A stretch of 64,000 bases of DNA from Nostoc edaphicum CCNP1411 (lineage in GTDB: Bacteria > Cyanobacteriota > Cyanobacteriia > Cyanobacteriales > Nostocaceae): positions 7,669,506 through 7,733,505 of the forward strand of contig NZ_CP054698.1 in assembly GCF_014023275.1 (NCBI RefSeq). Reading direction: 5' to 3'. Below are positions 1 through 64,000 of the stretch, one piece after another. The translations under genes were made by a program, and so were the position numbers. The notes under the pieces were generated by a model. The model saw nothing but the letters and a program-made list of their open reading frames with translations, was not told the DNA's origin and did no database searches. Position 1 is the first letter of the stretch, and every line of letters starts with the position of its first letter.

Positions 1-460
1 AACGCAGATTTTTAATCTCTTGGCTCAGATTTTCTGTCTGTGGTATGGAATATGGTTGTAGTTCTGTAACTTCGATTGGTACTTGTTGGGGTGTATTTGG
101 TAGATTTCCAAAAGACACCTGTGTATGTAGCCAACTAGTAATTAGTTGGGGACAGTTTTTCTTAAACCAATTAAAAGCTAAAGTTTTAAAAACTGGTTTG
201 GACATTCTGGCTATTAATTTCATCACCCTATTTAGAGGCTTTGAGCGAAGCTTTTGGTTGATCAGATTGACTGAACCAACATCATAGAGACAACCCAGAA
301 TTAATTTTACAGTGGCTTCTTCACTGTTAATCAAGTTTTGCAGTAAAAGCAGAACATCATGCATACGCTCTGCTTCAATATACTTTTCTGCCAAGTTTTC
401 TGGAGGACTTACTGAAGAATTTACGTTTGTATTTAGGGTGTTTTGTCTTACTATCGTCAT
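1..460 (-). CDS. Hypothetical protein, C-terminus cut by window edge
   Basis: An open frame runs on the minus strand from an ATG at 458-460 to the window edge without a stop (153 codons seen). The N-terminus (MTIVRQNTLNTN) is polar. The middle is rich in Leu/Ile (DVLLLLQNLINSEEATVKLI) and is followed by a basic stretch (RSKPLNRVMKLIARMSKP). No signal peptide, transmembrane segment or catalytic motif is visible, and I do not recognise the family. Codon use and the uninterrupted frame support a real gene; the shorter plus-strand frame over the same bases is a shadow. The next gene, on the same strand, lies about 185 bp upstream. Confidence 0.6.
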   Translation of the reverse strand, partial: MTIVRQNTLNTNVNSSVSPPENLAEKYIEAERMHDVLLLLQNLINSEEATVKLILGCLYDVGSVNLINQKLRSKPLNRVMKLIARMSKPVFKTLAFNWFKKNCPQLITSWLHTQVSFGNLPNTPQQVPIEVTELQPYSIPQTENLSQEIKNLR

Positions 461-645
461 ATTGGTAAAATAGCAGCCATAATCATGTAAGTACACCTAT
501 CTACCGAGGGAGAGATTTTTTGTCTAGAGAGAGAAACTAAAAGCAAAAATTTCTTTGTGAGAGATATGACTATATCGTGTCTTTAAAAAGGTTATTTGTC
601 TAGTTCCTATGAATTTTTTTTCTCCTTCTGGGTAAATAAAGTTTT

Positions 646-1212
646 TTATGAAGATGCTAATACCTCAATTTGTGCAACTACTCGTTCTAATTCGTCAATG
701 ATTACAGTGCTTTCAGTCTTTTTGAAGGCATCTACAAGCGCTCGGTAATACCAAAGAGTTCCTTCTTTACGCCCCTGAAAACGTTCCCAAAGTGATTCGC
801 CTAAAACGCGATAATCTTTAAGAATAGATTGGGCATTGTACAGTTTATCTGCTAATGACACAAGCAGAACTGATGGAGAAGCGGTAGGAATATGAGCAAT
901 ATAAGCTTCTTTGCGCTGTCGCCAGGGGGGTTTTGGAGTTGTATCAGCGTCAGTACAACCATCTACAATTGCTGTTACATTGTCACCAAAGCGACGGCGA
1001 ATTTCTTCCCGTGTCGCGGCGCCGCCCTGGTCTTCGATCGCATCGTGTAAGAGGGCTGCGATCGCTTCATCTTCATTTGCCCCGTATTCTAAAGCAATAC
1101 TGGCGACACCTAATAAGTGGGCAACATAGGGGACGCCTGAACCTTTACGAACTTGGTTAGCGTGCAGTTGGGTGGCATAAGTTAGGGCTGCGGTAAAGCG
1201 TTCTGAGAGCAT
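646..1212 (-). CDS. HD-domain phosphohydrolase (RelA/SpoT-type hydrolase fold)
   Basis: A 188-residue protein that is essentially one HD metal-dependent phosphohydrolase domain. Visible motifs are the first His in YVAHLLGVA (near residue 31), the HD pair in ALLHDAIEDQ (near 56) and the late Asp in SLADKLYNAQ. This is the pattern of the (p)ppGpp hydrolase domain of RelA/SpoT and of small stand-alone hydrolases (SAH/MESH1 type). The synthetase and TGS/ACT domains of full RelA/SpoT are absent. I chose the ATG at 1210-1212 (MLSERF) because homologous sequence begins there; an in-frame ATG 29 codons upstream adds an unconvincing N-terminus. The nucleotide substrate cannot be read from sequence. 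Confidence 0.8.
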   Translation of the reverse strand: MLSERFTAALTYATQLHANQVRKGSGVPYVAHLLGVASIALEYGANEDEAIAALLHDAIEDQGGAATREEIRRRFGDNVTAIVDGCTDADTTPKPPWRQRKEAYIAHIPTASPSVLLVSLADKLYNAQSILKDYRVLGESLWERFQGRKEGTLWYYRALVDAFKKTESTVIIDELERVVAQIEVLASS

Positions 1213-1424
1213 TGTATAAAAGGAGTCAGAATAACTCCGCCGAATAAAGAAAGGGCTTGTGTCAATTTTATAACAAACCGCTCCAAGTCCAGAGGTCACA
1301 AAGGATAACAGGGGTACAGAGCTAAAATTGAAATATTTATCAAGCTTGCTACGGCGTTATCATCAACAGTGAAAAAATAGCGGTGCAGTCTTTGTATGCT
1401 GTCACTAATGAATAATTAATGCTG

Positions 1425-1675
1425 ATGAGTTCGCAAAACCCAGAACTGCCGTTTGAACTCAATGCTAATAGTACTTTAGAAATGATGCTCCAACTGGTAG
1501 ATTTTCTGGTGGTCGAGAAATCAAAGTAGGAGCCTATGTATTTAATTGCCTAGAAAGTCAGAATTTAGGTGAAGTTTTTGAGCTAAGTGCTAGTTGCCAA
1601 AGAATGCGTCTACGTCTTCACAAATCTGGATATAAAAGCATTTTTTTATTGCAAATACTATCATTATACTTTTAG
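1425..1675 (+). pseudogene. Possible frameshifted small gene remnant
   Basis: An ATG frame beginning MSSQNPELPFEL stops at 1527-1529. A second frame continues over the same region, from about 1481 to a TAG at 1673-1675, with protein-like composition (TGRFSGGREIKVGAYVFN, then ELSASCQRMRLRLHKSGY). One single-base shift near 1480-1495 would join them into about 80 residues. I do not recognise the product. It may be a decayed gene or chance coding-like sequence. Confidence 0.25.
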
Positions 1676-1783
1676 ATAGACAACATTTAAACCCATATTA
1701 CATCGCTAGATAGATAAAAATATGATGGAATTTTATTAAATTACCTTCAAGATATGTTGTTTTCAGCAGGAGTTAAATTAATC

Positions 1784-1900
1784 ATGCAAAATAGTTCTAG
1801 ATTAAGAGAACAGGTGCTGAATAAACCAGTAGAAAAACTAAAAGTATAACTAGACAAAGTAACCCTACAAGCTGAAGCTTATGTTAAAAAAATCTTTTAG
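1784..1900 (+). pseudogene. Possible tiny ORF with internal stop
   Basis: An AGGAG sequence precedes an ATG at 1784 by 13 bases. The frame gives 21 residues (MQNSSRLREQVLNKPVEKLK...), a TAA, then 16 further in-frame residues before a TAG at 1898-1900. The amphipathic, Lys/Glu-rich composition continues across the stop, which suggests a decayed short gene. The evidence is weak. Confidence 0.2.
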
Positions 1901-1938
1901 CTTCAAAATATAACGCTCATAAATTCAGGATACTAATA

Positions 1939-2490
1939 ATGGAAACTACAGAAACAACACAAACAAATTCAACACCTTTTCCAAATATTCCACCAGTTAT
2001 TGAAAGTAACGACAGTGAGTATCGTGATACTGGCGTACCTAGCACAGTTGCGATCGCAGGACATCCTCTACACCCATTGAGTGTGATCTTTCCCATCGCC
2101 TTTTTAGCCGCCGCCTTGGGAAGTGACATCGGCTACTGGTTAACTGGTGACTTCTTTTGGGCTAGGGCTTCGCTATGGTTAATCGGACTCGGATTAGCTG
2201 GAGGCGTACTTGCATCTGCGATCGGCCTCAGCGACTTTTTGAAAATTGAACGAGTCCGCAAGCGTACTGCCGGTTGGGCGCATTTGATACTTAACGTTTC
2301 TATTTTAGTTTTATCACTCATCAATTTTCTCCTGCGTTGGGGCGACGCTGAATCCCGAATAGTACCTTGGGGACTTTTAATCTCGCTTATTGTCGGTACA
2401 CTAACTAGTGTTTCCGGGTGGTTCGGTGCCGAACTCTCCTATCGCCACAAAATCGGTGTAGTGGGTGCAGGTAGCAGAAGATATCCTTAA
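1939..2490 (+). CDS. DUF2231 family membrane protein
   Basis: A 183-residue protein with a polar, Thr/Pro-rich N-terminal tail (about 45 residues) followed by four hydrophobic segments. The entry motif GHPLHPLSVIFPIAF is the hallmark of DUF2231, an inner-membrane family of unknown function. The His residues of HPLHP lie at the start of the first helix and could bind metal or haem, which is speculation. A short conserved cytoplasmic loop (SDFLKIERVRKRTAGWAH) sits between helices 2 and 3. The gene stands alone, preceded by possible gene remnants and followed by a dispersed repeat. Confidence 0.8.
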   Translation: METTETTQTNSTPFPNIPPVIESNDSEYRDTGVPSTVAIAGHPLHPLSVIFPIAFLAAALGSDIGYWLTGDFFWARASLWLIGLGLAGGVLASAIGLSDFLKIERVRKRTAGWAHLILNVSILVLSLINFLLRWGDAESRIVPWGLLISLIVGTLTSVSGWFGAELSYRHKIGVVGAGSRRYP

Positions 2491-2519
2491 TACCGTTTAT
2501 TTGTGAAGTTGCATATATT

Positions 2520-2652
2520 TACCCCCCTTAATCCCCCCGATGCATTGGGGGGAAACCGGAAAATCTAGTTCCCTCCCCAATGCATCGGGGAGGGTTAGGG
2601 TGGGGTAAAACCTTAATTAATCAGCGATTTCAGACTTGTGTGTACACCGTAG
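2520..2652. repeat. Dispersed MITE-like repeat, family A (copy 1, left end degenerate)
   Basis: This interval carries the same body as the elements at 19.8 and 40.1 kb: a C-run/G-run hairpin, a second palindrome around CCCTCCCCAATGCATCGGGG, and the right terminal sequence GACTTGTGTGTACACCGTAG at 2633-2652. The matching left terminus is not recognisable here, so the copy is truncated or diverged. It is non-coding and lies between the DUF2231 and DUF2809 genes. Confidence 0.75.
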
Positions 2653-2784
2653 CCCAAAACATCGGGGGGACTATTATGTGCATCTTCCTACAGAATTGGT
2701 ATAACGTGTAATATCCCAAATTACGAATTATTGACAAAGGGATAGTAGAGGCTAAAATTTTGCTTAGTCTCTATTCTGTAGCAA

Positions 2785-3201
2785 ATGCGCCAAAACCGTA
2801 ACCAAACAATATTTATTATTCTTTCTGCGCTCATCGTTATACCGATGGGCTTTTTGTTTAAGTATTATAATGGGCCTGCTGATCAGTGGTTTAATGACTA
2901 CGGAGCAGCTGTATTTTATGAAATATTTTGGTGTCTGTTCGCATTTTGGTTTTTCAGAAGTCGGGCAGCGATAATCCAAATTCCTATATGGGTTTTTGTC
3001 ATCACCTGTATACTAGAATTCTTGCAACTTTGGCATCCGCCACTATTAGAGGAGATTCGCGCCACTTTGATAGGTAAATTGCTACTTGGCACCACCTTTG
3101 TTTGGTGGGATTTTCCTCATTATCTATTGGGTTGTGTTTTAGGTTGGTTGTGGCTGCGACAATTACACGGAATAGGTTATGCAAAAAAAAGTCAAGGTTA
3201 A
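2785..3201 (+). CDS. DUF2809 family membrane protein
   Basis: A 138-residue, very hydrophobic protein with four predicted membrane segments. The segment [22 protein letters not shown] followed by a G-rich [15 protein letters not shown] stretch is typical of DUF2809, a family of unknown function resembling VanZ-like small membrane proteins. The last 23 bases overlap the start of the DUF167 gene in another frame, so the two are probably cotranscribed and may be translationally coupled. The start at 2785 is the first ATG of the frame. Confidence 0.75.
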
Positions 3202-3406
3202 ACCTAATTCAAAACAGCAAAAGATTGAAGAACAACCTGATGGCAGTCTGACTGTGTATTTAAAATCTCCCCCAGTTGATGGTAAGGCTAATGAAGAGTT
3301 AATTAAACTACTAGCAGAGAAATTTGATTTACCCAAATCTCATATCAGAATTAAGTCAGGTTTGTCCTCGCGGCAAAAGCTGTTAGAAATTGATACAGAT
3401 ACTTAG
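3179..3406 (+). CDS. DUF167 / YggU family protein
   Basis: A 75-residue soluble protein. It shows the family pattern of an N-terminal KVKPNSKQQ strand, the central signature [18 protein letters not shown] (residues ~29-46) and a C-terminal [12 protein letters not shown] strand. The length matches the family (70-100 residues). YggU-type proteins are small alpha/beta folds of unknown biochemical role. The start lies inside the end of the upstream membrane protein gene (23-bp overlap). Confidence 0.85.
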
Positions 3407-3532
3407 TTGCTGCTTACTAACACCTTTTTTGAAAACTCTTCTGCCTCTTGAAGAATGTGAGGCTATATCTCACCCAGTAAATGCTCTACTAGAACCAAGA
3501 AACGAGAGACAGAAACTCACAAAATCTAATTT

Positions 3533-4144
3533 TTATGCTTGTGTAATACTGATATACCTTGATTGAGCTTTGACTCTTTCTATCCACGCTTGGATAGCAG
3601 GAAATTGTGTCAAATCAAACCCACCTTCATCAGCTACATGAGTGTAGGCGAACAAGGCGATATCAGCGATCGTGTAACGCTCCCCTACAAAAAAAGTGTG
3701 AGAAGTTAAGTGTTTGTCCATCAAGTTTAGTGCTGCATAACCTGGTTCACGGTTTTGATTGATAGCTTCACTATATTCTTCAGTTTTACCTAAAATAGAA
3801 ATCCAAAATCTTGATTTAGCAATAAAAGGTTCATGGCTATATTGTTCAAAGCATAACCATTGCAGCACTTGCGCTCGTAAAAAGCGATCATAAGGTAAAA
3901 ACTCTGTGCCTTCACTTAGATACACTAATATGGCATTTGATTCTGCCAAATATTTCCCTGGCTCGATTTCCAGAACAGGTATCTTACCGTTGGGATTTTT
4001 ACTTAAAAATTCTGGTGTTCGAGTCTCGCCTTTCAAGATGTTAAGCTCTATCCTCTCAAAAGGCATACCTAGTTGTGTCAATAAAAGACGTATCTTATAG
4101 CCATTGCCAGAAGGTAAAAAATCGTACAGACGCAGTAGTTTCAT
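3533..4144 (-). CDS. Glutathione S-transferase family protein
   Basis: A 203-residue two-domain GST. The N-terminal thioredoxin-like domain has the cis-Pro loop NGKIPVLE (near residue 55) and the glutathione gamma-glutamyl-binding ESNAI motif (near 69). The C-terminal helical domain has the conserved YTIADIALFAYTHVADEGGFDL region. In the active-site region near residues 10-14 (FLPSGNGYK), Ser or Asn is available rather than Cys. It is encoded alone on the minus strand. The substrate is unknown. It is distinct from the GSTs of the 22-35 kb island. Confidence 0.88.
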   Translation of the reverse strand: MKLLRLYDFLPSGNGYKIRLLLTQLGMPFERIELNILKGETRTPEFLSKNPNGKIPVLEIEPGKYLAESNAILVYLSEGTEFLPYDRFLRAQVLQWLCFEQYSHEPFIAKSRFWISILGKTEEYSEAINQNREPGYAALNLMDKHLTSHTFFVGERYTIADIALFAYTHVADEGGFDLTQFPAIQAWIERVKAQSRYISITQA

Positions 4145-4344
4145 GCTAAAATACAGCTAGGAATATGTTGATAACTGAAGGTTCAAAATACAATATCTTA
4201 CCAAAAGATTTTCCCAAAACCGGATATTTTTTTTAATATTTAGCATCTGAGCGTACTACATAAAATTATCTGAGAAAATAAAAAAAATTATTATTTATTT
4301 CTAGAATGAGATGTTTAATACAGTCAATGGTCGAGAATAAAAGT

Positions 4345-5070
4345 ATGTGTGGAAGATTTACTCTAAACCAGTCGTCAGAAGGATTATCTCAAGTTTTCCA
4401 TGTAGAGTCAGTTCCAGATTTAGCAGCCGAATATAATATTGCACCTACGCAAATGGTGGCAACAGTGTTACAAAATCCCGAAAGCGAAAAGCGTGAATTT
4501 AAGCAGTTGCATTGGGGGTTAATTCCGTCATGGGCGAAAGATGCAGGCATGGGGGCAAAGCTGATTAACGCGAGAGCAGAAACTGTTGCCGAAAAACCCG
4601 CTTTTCGCTCGGCTTTTAAGCACAGACGCTGTTTAGTGCTAGCTGATGGCTTTTATGAGTGGCAACGTCAAGAAGGTAAGAAGCAGCCGTTTTATTTTCG
4701 TCTCCAAGATGGGCAACCCTTCGGCTTTGCAGGTTTGTGGGAGAGATGGCGATGCCTACGGCAACCCGAAGCGGGAACGCCTGCCAACGAGGAAATAATC
4801 TCTTGTACAATTTTGACAACGGCAGCTAACGAATTACTCCAACCCATCCACGAGCGGATGCCAGTGATTTTGGAGCCACAAGATTACGATTTATGGCTAG
4901 ATTCGCAAGTGCAAACGCCCCAAACCCTACAGCAGCTATTGCGTCCCTATCCAGCGCTAGCAATGGTTGCCTATCCAGTTAGCACCTTGGTAAACAACTC
5001 TCGGCATAATAGCGCGGAATGTATCATACCCCTAAGTGAGAAGAATGCACCCGCAAATCAGTTAAATTAG
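4345..5070 (+). CDS. SOS response-associated peptidase family protein (SRAP, YedK/HMCES-like)
   Basis: SRAP proteins form a thiazolidine crosslink with abasic sites in single-stranded DNA through the Cys that follows the initiator Met. The ATG at 4345 gives MCGRFTLNQ and puts that Cys at position 2. Upstream in-frame ATGs at 4306 and 4327 would bury it, so 4345 is the real start. Other family marks are the YNIAPTQ segment, HWGLIPSWAKD, NARAETVAEKPAFRSAF and CLVLADGFYEWQR with its conserved Glu, then a C-terminal NNSRHNSAECI segment with a conserved His. The length (241 residues) is normal. It stands alone; no SOS box was identified. Confidence 0.93.
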   Translation: MCGRFTLNQSSEGLSQVFHVESVPDLAAEYNIAPTQMVATVLQNPESEKREFKQLHWGLIPSWAKDAGMGAKLINARAETVAEKPAFRSAFKHRRCLVLADGFYEWQRQEGKKQPFYFRLQDGQPFGFAGLWERWRCLRQPEAGTPANEEIISCTILTTAANELLQPIHERMPVILEPQDYDLWLDSQVQTPQTLQQLLRPYPALAMVAYPVSTLVNNSRHNSAECIIPLSEKNAPANQLN

Positions 5071-5129
5071 CTATTGAGTGAACTAAGGAATTGGGGAGAT
5101 GAGGGAGACAAGGGGGAAAAGAGAATAAC

Positions 5130-5171
5130 CCATGCCCAATGCCCCATGCCCAATACCCCATGCCCAATACC
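5130..5171. repeat. Short tandem repeat tract (CCCATGCCCAAT-type)
   Basis: Tandem units of CCCATGCCCAATG/A lie immediately upstream of ycf3. This is one of the short tandemly repeated sequences typical of Nostocales intergenic DNA. It opens a spurious upstream extension of the ycf3 frame. Confidence 0.8.
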
Positions 5172-5182
5172 CAGAGACAAAT

Positions 5183-5704
5183 ATGCCAAGAACACAAAAA
5201 AACGATAATTTTGTTGACAAATCCTTTACAGTGATGGCAGATATCATCCTGAAGATCCTGCCAACCAACAAAAAAGCTAAAGAAGCGTTTGTTTATTATC
5301 GAGATGGGATGTCGGCCCAAGCGGAAGGGGAATATGCAGAGGCATTGGAATACTATGAAGAAGCCCTAACACTAGAGGAAGATACTAACGATCGCGGCTA
5401 TATTTTCTACAATATGGGGCTAATTTATGCCAGCAATGGTGACCACGAAAAGGCTTTAGAACTATATCACCAGGCAGTTGAGTTAAACCCACGTATGCCC
5501 CAAGCCTTGAACAACATCGCCGTGATTTATCACTACCAAGGCGAAAAGGAGAAAGAAGCGGGAGATAACGAGGCTGGCGAAGCACTTTTTGACCAAGCCG
5601 CAGACTATTGGATTCGAGCTATTCGCATGGCTCCCAATAACTACATCGAAGCCCAAAACTGGCTGAAAACCACCGGGCGATCGCAAATTGACGTATTCTT
5701 CTAA
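5183..5704 (+). CDS. ycf3: Photosystem I assembly protein Ycf3
   Basis: A 173-residue TPR protein matching cyanobacterial and plastid Ycf3, which is needed for assembly of the photosystem I complex at the thylakoid membrane. The start [15 protein letters not shown] is the typical N-terminus. Three tetratricopeptide units follow (about residues 35-68, 72-105 and 120-153), with [40 protein letters not shown] and [20 protein letters not shown]. The protein ends with the conserved NWLKTTGR segment. An in-frame ATG at 5132 lies in a tandem repeat and is rejected as the start. gatC follows 77 bp downstream. Confidence 0.96.
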
Positions 5705-5726
5705 AAGTGAAGAGTTAGGAATTATT

Positions 5727-5772
5727 AACTCCTAACTCCTAACTCCTAACTCCTAACTTCTCACTCCTAACT
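5727..5772. repeat. Heptamer tandem repeat (AACTCCT)n
   Basis: About six AACTCCT-type units, slightly degenerate at the 3' end, occupy the ycf3-gatC gap and end just before the gatC ATG. Confidence 0.85.
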
Positions 5773-5781
5773 AAAAAAAAG

Positions 5782-6072
5782 ATGATTGACCAAGAACAAG
5801 TTCACAGAGTAGCTAATCTTGCTCGTTTAGAATTGACTCCAGAAGAGGAAGAACAATTCACTACCCAGTTGGGAAGTATTCTGGACTATATCGAACAACT
5901 GAATGAACTTGATGTCAGTAATGTACCGCCAACAACACGGGCAATTGATGTCAGCAATGTCACACGGGTGGATGAATTGCAACCCTATCCTGACCGCGAA
6001 AGCATTCTCAACAGTGCGCCTGAACAAGAAGGCGAATTTTTCAAAGTGCCAAAAATCCTTAATGCTGAATAA
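5782..6072 (+). CDS. gatC: Asp-tRNA(Asn)/Glu-tRNA(Gln) amidotransferase subunit C
   Basis: GatC is the small subunit of the GatCAB amidotransferase, which converts Glu-tRNA(Gln) and Asp-tRNA(Asn) to the cognate amide forms. It wraps around GatA. The 96-residue sequence shows the N-terminal helix [20 protein letters not shown], the [15 protein letters not shown] helix and the extended [17 protein letters not shown] strand, ending in FFKVPKIL. The length is normal. In cyanobacteria gatC is often separate from gatA/gatB, as here. Confidence 0.95.
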
Positions 6073-6096
6073 TCAAACTGCAATGCGAGAGTTATT

Positions 6097-6121
6097 AGTC
6101 ATTTGTCATTTGTCATTTGTC
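6097..6121. repeat. Heptamer tandem repeat (GTCATTT)n
   Basis: Three to four GTCATTT units just after gatC. The same unit recurs near 30.2 kb and after metY. Confidence 0.8.
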
Positions 6122-6162
6122 TAATTCAAACCACGCCCAGTTTTTAACGTGGTTTGAATTAG
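6121..6162. terminator. Perfect 15-bp inverted repeat, 12-base loop
   Basis: CTAATTCAAACCACG at 6121-6135 pairs perfectly with CGTGGTTTGAATTAG at 6148-6162 around a loop containing TTTTT. It lies 50 bp past the gatC stop. No T-tract follows the stem, so it may be a transcript-stabilising hairpin, a mobile palindrome or a weak terminator. Confidence 0.55.
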
Positions 6163-6233
6163 TCCTATGAAAGGCAAAGTTTTTAACCACCATAAAAGTA
6201 GAGCTACTGTTATCGCAAGGACAGGTTATGCAT

Positions 6234-6278
6234 CAATGACCAATGACCAATGACCAATGACCAATGACTAATGACCAA
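6234..6278. repeat. Heptamer tandem repeat (CAATGAC)n
   Basis: About five to six CAATGAC units, the last ones degenerate, between gatC and the MoaD-like gene. Confidence 0.85.
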
Positions 6279-6363
6279 AGTTATTAATGTATAATAAACC
6301 TCAAGAGTTCAGGGTGCTTTTCAAGTATTAAACCACTTGGTGGTACTGCCAAAGATATGTTGT

Positions 6364-6624
6364 ATGTCTAAATCTGCAATCACTGTTACCGTCAAATTGT
6401 TCGCTGCTTATCAAGAAGCCTTTAAGGTTTCGGAACTGGTACTGGAGTTTCCTAATAGTATGCCAGTCAAAGCAGTATGCGATCGCCTCATAGCTGAACA
6501 CCCTGAACTCTCCCAATGGCGTGATGTCACCCGCTTTGGAATTAATCTAATATTTGTCGAACCAGATACCCTACTGCAAGATGGGGATGAAGTTGTCTTA
6601 ATTCCCCCAGTTAGCGGCGGGTGA
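6364..6624 (+). CDS. MoaD/ThiS family small sulfur-carrier-like protein
   Basis: An 86-residue ubiquitin-fold protein ending in PPVSGG. The C-terminal Gly-Gly is the thiocarboxylation site used by MoaD in molybdopterin synthesis and by ThiS in thiamin synthesis. The N-terminal strand ITVTVKLFAAYQEA, the helix NSMPVKAVCDRLIAEHPEL and the LLQDGDEVVLIPP strand fit MoaD better than ThiS. No MoaE, MoeB or thiamin gene is adjacent, so the partner is unknown. I chose the ATG at 6364 (MSKSAITV); an in-frame ATG 27 bases upstream is possible. Confidence 0.85.
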   Translation: MSKSAITVTVKLFAAYQEAFKVSELVLEFPNSMPVKAVCDRLIAEHPELSQWRDVTRFGINLIFVEPDTLLQDGDEVVLIPPVSGG

Positions 6625-6696
6625 GTAAAATCAGCTTTGGGTTAAAGGCTTATCGACGCGGGGATGGGGAGATAGGGAGATGAGGGAGATAATAGC

Positions 6697-6741
6697 TTCT
6701 AACTCCTAACTCAGCACTCCTAACTCAGCACTCAGCACTCT
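6697..6741. repeat. Heptamer tandem repeats (AACTCCT / CAGCACT)
   Basis: Mixed AACTCCT and CAGCACT units run up to, and slightly overlap, the stop codon of the minus-strand lamin-tail gene. Confidence 0.7.
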
Positions 6742-9688
6742 ACTTCACCCTGGCGCGGAAACGGACAAAACCGTAAAAATCTTTGGCTAAATTGGGTAAA
6801 TCTGGACTGCGCGTGATGCTTACTACCACAGCTCCATTGGTGTTAGCACCACAGTATGATGGCGCTAGTTCGTTAGCAGTATAAAAACGTCCGCGATCGC
6901 TTGCATCCTCTATATTGGTGAGGTAAACTGTGGGACTGCTAGAACCAAGGGCAAGGGCAATACCTTGATCTGCGACTGTTAAACCACCATCACCAGGAGT
7001 ATTGCCATTAAACGCAGTGGAAATAAAAGTAGTACTGCTAGGTACTAAGTCGCAGAATTTAACGTTAGTAGCATTACTTGGTCCCTGGGAGAGGAAGTAG
7101 ATAGTGTATTCCAACTCATCTCCTGGTTTGACGGTTCCAGCATTAATCAATCCCCGCAGGTAGCCAGCCGGCCATGTAATATAGTTATCATCAGAGGCGA
7201 ATGGTTCTGGGACATAATTAGCAGCAGTAACAGCAACGTTGCTCAGACCATCGACAATATCAGTTAAATCTTGGTTATTGATGCGGGTGATGCGTTTCAC
7301 TAACAAAAGCTTTGCATTCACAGCAGTAGCACCGTTATTACTTTCCCCAACACTGGTAACACGATTAGCTATAGTATCAGTGTCTCTAGTTGGTAGGTAA
7401 TTTGTACACCGTGTGCTAGAGTTCCCAGTGGTGGTTGCTTCCCAGCAAGCACTAACATTAGTATCCTGGCCATTGGGGGTCAAGCTGATAGATTGTCCAT
7501 TGCTAGCCCCAATTAAGGAAGACTGATATGTGTTGTCCCAAAGATTGAGAACACTTGCAGGAGGTGTATTAACCTCACTACCACTGCCATAGGCAATATA
7601 GTCAATAATTTTATCCTGATTATCGTACAACCAAATATCATCACCGGAGTTGTTGAGTTTGGGAGTCTGTCCCAACCAAGCTTGGAAAGCTGCTGCTGTG
7701 GCTTGGTGGTTGGCGTTGTTATCCCCAATCCAAATCACAGCATATTGCCCCGGTTGTAAAGTTGTGCCGTTAGGAAATGTATAAGTAAAGCCATTAGTAC
7801 CATCATTATCACTAGCAGTCAGATGTCCATCTGCTAACTTCAAACCACTCAAATCTACAGTTGATGAGGAAGGATTATAGAGTTCAATAAACTCATCGTT
7901 AGTGTTAGTAGCAGTACCAGTTTCGCTGTACAAAACTTCATTGATCATGACTTTGCCAACAGTTGGTGAAACTATATCAATGATGTTTAATGGAGTTGGT
8001 TGAGTTTCACCCGGATAATAAGTCCACAAATCCAACCCTTTGGTATCTCCAAAAGAGCCATTGCATGATGTCCCAGCATTACCAGCGTTACCATTCTGAC
8101 CAAATTTCCGGTCATTGCTAGCGGTGTCAAAACCATTAATTGGGTCACTGAAGGCTGGGTTTGGTGGATTAATTCCACAGAGTACTTGACCAGAAGTACC
8201 GATTTGAGTGCCACCTATAGTTTTATAACCGCGATCGTCGTAAAATCCTCTACTGTTGCCTATGGGGTTAGTAGCATTCAGCATTGTAATGGTAGGTCCA
8301 CCAGTAAAATTGTTTTCCGCATCCAGCAAGGGAAAGTGATATTCACCTCCATAAGTTCTGATACGAACTTTGTAATCACTGCCAACCGGGAAAAAATTGC
8401 CACTGTTATCTTTACCATCCCAACTCATTGCTTGTTGTCCCGTTGCAGTCATAATCCCTCGCAAAAAGCGATTTTGGGAGTTAGTGGGGTCAAAATTGCT
8501 GCCATCTCGACTGATAGTGAGTTCGTAATTACCTATGACGTTGCTGCCAAAGGATAAAGTACCGCCCGTACCGAAAGAACTGTTATTTCCGACAACTGTG
8601 CCGTTGAATTGTAAATTACTAACAGCAGGAATAATTGGGCTAAGGGGAATGCCAGTTCCTTCTAAAGTGCCATCTCGTTTGTAACGGTCAACGTATGGAA
8701 GCACGTTGGTGTCGATGGAGTTGAAAAAGGTAGCGTATTGGGGACGAGCCAAGCTAACACTACCTTGAGGATTTGCCAACTGACTATCTGCCCCTAGTAT
8801 ATCGTGATACAGAGGTGATATCCCGTCACTGTCAAAAAAGCCAGTTTGATTACCATAGAGAACGAATCCATTCGGATCTGTGCCTCTGAGTTCTACTTTA
8901 TATCGGAATCCATCTATGGTTACTGGATACACCGGAAAGTTGAGATATCGACCGTTATTACCAGTAAATAAAGCTAGATAATAGCTAAATAACCGTCCGT
9001 TAAAGTCAGTTATTGAAGTTTGATCGCTACTTCGTACCGTCACATCCCAAGCTGCAACACTAGTTTTTTGTTGATCATTAAAGTTGTTCCCATTACTCAA
9101 ATCAATTTCACCTGTGGGAGCCCCATTAGCGGAAGAGTTACCCCCATCAGGGCCGTAGAAAACTATGTCATAAACTCCAGTGGATGGAGCTTGGTAATAG
9201 CAGGGAATATAGCCGTTGGGATTACCTCCGCCAGAAATAGCACGGGGGCCATTTAACTCCTGTTGGCGAGTTGAGATAAAGCCCCGCCCAGCTTGAGAAG
9301 TACACAAAAAATCTTCTGGTGTACCAGGAACAGTTTCACTGCCAATCTTGCCACTAACACGACCGGGGTTGTAAACGCGGATATTACCGTTATTTACCCC
9401 AACCGCACTGGAACCCAAAAGAATATACTCATCTTTATTGGCATAGACTTTCAGCAAAGTTCGTCGCAGCACAAGACCGCCATAAGTATCAGTACGCCAC
9501 TCTAGATTAGCTCTGCTACTGCTGGCTGGGGCGCCACTGGGATATAGGGTGCGACTACCTTCAGCCTGAGCAGCTTGTATGCCAAAACTCAGGGTGCACA
9601 GTGAGAGAGCAAGGCTACTTAGTAGTTTTTTATAACGGTTGAGGGGGTTGTGATTGACCGCTAAAAGACATTTTAACAGTAGACTCAT
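6740..9688 (-). CDS. Exported lamin-tail-domain / DUF11 protein
   Basis: A 982-residue predicted exported protein. A signal peptide is visible after a 20-residue leader (LLSSLALSLCTLSFGIQAAQA), followed by Ser/Gly/Asn-rich beta sequence with no recognised domain to about residue 570. A lamin-tail domain starts near 577 (KVMINEVLYSETG, DEFIELYNPSS, LQPGQYAVIWIGD), and a DUF11-like adhesin repeat lies near 850-930 (PGDELEYTIYFLSQGPSNA). A TMWDG-like bacterial FlgD/Ig segment may be present near 410-440 (RGIMTATGQQAMSWDGKD). Few Cys residues and a low-charge beta-rich composition suggest a surface or outer-membrane-associated protein. It has no operon partner. The function is unknown; adhesion or extracellular-matrix roles are guesses. 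Confidence 0.8.
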   Translation of the reverse strand: MSLLLKCLLAVNHNPLNRYKKLLSSLALSLCTLSFGIQAAQAEGSRTLYPSGAPASSSRANLEWRTDTYGGLVLRRTLLKVYANKDEYILLGSSAVGVNNGNIRVYNPGRVSGKIGSETVPGTPEDFLCTSQAGRGFISTRQQELNGPRAISGGGNPNGYIPCYYQAPSTGVYDIVFYGPDGGNSSANGAPTGEIDLSNGNNFNDQQKTSVAAWDVTVRSSDQTSITDFNGRLFSYYLALFTGNNGRYLNFPVYPVTIDGFRYKVELRGTDPNGFVLYGNQTGFFDSDGISPLYHDILGADSQLANPQGSVSLARPQYATFFNSIDTNVLPYVDRYKRDGTLEGTGIPLSPIIPAVSNLQFNGTVVGNNSSFGTGGTLSFGSNVIGNYELTISRDGSNFDPTNSQNRFLRGIMTATGQQAMSWDGKDNSGNFFPVGSDYKVRIRTYGGEYHFPLLDAENNFTGGPTITMLNATNPIGNSRGFYDDRGYKTIGGTQIGTSGQVLCGINPPNPAFSDPINGFDTASNDRKFGQNGNAGNAGTSCNGSFGDTKGLDLWTYYPGETQPTPLNIIDIVSPTVGKVMINEVLYSETGTATNTNDEFIELYNPSSSTVDLSGLKLADGHLTASDNDGTNGFTYTFPNGTTLQPGQYAVIWIGDNNANHQATAAAFQAWLGQTPKLNNSGDDIWLYDNQDKIIDYIAYGSGSEVNTPPASVLNLWDNTYQSSLIGASNGQSISLTPNGQDTNVSACWEATTTGNSSTRCTNYLPTRDTDTIANRVTSVGESNNGATAVNAKLLLVKRITRINNQDLTDIVDGLSNVAVTAANYVPEPFASDDNYITWPAGYLRGLINAGTVKPGDELEYTIYFLSQGPSNATNVKFCDLVPSSTTFISTAFNGNTPGDGGLTVADQGIALALGSSSPTVYLTNIEDASDRGRFYTANELAPSYCGANTNGAVVVSITRSPDLPNLAKDFYGFVRFRARVK

Positions 9689-10003
9689 TTATGCTTCACT
9701 AGCTCCTGATTTTAATTGAATGAGTGCAATGTCTGCGACAAGGCACTCTGTGTCTACGCAATACTGTATTCACCGAGTAAGGCAAAAGTGGCGATCGCTT
9801 ACTTTTAGGTTGCCCAATATATCTGAGAACCTACCATCTTGATTCACATTCACTGTGGAGTAGTTTAGCTTTACCCACCGTAGACATCGCTCAGACGGGA
9901 ACAGCAATGCTGTGCCCGTCATTTACCTGAAAATGGTCTTGAGAGTGGGACGCTGCGTGAAGGGCTTTTGTTTTGCAGTAGGTAAACTAAATTATATGTA
10001 TCA
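9689..10003. other. Non-coding gap with one strong hairpin
   Basis: No plausible gene. A hairpin at 9894-9920 pairs GACGGG with CCCGTC and ACAGC with GCTGT around a small loop, with one mismatched base pair. No T-tract follows. The gap probably contains the promoter of the lamin-tail gene; the hairpin could belong to a small RNA or a repeat. Confidence 0.45.
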
Positions 10004-10864
10004 TCATAGAGAATTGGCTTTAGCAGTTAGCTTCACTAAGTGATCTAACTCTTGCTGCATCTGACTAACAACTAATTCATAACATTCATTGACATAGTGG
10101 CGATCGCTAGCTGCTTCTCGACCGTAGCGTTCAAATACAATTGGCGGACAAACCCGTGTGTACATGGGCACAGGTAATGGAATGTTGGGCAACGGGCCAA
10201 TTGCTAATCCCCAAGGTAGTCCGAGATAGATCGGAAAAACTTCCGGATCAATCCCCAACAGCCAAGGCATCCCCCACTCGTGGAGTTGCTGCATAACTTT
10301 GTAAATGTCAGCAAGCACAATTAGCGTATCGTGAGCACCCCAGGAAATCACAGGCACAATCGGCACATTTTCCCGTAACGCTAACTTGATAAATCCTTGC
10401 CGCCCCGCAAAGTAGATTTTGTTACGTAAATAACACGGTCGAAAGACATCTTCGGCTCCACCTGGATAAACTAGCACACTAGCTCCAGAGTGCAAGGCGG
10501 TATAAGCCATTTTCGGATGGGCAATGATTGCTCCAGCCTTGGCGGCCAGTTGCGCTAGTGGCGGACTAACCTGCCAAGCTTTGGGATGCATCAAACCATA
10601 AATGGGTTGCTCCACACCAAATCGGCGGAACCAGTCGTACATCACCATTGCCATGTCGGGTGCCGCGAGTCCCCCATTGTGCGAACCGACAAATAGAACT
10701 TTTTGTTGGGATGGAATGTTATCCCAGCCACTAGTTTGAACTCGGAAATAGTAGTTATACAAAAAGCCAAACACGGGCATCAGAGATTCTATGAACTTTG
10801 GATCTCGCTCATCCAAAGACCAACCGGGTTTTTTGTTTAAGAGATGTTGCTTTTTTGACATCAA
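10004..10864 (-). CDS. Lysophospholipid/glycerolipid acyltransferase family protein
   Basis: A 286-residue protein of the PlsC-like acyltransferase superfamily. Block I appears as VGSHNGGLAAPDMAM, with His separated from Asp as in the HX4D-type catalytic motif but with wider spacing, as in plant and cyanobacterial DAGAT-like homologues. Block III appears as VLVYPGGAEDVFRP, and a later VPIVPVISWGAHDT matches block IV. The first third has FGFLYNYYFRVQTSGWDNIP. The likely role is acyl-CoA or acyl-ACP transfer to a glycerolipid or related acceptor at the membrane; the acceptor is not determinable. It is a single gene, with the start at its first ATG. Confidence 0.8.
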   Translation of the reverse strand: MMSKKQHLLNKKPGWSLDERDPKFIESLMPVFGFLYNYYFRVQTSGWDNIPSQQKVLFVGSHNGGLAAPDMAMVMYDWFRRFGVEQPIYGLMHPKAWQVSPPLAQLAAKAGAIIAHPKMAYTALHSGASVLVYPGGAEDVFRPCYLRNKIYFAGRQGFIKLALRENVPIVPVISWGAHDTLIVLADIYKVMQQLHEWGMPWLLGIDPEVFPIYLGLPWGLAIGPLPNIPLPVPMYTRVCPPIVFERYGREAASDRHYVNECYELVVSQMQQELDHLVKLTAKANSL

Positions 10865-11001
10865 TGCATTTTAACAGGATTGGCAAAGGTCAAACAATCC
10901 TTTGTAGGTATAATTAGTTTTGCTCTATGCACAAAACCTGATTTCTTTAAAGACTTTATTAAAGAAGGCAGGAGGCAGATAGCGCAGCGTTAGCGAGTCC
11001 G

Positions 11002-11044
11002 CGAGCGTCGGGCAGGAGGCAGGAGGGAAACTGCCCGACGCTCG
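11002..11044. repeat. Perfect 14-bp inverted repeat within a dispersed repeat
   Basis: CGAGCGTCGGGCAG at 11002-11015 pairs perfectly with CTGCCCGACGCTCG at 11031-11044. It is embedded in GCAGGAGGCAGGAGG tandem units and the common Nostoc-type GCGCAGCGTTAGCGAG sequence. The surrounding gap (10865-11157) holds no gene. Confidence 0.65.
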
Positions 11045-11157
11045 TTCGCCCTTGGGAGATATCAAAACTGTTGGTGTTAAATGCATTGTACTATGTTGTA
11101 CTATAATGACTGATTTTCCTTAATTGCGATCGCATAATCATTGCCACATCACGGCGA

Positions 11158-11655
11158 TTATTTTGGTGATGAGGATGGAGTGATTGCTGGTTTTGAACGC
11201 TGTTGCTGGTAAAAACCCACAACTTTTTGAAGATATGCACCAGTAAATCCGCTGTTGCAGCCTGTATAGTTACCAGTCATCCACCAACAACCGACGCCAC
11301 GCACAGCGGCGGTTTCATTATTGCTGCTGGCGATAAACTGCTTATTTAACTCTCGGCGGGTGATACAGGATATAACTTGGCGTGCTGTCGCAGGGCTGTT
11401 TTCAAACTGCGTCGGTGTTAGTTCTTTTTTGAGACAATGTTTCGACCAGCCTTTTAAGGTTTCTGGTTTAACTTGCCATTCACTGTAAAGTCCATCATTT
11501 GCGATGCCGGTCTGCGGTGCAGCTAGTCGCAGCGCCTCTACCATCGCCGCGACTTGGGCATCAGAAACCTGTTGTTGTGCTTGAGCTAACAATGATGACA
11601 GTCCAAAACTGACAATCACTCCGCTAATTAGTAATCCTATGGGGTTTTTCCTCAT
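11158..11655 (-). CDS. Secreted hypothetical protein
   Basis: A 165-residue protein with a clear signal peptide (MRKNPIGLLISGVIVSFG, cleavage probably after AQA near residue 26). The mature part has six Cys (SKHCLKK, VISCITR, GVGCWWMTGNYTGCN), suggesting disulfides in the periplasm, and a WW/NYTGCNSG core. I chose the ATG at 11653-11655 because it begins the signal peptide; an in-frame ATG 22 codons upstream adds a basic, non-signal extension. I do not recognise the family; cyanobacterial conserved hypothetical is the best description. Confidence 0.65.
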   Translation of the reverse strand: MRKNPIGLLISGVIVSFGLSSLLAQAQQQVSDAQVAAMVEALRLAAPQTGIANDGLYSEWQVKPETLKGWSKHCLKKELTPTQFENSPATARQVISCITRRELNKQFIASSNNETAAVRGVGCWWMTGNYTGCNSGFTGAYLQKVVGFYQQQRSKPAITPSSSPK

Positions 11656-11733
11656 GATTCTGGAATTATTTTTATATACCAGTATGTAGGATACTACGTT
11701 TTTACACTTAGCAATTCTCAAAGATTAGATTGA

Positions 11734-11766
11734 ATTGGGCATTGGGCATGGGGCATTGGGCATGGG
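11734..11766. repeat. Short tandem repeat (GGGCATTGGGCATG)n
   Basis: Alternating GGGCATT/GGGCATGG units between the secreted protein and the carotenoid oxygenase. Their complement resembles the tract upstream of ycf3. Confidence 0.8.
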
Positions 11767-11823
11767 AAAGAGGCAGAGGAGAAAATTCTTCTCCCCTGCT
11801 CCCCTGCTTGATTCCCCAAATTG

Positions 11824-13278
11824 TTAAGCTGGGTTCCAAGTGCCGTGAAAGCTGTGGGGAATTACGCTAGGTAATCCTAGTTTGCAAACGGGTTCTGCAT
11901 CCAGGCGATCGCTATCAAATATCCAAACTTCACTACTATGAGAATTACCATCGTATACAACGGTTAGCAGCCAGCCTTGTTCAGGGTTTTGGGCATCTTG
12001 GGCGTGGATGGGTTCTGAAGGATAGCGGTTTTCTCCTAAGTCGGCTTCGGTGAGGGTTTCGGTTTTGTAGTCGAAGCGGGCGATCGCACTGAAGGATTCT
12101 TTGTCTGTATCTGTTCTTTGGGGCATTAATAATATGTAAGTATAACGCCAAGGTTGCCCAACTTGCGTAGCTTGCCGCCGTAGGCATCGCTGTACTACAG
12201 GAAATTCACACTTTTGCTTGACAACTTCCTGTGTTTCTGTAACTTTACCAGTTTGGGGATTGAGACGTACTTGCCACAATGTTCCTTTAGTAACTGTGTG
12301 CGTCTCACCACTGGCAAATTCTCTGAGATATTCATTAGTTTGGTGAAAATCTGAATATCGCACCATGTCCAGAATTACTGAACCGTCTTGATCTTCATAG
12401 CCATTGCCAAAATGCCAATTAAACCAAGGATCGGTTTCGCCACGACTAACTAAGGATAAGTTTTCCCGGTCAAATATTAACACCTGGGTTCCTAACTGAG
12501 GTTCCCACAACAGAGATTCACTAAAGGTATTCAGACCTAGCATCATTGGCAGCATTTTCATCCGCATCGGTGGCATGAAAAACACCAGATATCTTTGAGT
12601 TAAAACAAAATCATGCATTATAGAGTAGCGATCTAGCTTAAAAGCAGTTTTTTGAATAATTTTGCCAGTGCGATCGCTTTTGTAGAGATTCAGTTGTACA
12701 GAACTTCCGATACTGATTCCAAAGTTAAAAATTTCGCCTGTTTGTGAATCACGTTTGTAATGAGCAGAATAAGGTAATCCGTTATCTAAAGCGCCTAAAT
12801 CATCCAATCCCTTTGTTTCTAAAGTTTGTAAATCAAGGGCATAAGGATTGGTTGCTTCCCATAAAGCCAACAATTTATCAGGTAAAGCCAACACTGAAGT
12901 ATTCGCAGCATTCTTGATCTGTTGACCCCAGCGCTTCCAAATCGGCCCTGGCGTATGCATCCCATAGACACCATAAAGAAACTTATCGGCTTGAGTTTCA
13001 GCTTGGTATTCTGCTGTTTGCACATAGCGATAGATTCCACTGGCTCCTGCATCCGTGAAATGGACGCCGAGAATTGCCCCATCTCCATCAAACCAGTGTC
13101 CCACACGCTCACCACCGCGTTCTAACCGTGCGGGGCCATTGCGGTAAAGTGTGCCACGCAAACCCTCTGGAATTTCGCCAGAAAGAATTGACAGTTGAGT
13201 AAGAGGAAATTCTTTTGCCGGTTCTGCGATCGCATTAGCCCAAGCTTTTTTTGTTGACTTTTTAGTTATGGTATGCAT
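11824..13278 (-). CDS. Carotenoid oxygenase (RPE65 / CCD family)
   Basis: A 484-residue carotenoid or apocarotenoid cleavage dioxygenase with a seven-bladed propeller fold. The four iron-binding His are visible in SAHYKRD (near 173), MHDFVLT (near 222), FNWHFGNGYED (near 289) and the C-terminal IPHSFHGTW (near 475). The N-terminal IPEGLRGTLYRNGPARLERGG is the standard family opening, followed by HWFDGDGAI. The size fits cyanobacterial enzymes that cleave carotenoids at 9,10 or 15,15' bonds; the regiospecificity cannot be read. No signal peptide. It is monocistronic. Confidence 0.92.
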   Translation of the reverse strand: MHTITKKSTKKAWANAIAEPAKEFPLTQLSILSGEIPEGLRGTLYRNGPARLERGGERVGHWFDGDGAILGVHFTDAGASGIYRYVQTAEYQAETQADKFLYGVYGMHTPGPIWKRWGQQIKNAANTSVLALPDKLLALWEATNPYALDLQTLETKGLDDLGALDNGLPYSAHYKRDSQTGEIFNFGISIGSSVQLNLYKSDRTGKIIQKTAFKLDRYSIMHDFVLTQRYLVFFMPPMRMKMLPMMLGLNTFSESLLWEPQLGTQVLIFDRENLSLVSRGETDPWFNWHFGNGYEDQDGSVILDMVRYSDFHQTNEYLREFASGETHTVTKGTLWQVRLNPQTGKVTETQEVVKQKCEFPVVQRCLRRQATQVGQPWRYTYILLMPQRTDTDKESFSAIARFDYKTETLTEADLGENRYPSEPIHAQDAQNPEQGWLLTVVYDGNSHSSEVWIFDSDRLDAEPVCKLGLPSVIPHSFHGTWNPA

Positions 13279-13415
13279 ATTAAAATATTGCCCGATACGA
13301 TGTACACAGTTACATATATTTATTGTTGCTATTTTTTAATCTGACCGGAGCTAACGGAAACGTCTCCGGCTTTGCTTCTGACTTCTGAATTCTTCTTCAA
13401 CAAGAAAGGCTGTTT

Positions 13416-13452
13416 TCCTCCTGCCTCCTGCCTTCTGCCTCCTGCCTCCTCC
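13416..13452. repeat. Heptamer tandem repeat (CTCCTGC)n
   Basis: About five CTCCTGC-type units lie between the divergent carotenoid oxygenase and GTPase genes. Confidence 0.8.
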
Positions 13453-13532
13453 TTACTACTCTGGTAAAAAATGCTGAAACTATTAAGATTAGAAGCATCT
13501 GCCTACTGAATATTTACTAATCTTTCCCAGCC

Positions 13533-15083
13533 ATGCCTCTGTCACGCATAGTAACGCTGATTGTTGGTCTGATCGTCATTTTGGGGCTAGCCCTGTGGCT
13601 AATTGATTCCCTATCACGGCTCTACTGGCAATTGTCCTATTCGCCTTTGTTAGGCAATTTGCTGCTGTTACTGCTGATTGTCCTCATTGGAGCCTTGGTT
13701 GCAGCTTTCGTCTATTATGTACTGGTGATTCAATCTGGGGAAAAGCGATCGCGCCGTAACCCTAAACGAGTGACTGCGGCACAAATTCCTGCTGGCAAAT
13801 CTGATGCTGCTTCTACAACTCTCCAAGCTGTGCGCCAACAGGTAGGGCAAATTCAAGATGAAGTAGCACGTCAAGCTTTATTAAGTAAATCACGAGAGAT
13901 TGAAGCCAATCTAGCACGGGGTGAAATTCAAGTAGTGGTATTTGGTACAGGAAGTGCTGGTAAAACTTCCCTGGTAAATGCGATTATGGGACGCATGGTC
14001 GGTCAAGTGGATGCACCGATGGGTACAACTCAGGTTGGGGAAACTTATTGTCTGCGGTTGAAGGGATTAGAACGCAAGATTTTAATTACAGATACGCCAG
14101 GAATTTTAGAAGCGGGTGTAGCGGGAACGGAACGGGAACAAATGGCGCGAGAACTGGCAACAGAAGCAGATTTACTGTTGTTTGTGGTAGATAATGATTT
14201 ACGACGCTCAGAATATGAGCCGCTGCGGGGGTTGGCAGAAATTGGGAAGCGATCGCTTTTGGTTCTCAACAAAACCGATTTATATACAGATGAAGATAAA
14301 GAATCCATCCTCGCTAGGTTGCGTCAACGGGTACGGGGATTTATTGCTACTAATGATGTGGTAGCGATCGCTGCAAATCCCCAATCTGCACAACTAGAAA
14401 CTGGCGAAACCTTCCAGCCGGAACCAGATATTGTTCCTTTACTGCGGCGCACCGCTGCTGTTTTACGCGCCGAGGGTGAAGATTTGGTGGCGGATAACAT
14501 TCTTTTACAATCTCTGCGATTGGGAGACGAGGCGCGAAAACTCATTGATGGCCAGCGTCGCCGTCAAGCTGACAAAATCGTGGAACGGTTTCAATGGATT
14601 GGTGCTGGTGTAGTATCAGTGACACCTATACCAGTCGTAGATTTATTGGCGACAGCCGCAGTCAACGCTCAAATGGTTGTAGAGATTGGCAGAGTGTACG
14701 GCTGTGAATTGAATATGGAACGGGGACGAGAGTTAGCCCTTTCTTTAGCGAAAACCATCGCGAGTTTAGGTATTGTCAAAGGAGCAATTCAATTATTATC
14801 TACAGCTTTGCAACTCAATGTTGCCACCTTTATTATTGGTAGGGCGATTCAAGGTGTGACAGCAGCTTATTTAACGCGAATAGCTGGTAAAAGTTTCATT
14901 GAATATTTTCGTCATGACCAAGATTGGGGTGATGGTGGAATGACAGAAGTTGTACAGCGACAGTTTCAAATTAATCGCAGAGATGAATTTATCAAAGCTT
15001 TTATTCAAGAAGCGATCGCGCGGGTAGTGAAGCCGTTACAAGATAAATCTGAAGCGATGGAGGAAGAAGAAAGTAGAGAATAA
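13533..15083 (+). CDS. Membrane-associated GTPase with DUF697 domain
   Basis: A 516-residue protein. Two hydrophobic segments occupy residues ~5-27 and ~42-66. An Era/YcjF-like GTPase domain follows, with P-loop GTGSAGKTSLVN (near 138), G2 region TTQVGE, G3 DTPGI (near 186) and G4 NKTD (near 246). The C-terminal third (about 330-480) carries a DUF697-type segment (VVSVTPIPVVDLLATAAVNAQ and SLAKTIASLGIVKGAIQLL). Proteins of this type are common in cyanobacteria and presumably act at a membrane, but the cellular role is unknown. The gene is monocistronic and ends before a good terminator. Confidence 0.85.
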   Translation: MPLSRIVTLIVGLIVILGLALWLIDSLSRLYWQLSYSPLLGNLLLLLLIVLIGALVAAFVYYVLVIQSGEKRSRRNPKRVTAAQIPAGKSDAASTTLQAVRQQVGQIQDEVARQALLSKSREIEANLARGEIQVVVFGTGSAGKTSLVNAIMGRMVGQVDAPMGTTQVGETYCLRLKGLERKILITDTPGILEAGVAGTEREQMARELATEADLLLFVVDNDLRRSEYEPLRGLAEIGKRSLLVLNKTDLYTDEDKESILARLRQRVRGFIATNDVVAIAANPQSAQLETGETFQPEPDIVPLLRRTAAVLRAEGEDLVADNILLQSLRLGDEARKLIDGQRRRQADKIVERFQWIGAGVVSVTPIPVVDLLATAAVNAQMVVEIGRVYGCELNMERGRELALSLAKTIASLGIVKGAIQLLSTALQLNVATFIIGRAIQGVTAAYLTRIAGKSFIEYFRHDQDWGDGGMTEVVQRQFQINRRDEFIKAFIQEAIARVVKPLQDKSEAMEEEESRE

Positions 15084-15223
15084 TCTCAATAACTATAAAA
15101 TTTTTCTACAAACTAGTGTCAAAAATGCTCCTATAGGACTCCTATTTAATTTTTGAACAAGACTCAGTACGGATCTATGCTTTCTTTCCTATTCCCTATT
15201 CCCTATTCCCTACCCACACAAGT

Positions 15224-15261
15224 AAAAAGTATAGGAATCCGGTTTGATTCCTATACTTTTT
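15224..15261 (+). terminator. Rho-independent terminator
   Basis: AAAAAGTATAGGAATC at 15224-15239 pairs perfectly with GATTCCTATACTTTTT at 15246-15261 around CGGTTT. The stem ends in a T-run. It lies 140 bp downstream of the DUF697 GTPase and could also work in the other direction because of the A-run. Confidence 0.75.
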
Positions 15262-15348
15262 TGCAAAGATATTGAAGTTTTCCTCAGAAAAAATATTTTG
15301 TTGGATAAACAGCAAATTATTTCATGTCCGCTAAATTACCCATCATAA

Positions 15349-15409
15349 AAAGTTTGTAGTGGGGACTTCAGCCCCCAAAGCCAGGACTAAAGTCCTTACT
15401 ACAAACTTT
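15349..15409. repeat. Palindromic dispersed repeat (AAAGTTTGTAGT ends)
   Basis: A 61-bp element with 12-bp perfect ends (AAAGTTTGTAGT / ACTACAAACTTT) and an inner GGACTT/AAGTCC pair. This is the kind of short palindromic repeat seen many times in filamentous cyanobacteria. Only one copy was noticed in this window. Confidence 0.6.
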
Positions 15410-15415
15410 AATTCT

Positions 15416-15446
15416 TGTAGAGACGTAGCAGTGCTACGTCTCTACA
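15416..15446. terminator. Near-perfect hairpin downstream of the PEP-CTERM gene
   Basis: TGTAGAGACGTAGCA at 15416-15430 pairs perfectly with TGCTACGTCTCTACA at 15432-15446, leaving a minimal loop. TTCTTTTT follows on the plus strand. Its outer part resembles the TGTAGAGACG core of family B elements, so it may be a repeat used as a terminator. Confidence 0.55.
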
Positions 15447-15477
15447 TTCTTTTTCAATAGATGTCTATTCAATTAGT

Positions 15478-16173
15478 CTATACGGTTTGAAACGCTTTTC
15501 TTTTGCGCTTTAGGCATAAGCCCGTAATACCAACAAGAACTGCTCCGCCAAGAGTCCCAGGTTCTGGAACGGTGGTTATATCAGTATCAACCACAAGTGT
15601 TGCAGACGAACCAAGACCACTAAATCCAAACAGATACTGATCTACAATTCCAAGATCGCCCAAAAGCGCACCTCCAATTGAGAAAAATTGCCCACTGTTG
15701 GCGTTAATATCTGCAATAGCATCCGAGTTGAGAACAAAACTTAGGATTTCATTTTGATCGCCAGAGGTGCTGACTTTAAAAGTACCGTAGTTTTTACCAC
15801 TTCCCAAATCGTTATAAATATCGATATCAGGGTTATTAACTTTTTGACTAAGTACATCAGCAGATGTTGAAACATCAAACAAACCTAAAGTCTGTATTGG
15901 ATCTCCTGAACCTTCAAATCGTTGAACTTGCAAAGTTGCTGAGGAGACTCCAGCTAGAGCGCCAAGATCGAATGTAAAAAAGCTACGATAACCGTTACCA
16001 GTGACATTTGCAGTTATATAGTTGTCGTTCAAGTTATTGTTAGTATCGCGCGTATTCCACCAACCTTGATTTGAGCTACTTAAACTAACAGTTGCTGCTT
16101 GCGCTACGTTCAGCGTTCCTAATCCGAATCCAACAATAGCAGCCGTCATTGCCAGTTTGTAAAAGTTTTTCAT
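15478..16173 (-). CDS. PEP-CTERM sorting domain protein
   Basis: A 231-residue exported protein. The signal peptide is MKNFYKLAMTAAIVGFGLGT...AQAA (cut near residue 27). The middle is a Ser/Asn/Gly-rich beta domain (FFTFDLGALAGVSSATLQVQ) resembling a carbohydrate-binding jelly-roll. The C-terminus has the exosortase signal VPEPGTLGGAVLVGITG followed by the basic tail LKRKRKAF. PEP-CTERM proteins are processed by exosortase and go to the cell surface or matrix. The ligand is unknown. Confidence 0.88.
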   Translation of the reverse strand: MKNFYKLAMTAAIVGFGLGTLNVAQAATVSLSSSNQGWWNTRDTNNNLNDNYITANVTGNGYRSFFTFDLGALAGVSSATLQVQRFEGSGDPIQTLGLFDVSTSADVLSQKVNNPDIDIYNDLGSGKNYGTFKVSTSGDQNEILSFVLNSDAIADINANSGQFFSIGGALLGDLGIVDQYLFGFSGLGSSATLVVDTDITTVPEPGTLGGAVLVGITGLCLKRKRKAFQTV

Positions 16174-16973
16174 GGAATATGCCTCTAAATTTGAACCTGT
16201 TTAAGTGAAATTCACAAAAACTCTCCCTATGCAATAACTGTTTTTTAAAAGACGCAGTTTCTCCCCAATCAGAGTAACTAAACGCAGCAAAAAATTCAGT
16301 ATTGAACTAGGGTTTTATCGAACAGAATTCAGGAGTCAGGAGTCAGAATTCAGCAATGTTTTCTGTACGACTGGCGGATAGCGCAGCGTTAACGAGTATT
16401 CGAGCGTCGCGTCTGAATAATCGGCGTTTTTGCACCCCCACCAAATCGTAGATTTGGTGGTCAACAAGAAAGTCGCAGGTCTGAATCCCCGACTGATTTA
16501 TTCTGACTCCTGTTAGCGGTAGCGGGGCGTTTAGCCCATTCTGACTCCTGAATCCTTCTTCAAGGCATTGCAAATGATGTGTTAAATCAAACAATACTGT
16601 TATTGGCATGGTAGTGTAAAAAATATTATCGCCAGCAAAAGAATATAAACTTTACATAAAAGTTACACATTTTTTATGAATTCTTCATTTTTTATTTTCA
16701 ATTACATCTAAATTCCCTTACAACGAGACAAAAAATAGCTTTGAAGTTGGAAATTTTTTATTCGTTATCTAAAAACATATCTTAGATATTAACATTCAAT
16801 AACTTTCATAAATTTTGAGCAGGTGAAATCCTCTTTTTTTTAAGTAAAAATACTGGAATAAATCAATATTGCATCTAAGTAGTTAAGTTCAGTAAATCTA
16901 TTCTTCAAGCATTCCGGAAACAGGAGGGAATGTCAGAAAAACTAAATAAAAGGACTTACTGAGTAACCAGGTC
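16174..16973. other. 800-bp intergenic region, no convincing gene
   Basis: This contains the promoters of the divergent PEP-CTERM and kinase genes. The first 400 bp include AGGAGTCAGGAGTCAG tandem units, a GCGCAGCGTTAACGAG repeat and ATTCTGACTCCTG copies. An open frame on the minus strand (16343-16609) runs through these repeats and is not credible as a gene. The rest is AT-rich and featureless. Confidence 0.6.
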
Positions 16974-18767
16974 ATGACCCACCACATAATCGGTAAATTA
17001 CTACAAGGGCGTTACCAAATTGTCCAAAGCCTTGGTGCAGGGGTATTTGGACAAACATACATTGCTGTTGACGTAGATTATCCAGAGAATCCCAAATGCG
17101 TTGTTAAACAGATTAAGGTTAGCAGTTGCGAATCCGACTACTTGGATATGTTGAGGTTAATGTTTCTGACTGAAACTGAAACCCTTAAGCTTCTGGGAAG
17201 CCATCAGCAAATTCCCGAATTCATCGCTTGCTTTGAAGAAAATGAGCGATTTTATTTAGTGCAAGAGCTTATTGAAGGACATCCGCTGACTGGGGAATTA
17301 CCTATTGATCAACATTGGGGGTGTCTGTGGAGTGAAAGGGAAGTTGTAGAATTTCTGATAGATGTCTTAGGTATTCTAGAATTTGTTCACTCTCAAGGCG
17401 TGATTCATTGTGATATCAAGCCAGAAAACTTAATCAGACGCACTAGCGATACCTATGGCAACGATAAAGCTTTACGCAAGTTAGTTTTGATTGACTTTGG
17501 CTCAATCCAGTCTATCGATTTTGGGATAGGTGCGGAATTGCCTATTTATAGAATTCCCGTCACTTCATTGGGATATATACCACCGGAGCAATTTATTGGA
17601 CAAACACAGCCCAACAGTGATATTTATGCTTTGGGCATGATTGCCATCCAGGCTTTGACTGGGTTAGAACCATTACAATTAAAAGCTGATCCTTATACTA
17701 ATGAAATTTTTTGGCGTTCTCAAAACACGCCAGTTAACGATTATCTAGCTGCTGTTCTCAGCCAAATGATCCGCTACAATTACCAAGACCGCTTTCAGTC
17801 TGCGGGTGAGGTGCTGCGGATACTTAAACAAATAATATGGGAAACTGAGCCATCACAAATATTAGAAACAGATGATAAATTTCCTCTAGAGGTGGCGATT
17901 GAGGATAATAATTCTCCAAACCCTGTATCTGGCAAATCATCCCCATTATTCACAGGGATGAAAGTAGGACTGGCGGCTAATTCTTTATTGATGGGATTTG
18001 GTGTATATTCTTTAGTTAATACTGCACCTGCATATTCAGAAACAGACACTTTATATCAAGCGAAAAAAGAATATCAAACTGGGGATTTACAAGAAGCGAT
18101 CGCATTAGCGAAATCAATTCCCTCCTACAGCAATGTTTATCCAGAAGCGCAAGCAACAATTGAAGAATGGCAACAGCAATGGCAAGTTGCGGCACAGCAA
18201 CACCAAATAGCACAGATAGCTTTTCATGAGAGCAGATGGTCAGATGTTCTTCATGCTGCTGCTAAAGTTCCAGATATTTTATATTGGCAATCTAGAACAG
18301 ATAAACTAGTTCAAAAAGCATACGTCAATATTGAAGTACAGACGCAAGATTTATTAGCAAAAGCTTACGAAAGAGCAACTGAAAAAGATTTTTCTACTGC
18401 ATTACAATATCTGCGGCAAATTCCTAAAGAAAGTTCTGCTGGTGCTTTAGTTCAAGACAAGTTAGCTGAATACAATCGAAAGCGGCAGATCAGAGCAGCT
18501 TACTTTTTACAAAAAGCTTACAAGAAAGCATCTATTGGTGATTTTAATCGAGCTGTAAAATTTCTCCGAAATATTCCCCAAGATACTCTAGTTTATGCTC
18601 AAGCTCAAATCAAATTGAATGAGTATACTCAAAAGCAACGTGTCCTGGCTGACAATCAAAAGGTAGCTTCTGTAAAAAGAATAAATTCATCCATCCCTAA
18701 AAACTCAGCTACTAGAATTGAATATTTTCAGGGAGTAAATTACCTGCAAGAGGTTAATATACGTTAA
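16974..18767 (+). CDS. Serine/threonine protein kinase with membrane anchor and TPR-like C-terminus
   Basis: A 597-residue Hanks-type kinase. The kinase domain (about 10-280) has the Gly loop GAGVFGQTY, the ATP-binding Lys in CVVKQIKV, the catalytic loop HCDIKPENLI (HCD in place of HRD, common in this cyanobacterial subfamily), the DFG of LIDFGSIQ, and an APE-equivalent PPEQF. A single membrane segment follows (about 323-343, KVGLAANSLLMGFGVYSLV), then an outside or periplasmic domain of three or four AKxxxxxGDFxxAxxxLRxIPxxS repeats that look like TPR/coiled repeats. The arrangement resembles SpkB/C-type kinases. It is monocistronic with a long upstream region. Confidence 0.9.
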   Translation: MTHHIIGKLLQGRYQIVQSLGAGVFGQTYIAVDVDYPENPKCVVKQIKVSSCESDYLDMLRLMFLTETETLKLLGSHQQIPEFIACFEENERFYLVQELIEGHPLTGELPIDQHWGCLWSEREVVEFLIDVLGILEFVHSQGVIHCDIKPENLIRRTSDTYGNDKALRKLVLIDFGSIQSIDFGIGAELPIYRIPVTSLGYIPPEQFIGQTQPNSDIYALGMIAIQALTGLEPLQLKADPYTNEIFWRSQNTPVNDYLAAVLSQMIRYNYQDRFQSAGEVLRILKQIIWETEPSQILETDDKFPLEVAIEDNNSPNPVSGKSSPLFTGMKVGLAANSLLMGFGVYSLVNTAPAYSETDTLYQAKKEYQTGDLQEAIALAKSIPSYSNVYPEAQATIEEWQQQWQVAAQQHQIAQIAFHESRWSDVLHAAAKVPDILYWQSRTDKLVQKAYVNIEVQTQDLLAKAYERATEKDFSTALQYLRQIPKESSAGALVQDKLAEYNRKRQIRAAYFLQKAYKKASIGDFNRAVKFLRNIPQDTLVYAQAQIKLNEYTQKQRVLADNQKVASVKRINSSIPKNSATRIEYFQGVNYLQEVNIR

Positions 18768-18781
18768 TTATAAGTATGAAA

Positions 18782-18818
18782 AACAAAACCCATCTAGAAA
18801 GTATCTAAATGGGAAAAA
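18782..18818 (-). terminator. Terminator for the glutamine amidotransferase gene
   Basis: CCCATCTAGA at 18789-18798 pairs with TCTAAATGGG at 18804-18813 with one mismatch. Read on the minus strand the stem is followed by TTTTGTTTTT. It lies between convergent genes and serves the minus-strand gene. Confidence 0.6.
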
Positions 18819-18857
18819 ATCTGGTTAATTTTTGAATTTTCTAACAGGATAAGATTC

Positions 18858-19637
18858 TTAACTGAATGCATATTTCAGAGGTAAGCCGTCCTGAAAAACT
18901 AGTAATTCTCCCGGTTGAATTTGTGTCCAAACTTCGTTGTCAGTGAGGGGAGTGGTAGCAATCACAGCGACGCGATCGCGTTCAGTAGTCACTTCTCGAA
19001 AATCTACAGTCATGTCTTGGTCAATTAAATGGGCAGCCGCAAAGGGCGCTTGGCGAACAATGTAGCTGAGTTTAGTTGAGCAATAAGCAAAAAAGTGTTC
19101 TCCATCTGACAATAAGTAATTAAATATACCCAATTTTGCAATTGTGTAAGTAATCTCTTGCAGCACAGAGTACAGTTCCTTTATGTCGGGCTTACCTTCA
19201 GGAAAACGCGATCGCAATGTTTCTAGCATCATACAGAATGCTTTTTCGCTATCAGTGTTACCTACAGCTTGATAAAAGCCCAAATTTTCCGGTTCAAAAT
19301 CTGGCAAATTACCATTGTGGGCAAACACCCAATACTGACCCCACAATTCTCTGCGGAAAGGATGGCAGTTGTGTAAGGCAACTTCACCCTGAGTAGCTTT
19401 GCGGATATGGGCTATGACATGGGTTGAGTGGATGGGATAATTCCGCACCAACTCCGCTACCGGAGAAGCAACAGAAGGTTGGGCATCTAAAAACATTCGA
19501 CATCCCTTTCCTTCAAAGAAAGCAATGCCCCAACCATCGCTATGATGATCCGTTCTTCCTCCCCGTGCAGAAAACCCTTCAAAAGAAAAGCAAATATCCG
19601 TTGGAACATTGCAGTTCATTCCGAGCAATTGGCACAT
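18858..19637 (-). CDS. Class II glutamine amidotransferase (YafJ family)
   Basis: A 259-residue Ntn-type amidotransferase. The ATG at 19635-19637 gives MCQLLGMN and exposes Cys2, the nucleophile released after Met removal; an ATG six codons upstream would not, so it is rejected. The GGRTDHHSDGWGIAFF segment, HVIAHIRKAT and the oxyanion region VFAHNGNLPDFE are family marks. YafJ-like proteins hydrolyse glutamine or related gamma-glutamyl compounds. In other bacteria homologues include EgtC, which removes the glutamyl group in ergothioneine synthesis; no egt genes are present here. Confidence 0.85.
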   Translation of the reverse strand: MCQLLGMNCNVPTDICFSFEGFSARGGRTDHHSDGWGIAFFEGKGCRMFLDAQPSVASPVAELVRNYPIHSTHVIAHIRKATQGEVALHNCHPFRRELWGQYWVFAHNGNLPDFEPENLGFYQAVGNTDSEKAFCMMLETLRSRFPEGKPDIKELYSVLQEITYTIAKLGIFNYLLSDGEHFFAYCSTKLSYIVRQAPFAAAHLIDQDMTVDFREVTTERDRVAVIATTPLTDNEVWTQIQPGELLVFQDGLPLKYAFS

Positions 19638-19751
19638 GGATGTTGTAGCTCTCAATTTTTGACTAAGACCTCACGATCAAGATACTTCAGAATGCTGCAT
19701 TGATTCTGGAGCGATCGCTTCAATATTGGAATTTCGTGGAGATTGGGGATA

Positions 19752-20120
19752 CTACGGTGCATATACAAGTCTAATTACCCCCCTTAATCCCCCCTTGCCA
19801 AGGGGGGAAATAGAAAATCTAGTTCCCTCCCCAATGCATCCTACGGTGTACACACAAGTCCTAAAAACCTTGACTTTCCTCGTTCCCAGGCAGAGCCTGG
19901 GAATGCATTCATTGAGTCTCTGACTCAATATCTGACTGGAGGCAGAGCCTCTAAATCAGGCATTCCCATGCGGAGCTTGTGTTCGAGATCAACGAGAAAA
20001 CAATGGAAAATCAAGCTTTTTTCGACTTGTGTGTACACCGTAGCCAATGCATCGGGGAGGGTTAGGGTGGGGTAAAACCTTGGGTTTTTCAGCGATTTCA
20101 GACTTGTGTGTACACCGTAG
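19752..20120. mobile_element. MITE-like element family A, copy 2 (outer, interrupted)
   Basis: The left end at 19752-19771 (CTACGGTGCATATACAAGTC) and the right end at 20101-20120 (GACTTGTGTGTACACCGTAG) are inverted copies with three mismatches. The body is the family A body with its C-run/G-run hairpin and CCTCCCC palindrome. The element is split by a second element of the same family at 19841-20043. No protein is encoded. No clear target duplication flanks the outer copy. Confidence 0.8.
19841..20043. mobile_element. MITE-like element family A, nested copy 3 with 10-bp target duplication
   Basis: The 203-bp insert has perfect 20-bp inverted ends (CTACGGTGTACACACAAGTC at 19841-19860 and its complement at 20024-20043). 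It is flanked by CCAATGCATC at 19831-19840 and 20044-20053. Removing the insert and one duplicate restores the uninterrupted CCCTCCCCAATGCATCGGGG seen in the copy at 2.6 kb. The interior (CGTTCCCAGGCAGAGCCTGGG palindrome and others) differs from the other copies and encodes nothing. Confidence 0.92.
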
Positions 20121-20204
20121 CTTTACAAGGGGGGTAAAAGATGTACTTCATTTCTAAGCAAAATGCTGTATTACCTTAAACAGCAAGAAATCTTTGTCTA
20201 TTGT

Positions 20205-21317
20205 TCAGCACTCATTGAGATAACAATGACAATCTGGCTTATCAATCAATGATTCCACCAAAGCATTTAGGGCAGTTGCAGCTAAAGCGCCACCTCCCAA
20301 AGTTCCTTCAACTGTAATATAAGGTATCCCTTGTTGCATCAGTTGTCGCTTGGCTGCGGGAGCATGGCTAAAGCCAATGGGCATTCCTATTACTAATGCA
20401 GGCTGAATTTTCTGGTTAGCGATTGCTTCACAAATTTCTACAAGTACTGAGGGAGCATAACCGACTACCAGCACACAACCCGGACTTACTTGCTGCAATT
20501 TTTCTCGCCATTGTCGATGTTGCCAAAAAGCGAGTTCTGCTTCTGTGGCGGTGGTAATATGAGGGTTATCAATCAAGGTTTCAATGCGACATCCCAAGTG
20601 AACTAATCGGGTTTGATCTAAAGCAGCAGCAACCGTTTGGGTATCGACAACAATTTGACAACTTGAAGATAGAGCTGCTCGACTAGCTGCGATCGCACCT
20701 CGACTCAATTTGACAAAGGACACCAAACTCACATCGCCACAAGCCAAAACCAACTGAGAAATTAGGTGTTGTTCAATTTCTGAACGATGAGACAAATCAG
20801 GTAGTAAGCGTTGTAGCGATTCAGTAAAAGCTTCTGAATGGGTATGAATTTCGGCATCCAAGCCACTCCACAGATTTTCCAATCCCCCCAATCCGGCTTG
20901 GGTTTCGACATCCAGTAACTTGAGTTGTGCCAAAACTTCCGCCTGGATAATTTGACAATGGCGATCGCGACCCAATAATCCTTCTAATGCTGATGCAGTT
21001 TGCCGCAGTTGAGAAATTTGTTGCATCACCGCCCGATATTGTTGCTGGAGTTGTCCCATGAGGTTAACAGTTGTATCCGCCTCTGGTTCCACCTCCAAAA
21101 TATTGCGGATGTGGTTTAGCTGAAACCCTTGCTGCTTCAATGCTACAATCCGTTGCAACCGGAGAATATCTTTTTTGGTATAGAGACGGTAATTGCTAGG
21201 CGATCGCACTGGTTGAGGTAGCAGTCCCAATTGATGGTAATGGCGCACCATCCGCGGAGTTAAACCGCCTCCTACTGCATCAGTGAGTTCTTTAATGGTT
21301 AAGCAATCAGCATTCAT
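20205..21317 (-). CDS. coaR: CoaR-type cobalt sensor: MerR regulator fused to precorrin isomerase-like domain
   Basis: A 370-residue fusion. Residues 1-75 are a MerR winged helix-turn-helix (TIKELTDAVGGGLTPRMVRHY, SNYRLYTKKDILRL). A coiled segment follows to about 130. Residues ~170-355 resemble precorrin-8X methylmutase (CobH/CbiC; SRGAIAASRAAL, LVVGYAPSVLVEI, LVIGMPIGFSHAPAAK). The last eight residues, CHCYLNEC, give the terminal Cys-His-Cys cluster known to matter for Co sensing in Synechocystis CoaR. CoaR activates the cobalt-efflux ATPase gene coaT by MerR-style promoter distortion. Here no P-type ATPase is adjacent; the divergent neighbour is a methyltransferase, with a palindrome between them. 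Confidence 0.93.
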   Translation of the reverse strand: MNADCLTIKELTDAVGGGLTPRMVRHYHQLGLLPQPVRSPSNYRLYTKKDILRLQRIVALKQQGFQLNHIRNILEVEPEADTTVNLMGQLQQQYRAVMQQISQLRQTASALEGLLGRDRHCQIIQAEVLAQLKLLDVETQAGLGGLENLWSGLDAEIHTHSEAFTESLQRLLPDLSHRSEIEQHLISQLVLACGDVSLVSFVKLSRGAIAASRAALSSSCQIVVDTQTVAAALDQTRLVHLGCRIETLIDNPHITTATEAELAFWQHRQWREKLQQVSPGCVLVVGYAPSVLVEICEAIANQKIQPALVIGMPIGFSHAPAAKRQLMQQGIPYITVEGTLGGGALAATALNALVESLIDKPDCHCYLNEC

Positions 21318-21385
21318 GAGACTTCTTGCAGAAGTGGGGGAAAGGGGAAGGGGTAAAGGGAAAAGGGATGGAATTTTCCCTTTAC

Positions 21386-21408
21386 CTTTGACTTTTGACT
21401 TTTGACTT
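21386..21408. repeat. Heptamer tandem repeat (TTTTGAC)n
   Basis: Three to four TTTGACT units between coaR and its putative operator. Confidence 0.7.
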
Positions 21409-21432
21409 CCGCCTTGCGGTACTAGCTATCTA

Positions 21433-21481
21433 TTATACGGAAATTTCCCGTATAACCACTCTATTAGAAGTGATTATACGG
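21433..21481. promoter_or_regulatory. Candidate CoaR operator: inverted repeat plus extra half-site
   Basis: TTATACGG at 21433-21440 and CCGTATAA at 21448-21455 form an inverted repeat with a 7-base centre (AAATTTC). TTATACGG recurs as a direct copy at 21474-21481. The site lies in the coaR/methyltransferase divergent gap. MerR-family operators are inverted repeats between promoter elements, so this is the best candidate site for CoaR; binding is inferred. Confidence 0.6.
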
Positions 21482-21603
21482 AATAAGACTTGATTTTATA
21501 TAAATTTCTGTGATACTCTGCCTCTAGATACAAACTACAGTTACTTGATAAAATAACCGTAGTTTGTGGACATACAGTGTGCATCAAACGGGAATCACCC
21601 CCT

Positions 21604-22260
21604 ATGCCAAAAGATTGGTATGAATGGCACGATCTCTACAACACTGAGCCAAAATTGCGGCAGCGTCTAGAAATCGTGCAGGAATATATTGCTTATAGCT
21701 TAAATGCGTCTCCATCTGGCGCTATCCGAATAGTGAGTGTTTGTGCGGGTGATGGACGAGATTTACTAGGAACTTTAAAAAATCACCCTCGTGCGAAGGA
21801 TGTTTCTGCAAGACTGGTTGAAATAAATTCAAATTTAGTTGAGCGTGGACGAGCAACTATAGAGTCTTTGGGTTTAGCCAAGCAAATTGAGTTTATCAAT
21901 GATGATGCAACTCTTGCTACTAACTATGTAGGAGCAGTGCCGGCTGATATTGTGATTGTTTGTGGTGTCTTTGGCAATCTGGCACAGGAAGCTGAACTCA
22001 ATCGCTTACTAGATAACCTGAGTTTTCTGAGTAAACCAGGTGCTTTTGTCATTTGGACTCGTGGACACTCCAACGGTATTACCTACTCTGACAATGTGCG
22101 GAAAATTTTAAGTGCATCTGGATTTGAGGAAGTGAACTTCAAGCTTACGGCTACGGGAGACATGGGTGTAGGTCTTCATCGATACCTTGGTGAAAACTTA
22201 CCTCAACCCAAAGAGCAACAATTATTTGTGTTTTCTGGCATTCCTAGTAAAGCGAGGTAA
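21604..22260 (+). CDS. Class I SAM-dependent methyltransferase
   Basis: A 218-residue protein. Motif I is RIVSVCAGDGRDLLG (near residue 38), the acidic end of strand 2 is RLVEINSNLVERG, and post-I is EFINDDATL; a later DIVIVCGVFGNL matches motif IV. The substrate is not evident. The ATG at 21604 (MPKDWYEW) is chosen over an in-frame GTG at 21577. The stop is three bases before the ATG of the GST-like gene, so the two are an operon. It begins the run of sulfur and redox genes facing away from coaR. Confidence 0.8.
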   Translation: MPKDWYEWHDLYNTEPKLRQRLEIVQEYIAYSLNASPSGAIRIVSVCAGDGRDLLGTLKNHPRAKDVSARLVEINSNLVERGRATIESLGLAKQIEFINDDATLATNYVGAVPADIVIVCGVFGNLAQEAELNRLLDNLSFLSKPGAFVIWTRGHSNGITYSDNVRKILSASGFEEVNFKLTATGDMGVGLHRYLGENLPQPKEQQLFVFSGIPSKAR

Positions 22261-22263
22261 AAA

Positions 22264-23487
22264 ATGTCTATTCAAAACACAGTGTCAACTTGGGAAGAAG
22301 TTTTAGAGACTGCTAGAAAAAATACCTCTGCACGTAGGGTAAAGAGAACAGGACAATCTCCTTCTACTGCACCAATACCCAGCAGTTTAGAGAAACTTCC
22401 CCCAAATACAGAACCGCCAATCTTGCTTTATCGAGATACTAATTCCTGGTGTCCTTTCTGCGAGAGAGTTTGGTTTGCTCTCGAAGAAAAGGAAATTCCC
22501 TTTGCAACGGAGTTTATTGATTTAACTAATAAACCCAAATGGTACACTGACTTAGTTCCTACAACCCTTGTGCCAGCAGCAAAAATTGAGGGAAAGTTAG
22601 TATACGAATCTAAAGATATTCTCTTGGCTTTAGAAGAAAGGTTTCCTACTCCTGCATTATTGCCTGAGAATTCAGAGGAAAACGCTGTTGCTAGGCAGTT
22701 GGTTGAGGAGGCTGAGACTAACGGTTTTAGAGAAATTGCTTACAAATTCCTGAGAGAAGCACCTGTAGATGCTGATGAGTTGGCAAACTCACAAGCAGCA
22801 TTTGAGGCTAAGTTAGATGAACTTGAGCAAGCTTTGGCTAAATATCCCGGCCCTTACTTTGTCAGTACATTTAGCTTAGTTGACATTCTGTATAGCCCCC
22901 ATCTAGATAGATTGGCGGCTAATTTACCTGTATATCGGGGATATCACCTCAAAGGAAATCCTCGCTTTCCTCGCATTAATGCTTGGTTTGATGCACTTAA
23001 TCAGCGTCCTGCTTATCACAGAGTAAAATCGGATAATATCACCAATAATTTATTGTTGCGTCGCAGATGGGGTGTAGAACCGATTGGAAATCCTTTACCT
23101 CTGGATGTGGCAGATAGTGAGAAAATTCAATATCGCGCCGAAGCCGCTGAGAGATTGAGCGATAATCGGGAAGTTGCGATCGCAGATGTTATCAAAAATT
23201 CTGGAGTCCAAGCTTTAGCCGCAGACGGTGATTTTACCACAGTTAAAGACGCTGTTGATTTTCACCTGCGACAACTAGCTAATTATCTGATTCATGGCAA
23301 TGGTGCAACTTTACCGGGTGGAAGGACTGGTGGTAAAAATAGCAGCGTTGATCCTATCTTCGCTGCTGTGGGTGCTATTACTTTCGCATATTTGAGAAAT
23401 CGCATCTGCGCCCCCCGTGATATGAGTGCTGGTGCAGCAACAGCGTTTCGATCTGCGATCGATAAATTGTTGACATCTGTTTATTAA
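22264..23487 (+). CDS. Large GST-like protein with CPFC motif
   Basis: A 407-residue protein. The thioredoxin-like domain (about 52-130) has WCPFCERVWFALEE, so a CxxC site as in omega/DHAR-type GSTs or glutaredoxins. The cis-Pro loop is VPAAKIEG and the GSH-binding segment YESKDILLALEE. A helical GST C-domain runs to about 260. An extra C-terminal domain of about 140 residues (DAVDFHLRQLANYLIHGNGATLPGG) is not typical of GSTs. It is probably a glutathione-dependent thiol reductase or lyase. A GAGG ribosome site overlaps the end of the upstream gene, indicating tight coupling. Confidence 0.8.
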   Translation: MSIQNTVSTWEEVLETARKNTSARRVKRTGQSPSTAPIPSSLEKLPPNTEPPILLYRDTNSWCPFCERVWFALEEKEIPFATEFIDLTNKPKWYTDLVPTTLVPAAKIEGKLVYESKDILLALEERFPTPALLPENSEENAVARQLVEEAETNGFREIAYKFLREAPVDADELANSQAAFEAKLDELEQALAKYPGPYFVSTFSLVDILYSPHLDRLAANLPVYRGYHLKGNPRFPRINAWFDALNQRPAYHRVKSDNITNNLLLRRRWGVEPIGNPLPLDVADSEKIQYRAEAAERLSDNREVAIADVIKNSGVQALAADGDFTTVKDAVDFHLRQLANYLIHGNGATLPGGRTGGKNSSVDPIFAAVGAITFAYLRNRICAPRDMSAGAATAFRSAIDKLLTSVY

Positions 23488-23574
23488 TTTTGTGGGCGTT
23501 GCCTCATGCAGAGACGCAGCGAAAAGTTGGAGCGCTTCTGACTCCTGAATTCTGACTTTATTGAGGAAAGGGAA

Positions 23575-25224
23575 TTGCTAACAGTCCATAGTGAAAATGA
23601 ACTACAGTTAACTGCTGATGTACTGGTAATTGGTGGTGGCCCTGCCGCTGCGTGGGCAGCATGGGCAGCCGCATCCCAAGGAGTCAAAGTCATCATTGTT
23701 GATAAAGGTTTTCTGGGTACAAGCGGTGCTGCTGCTGCTAGTGGTAACGGCATCATGGCTCCGTCTCCAGAGAATTGGGAAAAAGTTTTAGCGGAGCGTT
23801 ATCGCGTAGGAAAAAACCTCGCTAACTCACGTTGGATCGAGCGTGTTATCGAAAAAACTTGGCTGAGTTTGCCCCTAGTGGAAAGTTGGGGCTATCGTTT
23901 CCCTAAAGAAGATGGAGAATCTGTGCGTCAGAGCTATTATGGCCCTGAATATATGCGGGTACTTCGCAAAAACCTTTTGCGTGTTGGTGTGCAGATTCTC
24001 GACCAAAGTCCCGCTTTAGAGCTTTTATTGGCTGACGACGGCTCAGTAGCGGGAGCAAGAGGTGTGCAGAGGCAACATCATCGTACCTATACCGTTCGTG
24101 CTGGTGCAGTAGTCTTAGCGAATGGCGGTTGTGCATTCTTGAGTAAAGCATTAGGTTGCAATACCAATACAGGTGATGGGCTGCTGATGGCAGTGGAAGC
24201 TGGTGGAGAACTTTCTAGTATGGAAGCTTCTAATCACTATGCGATTTCGACGGCTTTCAATGCGACTGTAACCAGGGGTGTTCCCTTTGGTTGGGCCAGT
24301 TATACCGATGAAGCAGGCAATGATCTGGGTGGCTATATCAATGGTCGTCGTGATCCATCGTTCCTCCCTAATGCACTCTTGAAAGGCCCCGTTTATGCTC
24401 GTTTGGATCGAGCCACACCGGAAGTTAAAGCAGTGGTTGAAAAGTCTCATTTCATCGCTTTTCTACCCTATACAAAAGCTGGTATTGATCCCTATACAGA
24501 ACGAGTGCCTGTAACACTTGTTTTAGAAGGTACAGTCCGTGGTACAGGTGGGATTCGGATTGTGAATGATGATTGCGCGACAAAAGTTCCTGGCCTCTAC
24601 GCTGCTGGTGATGCAGCATCGCGGGAGTTTTTAGCCGGTTTAGCTTCTGGGGGTGGTGGCCCCAATGCTGCCTGGGCAATCTCCACAGGACAATGGGCTG
24701 GAGTTGGAGCAGCGGACTTTGCTAAGAGTCTGGGCGCTCATGCAAATGAACGGGTTGCGCGTCCTGCTGGTCAAGTGGGATTGGGATCATCGCCCTCACC
24801 CACTTCTGAAACATTCGATAGTGAGGCGATCGTGCATGGTGTACAAGCCGAGATGTTCCCGTTGGAGAAGAATTACTTGCGTTCTGAGCAAGGACTTTTG
24901 GATTCTCTCGCTAAATTAGAGAAACTATGGGAGCAAGTACAAGGGAACCCAAAACAAGATACAGTGCGCGATGTGGAATTTTCTCGTCGAGCGGCTGCTT
25001 TGACAGCTGTAGCACGATGGGCATATTTTAGCGCGTTACATCGCACGGAAACGCGCAGCGAACATATTCGTGTGGACTATCCTGAAACCGATCCAAATCA
25101 GCGTTATTACCAAGCAACAGGCGGCTTAGATAAGCTTTGGGTGAGGCGTGATTGGATTACGGATGCAATTGCTACACCACCAGTACAAACCACTCAAACC
25201 ACACCTACTGTATCAAAGTTGTAG
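23575..25224 (+). CDS. FAD-dependent oxidoreductase, fumarate/APS reductase flavoprotein type
   Basis: A 549-residue flavoprotein. The Rossmann FAD motif is VLVIGGGPAAAWAAWAAA (residues ~16-33), then a Gly-rich GTSGAAAASGNGI and a C-terminal FAD loop VPGLYAAGDAASREFLAGLASGGGG. It belongs to the fumarate reductase/AprA group. A TTG start at 23575 is chosen because GAGGAAAGG lies 4 bases upstream and no ATG is suitable. The 2x[4Fe-4S] ferredoxin follows 12 bp later, giving an AprA/AprB-like pair. From memory, Pseudomonas putida asfA/asfB (aryl desulfonation) has the same reductase-ferredoxin layout beside an ABC transporter; an AsfA-like role is inferred. Confidence 0.82.
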   Translation: MLTVHSENELQLTADVLVIGGGPAAAWAAWAAASQGVKVIIVDKGFLGTSGAAAASGNGIMAPSPENWEKVLAERYRVGKNLANSRWIERVIEKTWLSLPLVESWGYRFPKEDGESVRQSYYGPEYMRVLRKNLLRVGVQILDQSPALELLLADDGSVAGARGVQRQHHRTYTVRAGAVVLANGGCAFLSKALGCNTNTGDGLLMAVEAGGELSSMEASNHYAISTAFNATVTRGVPFGWASYTDEAGNDLGGYINGRRDPSFLPNALLKGPVYARLDRATPEVKAVVEKSHFIAFLPYTKAGIDPYTERVPVTLVLEGTVRGTGGIRIVNDDCATKVPGLYAAGDAASREFLAGLASGGGGPNAAWAISTGQWAGVGAADFAKSLGAHANERVARPAGQVGLGSSPSPTSETFDSEAIVHGVQAEMFPLEKNYLRSEQGLLDSLAKLEKLWEQVQGNPKQDTVRDVEFSRRAAALTAVARWAYFSALHRTETRSEHIRVDYPETDPNQRYYQATGGLDKLWVRRDWITDAIATPPVQTTQTTPTVSKL

Positions 25225-25236
25225 CAGGAGCATATC

Positions 25237-25578
25237 ATGATCGAGCTTGTCAGCCATAAACTCTGTATTAATTGCAATTTGTGCGTCCAAGTCTGTCCTA
25301 CCAATGTCTTTGACTCCGTACCTAATCAACCACCTGCGATCGCCCGTAAGGAAGACTGTCAAACTTGTTTCATGTGTGAGGCATATTGCCCTGCGGATGC
25401 ACTTTATGTTGCGCCTGAATCTCATACCAGTGTTGCAGTCAATGAGGATGATTTAATTGAAAGTGGCATCATGGGTGAATATCGTAGCCTCTTGGGGTGG
25501 GGATATGGCAGAAAAAACAATAGCGAATTGGATACGGCTCATAAACTGCGCCAATTGCCGCGTCCTTATCAAAGTTAA
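25237..25578 (+). CDS. 2x[4Fe-4S] ferredoxin, probable electron-transfer partner of the FAD enzyme
   Basis: A 113-residue protein. Two cluster motifs are visible: CINCNLCVQVCPTNVFD (residues 10-26) and CQTCFMCEAYCPADALY (near 46-62), each CxxCxxCxxxCP. A C-terminal extension of 50 residues (GIMGEYRSLLGWGYGRKNN) resembles the tail by which AprB-like subunits hold their flavoprotein. It lies 12 bp after the flavoprotein gene, so a two-subunit enzyme is likely. Electrons would pass between a cellular donor and the FAD. Confidence 0.85.
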   Translation: MIELVSHKLCINCNLCVQVCPTNVFDSVPNQPPAIARKEDCQTCFMCEAYCPADALYVAPESHTSVAVNEDDLIESGIMGEYRSLLGWGYGRKNNSELDTAHKLRQLPRPYQS

Positions 25579-25616
25579 TTTCGGTGTTTGGGGATTGGGG
25601 ATTAGGGAGTGAGTTT

Positions 25617-26648
25617 TTATTCAGCACTTTCAAGCACTTTTTGGCGTAGTTCTGGAAATACTTTGGAGACTTTATTCAAGAGATATTCGCCATAAGTCCC
25701 GCGAAATTCGTGAACACTAGCTTTATCCCAGCGATCGCTTTTATCATCATTCACTACCACATCCTTCAGTTCAATGGGTTTGACTTCAACGTTAAAGTTG
25801 GGATCAAAGAAGAACGGGAACGAAAGGCGATTACTCGTTGATAAGTTCTGAACGCGGTGGGGTGTTGAGCGATACAGTCCTCGTGTCATGCGATCGAGCA
25901 TATCCCCAATGTTGCATACGAATGAACCAGGAATAGGAGGTGCATCTATCCAACCAGACTTGGACTTGACTTGTAATCCACCGACATTATCTTGCTTGAG
26001 AATAGTTAATACTCCATAATCTGTATGTTCGCCAACGCCCCATTCAGATTTAGATAATGATGAATTAGGAGGGTAATTGAAAATCCGAAATAATATCAAT
26101 GGGTCTTTTGTATAACGATCTGCAAAGTAGGACTTTTCTAATCCCAAACTTAGAGCAATACCAGCCATTAGAGTGTGTCCAAGTTTGGTCATTGAGTATA
26201 TGTATTCAAGTACTGTTTCCCTAAATTGGGGAATGTTGGATGGAAAAAGATTGCGACCGTGCATTGGTGTACCAGCTTTCACAAGTGGATGGTCTTCTGC
26301 TAGTTCTCCACCAAAGTAAATACCTTCTTTTAAATCAGGTCTACCTGATGTCAACTCGTTACCCACGGGGAAATATCCTCGCCATGCTCTACCACCAAGA
26401 GCCATACGAATCTTCAGTTTAGTTTCTAAATCCTGTGCGAAGAACTGTTGACTTAGATCCTCTAATTGCTCTTGTAGTTGTTCATCAACTCCATGTCCGA
26501 CGATATAGAAGAAACCGAAATCTTGGCACGCTTGTCTGATTTGGTCTGCAATTACACAAGAAGAGTTGCTAGTTTGAGAAATCAGCGCACTAATATCAAT
26601 GATGGGAACTTTTGAAAACTCTTTGTCTACAACTTGTAAGATTGTCAT
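25617..26648 (-). CDS. Isopenicillin N synthase-like 2-oxoglutarate/Fe(II) dioxygenase
   Basis: A 343-residue oxygenase of the IPNS/2OG-Fe(II) family. The N-terminal DIOX_N segment is VPIIDISALI and QACQDFGFFYIVGHGV. The iron ligands are His and Asp of GEHTDYGVLT and the distal His of STPHRVQNL, and the 2OG-binding Arg-x-Ser is NRLSFPFF. All catalytic residues are present. The gene is convergent with the flavoprotein operon and divergent from the aldo/keto reductase. The substrate is unknown; oxidative attack on an organosulfur or xenobiotic compound would fit the setting. Confidence 0.88.
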   Translation of the reverse strand: MTILQVVDKEFSKVPIIDISALISQTSNSSCVIADQIRQACQDFGFFYIVGHGVDEQLQEQLEDLSQQFFAQDLETKLKIRMALGGRAWRGYFPVGNELTSGRPDLKEGIYFGGELAEDHPLVKAGTPMHGRNLFPSNIPQFRETVLEYIYSMTKLGHTLMAGIALSLGLEKSYFADRYTKDPLILFRIFNYPPNSSLSKSEWGVGEHTDYGVLTILKQDNVGGLQVKSKSGWIDAPPIPGSFVCNIGDMLDRMTRGLYRSTPHRVQNLSTSNRLSFPFFFDPNFNVEVKPIELKDVVVNDDKSDRWDKASVHEFRGTYGEYLLNKVSKVFPELRQKVLESAE

Positions 26649-26954
26649 GTTCAGGTTCTCCTAGTCGTGTGTAGCCTAATAACTAGGTTACACAGAAAAT
26701 TATATCGATAACCATAATGTTGGTTATGGCGATCGCCTACAAATAAACCAACCAAATATTGACATTTGTCAAGTATCAAAATAGATGTTTATTAAAATAA
26801 TTTTGTTAATTTTGTTTTAAACACAAGTAAACTGATGTGCATACCGTAGTATTATCTAAATAATTATCATTGGTTCTCAAGAGAAAATATTTCACAGCAG
26901 AAGCAGTAATTATTAAGCAATGCAAACTGAGTAATAAAAATTGTCAATTCAATA
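26649..26954. other. Divergent promoter region, no gene
   Basis: The gap separates the dioxygenase (minus) from the aldo/keto reductase (plus). It is AT-rich with TTGACATTTGTCAA, an imperfect palindrome, near 26758-26771. No coding sequence or named regulatory site was recognised. Confidence 0.45.
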
Positions 26955-28010
26955 ATGAACATATCCAAAAATATGCAGTATAACCAATTAGGCAATAGTG
27001 ACCTCAATGTTTCCGACATTTGCCTTGGCACAATGACTTATGGGCAACAAAATACTATAGAAGAAGCCCACCAGCAGCTAGATTATGCCATTAGCCAGGG
27101 AATCAACTTCATTGATGCGGCAGAGATGTATCCAGTACCAACCAGTGGTGAAACTTATGGCTTAACCGAAACTTATATTGGAGAATGGTTAAAACATCAA
27201 CAGCGAGATCAACTAATAATTGCTACTAAAATTGCAGGGCCGGGTCGAGGCTTTAAGTGGGTACGTGGTGGAGCGAAAGCAATTGATCGGGACAATATCA
27301 AACAAGCTGTAGATGATAGTCTTACAAGGTTACAGACAGACTATATTGATTTATATCAAATCCATTGGCCAGATCGTTATGTACCTCGTTTTGGACAAAC
27401 AGTTTTTGACCCCACTCAGGTAAAAGAAACAGTTTCCATCACTGAACAACTAGAAGTTTTTGCTGATGTCATCAATGCAGGTAAAATTCGCTATATCGGC
27501 TTAAGTAATGAAACCCCTTGGGGCGTTGCTCAATTTAGCCACGCAGCTAAACAATTAGGATTACCTAAAGTCGTCTCAATTCAAAATGCCTACAATTTAA
27601 TCAATCGAATTTTTGATGGCGCTCTTGCAGAAGCAGCTTATTACGAAAACGTTCCTTTACTAGCTTACAGCCCTTTGGGATTTGGCTATTTAACTGGTAA
27701 ATACCTTAACGACAAACCAGAGAAAGCAAGAGTTACTTTATTTGAAAACTTTGGTCAGCGATATTTAAAACCAAATGTGAGTAAAGCAGTAGCCGCTTAT
27801 GTAGAAATTGCCAAACGCCATCAAATAAGTCCTGCACAATTAGCGATCGCATTTGTAAGGAGTCGTTGGTTTGTTGCTAGTACGATTATTGGTGCTACTA
27901 CACTCGAACAACTCAAAGAAAATATAGACAGTATCAATGTAGTTCTCGACAAAGATATCTTGGCTGAATTGGACGCAGTTCATACTCAATATCCAAATCC
28001 AGCACCATAA
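26955..28010 (+). CDS. Aldo/keto reductase, Tas-like
   Basis: A 351-residue NADPH-dependent aldo/keto reductase. The start of the barrel (MQYNQLGNSDLNVSDICLGTMTYGQQ) and the active-site stretch GINFIDAAEMYPVPTSGETYGLTE match E. coli Tas closely: catalytic Asp and Tyr are in DAAEMY, Lys in IIATKIAG and His in YQIHWPD. The NADPH-binding end is STIIGATTLEQL. The true start may be the second ATG, six codons in (26973), by comparison with Tas. The physiological substrate of Tas is not settled. In this cluster it may reduce a carbonyl made by a neighbouring oxygenase. Confidence 0.9.
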   Translation: MNISKNMQYNQLGNSDLNVSDICLGTMTYGQQNTIEEAHQQLDYAISQGINFIDAAEMYPVPTSGETYGLTETYIGEWLKHQQRDQLIIATKIAGPGRGFKWVRGGAKAIDRDNIKQAVDDSLTRLQTDYIDLYQIHWPDRYVPRFGQTVFDPTQVKETVSITEQLEVFADVINAGKIRYIGLSNETPWGVAQFSHAAKQLGLPKVVSIQNAYNLINRIFDGALAEAAYYENVPLLAYSPLGFGYLTGKYLNDKPEKARVTLFENFGQRYLKPNVSKAVAAYVEIAKRHQISPAQLAIAFVRSRWFVASTIIGATTLEQLKENIDSINVVLDKDILAELDAVHTQYPNPAP

Positions 28011-28080
28011 GAGTGCTGAGTGTTGAGTGCTGAGTAGTTATTTTCCCAGTCCCTAGTTCCCAATCCCTAATCTGAAAACT

Positions 28081-29202
28081 ATGACGATCGCAACAGCATC
28101 AGTTGACCAAAATACTATTCGTCGCCGTGGTACTGGTTTAAGAGCTTATAATCCTGACAAGGCATTCAAGGGTTATACACTTTTTACACCACTTACAGGT
28201 AAGGGAGAAGTATATCTTCTGAATCTAGAAGGAGAAGTAGTACATCAATGGAATCTGCCATATTCACCGGGTTTATATGCTTATCTTTTACCCAATGGCA
28301 ACCTTTTTTATAATGGTAAGACACTAGATGTTCCGCCACATTTTCCTTTGTGGGCTGCCTTTAAAGGTGGCGTTGTCTTAGAAGCAGATCCCAAGGGAAA
28401 TATTATTTGGGAATATAAACATCCAGATCATCATCACGACGGACGCAGACTACGCAACGGTAACACGATTTTATTGGCTATTGAAAAGATACCTCAATCT
28501 TTGATTCCTCATATCAAAGGCGGTGTAGCGGGAACAGAAGCAGACGGTGATATCTATGCTGATGTACTTTATGAAGTTACTCCTGGGGGTGAAATTGTTT
28601 GGACTTGGCACGCCCACGAACACTTAGATCCAGATGTTTTTACTATCACTCCCCAAGATCAACGACACGAATGGACTCATGGCAATACTGTAGGCGAACT
28701 CGCTGACGGCAATATTATCGTTAGCTTTCGTAACATCTCTACCGTCGCAATTATTGATCGCCAAACAGGAAAAATTATCTGGACACTCGGAGATGATGTA
28801 TTAGCACAGCAACACTTTCCTAACGAATTAGCTAACGGCAATATCCTAATTTTTGATAATGGCGCACATCGCCGTCACACTGCGCTGAATTTCTCTCGTG
28901 TGATTGAAGTCAACCGTCAAACGAAAGAAATAGTTTGGCAATACACTGACAACCCACCTCAAAATTTCTTCAGTTCGTATATATCAGGCGCACAGCGTCT
29001 AGCGAATGGCAACACTTTAATTACAGAAGGTGCTTTCGGTCGTATATTTGAGGTGACAGTTACAGGAGAGATTGTTTGGGAATATGTTAATCCTCACTTT
29101 GCTGTTCGGAATCTTGGAGAGAAGTCAGCAGTAGCTAGTGGAGAGCAAAATTCAGTATTCCGCGCTTTTCGTTATGCGCCTGAAGAAGTGCCTTGGCTTT
29201 AG
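28081..29202 (+). CDS. Arylsulfotransferase (ASST) family protein
   Basis: A 373-residue beta-propeller protein. Repeated blade motifs (GEVVHQWNLPYSPGLYAYLLPNGNLF, KGNIIWEYKHPDHHHDGRRLRNGNTI, GEIVWTWHAHEHLD, NELANGNILIFDNGAHRR, GEIVWEYVNP) are those of aryl-sulfate sulfotransferases, which move a sulfuryl group between phenols through a sulfo-histidine. Several conserved His (HHHDG, HAHEH, EWTHGN) are available. Unlike proteobacterial AssT there is no signal peptide, so it is predicted cytoplasmic. Family membership is clear from the repeats; sulfotransferase activity is inferred. Confidence 0.78.
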   Translation: MTIATASVDQNTIRRRGTGLRAYNPDKAFKGYTLFTPLTGKGEVYLLNLEGEVVHQWNLPYSPGLYAYLLPNGNLFYNGKTLDVPPHFPLWAAFKGGVVLEADPKGNIIWEYKHPDHHHDGRRLRNGNTILLAIEKIPQSLIPHIKGGVAGTEADGDIYADVLYEVTPGGEIVWTWHAHEHLDPDVFTITPQDQRHEWTHGNTVGELADGNIIVSFRNISTVAIIDRQTGKIIWTLGDDVLAQQHFPNELANGNILIFDNGAHRRHTALNFSRVIEVNRQTKEIVWQYTDNPPQNFFSSYISGAQRLANGNTLITEGAFGRIFEVTVTGEIVWEYVNPHFAVRNLGEKSAVASGEQNSVFRAFRYAPEEVPWL

Positions 29203-29276
29203 TTCAATTTTAGATTTTGAATTGAATTAATTTCCAAAGCTAATAAACCAATCCTATTCATAGAGGAATAATCAAC

Positions 29277-29942
29277 ATGGCTGAAATCAAGGTATATAGT
29301 GCGGTTGTTTGCCCTTATGCTCACCGTTCGCGTTTGGTATTGCAAGAAAAAGGCGTCGAATTTGACTTGATTGAAATTAATTTGCAGAACAAGCCAGAGG
29401 GATTTACAGATATTTCTCCTTATGGAAAAGTGCCTGCGATCGCACATAATAATAACCGAGTTTGGGAATCGGCAGTAATTAACGAATATCTCAACGAGGT
29501 ATTTCCAAATCCGCCGCTTTTGCCTAGCAGTCCCATTGCTAAAGCACAAGCTCGGATCTGGATTGATTTTGCTAATACTCGATTTGTTCCAGCTTTTTCT
29601 ACTCTCTTGCGTAGTTCCGATATCCAACAGCAAGAAGCAGCTAAAAAAGAACTATACCAACATCTGGAATTTATCGAGAATGAAGCTTTAGGGAAGTTAT
29701 CAGGAGACGGCCCTTACTGGTTTGGCGAATCCGTCAGTCTGGTTGATTTCACCTTTTACCCCTGGTTTGAGCGTTGGCCTGCACTGAAGCACTATCGAGG
29801 CTTTGGTATACCAGAGGAATTTACTCGTCTACGTCAGTGGAAAAAGGCTGTAAAACAACGTGATTCTGTAGTGGCGATCGCTAATAGCAAGGAGTTCTAC
29901 ATAGAGCGATATGCTAGATTTGCTACTCCTGTTGCTGCATAG
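29277..29942 (+). CDS. Glutathione S-transferase, Cys-type (CPYA motif)
   Basis: A 221-residue GST with the active-site VVCPYAHRSRLVL (Cys near residue 12), the cis-Pro loop YGKVPAIAH and the GSH-binding WESAVINEYL. The C-terminal helical domain holds [10 protein letters not shown] and WFGESVSLVDFTFYPWFERW. A Cys site favours thiol transfer or reductive deglutathionylation rather than simple conjugation. It is a close paralogue of the GST at 31461-32132, which has Ser in place of this Cys. An AGAGGAA ribosome site precedes the ATG. It is in line with the arylsulfotransferase gene. Confidence 0.9.
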   Translation: MAEIKVYSAVVCPYAHRSRLVLQEKGVEFDLIEINLQNKPEGFTDISPYGKVPAIAHNNNRVWESAVINEYLNEVFPNPPLLPSSPIAKAQARIWIDFANTRFVPAFSTLLRSSDIQQQEAAKKELYQHLEFIENEALGKLSGDGPYWFGESVSLVDFTFYPWFERWPALKHYRGFGIPEEFTRLRQWKKAVKQRDSVVAIANSKEFYIERYARFATPVAA

Positions 29943-29983
29943 CACAGCTTTTTGGTAGTCAAAATAATTTATCTTTCCCTAAG

Positions 29984-30018
29984 TTTTCGCCGCCCAAAAT
30001 CTTTTTGAGCGGCGAAAA
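29984..30018. terminator. Terminator hairpin after the GST gene
   Basis: TTTTCGCCGC at 29984-29993 pairs perfectly with GCGGCGAAAA at 30009-30018, 40 bases after the GST stop. A-runs and T-runs on both sides suggest bidirectional use. The rest of the gap to 30331 holds GACGCTGCGCGAACGCT- and AATTAAAAATT-type repeats and GTCATTT heptamers, no gene. Confidence 0.6.
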
Positions 30019-30331
30019 AATAAATATAGGGGTCGTCAAGTCGCTTCTCTACGAGACGCTGCGCGAACGCTCCAATTAAAAATTAAAAATTATTAATTAA
30101 AAATTGCAAGACGCGACGCTCCTGCGTCGCTAACGCTTCGCTATCGTGGACTCGCTAACGCTGCGCTATCAGTGGGGGCTTGTACCCCAAATTAATTAAT
30201 TAAAAAAAGGTCATTTGTCCTTTGTCATTCTTCATTGGTAAGGGTTTTAGGCATGTTTACTTTTAGTAACATAATTTGGTTTATTCCCACCTATTTACTT
30301 AGCGATTTATAAAGTAGTGTGTATCTCGCTG

Positions 30332-31180
30332 TCAGACTGCTACCTTTTTACCAATAGCCATAATGTGAGCGCTCACACCTAATGTAGAAGGTTCTGTCTC
30401 TAGCCAGCGAATAGCTTGTAGGAGTCTTTGACGGCGACTTTGTTCACTCCAATGTTCCTCAAAATTTTGTAGTAATTTGCCTGGGCCTTCTATGGCTAAA
30501 AGCTTTTCACAAGATAACCCTGCTTCTTCTACCTCTGCTTTTAGTTCATCAGGGTGATGAAAGAAGGCTGTTGTAAAGTAAGCAGGATGGTTACTCGGAT
30601 TACGATGCTGCCCTTCCAGCAAGTCCCGATGAACAATTTCTACAAACTCTGGATCGTCTAGCCATCCCCGAAATAAACCGTCTAAGAGCGAAGCAAAGCG
30701 AGAACAACCAACGGCAAAGACAAGACCTCCACTCTTTAAAACACGATCAGCCTCGCGTAACACTGCTATGCGATCGCTATGTTCTATCAAATGATACAGT
30801 GGCCCAAATAAAAGAACAGCATCAACGCTGTTGTTTGCTTGATTTAACTGACGGGCATCTCCAACCTCTGCACTTGCAAGTGGATAATCTGGCTGAACCT
30901 GAGAAGCAGAACGGGCTTGTTCTACGTGCAAGGGAACTGGATCAATAAGATGAACTTTATACCCTAGCTGGGCAAGCCAACAAGCATAGATGCCTGAGCC
31001 GCCACCAACATCGAAAATCACTGCGGGAGGAGGAGGCAAGTAGCGGCTAAGAAGCTCTTGGGTGCGAACTAGTTCAATCGGATTTGTACGCTTTGATAAG
31101 CGTTCAAATTCCAAACCACGCTCATAATAAGCTAGTACCTCATCTAAAAGCAGGTTTTGTAAATTAGACTTGTCTGACAT
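30332..31180 (-). CDS. Class I SAM-dependent methyltransferase
   Basis: A 282-residue methyltransferase. Motif I is AVIFDVGGGSGIYACWLA (near residue 60), the strand-2 acid is VHLIDPVPLHVEQA, then EVGDARQL and VDAVLLFGPLYHL (motif IV), and ADRVLKSGGLVFAV (motif VI). It belongs to the Methyltransf_11/UbiE-like type; the acceptor is unknown. It faces the GST at 31461 across a 280-bp AT-rich divergent promoter region. Confidence 0.85.
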   Translation of the reverse strand: MSDKSNLQNLLLDEVLAYYERGLEFERLSKRTNPIELVRTQELLSRYLPPPPAVIFDVGGGSGIYACWLAQLGYKVHLIDPVPLHVEQARSASQVQPDYPLASAEVGDARQLNQANNSVDAVLLFGPLYHLIEHSDRIAVLREADRVLKSGGLVFAVGCSRFASLLDGLFRGWLDDPEFVEIVHRDLLEGQHRNPSNHPAYFTTAFFHHPDELKAEVEEAGLSCEKLLAIEGPGKLLQNFEEHWSEQSRRQRLLQAIRWLETEPSTLGVSAHIMAIGKKVAV

Positions 31181-31460
31181 GAAATTTCCTATTTTTAAAA
31201 TTTAGTCTATGAAAACCTCTACATTTATTTAGTTACACTAACAATTAGGTATGCATCTTTTCATAAAAACTGTATAATAATATTCAAACTACGCTAAACC
31301 GACCGACAAACTGTAATATATCATCTAACTGATGTAGATACCTACCAGTCAATTATTTAACTGCACTAATCAACACATCTCACTTCTGTCTTATTGCTTT
31401 AGTTTGAGTTGTGCAATCTCAAACAGTCTGTATTCACGATGATTACAAGGAAAAGATTTC

Positions 31461-32132
31461 ATGAGCAACATACAACTGTACTTCGCCAAAGCCTCTACCT
31501 TCTCTCAACGGACTCGTGTCGTCTTACTGGAAAAAGGTATTGACTTCACCCCAATAGAAATTGACTTACAGAACAAACCAGATGGGTACACGCAAATTTC
31601 GCGCTATGGTAAAGTTCCGGCTATCAAACATGGGGATATTGAAATTTACGAGTCAGCTATTATCAATGAATATCTAGATGAAGTTTTTCCAGAACCACCA
31701 TTGTTACCTCGCGATCCGGCAGCTAAAGCGATCGCTCGGATTTGGATAGACTACGCCAATACTCGCTTTGTCCCAGCTTTTAACAAATTTCTGCGCGGTA
31801 AAGATAGCACCGAACAGGAAGAAGGACGAAGAGAGTTCACAGAAGCACTTCTATATATTGAGAAGGAAGGATTAGGCAAGGGTGATTACTTATTAGGAGA
31901 TCAGTTTAGCCTAGTTGATATCAGTTTCTATCCTTGGTTTGAACGTTTACCACTCTTAGAACACTTCCGCAAATTCACATTACCAGCAGAAACACCTCAT
32001 TTGCAGACATGGTGGAATCTGGTACGCGATCGCTCCTCAATTCAAGCAGTTGCAAACCCTGTGGACTTCTATTTGCAAAGATTCGCCAAAGTTCTCGGTG
32101 AACCTCTTCCCGTTGGTACAGCACAAAAATAG
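31461..32132 (+). CDS. Glutathione S-transferase, Ser-type paralogue
   Basis: A 223-residue GST that aligns end to end with the product at 29277-29942 (shared LQNKP(D/E)GxT, YGKVPAI, [16 protein letters not shown]). The active-site position reads [10 protein letters not shown]: Ser replaces the Cys of CPYA, which favours conjugation or lyase chemistry. An AAGGAAAAG ribosome site lies 8 bases before the ATG. It leads an operon-like run with the CmcJ-like and TauD-like genes (gaps of 48 and 77 bp). Confidence 0.9.
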
Positions 32133-32180
32133 GACACAGGGATTGACAGAAATTAACCAAAATCCAAGATGGGATAACTT

Positions 32181-33047
32181 ATGAGCTTAAATAACCAAGT
32201 TCTAGACAAACCAATTTTCGCAGAACTGCCATACGTAGAGGCTAACCTCAGTTACCTGATTCCAACGGCAGAAAAACCTGTCAACTATACCTACGAACCG
32301 CCAGCCGGAATTCCTCGCACGAATGCAACTTATCAGACGCATAAACTGCCAATTTACAATGCTCGTTCTATCTCAGAGAACATCTCATTAGATCGGGAAG
32401 GATTTGCCTTGACTGGACATAATACCAATGTCCGCAACTTTTACGATGAAGACGAAGTACGCCGCGTCTACTATCCAGAAGCCGAGCAATTGTTAAAAGA
32501 GGTAACAGGTGCAACGAAAGTAGTGATATTCGATCACACACTTCGTAATGCTGGGAACTCTAAACCAGGTGAGAATAATATTAAAGAACCTGCCAAGCGT
32601 GTACACAACGACTTCACCGCCAAATCAGGCTATACTCGCGCCCGTTTGGAACTAGCAGCGCAGGGCATAGATGATATTGATACGTTACTAAAACAACGAT
32701 TTGCCATCATTAATGTTTGGCGAGCGATCGCACAACCAATTCAAGAGTCACCCTTAGCAGTGTGTGACGCGCAAAGCATTGCAATAACAGACCTTGTAGC
32801 TGGTGATTTAGTGTACCGCGATCGCGTCGGTGAGACATACGGAGTCACGTATAACTCTAAACATAAATGGTTCTACTTCCCGCAAATGCACAGAGACGAA
32901 GCACTATTTATCAAGTGTTTCGACTCCGCAGAAGAGGGACATGCACGTTTTGCCGCCCATACAGCCTTTGAAGACCCCACCAGCCCAGCTAACGCTCCCC
33001 CACGAGAAAGCATCGAACTAAGGACATTCGTTTTTTACCCCGCATAG
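32181..33047 (+). CDS. CmcJ/NvfI-like oxidoreductase family protein
   Basis: A 288-residue protein of the family that includes CmcJ (cephamycin 7-methoxylation) and fungal NvfI/AsqJ-like and GA4-desaturase-like proteins. The region ATKVVIFDHTLRNAG, VHNDFTAKSG (His-x-Asp, likely first two Fe ligands), INVWRAIAQPIQESPLAVCDA and HKWFYFPQMHRDEALFIKCFDS (distal His candidates) is characteristic. A mononuclear iron, 2-oxoglutarate-dependent reaction is likely by family. The neighbours are a GST and a TauD-like dioxygenase on the same strand. Confidence 0.8.
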   Translation: MSLNNQVLDKPIFAELPYVEANLSYLIPTAEKPVNYTYEPPAGIPRTNATYQTHKLPIYNARSISENISLDREGFALTGHNTNVRNFYDEDEVRRVYYPEAEQLLKEVTGATKVVIFDHTLRNAGNSKPGENNIKEPAKRVHNDFTAKSGYTRARLELAAQGIDDIDTLLKQRFAIINVWRAIAQPIQESPLAVCDAQSIAITDLVAGDLVYRDRVGETYGVTYNSKHKWFYFPQMHRDEALFIKCFDSAEEGHARFAAHTAFEDPTSPANAPPRESIELRTFVFYPA

Positions 33048-33124
33048 ATAGCAAAAACTTCTCTCAAATTCCTACTCTCTGAGCCTCTGCATAAAACAAA
33101 TTAACCCTTGGAGACACAAATATC

Positions 33125-34039
33125 ATGACTTCCCAATACTTTGACATCAAACCAATTGCCGGACGTATCGGTGCAAAAATTATTGGTGTTGACTTGAGCA
33201 ATAACCTCAGCAACGAAATCATCAGTGATATCCGTAAAGCTTTAGTTAAACACAAAGTCATTTTCTTCCGAGAGCAAAAGCTTGACGCTCAAGGACAAGT
33301 AGCCTTCGCCCGTCGCTTTGGAGAAGTCACTACAGCCCATCCCACCGTTCCCTCATTGCCAGAAAACCCAGAAGTTCTTGACCTGAATTACGGCAAGACT
33401 GTGAGCCGTGCCAACACTTGGCACACCGATGTCACATTTGTAGATCGTCCTCCCCTTGGTTCTATTTTGCGGGCGCTTGTCATCCCACCATCAGGAGGTG
33501 ATACGATTTGGGCAAACTCTGTGACTGCCTACGAAGATTTACCAACTCACCTACGTAATCTTGCTGACCAACTCTGGGCAGTACACAGCAACGCTTACGA
33601 TTATGCAGCAGCAGCAGTTGACTTACCACAAGAAGTCTTAGAGTATCGAGCTGTTTTCACCTCGACTGTATACGAAACCCTGCATCCAGTTGTCCGCGTC
33701 CATCCTGAATCCGGTGAACGTGGGTTATTTATTGGTGGGTTCGTGCGCCGTCTGCGTGGTTTATCACAGAATGAATCGGATGAAATCGTAGAATTGTTGC
33801 AAGCTTACATCACACGTCCAGAGAACACAGTCCGGTGGCGCTGGAAAGTAGGCGATGTGGCTTTCTGGGACAATCGCGCTACTCAACATTATGCGATCGC
33901 AGACTACGGTAATCAACCTCGCCACGTTCAACGAGTCACACTTGTGGGTGACATTCCTGTTGGTATTGATGGTAAGCAGAGTGAGGCTATTAAGGGAGAT
34001 TCTTCTGCATATAACCGACGTGAGGCTGTCACTGCTTAA
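33125..34039 (+). CDS. TauD/TfdA-type 2-oxoglutarate-dependent dioxygenase
   Basis: A 304-residue dioxygenase. The HxD motif is WHTDVTF (near residue 100), the distal His lies in TQHYAIADY (near 258) and the 2OG-binding Arg in HVQRVTLVG. An N-terminal KHKVIFFREQ and a PPLGSILRAL strand are standard. Members such as TauD and AtsK hydroxylate taurine, alkylsulfonates or alkyl sulfate esters and so release sulfite or sulfate. The linkage to an SsuABC-like transporter supports a sulfur-scavenging role; the exact substrate is not predictable. Confidence 0.9.
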   Translation: MTSQYFDIKPIAGRIGAKIIGVDLSNNLSNEIISDIRKALVKHKVIFFREQKLDAQGQVAFARRFGEVTTAHPTVPSLPENPEVLDLNYGKTVSRANTWHTDVTFVDRPPLGSILRALVIPPSGGDTIWANSVTAYEDLPTHLRNLADQLWAVHSNAYDYAAAAVDLPQEVLEYRAVFTSTVYETLHPVVRVHPESGERGLFIGGFVRRLRGLSQNESDEIVELLQAYITRPENTVRWRWKVGDVAFWDNRATQHYAIADYGNQPRHVQRVTLVGDIPVGIDGKQSEAIKGDSSAYNRREAVTA

Positions 34040-34090
34040 GATAATTGTCATTAGTTCTTTGCCATTGGTCTTGACAAAGTGGAAAGGATA

Positions 34091-34108
34091 ACACTCACGA
34101 GTGAGTGT
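34091..34108. promoter_or_regulatory. Perfect 8+2+8 palindrome upstream of the kinase-like gene
   Basis: ACACTCAC, GA, then GTGAGTGT, sits 16 bases before the kinase ATG. It is too short of T-tract for a terminator. It could be an operator or an RNA hairpin that affects translation of the kinase. Confidence 0.4.
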
Positions 34109-34123
34109 GCATACACGCGTAAT

Positions 34124-34837
34124 ATGGCCAATACACGTAATAGGGTTCTGGAAACAATAGCTGATATTTTAGACAAACGTGCCACATCTCTCCCTGCTCG
34201 TGTTTTGCGCGTGGCTGTCACTGGCATTACTGCTAGTGGCAAATCCACGTTGGCAGAAGAGTTAGAGCAGACTTTAAAAAGACGTGGGCGAAACTGTGTC
34301 CACATTGCAGTAGATGATTTCCATAATCCGCGTGACCTGCGCTATCGCCAAGGTCGTGAATCTGCCGAAGGCTATTATTTCGACGCTTATAACTATCCAC
34401 TCCTCAAAAAGTTTGTCCTTGAGCCACTTGCCGCTGGAGGCAACCTAATGTATCAAGCGCATGGGTTTGATTTGGAAACAGATACCCTGATAACAGAGGA
34501 GCCTAAAAAGGCCAATACCGGAGACATTTTTCTATTTGCTGCCAGTTTTCTACTGCGACCAGAATTGGTATCCTACTTTGATTATCGAATCTATGTAGAT
34601 ACAGATTTTGAGGTAGCTGAACAGCGTGGAGTAGAGAGAGATTTGGTACGACTTGGATCTTGGGAAAATGCAGTCCGCCTGTATCGTCAGCGTTATCATG
34701 CTGCACAACGAATCTACTTTGCAGAATCTAATCCTGTGCAATATGCCGATGCTTTATTGAAGAACAACAATTTGGCGGAACCAATTCTCTTCTTTAGAGC
34801 AAATGATTGTAAAAATAACGATCGCGCTTTTTTATGA
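34124..34837 (+). CDS. Uridine kinase-like P-loop protein
   Basis: A 237-residue P-loop kinase of the uridine/phosphoribulokinase fold. Walker A is VTGITASGKSTLAEEL (near residue 33), the substrate loop is VAVDDFHNPRDLRYRQGRESAEGYYFDAYNYP, and a lid Arg segment is ERDLVRLGSWENAVRLY. Conventional Udk has the same DDFY/H element. The ATG at 34124 (MANTRNRV) is preferred over an in-frame GTG at 34079. The stop overlaps the ATG of the broken GST gene (ATGA), which shows the two were translationally coupled. Why such a kinase sits in a sulfur cluster is unclear. Confidence 0.8.
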   Translation: MANTRNRVLETIADILDKRATSLPARVLRVAVTGITASGKSTLAEELEQTLKRRGRNCVHIAVDDFHNPRDLRYRQGRESAEGYYFDAYNYPLLKKFVLEPLAAGGNLMYQAHGFDLETDTLITEEPKKANTGDIFLFAASFLLRPELVSYFDYRIYVDTDFEVAEQRGVERDLVRLGSWENAVRLYRQRYHAAQRIYFAESNPVQYADALLKNNNLAEPILFFRANDCKNNDRAFL

Positions 34838-35458
34838 AACTCTTCTATACACCTAACTCACCCTATCTATGCACGCATAGCAAGAATAGCTTCACTAGAA
34901 CTGAATCTCAGCGATCGCATCGAAATGCAAAAAGTGACTGTGCGAGATCCCAACAGCGAGCTACTGAATTACAACCCCACAGGTAAAGTCCCAACACTAG
35001 CAACTGATGACGGATTTATTGTGAGTGATACACGCATAATATGCGTTTATTTAAATCAATTCAATCCCGAAATCAAATTATTTGCTGATATTTCTGATGG
35101 TTTTTTACAGCAACTTGAAGGTATAGCTAGTGGGTTCATAGATGGTATCGCTGTCTGGGTAAGGGAATTACGGCGTTCTTCAAGTGAGCAGTCACCAGGG
35201 ATAATCGAGTTAGAGCGATGTCTGACGACAAGCCGCTTTGCGTCTACACGTGCTTTAAGAATCTTGGACTACTTTGAGAAGATTTCTGATAAATTCGACC
35301 AAACTCCTAAACTTGCTCATATCACCCTTGCCTCTGCACTTGGTTTGGAGATTCGTCTACCTGAACTGCAATGGCGACTAAGTTACCCCAAACTTGCACA
35401 ATGGTATGATGAATTCTCCGGGCAACCTTCCCTGCAAGCGACGAAACCAGACTCCTAA
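34834..35458 (+). pseudogene. Glutathione S-transferase, frameshifted by CTAT duplication
   Basis: The ATG at 34834-34836 overlaps the kinase stop. The frame reads MKLFYTPNSPY and then leaves the GST frame. CTATCTAT at 34863-34870 is a tandem 4-bp duplication. Removing one unit restores YARIARIASLELNLSDRIEM and joins the open frame that continues from 34925 (GKVPTLATDDGFIVSDTRIICVYL, then the C-terminal helical domain) to the stop at 35456-35458, giving a normal GST of 206 residues. The gene is therefore inactive as read, unless the repeat is variable in the population. Confidence 0.85.
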
Positions 35459-35535
35459 AGATAATTAGTAATTCGTAGTTAAGATTCCAATTACGATTTG
35501 TTTACTCTTGGGATAATAATTACGAATTAACAATT

Positions 35536-36486
35536 ATGTTCACGGTTCTTTTATCCGCCTTCATCTTGACGTTTCACAACGTTACAGTACGAATTTTATT
35601 TTCAGAACATCTCGTACTGGGTTTATTTGTACTCGGTGGATACGTTAAACCGGATTTACAGAACTCATTATTGCTGATGTTTATGCGAATGCTACTGGTG
35701 GTTCCACTTATGGCATCTCTAGCATTTAAGCTATATCCATCTGCTGGAAAAGAATTGCGAGATTTATTCAGGCGCGAACGCACTGATGTTTTGCTCCAAG
35801 CATTGGGCTGTGGAGTCTTAATGTTTGTGTATATTGCGTTACTCTACATTGCAATTGGCTTAATTCCTACTGGAATTGCCATGACTCTATTCTTTACCTA
35901 TCCCGTGTTTACGGCACTGCTTGCTTGGAGGTTTTTTGGCGAACGTCCAACACTTTTCCGTTGGCTGGTGATGGCGATTATTCTGGGGGGTGGAGTACTC
36001 ACAATTCCTCAATCTTCTGCTGCTTACAGTAGTGATATTATTACTAATGGAATTTTCGCCAGCATTGGATCTGGAGTTGTTTACGCCTTTTATAAGGTTA
36101 TGGCCCAAAAATGTTTGGAAAAATTCCATCCAGTTCCTTTCACCTGGATTAGTTTTACCTGCACCCTACTGTTTTCTGGTGTCAGCTTACTGTTCTGGCC
36201 ACCTTCCAGTACTCAACTGGATTGGACACCTCTGTGGATTGGCAGTATTTTTTCTGGTTTAGTTAGTTTCATAGGGCACACTTTCAATAATGTAGGAATT
36301 CGCATGATTGGTGCAACTAAAGCCTCAATCGTCGGCGCTAGCAGTCCAGCATTAACAGTATTAGTCGCATGGGTCACAATTAGCGAAACTTTAAACTTGA
36401 TTCAAAGTTTGGGGATTCTAATTGTCACATTAGGGATCGCGTTGTTGAGTGGAGAAGGCTTTGTGCGTAAACGTAGCACTTCATAG
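35536..36486 (+). CDS. EamA/DMT family transporter
   Basis: A 316-residue membrane protein with about ten hydrophobic helices in two EamA halves. Typical pieces are LIPTGIAMTLFFTYPVFTAL, FGERPTLFRWLVMAIILGGG in half one and IGATKASIVGASSPALTVLVAW in half two. The drug/metabolite superfamily exports or imports amino acids, cysteine-pathway metabolites, purines and others. The position after the sulfur genes suggests movement of a sulfur metabolite, which is inference. Confidence 0.85.
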   Translation: MFTVLLSAFILTFHNVTVRILFSEHLVLGLFVLGGYVKPDLQNSLLLMFMRMLLVVPLMASLAFKLYPSAGKELRDLFRRERTDVLLQALGCGVLMFVYIALLYIAIGLIPTGIAMTLFFTYPVFTALLAWRFFGERPTLFRWLVMAIILGGGVLTIPQSSAAYSSDIITNGIFASIGSGVVYAFYKVMAQKCLEKFHPVPFTWISFTCTLLFSGVSLLFWPPSSTQLDWTPLWIGSIFSGLVSFIGHTFNNVGIRMIGATKASIVGASSPALTVLVAWVTISETLNLIQSLGILIVTLGIALLSGEGFVRKRSTS

Positions 36487-36609
36487 AAATCTTAGAAATT
36501 CACTAGACCAAAAAGTTATACGATTGCTCTGGAATAGTGAATTCTTATAGATTGTTCTTAATTCAAAAAATGTAAGGAGTATTACATTAATTCTATCTTC
36601 TTTATTGTC

Positions 36610-36847
36610 CAATACAGTTCAGATAAGACCAAAACACTTGTAGAGACGGCGATTTATCGCGTCTTGAAAACCCAAAATTTTTGCCAGCCGCCCCAATACT
36701 GCTCGGTTAAGGAATTTATTGGCTGAGGCAAGCAGGGGGAGCAGGGGGAGAAATGGGGGCTGGCATTGAGTTTCGCCTCCCTTGCTTCCCCTGCCTCCCC
36801 TGCTTATCCGAGCAGTATTGCCAGCCGCCCTTAACTGAACCGTATTG
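36610..36847. mobile_element. MITE-like element family B, outer copy with 10-bp target duplication
   Basis: The ends CAATACAGTTCAGATAA (36610-36626) and TTAACTGAACCGTATTG (36831-36847) are inverted with two mismatches. Flanks are CTTTATTGTC (36600-36609) and CCTTATTGTC (36848-36857), a 10-bp duplication with one change. The right flank contains the stop codon of the PEP-CTERM gene, so the insertion hit that gene's end without altering its product. The left arm holds TGTAGAGACGGCGATTTATC, shared with other family B copies. A second element is nested at 36694-36820. Confidence 0.88.
36694..36820. mobile_element. MITE-like element family B, nested copy with 10-bp target duplication
   Basis: The ends CAATACTGCTCGGTTAAG and CTTATCCGAGCAGTATTG are inverted with one mismatch. 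The flanks are perfect: CCAGCCGCCC at 36684-36693 and 36821-36830. The 127-bp interior is G-run/C-run rich and non-coding. Confidence 0.92.
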
Positions 36848-36849
36848 CC

Positions 36850-37638
36850 TTATTGTCTAATAATATTTCTTTTTCTCAAAGCTAAACTTGCACCTAAAAA
36901 TCCTAATGTTATACCCAAAATCGATGCAGGTTCTGGAATTTGAGTTGCGTCTAATTTCACATTATCGAAATTGATTTCTATACCATCACTCTCTAAAATA
37001 TTCAGCAATCGGATTTCTAACGCTTGTCCTAAGTTTGGGTTATTAGCTGAAGTAGTATACGAAATACTAGAGGTAACAAAAGCTCCTTCTATAATGCTCA
37101 GGCTATTAAAATCTTGAGTAAGTAAAGTTCCTCCAGCTAATAATTGAATAGCATAGCCAGGGAAACCATCTAAAATAGTGAAACCATTCACAGGTGGAAT
37201 ATTGGCTATTTCAACCTGTAAGGTATATTTCGTATTAGCTGTTAATAGACTGGTAAGGGTTTGTGATATTCCCACAGGACCACTTCCAGGCGGATAAGTG
37301 AGGTAAACATATCCAACATTATTTCCTTCTGGAGCTTCGTTAAAATAAACGTCTGCTGTAGGATTATATGCACCATAAATTGGCTCACCAATACCTATAC
37401 TGGCAGATGTCAGGTTAGATGGATCATATAATGTCCAGCCAGGTAACACATTAGTAGTAAAGTCTCCTTCTCCTATTATTGGTTCTTCAAAACCTGCATT
37501 AACTATACTTAAGCTTGCTGCATTTGCTGTATGAGTTTTAGTGATAGCTGCAATATTTATAGCTGCACAAATAGCAGTAATATAAGCAATTTTTGCGGAG
37601 ATTTTTTTGGGAATCATAATTTTAGTGGTAGATAGCAT
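36850..37638 (-). CDS. PEP-CTERM sorting domain protein
   Basis: A 262-residue exported protein. The N-terminal signal is basic then hydrophobic (KISAKIAYITAICAAINIAAIT, cut near AANAA-type residues at ~40). The mature domain begins SLSIVNAGFEEPII and WTLYDPSN, a jelly-roll/CBM-like start. The exosortase signal is IPEPASILGITLGFLGASL followed by ALRKRN. The stop lies inside the target duplication of the adjacent family B element. The start could be the second Met (residue 8). Confidence 0.87.
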   Translation of the reverse strand: MLSTTKIMIPKKISAKIAYITAICAAINIAAITKTHTANAASLSIVNAGFEEPIIGEGDFTTNVLPGWTLYDPSNLTSASIGIGEPIYGAYNPTADVYFNEAPEGNNVGYVYLTYPPGSGPVGISQTLTSLLTANTKYTLQVEIANIPPVNGFTILDGFPGYAIQLLAGGTLLTQDFNSLSIIEGAFVTSSISYTTSANNPNLGQALEIRLLNILESDGIEINFDNVKLDATQIPEPASILGITLGFLGASLALRKRNIIRQ

Positions 37639-37863
37639 GAGAAAAAATTTAGTAAGTAGTGAGTCAAATTTTATTTCCTAATTACTAAATTCGTAAAAAT
37701 CAGAATTTACGTAATACTTCGTTATTCTAATTATTCAGATGCTAGCACTGCCTTAAAAAAGCATTATTAAGTTTGCAAGATGTTTTGGTATAATCTTCAA
37801 CAAATTTAATTTAGCTGAACTTTAGATTAAAAATTAGTTCTTAACAGTAACTTCATTTAAACA

Positions 37864-37944
37864 ATGTTCAGTACTGATGTTGCTAAACCACAAGAAGCGA
37901 ATATGGCTGTGGCAGCTTTAGGATATTGTGTATTTAGGAGGTAG
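37864..37944 (+). CDS. Small ORF overlapping the Tam ribosome site
   Basis: A 26-codon frame (MFSTDVAKPQEANMAVAALG...) ends in AGGAGGTAG. The AGGAGG is the likely ribosome-binding site of the following methyltransferase, whose ATG comes 10 bases after the TAG. This placement could couple translation. It may equally be the tail of a lost gene, since the sequence has coding-like composition. No homology is recognised. Confidence 0.35.
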   Translation: MFSTDVAKPQEANMAVAALGYCVFRR

Positions 37945-37953
37945 AGTTACAAA

Positions 37954-38718
37954 ATGCCAGATAAATGGAATCCAGAATTATATGAACGGTTTCAATCCCA
38001 AAGAAGTCGCCCATTTTATGATTTGGTAGACATGGTACATCGACAAGAAAACTTACGAGTTCTAGATTTAGGATCTGGAACGGGAAAGTTAACTAAATAT
38101 CTGCACGATACACTAGCAGCACAAGAAACTCTGGGAATAGATGCTTCTGAAAATATGCTGCAAAAAGCACGGCAATATGAAGGTAACGGACTACGGTTTG
38201 AGCAAGGAAAAATAGAGGATAACCCAGGAGAAGGAGAGTTTGATTTAATCTTTTCTAATGCCGCTTTGCAATGGTTAACAGGACACGAAGCTTTATTTGA
38301 AAAATTACGCCGCAAGTTACGTCAAGGTGGACAACTGGCTATACAAATCCCAACGATGGACGATGAACCAGTACATCAGTTAGCGCTTGAAACAGCCAAA
38401 GATTTTAGTCAAGAATTAGGGGGATATGTACGGCGATTGGAAGTACTGACTCCAGCAAATTATGCCAAACTACTGTATAGTCTGGGGTTTATTAAACAGG
38501 AAGTAAAACTTCAGATTTATGGTCATGTTCTACCGTCACGAGAATCCGTAGTGGAATGGTATCGTGGTACGCTACTAACGGCATACGAGTCGTGCTTAGA
38601 TACCCAGACTTATGAACGATTTGTAAAACGGTATAGGGAAAAGTTATTTGAAAAATTGGAAGATGAACAACCTTTCTTTTTCCCTTACAAACGCATTTTA
38701 ATGTGGGGAAGTATTTAA
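37954..38718 (+). CDS. Trans-aconitate 2-methyltransferase-like methyltransferase
   Basis: A 254-residue class I methyltransferase. Opening WNPELYERFQSQRSRPFYDLVDMV, motif I VLDLGSGTGKLTKYL (near residue 35), strand-2 acid LGIDASENML, motif IV FDLIFSNAALQWL and the end EQPFFFPYKRILMWG match E. coli Tam along the whole length. Tam methylates trans-aconitate, a spontaneous inhibitor of aconitase. An AGGAGG ribosome site is visible. Substrate assignment is by similarity only; no symbol is given. Confidence 0.82.
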   Translation: MPDKWNPELYERFQSQRSRPFYDLVDMVHRQENLRVLDLGSGTGKLTKYLHDTLAAQETLGIDASENMLQKARQYEGNGLRFEQGKIEDNPGEGEFDLIFSNAALQWLTGHEALFEKLRRKLRQGGQLAIQIPTMDDEPVHQLALETAKDFSQELGGYVRRLEVLTPANYAKLLYSLGFIKQEVKLQIYGHVLPSRESVVEWYRGTLLTAYESCLDTQTYERFVKRYREKLFEKLEDEQPFFFPYKRILMWGSI

Positions 38719-39004
38719 CTAATTCGTAATTCGTAATTGATTTTGGATTTGCGATCGCATTCCGTCCACCGTAGGCGATCGCAGCTGAGTTATTCACAGA
38801 AGCGATCTCTACGACGGGCTGTGACGCTTACGGAGATATCACTTAGAACACTACCTGTCAAAATTAATCTGCTTGACTACTAGCTAGGCAAACTCAAAAG
38901 ACTGACTCGCCTCAAAAACTTTAATCTTGACTAAATACGTGCAGATACCGGAAAATAAACGTTACTTATAAAATTTACGTCCTGTTCAGGGAATAACACA
39001 GATC

Positions 39005-39946
39005 ATGAGTAACTCTGTAACACTCAAGAAGATCAAGAATGAGATCAGTGGAACTGTGTTCTCATTGCCATATTACGTAGCTCGCGATCAAGGCTACTTC
39101 GCAGATGAGGGGATTGATATTGAGTTCGTTAAACGCAACTCTAGCGATCGCGCACCTGATATTAAACTGATTGAAGATCATCACCAAGTCAACTCTTTTG
39201 GCGGCAAATCACTATTCGAGCAGGGAGAAACTACCCTCTACCGTGCTTGTGAATGGGGACAAGTACGACGCACCTATGACAGTTCTCGCGGTGGTCAGGT
39301 TGTAGCCAAACGTGCTGCAATTGCCAGCCAAGCAATCATCGTGCGACCCGATTCCCCCTACAATATCCCTCAAGACCTAGCTAACGTACCAGTTGGTGTC
39401 AACTTTCACCACGGCTCCCACTATATAGCGATTCAAACTCTTGAAGGTTTCCTACCCAAAGAAGAAATCAAAGTGGTACATATCGATGGTGGCGGTCAAG
39501 GAAAGCGTTTCAACCGCTTTGTCGCTTTGCGTGACGGACTTGTTGATGCAGTTGCCGTCATGGAACCGTGGATTACAGTAGCAGAAAAACTTGGCTACAA
39601 AATTATCGCCGAGGCACACTATGTAGGGCTAGAGATTGGTAGCCCCGATTTGGATGCAGAGACATTCGAGGCGATTAATAGGGCAATCCGTCGAGCTGTA
39701 AAAGACCTACAAAAAGACCCTTTCCAGTATGTGAAGTATCTGATCGATGACGTAGCAGAGGATATTGTACAGCTCGAACCCTCAGACTTTCGTCGTAACC
39801 GATTGCGCTACGCCGACCCAGCACCATACCCTGAAGCTGACTTCCGTCGTACCTACAACTGGATGGTGAACTGGGGACTGATAGAGCCTGATGCCACTTT
39901 CGAGCAGATCGTCAATAACCGAGTTGCTTCGTTATCTATCTCTTAG
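39005..39946 (+). CDS. Substrate-binding protein-like, NMT1/SsuA type, no signal peptide
   Basis: A 313-residue protein with the fold and motifs of sulfonate/nitrate/thiamin-precursor binding proteins: FSLPYYVARDQGYFADEGIDIEFV at the N-terminus, VPVGVNFHHGSHYIAIQTLEGF and LVDAVAVMEPWITVAEKLG later. There is no signal peptide or lipobox at the start, so it is predicted cytoplasmic. It may be a THI5-like or desulfonation-linked enzyme or a sensor rather than the ABC receptor. It precedes a second, exported binding protein and the ABC genes. Confidence 0.75.
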   Translation: MSNSVTLKKIKNEISGTVFSLPYYVARDQGYFADEGIDIEFVKRNSSDRAPDIKLIEDHHQVNSFGGKSLFEQGETTLYRACEWGQVRRTYDSSRGGQVVAKRAAIASQAIIVRPDSPYNIPQDLANVPVGVNFHHGSHYIAIQTLEGFLPKEEIKVVHIDGGGQGKRFNRFVALRDGLVDAVAVMEPWITVAEKLGYKIIAEAHYVGLEIGSPDLDAETFEAINRAIRRAVKDLQKDPFQYVKYLIDDVAEDIVQLEPSDFRRNRLRYADPAPYPEADFRRTYNWMVNWGLIEPDATFEQIVNNRVASLSIS

Positions 39947-40101
39947 CTGACTTGAACATCGAGAGTGGGGAGTAATACCAATTTGTAATTCGTAATTCGT
40001 AATTAAGAGAACGCTGTGTGCAACTTTTACTCGAACCTAACCCCTCAGCCCCCTTCCCTACCAGGCAAGGGAGGAGAATTCAAAGCCTCTCTCCTGCAAG
40101 G

Positions 40102-40277
40102 CTACGGTGTACACAGAAGTTATTGAATCACTACCAGTCCTCGAATTACCCCACCCTAACCCTCCCCGATGCAAAGGGGAGGGAACAAGATTTTCCGGTT
40201 TCCCCCCTTGGCAAGGGGGGATTAAGGGGGGTAAAACCCGGATCTCAAAGTAACTCCGATTTGTGTGTACACCTTAG
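40102..40277. mobile_element. MITE-like element family A, copy 4 with 9-bp target duplication
   Basis: The element is flanked by CCTGCAAGG at 40093-40101 and 40278-40286. The ends CTACGGTGTACACAGAAGT and, inverted, CTAAGGTGTACACACAAAT are imperfect copies of the family terminus. The body is the family A body in the opposite orientation to the 2.6-kb copy. It splits an older CTCTCCTGCAAGGAGAG palindrome. The rest of the gap 39947-40535 has AATTCGT heptamers and no gene. Confidence 0.88.
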
Positions 40278-40535
40278 CCTGCAAGGAGAGAGGAATGGAA
40301 GTGAGGTCAAAAATTAAGTTGCACATCGCGTAAGAGAGTCAGATTTAATCTAGTTTTTCAGGTTTGTATCTGTAGCTTTCATTTGCAGAATTGGTATAAG
40401 GGATATTTTTTGCACCTTTGCACAAAACTCATCCCATCAATCAACAACGCCAAAAATACTACTCCCTACTCTTTACTCCCTTTTTCATTCGTTCTGGTGT
40501 ACGCAGTTCCCAACGGATATATCTGAAATAAACCT

Positions 40536-41576
40536 ATGCCTTCACGTAGAGACTTTTTAAAATACACTTCTATAGGATTAACAACTGCTTTAACTACAAT
40601 CTCTTGTGACAATAACACTGTTAGTCAATCTGTCGCCGATCAGGGAACTCAGGGTACTATTAAAGTCAGACTAGGAGCAGTAAGCGGGATTAACTCCATT
40701 GATGTTTGGATTCCAGAGGATTTGGGTTACTTCAAGGAAGCGGGCTTAAGTGCAGAAGTGATTCAATTTCAAGGCGGTGGGAAAATGCGAGATGCTCTAA
40801 TTGCCGGAGAAATCGATTTTTCTGCCCAAGCACCTTTACACGTCTATCTCTCTCAGCTTAAGGGAGTCCCTCTGAATGTTGTAGCCAATCGGCGTAATCT
40901 TGTAGATACTTCCTTAGTAGTACGTTCTAATTTGCAATCCCAAATCAAGACAGTGAACGACCTGAAGGGGAAAAAGTTTTCGGTCGGTGAGGTTGGCTCT
41001 TGGGGCTGGGCAGTATCAGTCAAGTACCTGCGTCAACATGGACTAAGTGAAAAAGATGTTCAATATGTGCAAAGTAGTAATGCTACAACTTATACACTGC
41101 TCACTAGTGGTCAGGTAGATGCGGCTGTGACTGGTGCGCCCGACTTGCATAAACTACTCAAAGAAGGAACAGTTTTTCAATTAGTTAATGCTCTTGAACC
41201 GGAGACTCATAAAAAATATTTTGGCGCTCCTGAAGCGATGACCCGTGCTTGGCTGAGTCATGAGCGTGTTACTTCCCAAAACCCTGAAGCCGTTAAGAGA
41301 TTGGTTGCAGCAGTAAACCGCACATTTGAATATATGCATCAAACCTCACCTGAAAAAATTCTAGATGCAGTTGGAAAACGTTTTCAAGGTGCCAATTTAG
41401 ATGCGATTCTGACCGGTCTTCAGACTGAACTGCAACAATCAGTTCCTAGAAATGCCTCTATTAGTGAGGCAGCATATCTTGCAGACCAGCAGGTATTCAT
41501 TGATGCCGGGATTATTAAAAAATTAGTTCCCTACTCTCAAGCGGTGTTCGATAAGTATGCAGGTCATAGAGCTTAA
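40536..41576 (+). CDS. ABC transporter substrate-binding lipoprotein, SsuA/TauA type
   Basis: A 346-residue exported binding protein. The N-terminus MPSRRDFLKYTSIG has the Tat twin-Arg motif, and TTISC at residues 20-24 looks like a lipobox. The mature domain has IDVWIPEDLGYFKEAGLSAEVIQF, GGGKMRDALIAGEIDFSAQAPL, DLKGKKFSVGEVGSWGW and QVDAAVTGAPDL, as in receptors for sulfonates, nitrate or related anions. It is followed at 138 bp by the ATPase and permease genes, so it is the probable receptor of that transporter. Confidence 0.88.
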   Translation: MPSRRDFLKYTSIGLTTALTTISCDNNTVSQSVADQGTQGTIKVRLGAVSGINSIDVWIPEDLGYFKEAGLSAEVIQFQGGGKMRDALIAGEIDFSAQAPLHVYLSQLKGVPLNVVANRRNLVDTSLVVRSNLQSQIKTVNDLKGKKFSVGEVGSWGWAVSVKYLRQHGLSEKDVQYVQSSNATTYTLLTSGQVDAAVTGAPDLHKLLKEGTVFQLVNALEPETHKKYFGAPEAMTRAWLSHERVTSQNPEAVKRLVAAVNRTFEYMHQTSPEKILDAVGKRFQGANLDAILTGLQTELQQSVPRNASISEAAYLADQQVFIDAGIIKKLVPYSQAVFDKYAGHRA

Positions 41577-41597
41577 TTCGTAATTCGTAATTCGTAA
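41574..41597. repeat. Heptamer tandem repeat (TAATTCG)n
   Basis: Three to four TAATTCG units begin at the stop codon of the binding-protein gene. The same unit occurs near 35.5, 38.7 and 39.99 kb. Confidence 0.75.
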
Positions 41598-41714
41598 TGA
41601 CGCTCTCTACGAACGCGGGAGCGTGTCGTTCGCGGTAGCGTTGCGTAGCAAAGACAGACGCTAAAAGCGTAGCTTACTTAAGAGTAGTTTAATGTTCCCT
41701 TGGGATTTTTGCTT

Positions 41715-42512
41715 ATGTCAACCCCTATGATCACTACTCAAAATCTCTCCATTTCTTATTGGAGTAAGAATAAGCGAGTTGAAGCATTACAAGATATCAG
41801 CTTGACTATCAATGCTGGTGAATTTGTCACGCTGATTGGGCCAAGTGGCTGTGGTAAGAGTACTTTACTTAATGTGATTGCGGGGTTAATTCGTCCTGGG
41901 ACAGATGTCAAGGGCACCTTTAATAATAGTGGCATCAAAGAAATTGGCTACTTGTTTCAAAAGCAAACCCTACTACCCTGGCGGACAGTCCTAGGTAATG
42001 TCACTGCTCCTTTGGAAATTCGTGGTGTACCGCGAAATGAAGGACGGGAAAAGGCTTTGGCACTGTTAGCAAAGTATGGCTTGTATGGTTTTGAGCAGAG
42101 TTTTCCGAGAGAATTGTCGGGTGGGATGCAGCAGCGCGTTTTGCTGATTCGGACGCTGATTTATGAACCAGATGTTGTGTTACTTGATGAACCTCTTAGT
42201 AGTCTTGATGCTCAAACACGCGCTCTTTTACAGGATGAATTCCTGCGATTATGGCGCGATACGGGATGCACCTTTATTTTGGTAACTCACGACCTCGATG
42301 AAGCGATCGCACTTTCGCAAAGAGTATTTTTATTGAGTTCACGTCCTGGTAAAATTGTCAAGGAATTTCAGATTGAGTTACCAACAGAACGTTCTGCGAT
42401 CGCAATTCGCACAGATCCCCGATTTCAAAAAATCCAGCGTGAGATGTGGTCAGATTTAACCGCACAGGTATTGCAACAGCAAGATCGAGGATTCGCACTC
42501 TTTAAAACTTAA
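41715..42512 (+). CDS. ABC transporter ATP-binding protein, SsuB/TauB/NrtD type
   Basis: A 265-residue ATPase. Walker A GPSGCGKSTLLN (near residue 43), Q-loop LFQKQTLLPWRTV, signature LSGGMQQRVLL, Walker B DVVLLDEPLSSLDAQTR and switch His LVTHDLDEAIA are all present. The Q-loop and GPSGCGKST sequence are characteristic of the nitrate/sulfonate/taurine group. The ATG at 41715 (MSTPMITTQN) is preferred to an in-frame TTG at 41700. The permease gene follows after 11 bp. Confidence 0.93.
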   Translation: MSTPMITTQNLSISYWSKNKRVEALQDISLTINAGEFVTLIGPSGCGKSTLLNVIAGLIRPGTDVKGTFNNSGIKEIGYLFQKQTLLPWRTVLGNVTAPLEIRGVPRNEGREKALALLAKYGLYGFEQSFPRELSGGMQQRVLLIRTLIYEPDVVLLDEPLSSLDAQTRALLQDEFLRLWRDTGCTFILVTHDLDEAIALSQRVFLLSSRPGKIVKEFQIELPTERSAIAIRTDPRFQKIQREMWSDLTAQVLQQQDRGFALFKT

Positions 42513-42523
42513 TAGAGAATCAC

Positions 42524-43408
42524 ATGAGCAATATCCGCAATAGAACCTTAAGCATCGGGCAATCTGCTCTCTCTCCTACTAATGAAAACACAAACCTTTC
42601 GGGTTCTAACCCCCAAAAAACCAACTGGCAAAAACGTTTAATACAACTAGCGATACAGCTAACACCACTCGTTGTAATTTTGTTGGTGTGGGAACTTGGT
42701 ACGGGAGCATTTGATATTCCTAAGTTTATTGAACCGGCACTTGTAGGTAAACCAAGTAACATTGTTCAAGAGTTAAAGCAACTATTCCTGAGTGGTAGTA
42801 TCTTTCAACATATTTTTGTCACTTTTCAAGAAGCGATGGGTGGACTGTTTCTGGCGGTGACTGGTGGTATCAGCCTGGGAATTATATTAGCTTATTCTCC
42901 ATCAGGGGCAAAGATAACTCTTCCTTACGTCCAGGTATTTAATTCTCTACCTCGCATTGCCCTAGCGCCCTTTTTTATTATCTGGTTTGGGATTGGATTG
43001 GTTTCTAAAGTTTTTCTAGCAGCTTTGAGTGCTTTTTTCCCCATTTTTTTTACTACGTATCAAGGACTCCAGAGCATTGATCGTGAATTAATTTCTGCTT
43101 TTCAGGTTATGGGTGCTAATCGATGGCAGATGTTGTATATGGTTGTACTACCTTCAGTGATCAGTTGGGTAATTGCGGGGATTCGTACTAGTTTGGGTAT
43201 GGCTCTAGTAGGGGCGCTTGTAGCTGAGTATGTTGGTTCAACTCAGGGTTTAGGCTATCTATTGATGTCAGCACAGGGAATTTTGAACGTTGATCAAGCT
43301 TGGGCAATACTGGTAGTCTTAGCAGTCATTAGTGTTTTCCTCGATTGGGGTGTTCGCGCTTTAGAAACCTACGTTTTACGCTGGCGACCCAACCCTGGGG
43401 AATTATAA
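42524..43408 (+). CDS. ABC transporter permease, SsuC/TauC type
   Basis: A 294-residue protein with a polar N-terminal stretch of about 45 residues and six membrane helices. The EAA loop is YQGLQSIDRELISAFQVMGANRWQMLYMVVLPSVISW, typical of the sulfonate/taurine/nitrate permeases, and NSLPRIALAPFFIIWFGIG precedes it. It completes the transporter with the ATPase and receptor upstream. An IS element is inserted 80 bp past its stop. Confidence 0.92.
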   Translation: MSNIRNRTLSIGQSALSPTNENTNLSGSNPQKTNWQKRLIQLAIQLTPLVVILLVWELGTGAFDIPKFIEPALVGKPSNIVQELKQLFLSGSIFQHIFVTFQEAMGGLFLAVTGGISLGIILAYSPSGAKITLPYVQVFNSLPRIALAPFFIIWFGIGLVSKVFLAALSAFFPIFFTTYQGLQSIDRELISAFQVMGANRWQMLYMVVLPSVISWVIAGIRTSLGMALVGALVAEYVGSTQGLGYLLMSAQGILNVDQAWAILVVLAVISVFLDWGVRALETYVLRWRPNPGEL

Positions 43409-43488
43409 AATCCTTGCCAGCAAAGGGTGTAGGGGAGAGAGTTGATTTTTCAGTATGGTTGTTTGGTTTTCCATCTTTCCCTTATAAC

Positions 43489-44558
43489 GGCTTTGTTGCA
43501 TGAAAGAAAAACAAGACACACCAATTCGGCATTAGAGCAGAAGTTAGTTTTCTACTTTGTAGCTGTCTGGCTTGCCCAACTGGATCATGCGATTAAGAGC
43601 AGCACATTGCAGAAACAACTCGACAGCTTGATTATCAAAAAAGCGTCGTCTTAACTTACCGCCAAAAATGGTTTTGAGTCGAAATATGGCTGTCTCGGAT
43701 AATGAACGTCGATGATACCCGCTTTCTTGTTTCCATTGCTTGCGTCCAACTTGGTTCACACGTCGCAGGTTTTCATCTCTAGGATGCGGCTGTGCTAACT
43801 CGTGTAGGTGTTGTTGAATTTTAGCGTTGCTACGAGGTGGAATTGTAGCTTTTGCCCCGCGCTCCGTAATAGTGTCATAACACCCGAACGTGTCATAGCC
43901 ACCATCACCGGACACTTGCTCTATCGGCTGCTCGATCTGTTCCAATATGTCAGGCAGTGCCTCGCAATCAGCTATATCATTAGTAGTCACCACCGCACCC
44001 AGAATTTCGCCACTTTCTGAGTCAACTCCTAGATGCAACTTCCGCCACGTCCGTCTTTTAGCTACTCCATGTGTGCGGACTTTCCACTCGCCCTCACCGT
44101 AGACTTTTACCCCGGTTGAATCCACTACTACATGAACAGCCTTATCCTTTGGAATTACAGGCAATTCCACCGACAACTTGCTTAAACGCCTCGATAGTGT
44201 GGAGTGATCCGGCACTGCTAGCTCAATCCCCATGAGCATAAACAGCGACTCCAAAAACCCCTCTGCTTGCCGCCCTGGTAAATTAAACACTGATTGAATC
44301 GTTCCCATCGTCGCGATCGCCACATCGGAGTAATAATTCGATGCTCCCTTTCTCCCTGTTTTCTGCTGATTGCGCCACTGCTCGATGATCTCTTCATTCA
44401 CCCAGAAAGTTATACTGCCTCGTTGCTTGAGGCAAGCATCATAAGCGTTCCAATTGCGAACTTTATACTGGGCTTTCGTCTTCATCGTTGGGCTAGGCGG
44501 CAAGGGAATATAGGCGATAGGTAAAATTTACCATTTTCCCTATTCACGCAACAACGCC
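43489..44558. mobile_element. IS5-family (IS903-like) insertion sequence, intact copy
   Basis: A 1070-bp element. Its ends GGCTTTGTTGCATGAA and, inverted, GGCGTTGTTGCGTGAA match at 14 of 16 positions and resemble the GGCTTTGTTG terminus of IS903. It is flanked by the 9-bp duplication CCTTATAAC at 43480-43488 and 44559-44567, as expected for the IS903 group. It carries one transposase gene on the minus strand. The second copy at 53.1 kb is nearly identical, so at least one move was recent. Confidence 0.93.
43544..44503 (-). CDS. IS5-family DDE transposase
   Basis: A 319-residue transposase with a full open frame. The acidic triad is visible in HVVVDSTGVKVYG (first Asp), SGDGGYDTFG (second Asp) and RRSLSETAIFRLKTIFGGKL (Glu in the C-terminal Y/R-rich motif). 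The N-terminal region (NWNAYDACLKQRGSITFWV) is the IS903-type DNA-binding part. All features suggest a functional protein able to mobilise both copies in the window. Confidence 0.93.
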   Translation of the reverse strand: MPPSPTMKTKAQYKVRNWNAYDACLKQRGSITFWVNEEIIEQWRNQQKTGRKGASNYYSDVAIATMGTIQSVFNLPGRQAEGFLESLFMLMGIELAVPDHSTLSRRLSKLSVELPVIPKDKAVHVVVDSTGVKVYGEGEWKVRTHGVAKRRTWRKLHLGVDSESGEILGAVVTTNDIADCEALPDILEQIEQPIEQVSGDGGYDTFGCYDTITERGAKATIPPRSNAKIQQHLHELAQPHPRDENLRRVNQVGRKQWKQESGYHRRSLSETAIFRLKTIFGGKLRRRFFDNQAVELFLQCAALNRMIQLGKPDSYKVEN

Positions 44559-44732
44559 CCTTATAACTGTTGTTTTGGCATTTCCAGCACTTGTATTTTG
44601 CTTGTGTATATGAAATACTTGCATACATAAATATAAAATACTGTTTATCGCTCAATTTGCAGTAAATTCTGCAAATAAAGCAATTTATCTTGTACTAGAT
44701 GTGACTTCAATCTGGCACTTTTCAGTCGGTAT

Positions 44733-45716
44733 ATGTGGATATTCAAAAAAATGATGAAAACACGGAAATTTTCCTGGGCAAAGTTCAAAAACAGCAAATT
44801 ATTTGCTTTAGGAGTAGCAATTTGTGCTTTTTTGTTAATTACTCCCATGCTGCATTTGCCAGCATTCTCAGCTACACCTAGCGCTAAGATTCAGTTCGTT
44901 TCGCCTAATTGGGTGGTAGAGAATGCCAAAGATCCAAACCTCAGAATTTTGGATGTTCGTAATTTACCTCTCGACTATATAGATGGACACCTGCCTAGAG
45001 CTGTCAATATTGCTGATACGGCCTTTCGTGGCCCTAGAGAAGGTCTACCAGTACAGTACTGGGACAATCAAAGATTAGGACAAATATTTGCCAATTCAGG
45101 AGTCACAAATAATAGCCGTGTCCTCGTTTACTCTGATGACAGAGATGTCTTAGGAGCAACGATGGTAGCTTATTTGCTGGAGCGTTCCGGAGTGAGGGAC
45201 ATAGCCGTATTAGATGGTGGCTACAAAGGTTACGAAGCAGCATCCCAAACAATAACTAAGGAATTTCCTCAATACAAAGTAGCTAGATTTACAGTTAAGG
45301 ATAATCCTACTGTGCGTGTCTCTTTAAATGAGGTAAAAAAACTTATTGGTAACAAAGGCGTTAGGTTTATCGACCCTAGACCGGCAGATTTATTCCAAGG
45401 TAAGGAAAATATTTGGTTACGGAATGGACATATTCCTGGTGCGCGAAATATCCCTTGGCCAACCTTTACAGATGCAGAAAATCCTCACAAGCTCAAATCT
45501 TTAGATGAAATCAAGAAAATCCTAGCTGACAAGAAAATTACTCCTGCTGATGACATAATCGTTACTTGCAGCACAGGACGAGAAGCAACTCTACAATATG
45601 TGGTGTTAAAACATTTGTTGGGCTATCCCAAAGTTCGGGTTTATGAAGGTTCTTGGACTGAGTACAGCACTCAATCAGACCTACCTGTTGCTACTGGCCC
45701 AGAGCAGGTAAGCTAG
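44733..45716 (+). CDS. Exported tandem-domain rhodanese (sulfurtransferase)
   Basis: A 327-residue protein with a signal peptide (KLFALGVAICAFLLITPML...AFSA, cut near residue 47) and two rhodanese domains. The first (about 55-175) has VYSDDRDVLGA at the active-site loop and no Cys, so it is structural. The second (about 190-315) has the active Cys in VTCSTGREATL (near 281). Thiosulfate or mercaptopyruvate sulfurtransferases of this shape move sulfane sulfur, here in the periplasm. A start at Met7 or Met8 is possible. A secreted small protein and a YeeE-type transporter follow on the same strand. Confidence 0.9.
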   Translation: MWIFKKMMKTRKFSWAKFKNSKLFALGVAICAFLLITPMLHLPAFSATPSAKIQFVSPNWVVENAKDPNLRILDVRNLPLDYIDGHLPRAVNIADTAFRGPREGLPVQYWDNQRLGQIFANSGVTNNSRVLVYSDDRDVLGATMVAYLLERSGVRDIAVLDGGYKGYEAASQTITKEFPQYKVARFTVKDNPTVRVSLNEVKKLIGNKGVRFIDPRPADLFQGKENIWLRNGHIPGARNIPWPTFTDAENPHKLKSLDEIKKILADKKITPADDIIVTCSTGREATLQYVVLKHLLGYPKVRVYEGSWTEYSTQSDLPVATGPEQVS

Positions 45717-45793
45717 GTTAGTACGAAAATAGGCATAGGGCATAGATTCAGAAAGGATCTATATGTTTTACGTTTTCCAACCTAGAGGATAAA

Positions 45794-45970
45794 ATGATGA
45801 AATTCGCAATGCTATTTTTTGCCGTTTTACTAACTACTTTTGGCTTAGTAGATACATACCAAGCTAGTCAAGCTGATAATAATAATCTAGATCAAGATAG
45901 TTTGGTTGCTTGTAAACGAAGTAAAGACGGTCAACCAGCAGACCAAGAAAAAGACCGTTCTGGAGCTTAA
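45794..45970 (+). CDS. Small secreted peptide, 58 residues
   Basis: The frame starts at ATG 45794, preceded by AGAGGAT at a good distance, and ends TAA at 45968-45970. The N-terminus MMKFAMLFFAVLLTTFGLV is a signal sequence, with a likely cut near YQASQA (about residue 27). The mature part is about 31 polar residues (DNNNLDQDSLVACKRSKDG...) with one Cys. I do not recognise it. Its position between a secreted rhodanese and a sulfur transporter, ahead of a good terminator, suggests a real gene of the sulfur group. Confidence 0.6.
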   Translation: MMKFAMLFFAVLLTTFGLVDTYQASQADNNNLDQDSLVACKRSKDGQPADQEKDRSGA

Positions 45971-46086
45971 TTAGAAGAAGGTAGCAGACAGAAGGTTAAA
46001 CAAATAGTAAAGGGTTGTTTCTCTTTAGACCAGTCAAGATTCTTCAATTTTTGTTAATGATTGCTCTTTGTAGGCAATTACACCAG

Positions 46087-46115
46087 ACCCAACACTTAAA
46101 TAGGTGTTGGGTTTT
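46087..46115 (+). terminator. Rho-independent terminator
   Basis: ACCCAACAC at 46087-46095 pairs perfectly with GTGTTGGGT at 46104-46112, followed by TTTTG. It closes the rhodanese/small-peptide unit before the YeeE gene. Confidence 0.75.
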
Positions 46116-46179
46116 GCTGCTTAACTTAATAACAGCAAGCTATATCTGACAAGATTAATTTTAAATTTTGAATTGAATT

Positions 46180-47370
46180 ATGAGTAGTAGCGTTGAGAAT
46201 ATACATCCATCAGAATCCCGCTTATTACCTCCCCAACCACAAAAATTAGTGATGGCGATCGCATTAGCTATTTTTACAGGTGGAGTAGTTTTGTTAAGTA
46301 AATATGGCTGGCGACAAAGTGCGTTATTTATTATCGGTGGTTTGTTGGGTGTGAGCCTTTATCATTCTAGTTTTGGCTTTGCTTCTGCCTACCGGAAGCT
46401 GCTGGTGAACAGGGATGTGCGGGGGATATATGCTCAGTTGGTGATGTTAGCGATCGCTACTGTGCTATTTGCGCCAGTGTTAGCTGCTGGTAAGGCTTTT
46501 GGTCAAGAAGTAGCAGGAGCGATCGCACCTGTGGGAATATCAGGAGCGATCGGAGCATTTATCTTTGGGGTAGGGATGCAATTAGGTGGAGCTTGTGGTT
46601 GCGGTACACTCTACACTATTGGCGGTGGTAGTTACACTATGCTCATCACCCTAACTACATTTTGTCTAGGTGCATTCTGGGCTAGTTTAACTAGACATCT
46701 TTGGACTGGTTTACCAAAGACCGAACCAATTGTCTTAGGTGAAACTCTCGGTTGGACAGGTGCAGTAGTCTTACAGTTAGGGATATTGCTGTTGTTAGCA
46801 GGGTTGCTTTGGTTTTGGAGTAAACAGGGAAAACCATCATCAAGAGAACATCCCTCACCAACTTACTCTCGATTTTTCTCTGGGCCTTGGCCACTATTTA
46901 CAGGAGGAATAGCCTTAGCCGTACTCAATTGGTTAACACTGCTTATTTCTGGAGAACCTTGGCGCATTACCTGGGGATTTGCTTTGTGGACAGCTAAAAT
47001 CGCTACATTTTTTGGCTGGAATCCCTCTACAAGTACATTTTGGGATGGTGATACAGCATTATCAAATAGTGTACTTGCAGATGTAACATCCGTCATGAAT
47101 CTAGGAATTATATTAGGAGCATTATTAGCCGCCGCCCTAGCAGGGAAACTCACACTACAAACTCAAATTACCCCATCAAAAGTTATTGCCACAGTGATTG
47201 GTGGATTGCTCATGGGTTATGGTGCTTTTACTGCCTTTGGGTGTAATGTCAGTGCTTTTTTCAGTGCTATAGCTTCCACTAGCCTACATGGTTGGGTTTG
47301 GATTATTTGCGCTTTCTTTGGAACTGCTGTTGGTATTAAACTGCGCCCTCTGTTCCATCTACCAAGTTAA
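46180..47370 (+). CDS. YeeE/YedE family sulfur-compound transporter
   Basis: A 396-residue membrane protein with about ten helices in two similar halves. The conserved Cys motifs are GMQLGGACGCGTLYTIGGGS (near 136-155) and GYGAFTAFGCNVSAFFSAIAS (near 346-366). YeeE homologues take up thiosulfate or other sulfane sulfur by passing it along these Cys residues. Next to a rhodanese and metY/metX this fits a route from imported sulfur to homocysteine. There is no signal peptide; a 25-residue N-terminal tail precedes the first helix. Confidence 0.88.
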   Translation: MSSSVENIHPSESRLLPPQPQKLVMAIALAIFTGGVVLLSKYGWRQSALFIIGGLLGVSLYHSSFGFASAYRKLLVNRDVRGIYAQLVMLAIATVLFAPVLAAGKAFGQEVAGAIAPVGISGAIGAFIFGVGMQLGGACGCGTLYTIGGGSYTMLITLTTFCLGAFWASLTRHLWTGLPKTEPIVLGETLGWTGAVVLQLGILLLLAGLLWFWSKQGKPSSREHPSPTYSRFFSGPWPLFTGGIALAVLNWLTLLISGEPWRITWGFALWTAKIATFFGWNPSTSTFWDGDTALSNSVLADVTSVMNLGIILGALLAAALAGKLTLQTQITPSKVIATVIGGLLMGYGAFTAFGCNVSAFFSAIASTSLHGWVWIICAFFGTAVGIKLRPLFHLPS

Positions 47371-47440
47371 GAGACTTCCAACAATACCCTTCGCCAAAAA
47401 AAGCCTGCCCTGGTGAATGGAATTCACGACTATACAGACA

Positions 47441-47460
47441 AAACCCACCTCCGTGGGTTT
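47441..47460 (+). terminator. Short hairpin after the YeeE gene
   Basis: AAACCCAC at 47441-47448 pairs with GTGGGTTT at 47453-47460 around CTCC, 70 bp past the stop. The following sequence is A-rich, so termination on the plus strand is uncertain. Confidence 0.4.
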
Positions 47461-47485
47461 AAAATTCCTGGAGTTCGCGTAGACG

Positions 47486-47619
47486 CAATACGGTTCGCTT
47501 AAGGCAAGAGACGCGATAAATCGCCGTCTCTACAAAGGACTGATTCTTGTAAAGACGGTGATTTATCGCGTCTTTGGATCTAGGGCGTGTAATCAAAAAA
47601 CTTTATCCGAACCGTATTG
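47486..47619. mobile_element. MITE-like element family B, copy 3 with perfect 10-bp target duplication
   Basis: The ends CAATACGGTTCGCTTAAG and, inverted, CAATACGGTTCGGATAAAG match closely. CGCGTAGACG flanks both sides, at 47476-47485 and 47620-47629. The interior has two inverted copies of the TGTAGAGACGGCGATTTATCG segment found in the other family B copies, making most of the element one large palindrome. It is non-coding, between YeeE and metY. Confidence 0.92.
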
Positions 47620-47823
47620 CGCGTAGACGGACTTTCCTGCAAGACGCTATGCGGACGTTTGTGTGCAAGATGAAACGCGATTTCTAAGAGACTGGTATAT
47701 TTGCAAAAATGAGATGCTCCTCAGAACGATAACTCAGCACATGGGGACTTGACGCAGGAATGTTAATATACTAAAAGCCGATAGACTTATGATTGTTTGT
47801 CAAAATATTTTTACTACCAATAA

Positions 47824-49202
<1,379 letters not shown>

Positions 49203-49208
49203 TTCTAG

Positions 49209-50249
49209 ATGAATTATCAGCACTTCATTTCACCACAAACTCAGTATTATCATTTGCCGATGCCATTTGAGTTAGAAGAAGGTGAAGTTTTAACTGGGGT
49301 TCAGGTCGCTTATCGGACTTGGGGAAAGTTAAACTTAGAAGGCGATAATGGAGTGCTAATTTGTCATGCTTTAACTGGTTCGGCTGATGCAGATGACTGG
49401 TGGGAAGGTTTGTTAGGTTCAGAAAAAGCACTGGATAGCGATCGCAATTTTATTGTATGCAGCAATATTTTGGGAAGTTGTTATGGCACTACCGGAGCAA
49501 CTAGCATCAATCCCCAAACAGGAATCTGTTATGGTAGATCATTTCCAGCAATTACGATTCGGGATATGGTTCACTTACAAGCTGCACTGATTAAATATTT
49601 GGGAATTAAATCTTTACAGCTAGTCATTGGCGGGTCACTCGGTGGGATGCAGGTACTAGAATGGGCGTTGTTATATCCAGAAATCGTGCAAGCGATCGCA
49701 CCTATTGCCACTTCCGGTAGACATTCAGCTTGGTGTATTGGGTTGAGTGAAGCTCAAAGACAAGCTATCTATGCTGATCCCAATTGGCTTGGGGGTGAGT
49801 ATACATCAGAACAGCCACCAAACCAAGGATTAGCTGTAGCGCGGATGATGGCGATGAGTGCTTACCGTTCTTGGCAGACCTTTACAGATCGTTTTGGACG
49901 ACAGTATGATGCTTCTGCTGACCAATTTGCGATCGCTAGCTACTTACAACATCATGGTCAAAAGCTAGTACAGAGATTTGATGCCAATACTTACATCACT
50001 CTCACCCAAGCGATGGATAGTCATGATATTGCTCAAGGTCAAGACTATAAATCTGTTTTGCAAAGCATTGAACAACCTGCTTTAGTTGTTGCTATTGATT
50101 CTGATATTCTTTATCCACCGATAGAACAACAAGAATTAGCAGATTTAATTCCTAATGCTCAACTAGGTTTGCTGAAATCAATTTATGGTCACGATGCTTT
50201 TTTAATTGATATAGAAGCCCTGAATGAGCTATTAATTAACTTTCGATAA
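49209..50249 (+). CDS. metX: Homoserine O-acetyltransferase
   Basis: A 346-residue alpha/beta hydrolase. The N-terminus has YHLPMPFELEEGEVLTGVQVAYRTWGKL and LICHALTGSADADDWWEGL, the nucleophile Ser lies in VIGGSLGGMQVLEW, with a downstream AIDSDILYPP (Asp) and IYGHDAFLID (His) completing the triad. It acetylates homoserine with acetyl-CoA to make the MetY substrate. The length is at the short end of the family (350-380). It is cotranscribed with metY in all likelihood. Confidence 0.94.
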   Translation: MNYQHFISPQTQYYHLPMPFELEEGEVLTGVQVAYRTWGKLNLEGDNGVLICHALTGSADADDWWEGLLGSEKALDSDRNFIVCSNILGSCYGTTGATSINPQTGICYGRSFPAITIRDMVHLQAALIKYLGIKSLQLVIGGSLGGMQVLEWALLYPEIVQAIAPIATSGRHSAWCIGLSEAQRQAIYADPNWLGGEYTSEQPPNQGLAVARMMAMSAYRSWQTFTDRFGRQYDASADQFAIASYLQHHGQKLVQRFDANTYITLTQAMDSHDIAQGQDYKSVLQSIEQPALVVAIDSDILYPPIEQQELADLIPNAQLGLLKSIYGHDAFLIDIEALNELLINFR

Positions 50250-50306
50250 TCTTTCACACTCTTTCTCATTAGGGACTTCCAAATAAAAAAAATACTCAAT
50301 TATTTA

Positions 50307-50574
50307 TTGTGGGGTGGGCGTCTCGCCATAGGTGTCAACTTAAGGTTAAAACCCATTTGTCAACGATAGGTTTTGTTAGGAACGAAGTATAAAGGTGAAC
50401 TTTTTTCTGACTTTTATACGCAAGCTGGGAGTGATGCTAATAAACAAAGCATTAATAGTCCCTGAAAAAGTTCGTTTTTTGTCCCTTTAAAACCAAATTA
50501 TTAAGCATAAATGCTTATTGACATAGGAAGTTTGAGCTTAACTTGACACCTATGGCAAGATGCCCACCCCACAA
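50307..50574. mobile_element. MITE-like element family C with ~37-bp inverted ends
   Basis: The left end (TTGTGGGGTGGGCGTCTCGC...) and the inverted right end (TTGTGGGGTGGGCATCTTGC...) share about 37 bp through CCATAGGTGTCAA(C/G)TTAAG with few mismatches. The 268-bp interior encodes nothing. No clear target duplication was found. Only one copy is in the window. It lies between the convergent metX and amidase genes. Confidence 0.75.
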
Positions 50575-50635
50575 GATTGGATAATTTATTTGTTGAAATT
50601 CCCTTATTCAAATCGCGCTCGGTTATCAATTTTAA

Positions 50636-52036
50636 TTAGATACTTGCTGTTAACGGCATGATGAAAGGAGAAACACTTTCATAAGCTTTAGCTGCTTGCA
50701 AGACTAGTAAATCTTGATATTTTGCAGCGACAATTTGTATACCTACAGGTAAGCCGTTTTTGGTGAAGCCACAAGGTACAGATGCAGCAGGTTGTTGTGT
50801 GAGATTAAAAGGATAAGAAAAAGGTGACCAATCTCGTTGCGGATTGTCAATATATGACAGGGGTCGATTTTGTCCAACAGGAAAAGCAACTACAGGTAAG
50901 GTGGGAGTAATCAGTAAATCATAGTTTTGATGAAATCTTTGCATTTGCCGTCCCAATGCTTCACGAGCATCTTGGGCGTTGAGATATTCTGCTAAAGTGA
51001 GGCGATCGCCTTCTTTGGCTGTAGCTTGCAAACCTTCTTCAATTACAGCCTGTTGTTCTGGACTAAAGCCACGCAATAACTTAGCTGCGCCAGCTTGCCA
51101 AAAGGTTTGAAAAATGGGGCGAGGATTTACAAAACCTGGATCAACTTCTTCGACAATCGCACCGAGTTTAGCAAAAACATCAACTGCGGCTTTAACCAAA
51201 GCAGCTACTTCTGAATCAACCTCAGCGTAGCCAAAGTTGGGACTGTAAGCAATTTTCAATCCGGTTACACCTCTGTCTAAATCAGAAGTATAGTCTTGTT
51301 TGTCATCTGGTAAAGCATACCAATCGCGCACATCAGAATGGGCGATGACATTTAATGTGAGTGCGGCATCAGTGACGGTGCGAACCAAAACGCCAATATG
51401 AAACAATGATCCAGTATGGGCTGATGGGTAGCCAGAAACACGTCCAAAAGTCGGTTTAAAACCAAACACACCTGTTAACGCCGCCGGTGTTCTTGATGAT
51501 CCACCACCATCTGTACCCAAATGCAGTGTTCCCATGCTCAATGCAGCAGCGACAGCAGCACCTCCGCTACTTCCTCCAGGAGTCAAATCTGTATTCCAAG
51601 GATTGCGGGTGATACCAGTAAGTGGACTGTCGGTGACACCCTTCCAACCAAATTCAGAGGTTGTGGTTTTTCCTAATAAAACTGCTCCCTGTTCCCGTAA
51701 ACGGGCTACCGCAGGTGCATTTTCTTCCCAAGGTTGATTGACAATAATCGCTTTACTTCCTCGGCGCGTTGGCAAACCCTTGGTTAACAGTAAATCTTTA
51801 GCAGTAAAGGGTATTCCATCCACCAAGCCAAGAGGATTTCCATTTAACCAACGCACTTCTGAGGCTTGGGCTTCAGTAAGAGCAGTCTTTTCATCTACGA
51901 TCGCAAAGGCGTTGACTGAGCTATTGTAAGTATTGATCCGTTCTAGGGCAGCTTTGGTTGCTGCAACTGGTGATAATTGGCGATCGCGGTATAGCGATAA
52001 TAGTTGAGAAGCAGAAAAATCAGCAATGTCTGACAT
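50636..52036 (-). CDS. Amidase signature family enzyme
   Basis: A 466-residue amidase. The catalytic Lys is in GIPFTAKDLLLTKG (near 80), and the Gly/Ser-rich signature TPGGSSGGAAVAAALSMG (near 152) holds the cis-Ser and nucleophile Ser. LGTDGGGSSRTPAAL and GVFGFKPTFGRVSGYPS follow. It hydrolyses an amide bond, but the substrate (indoleacetamide, a small aliphatic amide or other) is not readable. GatA is a relative, but the sequence lacks tRNA-specific hallmarks and no gatB is near. It is monocistronic. Confidence 0.88.
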   Translation of the reverse strand: MSDIADFSASQLLSLYRDRQLSPVAATKAALERINTYNSSVNAFAIVDEKTALTEAQASEVRWLNGNPLGLVDGIPFTAKDLLLTKGLPTRRGSKAIIVNQPWEENAPAVARLREQGAVLLGKTTTSEFGWKGVTDSPLTGITRNPWNTDLTPGGSSGGAAVAAALSMGTLHLGTDGGGSSRTPAALTGVFGFKPTFGRVSGYPSAHTGSLFHIGVLVRTVTDAALTLNVIAHSDVRDWYALPDDKQDYTSDLDRGVTGLKIAYSPNFGYAEVDSEVAALVKAAVDVFAKLGAIVEEVDPGFVNPRPIFQTFWQAGAAKLLRGFSPEQQAVIEEGLQATAKEGDRLTLAEYLNAQDAREALGRQMQRFHQNYDLLITPTLPVVAFPVGQNRPLSYIDNPQRDWSPFSYPFNLTQQPAASVPCGFTKNGLPVGIQIVAAKYQDLLVLQAAKAYESVSPFIMPLTASI

Positions 52037-52177
52037 AATCTTAGGTTTTATCTATTACCTATAGTTAGCGATAGCAATCCTGAGCGAAACGTGAGAAAAT
52101 ACTTATACTGAAAGTACTTGTTTCGATACTCCTAGAAGCGTTTGGAGTTGGGTAGCTTGGATCATCTTGTTCGTAAC

Positions 52178-52319
52178 CTAACTGTCTACAAGGTCACTTA
52201 GCATGTTGAGGCGAACAGGTGGCTTATTTGGAAGCTCAACGGTAATAATGAGACTGCCGCCCATCGCAGCGATGTAGTTTTGGAGAGTGGAAAGTAACAT
52301 ATCCCATTCTCTACCTAAA
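52178..52319 (-). pseudogene. Fragment of an XRE/HigA-like antitoxin regulator
   Basis: A 47-residue frame open on the minus strand (YLGREWDMLLSTLQNYI, then AAMGGSLIITVELPNKPPVRL). This resembles the C-terminal end of XRE-type regulators found as antitoxins, which typically read LSTLRxYVxAMGGxLxLVxxFPDxPP. The helix-turn-helix half is missing. An ATG at 52298-52300 could start a 40-residue piece. It abuts the end of the phosphoribosyltransferase gene. Confidence 0.5.
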
Positions 52320-52321
52320 TA

Positions 52322-52873
52322 TTAATTAGGAAAATCACTCCGCTTTAATAGAGAAAGCAGTGTGATACCTTCCGCTAAGAGTTTATCAATAACACCTTCC
52401 TCGCGGTCGATCACGCAGAGTACATAATCAATTTGAGCGCCAAGTTGACGCAGTTGATTGGCAGAGATAACGATTTGACCACCAGAAGTTACTACATCTT
52501 CTACAATCAGTACCTTTCGATTATTAATCTGTACACCTTCAGCTAATCGAGAAGTTCCATACTTTTTCGCCTCTTTTCTCACGAATACAGCAGGTAAGCC
52601 AGAGTAATGTGATAAGAGTGTCACTATCGGAATGCCACCCAGTTCAAGACCTGCAAGTACTTCGATATCGCTTGGAATAAGAGTAAGCATCTGCTTAACA
52701 ATAGCATTAAGTAAAATTGGATCTGCCTCGAATTGATACTTGTCAAAGTACTCATTTGATATTCGTCCAGAGCGAAGTTGAAACGACCCAACTAGATGTG
52801 AAACTGTATAAATTTGCTTTGCTATTTCGCTTTTAACTATTTCGGTTTCAGAGCGGTTTAGAAAACTTCCCAT
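52322..52873 (-). CDS. Orotate phosphoribosyltransferase-like protein
   Basis: A 183-residue PRTase fold protein. The PRPP loop is VLIVEDVVTSGGQIVISA (near 112), preceded by the hood region QLRSGRISNEYFDKYQF, as in PyrE, and LAGLELGGIPIVTLLSHYSG. PyrE makes OMP from orotate and PRPP. The start at 52871-52873 (MGSFLNRSE) has an AAGG site 7 bases upstream; an ATG 12 codons further up is possible. The lack of pyrimidine genes nearby and the adjacent regulator fragment hint at an accessory paralogue. Confidence 0.8.
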   Translation of the reverse strand: MGSFLNRSETEIVKSEIAKQIYTVSHLVGSFQLRSGRISNEYFDKYQFEADPILLNAIVKQMLTLIPSDIEVLAGLELGGIPIVTLLSHYSGLPAVFVRKEAKKYGTSRLAEGVQINNRKVLIVEDVVTSGGQIVISANQLRQLGAQIDYVLCVIDREEGVIDKLLAEGITLLSLLKRSDFPN

Positions 52874-52953
52874 TAATTTTACCTTGCTAAAAAAAATTGC
52901 TTTATCCAATTCAATAACGTGATAAACCTCGTCTACCTTGAGAACTGTAGTTT

Positions 52954-53036
52954 TGTAGGTTGGGTGCAGCGATAGCGTAACCCAACATAAAATTTGGTGG
53001 TAATGTTGGGTTGCATTTCACTCCACCCAACCTACA
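52954..53036. repeat. REP-like palindromic repeat (TGTAGGTTGGGTG ends)
   Basis: Inverted ends TGTAGGTTGGGTG / CACCCAACCTACA (one interruption) enclose internal GTAACCCAACAT / ATGTTGGGTTGC copies. The same sequences lie beside the RAYT gene at 63.6 kb, so this is probably a member of the RAYT-associated repeat family. Confidence 0.7.
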
Positions 53037-53089
53037 TAAATATATCTTTTAAAAAACTCTAGGTTTCAACATAGATGAGGTTTATTTAA

Positions 53090-54161
53090 GGCTTTGTTGC
53101 ATGAAAGAAAAACAAGACACACCAATTCGGCATTAGAGCAGAAGTTAGTTTTCTACTTTGTAGCTGTCTGGCTTGCCCAACTGGATCATGCGATTAAGAG
53201 CAGCACATTGCAGAAACAACTCGACAGCTTGATTATCAAAAAAGCGTCGTCTTAACTTACCGCCAAAAATGGTTTTGAGTCGAAATATGGCTGTCTCGGA
53301 TAATGAACGTCGATGATACCCGCTTTCTTGTTTCCATTGCTTGCGTCCAACTTGGTTCACACGTCGCAGGTTTTCATCTCTAGGATGCGGCTGTGCTAAC
53401 TCGTGTAGGTGTTGTTGAATTTTAGCGTTGCTACGAGGTGGAATTGTAGCTTTTGCCCCGCGCTCCGTAATAGTGTCATAACACCCGAACGTGTCATAGC
53501 CACCATCACCGGACACTTGCTCTATCGGCTGCTCGATCTGTTCCAATATGTCAGGCAGTGCCTCGCAATCAGCTATATCATTAGTAGTCACCACCGCACC
53601 CAGAATTTCGCCACTTTCTGAGTCAACTCCTAGATGCAACTTCCGCCACGTCCGTCTTTTAGCTACTCCATGTGTGCGGACTTTCCACTCGCCCTCACCG
53701 TAGACTTTTACCCCGGTTGAATCCACTACTACATGAACAGCCTTATCCTTTGGAATTACAGGCAATTCCACCGACAACTTGCTTAAACGCCTCGATAGTG
53801 TGGAGTGATCCGGCACTGCTAGCTCAATCCCCATGAGCATAAACAGCGACTCCAAAAAACCCCCTCTGCTTGCCGCCCTGGTAAATTAAACACTGATTGA
53901 ATCGTTCCCATCGTCGCGATCGCCACATCGGAGTAATAATTCGATGCTCCCTTTCTCCCTGTTTTCTGCTGATTGCGCCACTGCTCGATGATCTCTTCAT
54001 TCACCCAGAAAGTTATACTGCCTCGTTGCTTGAGGCAAGCATCATAAGCGTTCCAATTGCGAACTTTATACTGGGCTTTCGTCTTCATCGTTGGGCTAGG
54101 CGGCAAGGGAATATAGGCGATAGGTAAAATTTACCATTTTCCCTATTCACGCAACAACGCC
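53090..54161. mobile_element. IS5-family (IS903-like) insertion sequence, second copy
   Basis: A 1072-bp copy of the element at 43489-44558, same orientation, with the same ends. It is flanked by the 9-bp duplication TTTATTTAA at 53081-53089 and 54162-54170. It differs from the first copy by two one-base additions in adjoining homopolymers near 53854-53864 (A5 to A6 and C4 to C5), which account for the extra 2 bp. Confidence 0.93.
53145..54106 (-). pseudogene. IS5-family transposase, frameshifted
   Basis: The N-terminal part reads from the ATG at 54104-54106 through GRQAEG and then leaves the frame (VFWSRCLCSWGLS, stop at 53819). The rest of the transposase, with the whole DDE domain, continues in another frame to 53145. 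Two one-base gains give a net +2 shift. A -1 ribosomal slip would restore the frame with one extra residue, but the run does not form a canonical slippery heptamer in the right phase, so the gene is probably broken. Confidence 0.85.
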
Positions 54162-54190
54162 TTTATTTAACGTCTTAAAAGCTGTATCAG

Positions 54191-54805
54191 TTAAATCCGA
54201 AGTAGCAACAGCCCAGTTGTTAAAGCTTCATCCCACAAAGGCAATTTCTGTATTTCTGACACAGAAAGAGGTGGATTTATAGATTCGCCATCAGTCAAGA
54301 AAGATTGCTCTGATTGGAGAGATAATTGCCAATATCCTACATCGTGCCACCGACTAAATTTATATCCAACTCGACGTAAGACACCTACAGGCGCAAAACC
54401 AACAGCTTCATGTACAGCTAAACTTGGTTGATTGGGTAAAGCGATAGCGGCCACAACGTTATAAAATCCTTGGAGTCGCAGCAATTTCAACAAAGAAGTA
54501 TATAAAGCTTTAGCAATTCCTTTTCTGCGATAATTCGCACTGACGTACACAGATGATTCCACAGACCATTGATAAGCAGTACGGGTATGGTAGGGTCTAG
54601 CATAGGCGTAGCCTACAACCTCTTGATTAATTTCGCAAACGAGCCAAGGCATCTGCTGTTGATAGCTCTTGATCCGTTGTTGAAACTCTGTTTCACTGGG
54701 TGGTTCTACTTCAAAGGAAATTGCCGTTTCCCGCACGATTGGCTGATAAATCGCCAGCATTTGTAGAACATCGTTTTCATTGACTAGTCTGATTACTGCT
54801 TTCAC
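54191..54805 (-). CDS. GNAT acetyltransferase, phosphinothricin acetyltransferase-like
   Basis: A 204-residue acetyltransferase. IRLVNENDVLQMLAIYQPIVRETAISFEVEPPSETEF is typical of the Pat/Bar/YwnH group; the acetyl-CoA loop is VSANYRRKGIAKALY (Q/RxxGxG/A type), and NVVAAIALPNQPSLAVHEAVGF follows. Members acetylate phosphinothricin, methionine sulfoximine or methionine sulfone. A GTG at 54803-54805 overlaps the stop of the upstream membrane protein gene (GTGA), so I take it as the coupled start; an in-frame ATG nine codons upstream is the alternative. Confidence 0.82.
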   Translation of the reverse strand: MKAVIRLVNENDVLQMLAIYQPIVRETAISFEVEPPSETEFQQRIKSYQQQMPWLVCEINQEVVGYAYARPYHTRTAYQWSVESSVYVSANYRRKGIAKALYTSLLKLLRLQGFYNVVAAIALPNQPSLAVHEAVGFAPVGVLRRVGYKFSRWHDVGYWQLSLQSEQSFLTDGESINPPLSVSEIQKLPLWDEALTTGLLLLRI

Positions 54806-55248
54806 TGCAATACTTGCTTTCTCCCAAACCAACTAAATAATAAAGCTGTTCCTAGTCCCCAAGCACCGTTGACTAATAAAGCTGTAATCATCGCTGGTAG
54901 CTTCCAACCTCCGGCTATGGGTAAACCCTTCAATGGTGCAACTACAAACCAAGCCACTAATGTGGGTGCAACAGCGCCAAAAAGCAGCGCAGTTAACCAA
55001 TAACTTCTATTTATTTGCCAGCGCAGTGTAATAGTAGCCCAAATTAAACCCCAAATTCCTCCCCAGAAAGCACCTGATAGAAATTGCGGTATACCAAAAG
55101 GCGGTATCGGTGTAGTTTGATAAGGCGCACGCGGTGCAAAATTAATTGCATGAAGCAACGCCAGCAAGCCTTGGTGAAATACCAGCACAGCCACAAATCC
55201 AGCAACGAAAGCTAGGACAAATCGAAATACATCTGCTTTTTGAGTCAT
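54802..55248 (-). CDS. Hypothetical four-helix membrane protein
   Basis: A 148-residue hydrophobic protein with four segments: FVLAFVAGFVAVLVFHQGLL, FLSGAFWGGIWGLIWATI, WLTALLFGAVAPTLVAWFVV and MITALLVNGAWGLGTALLFSW. Conserved-looking loops contain APYQTTPIPPFG and LKGLPIAGGWK. The family name is not recalled with confidence; it resembles widespread small integral membrane proteins of unknown function. Its stop overlaps the start of the acetyltransferase gene, so the pair is an operon. Confidence 0.7.
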   Translation of the reverse strand: MTQKADVFRFVLAFVAGFVAVLVFHQGLLALLHAINFAPRAPYQTTPIPPFGIPQFLSGAFWGGIWGLIWATITLRWQINRSYWLTALLFGAVAPTLVAWFVVAPLKGLPIAGGWKLPAMITALLVNGAWGLGTALLFSWFGRKQVLQ

Positions 55249-55400
55249 CAGGTAGCTTGCTTCCTTGGAATGATTTGTGATAAGTTGCTATTTAGATAAG
55301 TACGATAACTCTATCAACTTACTGTACTTTTGGACAACTCAATTACCAAAATCAGCGTATTTAGTTAAAAGCTTCATATCAGATAACAATCAAGCTTTCC

Positions 55401-56303
55401 ATGCAAATCCAAACAGTTGGTATTTTAAGTCCGGGTGACATGGGGCAGGCGATCGCAGCCGTTCTCAATCAAAATGGATTGAAGACCATTGCGGCCCTAG
55501 ACGATCGCAGTGAACGAACTCGGCAATTAGCAGCCGCAGCCAATATCCAAGATGTGGGTTCTCTCACACAACTGGTAATTGAATCTGATGTGGTGTTATC
55601 AGTTTTAGTCCCCACCGCCGCCGCAGAGGTAGCAAAGCAGGTAGCTGAGGTGATAAATAATGCGGGTAAACAGATTCTTTATGTTGATGGTAATGCGATC
55701 GCACCCCAAAAAGTAAAACGTATTGCCCAACTGATTGAATCATCTGGAGCAACTTTTGTAGATGCTTCCATCATTGGCCCACCTCCTAGAGTTCCCGGTC
55801 GCACTCGCATCTATGCGTCAGGAAAACACGCCAATGAATTGCAACAATTGCAAAATTATGGATTGGATATCCGAGTGATTGGCGATGAAGTTGGCCAGGC
55901 TTCTGGATTGAAAATGTCTTACGCCGCCCTCACCAAAGGACTGACAGCGATTAGTACAGAATTATTAATTGCTGCCCATCGTTTAGGTTTGGATGAGCAA
56001 CTATGGAACGAAGTATCTAGTAGCCAACCAGAACTTGCTGCTATTCTCACCCGTTCTATTCCATCGATGACACCAAAAGCACATCGTTGGATAGGGGAAA
56101 TGGAAGAGATTGCCGAAACCTTTCAAGAGTTAGGTCTGACTGAGCGGATTTTTTACGGAGCAGCCGATGTTTACCGCTTAGTGAAAGATACCTCTTTGGG
56201 TAAGGAAACACCAGAAGAGTGCGATCGCGATCGCCCATTAAGAGACATCATTACTAGTCTTTCCGATGAAGCAGCATCGAGTGTATTAGACAAAAATGGC
56301 TGA
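55401..56303 (+). CDS. NAD(P)-binding dehydrogenase, 6-phosphogluconate dehydrogenase-like with DUF1932
   Basis: A 300-residue enzyme. The Rossmann start is VGILSPGDMGQAIAAVL (residues ~5-21), with VVLSVLVPTAAAEVAKQVAEV and YVDGNAIAPQKVKRI, and the substrate loop FVDASIIGPPPRVPGRTRIYASG. The C-terminal part with SGLKMSYAALTKGLTAISTELLIAA is DUF1932-like; its Lys lies at the position of the catalytic Lys of beta-hydroxyacid dehydrogenases. The substrate is unknown. It leads a short same-strand group with the pyrophosphatase-like and SDR genes. Confidence 0.82.
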   Translation: MQIQTVGILSPGDMGQAIAAVLNQNGLKTIAALDDRSERTRQLAAAANIQDVGSLTQLVIESDVVLSVLVPTAAAEVAKQVAEVINNAGKQILYVDGNAIAPQKVKRIAQLIESSGATFVDASIIGPPPRVPGRTRIYASGKHANELQQLQNYGLDIRVIGDEVGQASGLKMSYAALTKGLTAISTELLIAAHRLGLDEQLWNEVSSSQPELAAILTRSIPSMTPKAHRWIGEMEEIAETFQELGLTERIFYGAADVYRLVKDTSLGKETPEECDRDRPLRDIITSLSDEAASSVLDKNG

Positions 56304-56353
56304 TTACAGTTTAGCTATGTAGCGATCGCTATTAATGTTTTATTCGCACTGTA

Positions 56354-56716
56354 ATGACGGACAGCAATGAATTCTGGCACAAACTAGATCGGCTAGTAGC
56401 CACTAGCAATCTCAAAATTGAGCGTCCAAGAGGAACCTCACACCCCAGATATCCATCCTTTATTTACCCTTTGGACTATGGATATTTGCAAGATACTCAA
56501 GCTGGAGATAGGTCTAATATTGATGTTTGGATCGGAAGTTTATCTGCTAAAAAAGTAACCGCCATTATCTATAGTGTGGACTTAGAAAAGCGTGATACAG
56601 AAATCAAGATACTTTTGGACTGCACATCTAGTGAGAGTCAAAGCATCTTGAACATCCACAATACAGGCTCTCAGTCAGCAATATTATTGATTCGCGCTGA
56701 GTCTATTGCAATTTGA
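56354..56716 (+). CDS. Inorganic pyrophosphatase-related protein lacking the Asp motif
   Basis: A 120-residue protein. IERPRGTSHPRYPSFIYPLDYGYLQDT matches the N-terminal part of family I soluble pyrophosphatases (ExPxG, YP-DYG). The next block should be DGDPLDV with three metal-binding Asp; here it is AGDRSNIDVWIGS, so at least one key Asp is lost. The domain is also short of the family's ~170 residues. It is a known-looking reduced subtype or a non-catalytic relative; hydrolysis of pyrophosphate is doubtful. Confidence 0.7.
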   Translation: MTDSNEFWHKLDRLVATSNLKIERPRGTSHPRYPSFIYPLDYGYLQDTQAGDRSNIDVWIGSLSAKKVTAIIYSVDLEKRDTEIKILLDCTSSESQSILNIHNTGSQSAILLIRAESIAI

Positions 56717-56766
56717 TTTGAGTATGAAATTCAAACAATTAATATTTTCAACACAGGTAAATCATT

Positions 56767-57567
56767 ATGAGCTTAGACCTACAACTATCAGGTAAAACAG
56801 CAATTGTTACAGGTGGAAGTGCAGGCATTGGGTTAGCCACTGCCAAAGCCCTCTACGCTGAAGGTGTGAATGTAGTAATTGCTGCTCGTAATCAAGAAAA
56901 GCTAGAGAAAGCAGTAGCCGATATCCAATCATTAGAGACTTCAGGTGCTAAAGTAATTTCCGTCAGTGCCGACCTCACTCAAGCAGAAAGTATTGATCAG
57001 GTTGTCTCTACAACCCTGGCACAATTTGGTCAGATTGATATTCTAATTAACAATGCTGGCTCGGCTCGTGCAGGGTCTTTTTTAGAATTGAGTGATGATG
57101 CTTTTTTAGATGCGTGGAATCTGAAATTGTTGGGCTACATCCGATTAGTTAGAGCCGTTGTACCACATCAAAAAAATCGGCGTGATGGGCGAATTGTCAA
57201 CATTATTGGTGGTGCAGGACGCACACCTCGTCCGTCTTTCCTCCCAGGTGGTACAACTAATGCTGCTTTATTGAACTTCACGCGCGGAATTTCTAAAGAG
57301 TTAGCCCAGCATAATATTCGCATCAACGCTATTTCACCTGGTCTAACTGGCACAGAGCGTGCCGAACGTTTGGCAGAGCAAAATGCCCAAATTCGTGGTG
57401 TGAGTGTAGAAGAAATCAAGGCGGAATCTTTAAAAGCAATACCTCTGGGAAAAATCGTTAAGCCAGAAGAGATTGCTGCACTGGCTTTATTTTTAGTCTC
57501 CGATCTTGCCTCTTCCATCACTGGTGCAGAAGTTCTGGTTGATGGTGGCAATACTCCTGGTGTTTAA
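56767..57567 (+). CDS. SDR family oxidoreductase with altered active site
   Basis: A 266-residue short-chain dehydrogenase. The coenzyme loop is VTGGSAGIGLATA (residues ~14-26), NNAG is present as LINNAGSARAG, and the C-terminus ASSITGAEVLVDGG is typical. The YxxxK catalytic pair is absent: where YxASK should follow, the sequence reads FLPGGTTNAALLNFTRG. Several SDR subgroups share this GGTTNAAL form. It is either catalytically different or a binding protein. The stop codon lies inside the target duplication of the next family B element. Confidence 0.85.
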   Translation: MSLDLQLSGKTAIVTGGSAGIGLATAKALYAEGVNVVIAARNQEKLEKAVADIQSLETSGAKVISVSADLTQAESIDQVVSTTLAQFGQIDILINNAGSARAGSFLELSDDAFLDAWNLKLLGYIRLVRAVVPHQKNRRDGRIVNIIGGAGRTPRPSFLPGGTTNAALLNFTRGISKELAQHNIRINAISPGLTGTERAERLAEQNAQIRGVSVEEIKAESLKAIPLGKIVKPEEIAALALFLVSDLASSITGAEVLVDGGNTPGV

Positions 57568-57569
57568 AT

Positions 57570-57671
57570 CAATACAGTTTAGATAAGACCAAAACACTTG
57601 TAGAGACGGCGATTTATCGCGTCTCGAGAACCCACAATTTTGTACAATTAGCTCTTAACCCAAGCGTATTG
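57570..57671. mobile_element. MITE-like element family B, copy 4 with perfect 10-bp target duplication
   Basis: A 102-bp element, flanked by GTGTTTAAAT at 57560-57569 and 57672-57681. The left end CAATACAGTTTAGATAAG and the right end CTTAACCCAAGCGTATTG are inverted and partly diverged. The interior includes CTTGTAGAGACGGCGATTTA, shared with the copies at 36.6 and 47.5 kb. Insertion occurred at the SDR stop codon, which is duplicated. Confidence 0.9.
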
Positions 57672-57771
57672 GTGTTTAAATAACAGTTTTAAACCTTTCG
57701 TGACAACAAAATATTCGACTTTTTGAAAAAGTCGAGTATCTGAATTTTGTAAATTGTAAATATTTATATCT

Positions 57772-57812
57772 AGCACCAGGCTATTCTCACGCCTGGTGCT
57801 TTTAATTTTTTG
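57772..57812 (+). terminator. Rho-independent terminator
   Basis: AGCACCAGGC at 57772-57781 pairs perfectly with GCCTGGTGCT at 57791-57800, followed by TTTAATTTTTTG. A second hairpin (CGACTTTTT/AAAAAGTCG) lies at 57716-57734. Both are past the SDR gene and its inserted element. Confidence 0.85.
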
Positions 57813-57997
57813 TTCAATAAAATTATTTTATCGGTTTAAAAAATAAGAATATTTGCTCTTATCTGGACTAGACCATAATATTGAGTTCATAAGCTACTCA
57901 GCTTACAAGTTGAAGGACAAAATTACATCTGTAATTAATAGCGATCGCTTCAACCATCTTCTAAAAGAATTTTGCTAAATAGTTGCGGAGAAAAAAT

Positions 57998-58672
57998 ATG
58001 GCTTGGCTAATTGGTACATTATTTATTGGAATATCTGCGGCTTTTGCAACGACATTTGATGATAATTTATACTTGACAGCCTTCTTTGGCAAAGTGAATC
58101 ATAACTTTCGTCCTAGAAATATTATTATTGGCGAATTTGTAGGATTTACTGCATTAGTAACGGCTAGTCTTCCTGGTTTTTTCGGCGGCTTAGTTCTTCC
58201 AGAAGCATGGATTGGATTGCTAGGAATTCTCCCAATCATAATTGGTATCAGCCATCTAATGAGTCGAGGAGAAGAAGAAGATACTTTACAAGCTGTATCA
58301 GTGAACTTTACCAATTCAGCCAAACCTAAACGCCATAAAAAATCATTATTAGCAACACTCAAAGATCGTCAAACCTATCGTGTCTCTGCTGTTACCATTG
58401 CCAATGGTGGAAATAATATCGGTATTTATGTTCCGTTATTTGCTAGCAGTAGTGCTCCTAGTCTGGCAGTCATCTTATGTGTTTGCTATTTAGCAATTGG
58501 AATGTGGTGCTTTATCTCTTACAACCTAACCCGAAATCCTGTCATGGCTTCTGTTATGACTCGCTATGGTCGGAAAGTCTTTCCCTTTGTATTAATCTAC
58601 TTGGGGCTATCCATCATGGTTAAAAGTGGAACTTATCAACTTGTACCTAATCTAGCAATGCTTTTAAATTAG
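57998..58672 (+). CDS. Cadmium resistance transporter (CadD-like)
   Basis: A 224-residue membrane protein of the CadD family. Characteristic parts are AAFATTFDDNLYLTAFFG in helix 1, the IIIGEFVGFTALVTASLPGF helix, and TIANGGNNIGIYVPLFA after the central cytoplasmic loop. CadD proteins confer cadmium (or cation) export or sequestration in Gram-positives; the cyanobacterial substrate is not established. GCGGAG precedes the ATG at 57998; an in-frame TTG at 57983 is less likely. A decayed small secreted-protein gene follows. Confidence 0.83.
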   Translation: MAWLIGTLFIGISAAFATTFDDNLYLTAFFGKVNHNFRPRNIIIGEFVGFTALVTASLPGFFGGLVLPEAWIGLLGILPIIIGISHLMSRGEEEDTLQAVSVNFTNSAKPKRHKKSLLATLKDRQTYRVSAVTIANGGNNIGIYVPLFASSSAPSLAVILCVCYLAIGMWCFISYNLTRNPVMASVMTRYGRKVFPFVLIYLGLSIMVKSGTYQLVPNLAMLLN

Positions 58673-58723
58673 ACTATCTTAAATTAGACTATCTATCGTG
58701 CGATAGAAGCTTCAGTTAAACAC

Positions 58724-58990
58724 ATGAAAATTCTCAAAATTCCTTTAATTACTTTCATCCTTTTAATGAACTTAGCAATCGTTGCCTCCTCTTGGGCAGA
58801 TGGAATATCACACATAAGCGCCAATTCTGACTATTTATTAGGACAAAAAGTTATCTGGCTTTATAAAGTTCGTGCCGACTCTGAGAACACCTAGAGAATT
58901 CCTAGCGAAGTCGTCAAATTAGGCTCTAAGGAAGTGCAAGTCAAAGTGCATAAAAGTAAAAATGAGTTCGTTAATCCTTGGGTAAATTGA
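58724..58990 (+). pseudogene. Small secreted protein interrupted by an in-frame amber codon
   Basis: The frame from ATG 58724 gives a signal peptide (MKILKIPLITFILLMNLAIV...SWA) and a short domain (YLLGQKVIWLYKVRADSENT), then TAG at 58892-58894. The same frame continues with RIPSEVVKLGSKEVQVKV and ends NEFVNPWVN, TGA at 58988-58990. The two halves together resemble a small beta domain (GQKVIWLY...P.EVVKLG...V.V...NEFVN.WV), so the TAG looks like a mutated CAG. The product is a truncated 56-residue peptide unless the stop is read through. Confidence 0.65.
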
Positions 58991-59471
58991 GACAGATTGT
59001 AAATTGACAAAAGTAAGAATTATTTTAAATTTTCACAGACATAATTTAATCAAATAATCTAAATTAGATAAATAAAATATCTTTAGTGTGAATAAATAGC
59101 GATAAACTAATAATCTCTTTTATTTATAGTTCTGCAAAAGAATAGTATTTTATTTTTGAGATTGACTGGGAATAAAAGAGCAAACCTACAAAGGCAGATT
59201 TACCGATAACGCGACAAATGCCAACATCCAACATCCACTTGCTAGTGGCTGATTTAGAAGGTGCAATAGTAAGCCCAGGATTCACGAATTAATTCTAGCT
59301 CTCCCAAGTAACTTGCTTTTTGTCTTGATTTATGGGAAATTACTCTATATAAATAGCATATTCCTATCGACTTACTGTAGTTTAAATACTTGATTCTATC
59401 GTAACTAGGGTAACTAGGTAGGAATTTAGCTTTTGGTTTGCTAATCAAGTGATCGCCCACATCAACTCAAA
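58991..59471. other. 480-bp AT-rich intergenic region, no gene seen
   Basis: No convincing coding frame, terminator or repeat family member was found. It precedes the carbonic anhydrase gene and probably holds its promoter. Confidence 0.5.
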
Positions 59472-60053
59472 ATGAGCCAAATTGTAGAAGAAGTTCTGGC
59501 AGCTAATCTTAGTTACACTGATAAATTCGGTGATAAAGGTAATCTCACCATACCTCCATCTCGTCGGTTTGCAATTCTCACGTGCATGGATGCTCGACTT
59601 GACCCAGCTAAATTTGCTGGACTAGCTGAAGGAGATGCCCATGTAATTCGTAATGCAGGTGGACGTGCTAGTGATGATGCGATTCGCTCTTTAGTAATTT
59701 CTTACAAATTACTTGGTACGCGTGAATGGTTTGTAATTCATCACACTAATTGCGGGATGGAAACCTTCACTAATGAAATCATCAGTAATTTACTTTCTAG
59801 TAGCCTCAAAACAGCCAAGCTAGATGAAATAGGTTGGTCAGATATTGGTTCTGGGCCGGGATCAGGCGAAGGCAAGTTTATCAATTGGTTGACTATTGAT
59901 GACCAAGCTAAAAGCGTCTATGCAGATGTACAACGGATTCGTTTACATCCATTAGTTCCGAATGAAATTCCTATCTATGGCTATATCTACGATGTTAAAA
60001 CAGGGCAATTGATTGAAGTTCCTGAAGCTACTAAGCTTGGTCAAGCCGTGTAG
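59472..60053 (+). CDS. Beta-class carbonic anhydrase
   Basis: A 193-residue beta-carbonic anhydrase. Zinc ligands are Cys and the paired Asp-Arg in [10 protein letters not shown] (near 38-42), and His and Cys in [12 protein letters not shown] (near 92-98). [23 protein letters not shown] is conserved. It interconverts CO2 and bicarbonate. The short form without carboxysomal extensions resembles the small bacterial type (Rv1284-like), not CcaA. The last 23 bases overlap the end of the convergent mrp gene. Confidence 0.92.
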
Positions 60054-61062
60054 TTTTATCATTTAGCATAAAAGTAGTATTTAATGAAATAGCTATTTGT
60101 GTAAAAACCTCTCTTGCTGGTGAAGCGTATTCACTTATCGCAATCGGATTTCCAGTATCACTACCGCTACAAATACGCGGATCAATAGGAATTTGTCCCA
60201 ACAGAGGCGCTTGTAATTCTGCGGCCAATTGTTCGCCGCCACCACTACCAAAAATCGGCGTGCGTGAACCACAATCACCGCAAATTAAATAACTCATATT
60301 TTCAACGATGCCAAGAACAGGAACACCCACTTGGCGAAACATATATATATTACGTCGTACATCTGCAACAGCCACTTGTTGAGGAGTTGTCACTAAAATG
60401 ACTCCACAAATTGGACTTTCTTGGATAATTGTAATTTGAGCATCACCTGTACCGGGAGGTAAATCTATCAATAAATAATCTAATTCCCCCCATTCCACAT
60501 CTTGCAAAAATTGTGTGATAATTTTGTGCAATACAGGCCCCCGCCATGCCAAAGGACGATTTGCTTCTGCAAGTAAACCCACTGACATTAGTTTTATTCC
60601 TTGAGCTTCTAGAGGTAAAAACTTATCACCGGTAGGAGTATTAATCACTTGAATATCAGCTTTTCCTAAACCCAACATTTGGGGAACATTGGGGCCATAA
60701 ACATCAGCATCTAATAGTCCTACTTTTGCACCTTGTAATTTTAAAGCTGCGGCTAGATTAACGGCTGTTGTGGATTTCCCTACACCACCTTTACCACTAG
60801 AAACTGCAAGAGTTGTTTTAACACCGGGAATTGTACAAATTTGAATATAAATCTTTTTACACCAAGATAAAGATGATAATTTAGATTCAATCTCTGGATT
60901 TAAATGATGCTGATGAGAACCGATATATAAACGTAAGTAAATATAGTCATCAACTATACGTAAGTTTCGTATCATTCCCAAACTAACGATGTCATTTTTT
61001 AAGGTAGGTTCAATGATTTGTTTGAGTAGTTGGATGACTTCTTGCTGATGGACTGTAGTCAT
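60031..61062 (-). CDS. Mrp/ApbC/NBP35 family iron-sulfur carrier ATPase
   Basis: A 343-residue P-loop ATPase. The N-terminal MIP18-like domain (about 1-85) is followed by the deviant Walker [22 protein letters not shown] (near 98), the switch [27 protein letters not shown] and the Cys pair [12 protein letters not shown] that binds the 4Fe-4S cluster. It loads or carries Fe-S clusters for apo-proteins. The gene is convergent with the carbonic anhydrase, with overlapping stop regions. Confidence 0.93.
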
Positions 61063-61156
61063 ATCTTCTGGATGTTACAAGGGATATTTCTGTACCTCAT
61101 CTTGGTGTAAGTTATTCTAGATAATTTTCAATTTGCTGTATAACCTTTAATAATTT

Positions 61157-61675
61157 ATGAGTATGTCTTACGCACTCGTACATTACCCCAATATTAACAC
61201 GGAATATATCAATCAAATAAGGCAGAAATATGACCCACAATTTAATTTAATTGAACCACATATTACACTTGTATTTCCCGTAATTGAGTCTATTAATGAA
61301 AACAATCTCATTCTTCATATTGATAGTATCTTGAGTAAGTGGAAAATATTTCCTATTTGTCTCAAAGGATTACAAAAATCATGGGATGAGTATATATTTT
61401 TAATGCTTGAAGAAGGAAAGGTCGATATGATAGAACTACATAATGAATTATATACAGGTATATTAGATGAATATTGCAGAGACAATTTACAATTCGTTCC
61501 GCATTTAACGCTAGGAATATGTAGAAAAGATACAGATCAATTTTTGCAATTCTTAAAAGAAGTACAGCATTTAGGTTTAAATTATCGTTGTTTTGTCGAT
61601 AAAGTCCACCTGATAAATATTGCTGATCAGAAGAGGTCAATAATTTGGAGTAAAGAATTTGTATTGCGAAATTAG
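61157..61675 (+). CDS. 2H phosphoesterase / 2'-5' RNA ligase family protein
   Basis: A 172-residue protein with two HxT/S motifs spaced as in the 2H family: IEPHITLVFPV (near residue 35) and FVPHLTLGICR (near 120). Such proteins act on 2',3'-cyclic or 2'-5' phosphodiester bonds in RNA or nucleotides. It is a single-domain protein with no neighbouring RNA-repair gene. Start MSMSYALV at 61157; the second ATG is two codons later. Confidence 0.85.
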   Translation: MSMSYALVHYPNINTEYINQIRQKYDPQFNLIEPHITLVFPVIESINENNLILHIDSILSKWKIFPICLKGLQKSWDEYIFLMLEEGKVDMIELHNELYTGILDEYCRDNLQFVPHLTLGICRKDTDQFLQFLKEVQHLGLNYRCFVDKVHLINIADQKRSIIWSKEFVLRN

Positions 61676-61711
61676 CAAAGCTTTAATCGTGTTGGCATTT
61701 CCCCTAGTTAT

Positions 61712-62674
61712 TTACTGCTCCCTTGAGACTATTCTATCTGTTTGAATCTTCTGAATTGCCCGTTGTGCTTGGATGGACACTTCTTTGTCAGGATCATCTA
61801 AGGCTTGTTGCAGGGGGTTAATAACATCAGGATGAGCTAAATTACCAAGTGCGATCGCAGCTTCTTTGCGGACATCTGCATATTCATCTGTTAATGCTTG
61901 AATTAATCTCGGCATAACTTGAATATCTGGAATTTTTTGCAAGGCTTGTGCTGCTGATTTCCGCACTTGCCAATGTTCATCACTTAAAGCTATTTCTAAT
62001 ACTGAAATTGCTTGATTATTTGCATGAATAGCCAGAGATTTAGCTGCATTCCGACGAACTTGCCAGTCACTATCATTTGTAAGTGCTTGACAAAGCATTG
62101 TAATAACTTCTGCATCTTGTAAATGTTCTAAAGTTAAAGCAGCAGCACGACGTACACTTGCTTCTTGATCAAAGATTAAATTTAAAGCTTGCGGACATTT
62201 TTCTAGTTGATTTATATATCGCAGTGTCGTAATGGCTGCTTCTCTTAATTCAGGTTTTTTTGATTCTAAAAATGGTAAAATATCGGGTAAAGATTGGATA
62301 TCATGTATCTTCCGCAAAAGCACTAAAATATTTAATTGAAGATTTATATCATTACTTTGGAGTTTATCTAGTAAAAGTAACAATTCATTTTGTGTAACTA
62401 ACTCGTTTAATGCTGATACGGCTTCAGTGCGAATATCTATATCTGCTGAACCGAGGCATTCAATTAAGGCAGGGATGGCAACAGGATTAGCAATTTCCCA
62501 AAGGGCATATATTGCTATTTTCTGAACAGTAATATGTTCGTCTTTTAAAGCTATTATTAAAGCGTCGATTGTTTCGTCATCGCCTAAATGTTGCAAGGTT
62601 TTGACAGCTACTATACGATCATTTAGGTCAGGCGATCGCAGCATTTCTAGCCAATTTTTGAGGTCATCGTTCAT
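61712..62674 (-). CDS. HEAT-repeat protein
   Basis: A 320-residue all-helical protein made of about nine ~31-residue HEAT/PBS-lyase-type repeats (DRIVAVKTLQHLGDDETIDALIIAL, IDIRTEAVSALNEL, WQVRRNAAKSLAIHANNQAISVLEIAL, WQVRKSAAQALQKIPDIQVMPRLIQAL). Such proteins bind other proteins; phycobilin lyases use the same repeat. The adjacent ferredoxin (19-bp gap, same strand) may be its partner. A chromophore-lyase role is not supported, as no phycobilisome gene is near. Confidence 0.85.
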   Translation of the reverse strand: MNDDLKNWLEMLRSPDLNDRIVAVKTLQHLGDDETIDALIIALKDEHITVQKIAIYALWEIANPVAIPALIECLGSADIDIRTEAVSALNELVTQNELLLLLDKLQSNDINLQLNILVLLRKIHDIQSLPDILPFLESKKPELREAAITTLRYINQLEKCPQALNLIFDQEASVRRAAALTLEHLQDAEVITMLCQALTNDSDWQVRRNAAKSLAIHANNQAISVLEIALSDEHWQVRKSAAQALQKIPDIQVMPRLIQALTDEYADVRKEAAIALGNLAHPDVINPLQQALDDPDKEVSIQAQRAIQKIQTDRIVSREQ

Positions 62675-62693
62675 TAATCTTTACCACAGATAG

Positions 62694-62921
62694 TTAACGT
62701 AATAAAAAGGGAATTTGTACTGTAATTGCATTAGTTGGACATTCTTTTTCACAAGGTAGACAAAACCAACACTCATCATATTTCATGTAAGCTTTGCCTG
62801 TTTCTGGATTTTTTGCCAATACATCCAAGGGACAAACTTCAATACAAGCTGTGCATTTTTCTAGACATTTCGATTCATCAACGATGACAGGAACATCTAT
62901 TCTCTGATTAATTAAAGCCAT
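62694..62921 (-). CDS. 2x[4Fe-4S] ferredoxin, APS-reductase beta-subunit-like
   Basis: A 75-residue ferredoxin. The clusters are held by CLEKCTACIEVCPLDVL (C-x3-C-x2-C-x3-C, residues ~19-31) and CWFCLPCEKECPTNAI (near 51-61). The extra residue in the first motif and the Trp/Asp-rich YMKYDECWFC are typical of AprB-like and AsfB-like subunits. The flavoprotein partner is not adjacent. It precedes the HEAT-protein gene in an operon, and could be an alternative partner for the FAD protein at 23.6 kb. Confidence 0.85.
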   Translation of the reverse strand: MALINQRIDVPVIVDESKCLEKCTACIEVCPLDVLAKNPETGKAYMKYDECWFCLPCEKECPTNAITVQIPFLLR

Positions 62922-63021
62922 AAAATAACTCCATTATTTTGTAATTAAACTGCTAAACGATAAAATAAATGGGGTAAGCTTACATCAATTATCTCATGAT
63001 TTTAGGTTATTTATAGGCATA

Positions 63022-63564
63022 ATGGAATATCGCAGAGCCAAGATAGAAGGAGGTACATTTTTCTTTACCGTTGTTACTCATAACCGCCGGGAATTTCTTT
63101 GTAATACAGAGAATATTCTGCTGTTAAGACAAGCATTCAGAGAAGTAATAAGCAAATCTCCATTTATTGTAGATGCCATTGCCATATTACCAAACCACAT
63201 ACACTGTATTTGGACTTTACCACCAGGGGACAGTGATTTTTCTGATCGTTGGCGATTAATCAAAAATTATTTTACCCATCATTGTAATATTAAATATCAA
63301 GGAAAAATCTCTTTGTCACGTCGGAATAAAGGTGAAAAAGCTGTTTGGCAACGCAGATTTTGGGAACATCAAATTCAAGATGAAATTGATTTCATTCGTC
63401 ATGTTGATTATATTCATTATAATCCTGTCAAGCATGGATACGTTAAAGCACCTAAAGATTTGAATTATTCAAGTTTCATTTTGTATGTAAACAAAGGAAT
63501 TTACGATATAGATTGGGGTTCAGGGGTAGAGATACAATTTCCCGAAGATGTAGGAAATGAATAA
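63022..63564 (+). CDS. REP-associated tyrosine transposase (RAYT)
   Basis: A 180-residue Y1-type transposase-like protein. The His-hydrophobe-His metal site is LPNHIHCIWTLPPG (near residue 60), the N-terminal strand is FFFTVVTHNRREFL, and the catalytic Tyr is in the HVDYIHYNPVKHGYV segment (near 136-140). RAYTs act on short palindromic REP sequences and are domesticated single-copy genes in many bacteria. REP-like palindromes (GTAGGTTGGGT) start 17 bases after its stop and another copy is at 52954-53036, which fits a RAYT/REP system. Confidence 0.9.
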   Translation: MEYRRAKIEGGTFFFTVVTHNRREFLCNTENILLLRQAFREVISKSPFIVDAIAILPNHIHCIWTLPPGDSDFSDRWRLIKNYFTHHCNIKYQGKISLSRRNKGEKAVWQRRFWEHQIQDEIDFIRHVDYIHYNPVKHGYVKAPKDLNYSSFILYVNKGIYDIDWGSGVEIQFPEDVGNE

Positions 63565-63580
63565 TCTATTTGTAGGTTGG

Positions 63581-63793
63581 GTGGAGGCGCAAGTTAGTAT
63601 CTTAGCAACAAATGAACAATTTATATTGCGCCGTAACCCAACATCAAGCGGTATCAATCTTCGTGCATAAACAAATATATAAAACAGGTTTAAGATTGAT
63701 TTTTTCTAAGAAATTGAGAGATTATTATAGTGTGAATATTTTCTGTTTTGCCGATATCATTTGTTGGGTTACACTACGTTTCACCCAACCTAC
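63581..63793. repeat. REP-like palindromes flanking the RAYT gene
   Basis: TGTAGGTTGGGTGGAGGCGC at 63581-63600 pairs with GCGCCGTAACCCAACAT ending at 63644. A further inverted unit (TTGTTGGGTT ... CACCCAACCTAC) lies at 63761-63793. The outermost GTAGGTTGGGT and ACCCAACCTAC are inverted relative to one another, suggesting a composite unit. No credible gene lies in the interval 63565-63917. Confidence 0.65.
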
Positions 63794-63917
63794 GGGAGAG
63801 AGCGATCGCAGTTGCGGGTCTTGATGCATACGATGAAATTCATTCAAATATTTAAATCCCAGACGACAGCAAGCACAGTATGAGTGGTAAATGTATTAAT
63901 TAAGTCCATATTTTTCA

Positions 63918-64000
63918 CTAAAGCAATTTTTTCTGAAACGTCAATGATTGCTTGATATTGGTATAGCCAATTTTCTCATAAAACAAGTGAGCTTCTTTGC
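63918..64000 (-). CDS. GNAT N-acetyltransferase, C-terminal end only
   Basis: A 26-codon frame reading in from the window edge to TAG at 63918-63920 translates to KEAHLFYEKIGY followed by TNIKQSLTFQKKLL. This is the usual last part of a GNAT domain (AhxFYEKxGY, then a beta strand ending in F-x-K). The rest of the gene is outside the window, so nothing can be said about substrate. Confidence 0.6.
   Translation of the reverse strand, partial: KEAHLFYEKIGYTNIKQSLTFQKKLL

Follow-up and report, generated by a model that had tools for sequence, protein, structure and literature searches.

Gene content of the locus

The window, i.e. the whole 64,000-nucleotide stretch of Nostoc edaphicum CCNP1411 DNA that was analyzed, carries the following genes in and directly beyond the interval 21604..43408 (window positions).

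21577..22260 (+): MT20, PF12147-like SAM methyltransferase, upstream partner of GST407
22264..23487 (+): GST407, a GST with a CPFC motif, fused at its C-terminal end to a phycobiliprotein-like domain; Sll1902 relative
23575..25224 (+): AsfA-family FAD protein, diverged cyanobacterial branch
25237..25578 (+): AsfB-family 2x[4Fe-4S] ferredoxin
25617..26648 (-): IPNS-like iron oxygenase
26955..28010 (+): aldo/keto reductase (NF007912 445.7 bits, cut-off 415)
28081..29202 (+): ASST-family propeller; no signal peptide recognized by eye
29277..29942 (+): GST (CPYA)
30332..31180 (-): SAM methyltransferase
31461..32132 (+): GST (FSQR), directly before the CmcJ gene
32181..33047 (+): CmcJ/NvfI-family oxygenase, sulfur-linked subgroup (H142xD144, H237)
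33125..34039 (+): AtsK-type 2OG-dependent alkylsulfatase candidate, TauD/TfdA family
34079..34837 (+): P-loop kinase, closest to uridine kinase-like models (below cut-off)
34925..35458 (+): GST ORF starting inside the GST N-terminal domain, likely degenerate
35536..36486 (+): EamA permease
36850: HpiC1-like/PEP-CTERM protein
37954..38718 (+): SAM methyltransferase, closest to the trans-aconitate 2-methyltransferase model (below cut-off)
39005..39946 (+): NMT1/SsuA-fold protein; no signal peptide recognized by eye
40536..41576 (+): SsuA-family substrate-binding protein (SBP; model below cut-off), with an N-terminal signal as judged by eye
41700..42512 (+): ABC ATPase, closest to the TauB and SaoA models (below cut-off)
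42524..43408 (+): ABC permease, closest to the SaoP, TauC and SsuC models (below cut-off)
43544..44503 (-): IS5 transposase, between two sulfur blocks
44733..45716 (+): rhodanese, closest to the 3-mercaptopyruvate sulfurtransferase model (below cut-off); duplicated on C5
46180..47370 (+): YedE/YeeE-family sulfur transporter; duplicated on C5
47830..49134 (+): O-acetylhomoserine sulfhydrylase (705.3 bits, cut-off 495.1); duplicated on C5
49209..50249 (+): homoserine O-acetyltransferase MetX (NF001209 400.9 bits, cut-off 331); duplicated on C5

Every gene that the original prediction listed for 21604..43408 was found present and open in an ORF check. The three full-length GSTs were recovered with their CPFC, CPYA and FSQR motifs, a fourth, partial GST ORF is present as well, and the Ssu/Tau-type ABC system is supported by the binding protein, ATPase and permease at 40536-43408, in the cluster and 15 kb from the AsfAB pair. 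SAM methyltransferases, however, number three in the interval (21577, 30332 and 37954) instead of two, and the island does not end at 43408, since sulfur genes run on past the IS5 transposase up to 50249. The block downstream of this transposase (44733-50249) has a second copy on contig C5; roughly 23 kb away from that copy lies another AsfAB pair, with LLM genes around it. No LysR/CysB/AsfR-type regulator was present among the scanned ORFs of 18858-50249 (two overlapping minor ORFs left out), and no LLM monooxygenase in the island; a promoter/terminator scan gave an outcome near chance, and Rfam gave no match at gathering score.

The arylsulfotransferase-family propeller, predicted to be cytoplasmic, passed PF05935 (97.7 bits, cut-off 24.2), and its predicted active-site residues, which we take to be H119, H200, R217 and H245, are present. 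Its relatives stand beside an ABC importer in two of four plasmid loci examined, out of 27 records (Alloyangia and Streptomyces); Pantoea and Burkholderia relatives have no adjoining ABC importer, so a role as a general sulfur gene was rejected. The IPNS-like protein holds H208xD210, H264 and R274xS276, whose motif roles we assume. The NMT1/SsuA-fold protein (39005-39946), in which Y79, C82 and W84 are invariant in five of five rows, may possibly be an enzyme. PDB searches returned SBP, THI5 and similar folds; a role as a DszB-like desulfinase was considered and dropped, since DszB did not appear in them, including the 16 matches that a profile search gave at E values of 1 or less.

The flavoprotein and ferredoxin belong to the AsfAB family

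The FAD protein ends at 25224 and the ferredoxin starts at 25237, i.e. directly downstream and 12 bp apart, as had been predicted. Judged by sequence, the pair is a member of the AsfAB family, so that the AsfAB part of the earlier "AsfAB/AprAB-like" designation holds and the AprAB part does not: the flavoprotein is 48.9% identical to the CH34 (Cupriavidus metallidurans) protein, which served as the known AsfA in a comparison set without P. putida S-313 AsfA, and the AprA model NF005331 gave 57.7 bits against a cut-off of 557. TIGR02061 was not among the 25 listed of 39 model matches for the flavoprotein. The CH34 protein was equated with the AsfAB that the C. metallidurans genome paper names on that replicon (PMC2864759) because it is the sole match there, the record being without annotation. 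When each was compared with eight members of its family (drawn from Cyanobacteria, Proteobacteria, Bacillota and Actinomycetota), identities were 44-50% for AsfA and 44-55% for AsfB. If the assignment is right, this Nostoc genome has three AsfAB pairs.

A fumarate reductase, SDH or NadB identity was also rejected, since EGTVRGTGG and GGGGPNAAW stand where the HYxMGG-type His and the GANRLxSNSL Arg, presumably the dicarboxylate site of Frd/Sdh/NadB, are expected; both motifs are present in the genome's own SdhA and NadB in the same alignment. In a tree of 36 of the 80 kept loci and nine others, without S-313 AsfA, the window AsfA groups with AsfA on a long separate cyanobacterial branch; the outgroups were four distant long-branched Frd/Apr-superfamily rows, with no true Sdh, NadB or AprA rows among them. 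Clustering with fumarate reductases, named earlier among the outcomes that would speak against the prediction, was found neither in the alignment with SdhA and NadB nor in the tree with these four rows. At 30 positions, including R68W and F218A, all four class-A rows of the alignment agree with each other and differ from at least 24 of the 29 other alignment rows.

Neighbourhoods of AsfA in other genomes

AsfB was found in all 17 Nostoc AsfA loci and in 79 of 86 other AsfA-query loci. Among these 86 are cyanobacterial loci, part of which come from genomes already represented in the 17-locus set, as well as four distantly related flavoproteins outside AsfA proper (L168, L172, L174 and L175; 27-29% identity). 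Under a stricter neighbour test, AsfB lay directly behind 54 of 109 AsfA-like ORF matches, fragments included. The 86 loci had an SBP in 59 cases, an ABC permease in 55, LLM in 35, an acyl-CoA-dehydrogenase-like gene in 22 and a TauD-like gene in 20. The pattern scan kept 80 of 211 confirmed loci. Among the 17 Nostoc loci the counts were SBP 11, LLM 13, GST 9 and TauD-like 5, compared with SBP 2 and no LLM, TauD or GST in 20 control stretches (Nostoc only, 20 kb each, at arbitrary round coordinates). One-sided Fisher p values were 6.7e-7 for LLM and 7e-4 for SBP, with related genomes not being independent; the family models may also favour AsfA loci, because they were trained partly on matches from those loci. 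The expected co-conservation with sulfur genes was borne out: SsuA-type importers and LLM monooxygenases are common near AsfA and rare in arbitrary Nostoc stretches.

In the class-A Nostoc neighbourhoods examined (15 of the 20 other class-A places), MT20 stands beside AsfA in eight loci, and GST407 is likewise present in eight. CmcJ was found in none of these 15 (neighbourhoods of up to 20 kb) and within 40 kb on the same contig in six of 21 class-A places, the window included, which does not support a single 22-kb island. The island is a mosaic of modules, pieces of which it shares with other bacteria, and is not one conserved unit.

A probable AtsK-type and a CmcJ-family iron oxygenase

The protein at 33125-34039, which had been read as a TauD releasing sulfite from sulfonates, scored 350.7 bits to AtsK and 209.3 bits to the taurine dioxygenase 1gqw, which we take to be of E. 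coli origin, and did not reach the cut-off of the NCBIfam TauD equivalog (272.3 bits, cut-off 313). According to PMC3675115, AtsK cleaves alkyl sulfate esters and has hydrophobic residues in place of TauD Y73 and D94, and a Tyr in place of a Phe. The window protein has V75 and A96 at the Y73/D94 places, as aligned to AtsK rather than to TauD itself, and Y158, by our reading of which Tyr is meant in that paper. It is most likely an AtsK-type alkylsulfatase.

The CmcJ/NvfI-family protein passed NCBIfam NF041278 (339.3 bits, cut-off 80). In each of the 10 proteobacterial loci that were examined, its close relatives are surrounded by sulfur genes (SBP, LLM, acyl-CoA-dehydrogenase-like or AsfAB genes); in two of these loci, both from Paraburkholderia, they stand between two asfAB pairs, and the C35 locus is on the same contig as AsfA match L145. 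This sample comprised all three proteobacterial matches of at least 50% identity, in genomes chosen for holding AsfA, and the plasmid records examined were seven of 12 at 43% identity or more and three of 11 below. The second-class cyanobacterial CmcJ loci (n = 17) have sulfur genes only in part (SBP 3, TauD-like 5, LLM 2). A clean sulfur-linked clade was rejected, because the distant, long-branched L232, L233, L223 and L234 were placed unstably among close relatives, and the sulfur link consequently rests on the close loci and not on monophyly. In Geminicoccaceae, the GST adjoining CmcJ shares no more than 28% identity with the window GST, along part of the sequence, so the adjacency is to a GST and not to an orthologue. 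The group looks like an unrecognised sulfur-scavenging enzyme; a search for CmcJ with sulfonate gave no on-topic title in open-licence PMC.

Proposed function and alternative explanations

These findings give good support to the predicted organosulfur acquisition. We consider it probable that the region is an accessory, mosaic organosulfur-scavenging locus of this Nostoc strain, which most likely frees sulfur from organic sulfates or sulfonates. Most of its parts are relatives of known enzymes. From gene content, family membership, diagnostic AtsK residues and conserved neighbourhoods we infer the following reactions, substrates and regulation. The SsuA-type ABC system would import organic acids that carry sulfate or sulfonate groups; the AtsK-type oxygenase would hydroxylate the carbon bearing the alkyl sulfate ester, releasing sulfate, and other C-S or C-O-S substrates may be opened by the CmcJ-type and IPNS-like oxygenases. 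The AsfB ferredoxin could supply electrons to the flavin of AsfA, for use either in a reductive step or in support of an oxygenase, and GSTs might conjugate or deconjugate aromatic or aldehyde products. Freed sulfur would be reduced to sulfide elsewhere and reach homocysteine via OAH sulfhydrylase and MetX, with sulfane sulfur presumably handled by rhodanese and YedE, and sulfur shortage would induce the island. Aryl and glutathione-linked substrates are guesses. Counting against this reading are the missing LysR/CysB/AsfR-type regulator and LLM monooxygenase, the divergence of the AsfA branch, the separate conservation of the modules, the partial sulfur context of the second-class cyanobacterial CmcJ loci and the 54 of 109 outcome of the stricter AsfB test.

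A bolder reading, possible but rather doubtful, is that the CmcJ/NvfI subgroup is a new class of organosulfur-cleaving iron oxygenases, which in Nostoc would work in a GST-CmcJ-AtsK module with a re-purposed AsfAB (shifted active site) in an undescribed cyanobacterial glutathione-assisted desulfurisation.

It is unlikely that the locus is instead a natural-product or detoxification cluster, in which the GSTs, methyltransferases, CmcJ, IPNS-like, ASST and aldo/keto reductase proteins build a (sulfated) metabolite or protect against it, with an importer that is there by coincidence. The three methyltransferases and EamA permease within the interval would suit such a cluster, and antibiotic biosynthesis is a known setting of both the CmcJ and the IPNS family; however, no PKS/NRPS core was present among the scanned ORFs, the company of the close proteobacterial CmcJ relatives is that described above, and the AtsK residues and OAHS/MetX block point to sulfur acquisition. 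We regard as highly improbable a loose set of transferable genes that have nothing to do with each other and gathered at a recombination hot spot, whose closeness would say little on joint function: modules do occur separately in other genomes, IS5-type transposase ORFs lie at 43544 and 53145, and there is a large C5/C6 duplication, but partners of these kinds are found together again, differently ordered, in other phyla, and arbitrary Nostoc stretches contain hardly any of them. Least probable of all is that AsfAB acts like a sulfonucleotide (APS/PAPS) reductase, as in Methanothermococcus, making sulfite from activated sulfate.

If the organosulfur-scavenging reading is true, (i) a soil desulfonation marker gene gains a cyanobacterial branch, (ii) this branch may, as a guess, escape existing primers, and (iii) unassigned C-S cleavage gains testable candidates in the CmcJ-type oxygenases. 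In the literature consulted, including PMC4267179, asfA is named only from Proteobacteria and Actinobacteria; open-licence PMC gave no on-topic title for asfA with cyanobacteria, and the organosulfur papers examined contained no AsfA-type terms apart from ferredoxin-sulfite reductase in one of them.

Comparison with known systems

AsfAB is a reductase/ferredoxin pair that serves aromatic desulfonation, and that of P. putida complements Ssu, according to PMC4267179, whereas the island has no LLM monooxygenase. Like AsfAB of P. putida S-313 and C. metallidurans, the window has an adjacent FAD protein and 2x[4Fe-4S] ferredoxin with an SsuA-type importer in the region; unlike them, it lacks an adjoining LysR regulator or SsuD-like gene and lies on a diverged branch. 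AprAB and the Methanothermococcus PAPS reductase share the flavoprotein plus 2x[4Fe-4S] layout and the fold, but are not nearest by sequence and have other signature motifs. The GST part of GST407 matches the Synechocystis GST Sll1902 (9r0w, E 2.1e-38), and a further short match lies close to the C-terminus; GST407 differs in standing in an AsfAB locus, and no function for Sll1902 was found in the literature consulted. Set against the AtsK / Rv3406 type II alkylsulfatase, the oxygenase candidate shows H100xD102...H255 and has V75, A96 and Y158 as AtsK does, and differs in adjoining CmcJ and GST genes. Finally, the CmcJ-like protein resembles the CmcJ/NvfI family in model score and in its HxD and H; the known roles of this family are in cephamycin and meroterpenoid synthesis, whereas the genomic setting of the window subgroup is sulfur acquisition.

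Gene content of the island

All genes listed in the original prediction were found, open and in place, and the gap between the flavoprotein and ferredoxin genes is indeed 12 bp; the two methyltransferases it counted were present, but a third also lies in the interval. The main features are:

21577..22260, MT20, first gene of module 1 (see below)
22264..23487, GST407, a GST fused to a phycobiliprotein-like domain
23575..25224, + strand, AsfA, FAD flavoprotein
25237..25578, + strand, AsfB, 2x[4Fe-4S] ferredoxin
25617..26648, - strand, IPNS-like oxygenase
26955, aldo/keto reductase (AKR), inside the island, absent from the original list
28081..29202, ASST-family protein
32181..33047, CmcJ/NvfI-family oxygenase (CmcJ)
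33125..34039, AtsK-like oxygenase
36850..37638, HpiC1-like protein with a PEP-CTERM tail, within the island
39005..39946, NMT1-like protein, no signal peptide by eye, also absent from that list
44733..50249, second sulfur block downstream of an IS5 transposase: rhodanese, YedE-family transporter, O-acetylhomoserine sulfhydrylase (OAHS), MetX

Adjoining the island, 20205-21317 encodes a precorrin-8X methylmutase fused to a MerR domain, which we take to be a CoaR-like cobalt sensor.

Distribution and neighbourhoods of AsfAB

AsfA is an accessory trait: matches occurred in 34 of 59 genomes (our own, 34 of the same genus and 24 from other families of the order), all 34, own included, within the genus, and the family at E 1e-80 was present in 21 of 386 genomes sampled across the phylum, belonging to a single family and to 12 of 142 genera. 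The AsfA tree was built without true Sdh, NadB or AprA rows. Among the matches listed for 86 AsfA-query loci (80 among 211 confirmed loci plus six plasmid records, cyanobacteria included), AsfB was found in 79, an SsuA-type substrate-binding protein (SBP) in 59, an ABC permease in 55, an LLM monooxygenase in 35, an acyl-CoA-dehydrogenase-like protein in 22 and a TauD-like protein in 20. GST and MT20 appeared in only 2 each, which makes both of them for the most part Nostoc traits. The 17 Nostoc loci (15 with AsfA of the window's class A and two own paralogues) contained LLM (13), SBP (11), GST (9), MT20 (8), IPNS-like (8) and TauD-like (5) genes, whereas 20 arbitrary Nostoc stretches were near-empty (SBP 2, ATPase 2, all remaining families 0). 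The predicted role in organosulfur acquisition is well supported. Paired AsfAB operons were also seen (L212, L235, L053), two per Paraburkholderia locus with CmcJ between them and two near each other in Paenibacillus.

A mosaic of modules

The proposed co-conservation survey bore out the association of AsfAB with sulfur genes and not a single conserved island, since its four modules are separate or reordered in other Nostoc genomes. Module 1 (MT20-GST407-AsfA-AsfB) was seen in 8 of 15 class-A loci, and IPNS-AKR-ASST-GST followed AsfAB in three of the 15; module 2 is GST-CmcJ-AtsK, in some cases also with kinase, GST4 and EamA, module 3 the ABC system with the NMT1-like protein, and module 4 rhodanese-YedE-OAHS-MetX. 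In one genome (G009) a span of about 17 kb carries modules 2 and 3 plus two more AsfA copies; kinase and GST4 were not seen with these modules. With many contigs short, CmcJ lay within 40 kb of class-A AsfA at 6 of 21 places (window counted), and a TauD-family gene within 3 kb of CmcJ at 15 of 25 places for class 1 and 4 of 33 for class 2.

Our genome (six contigs, 8.3 Mb) holds a second copy of module 4 on contig C5, at about 97% DNA identity, with a second AsfAB lying some 23 kb away. The copied module belongs to a duplication between chromosome and plasmid-like contig, in which 44960-62920 plus C6:1-5614 (L257) match C5:110600-127000 (L258) at 89-97% DNA identity in pieces, a layout suggesting that contig C6 is circular. 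Near this sulfur block the duplicated segment also encodes two further Frd/Sdh-superfamily flavoproteins of another type (L198, C6:3577; L199, C5:124952).

Individual proteins of the island

The gene originally read as TauD-like, with TauD known to release sulfite from sulfonates, had to be reassigned. Its top PDB matches were AtsK (350.7 bits) and relatives, taurine dioxygenase (1gqw) scoring 209.3, and the TauD equivalog cut-off was missed (272.3 vs 313). As a passage of PMC3675115 describes, alkylsulfatases differ from TauD by Y73 to Val/Ile, D94 to Ala and one Phe to Tyr, and Rv3406 does not use taurine. The AtsK alignment places V75 and A96 at the first two sites, and Y158 would be the third site's Tyr if that site is rightly read. 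By these matches and residues, the protein is most likely a sulfate-ester oxygenase freeing sulfate, not sulfite.

The window CmcJ (288 aa) is a clear CmcJ/NvfI member, and 23 records of plasmid-borne relatives were found. The ten close proteobacterial loci examined (seven plasmid, three from AsfA-bearing genomes; 43-52% identity) contained SBP (9), ATPase (9), permease (8), LLM (7), acyl-CoA-dehydrogenase-like (7), TauD-like (4) and AsfAB (2) genes; the sole one lacking SBP, from Variovorax, has TauD-like, CysB-type, LLM, rhodanese and cysteine-desulfurase neighbours. In Caballeronia, CmcJ precedes a gene 58% identical to our AtsK-like gene, in the Nostoc order, and in two Paraburkholderia loci, one reached via AsfA, it is flanked by two AsfAB pairs. 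Such sulfur neighbours were absent from the three examined of 11 records of distant relatives (32-36%), and the sulfur link of class-2 cyanobacterial CmcJ is partial (17 further loci: TauD-like 5, GST 5, SBP 3, LLM 2). We take the CmcJ subgroup as the island's most novel element; that it forms a new class of organosulfur-cleaving iron oxygenases, acting within a GST-CmcJ-AtsK module alongside a re-purposed AsfAB in glutathione-assisted desulfurisation in Nostoc, is a tentative and rather doubtful proposal.

The GST part of GST407 is near Sll1902 (9r0w), and its C-terminal stretch, not listed by Pfam, matches phycoerythrin alpha chains (E 3.6e-6). Sulfur starvation in cyanobacteria leads to phycobilisome breakdown, so a link of GST407 to bilin thioethers is conceivable. 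The NMT1-like protein, of SsuA/NMT1 fold, may be an enzyme; all 5 of the 5 rows keep Y79, C82 and W84. It has haloarchaeal relatives and is 68% identical to a homologue on a coral-associated Geminicoccaceae plasmid, whose gene has an ABC system as well as CmcJ and a GST for neighbours. ASST-family genes elsewhere (L214 7998-9107, L213 7971-9110) have an SsuA-type SBP as neighbour in Streptomyces, with LLM genes close by, and an ABC importer in Alloyangia.

Proposed pathway

Taken as a whole, an accessory, mosaic organosulfur-scavenging locus is the main explanation, and we consider it quite probable. From the gene content, families and residues observed, we infer every reaction of the following scheme: the SsuA-type ABC system would perform uptake, the AtsK-type enzyme would release sulfate oxidatively, CmcJ and IPNS-like enzymes might add further oxidative cleavage, AsfAB would supply electrons, GSTs would serve in processing, and OAHS/MetX would provide the assimilation route. 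Among the ORFs scanned, the island showed neither an LLM enzyme nor a LysR regulator; AsfAB may therefore rely on monooxygenases elsewhere in the genome. Five LLM monooxygenases adjoin the other own AsfAB copies: the C5 copy has four, with one acyl-CoA-dehydrogenase-like and two SBP-like genes, and the C6 copy one, together with genes for two amidohydrolases, two SBP-like proteins and one acyl-CoA-dehydrogenase-like protein. In Pseudomonas putida, according to a passage of a review (PMC4267179), asfA mutants lose the use of aromatic sulfonates and keep that of aliphatic ones.
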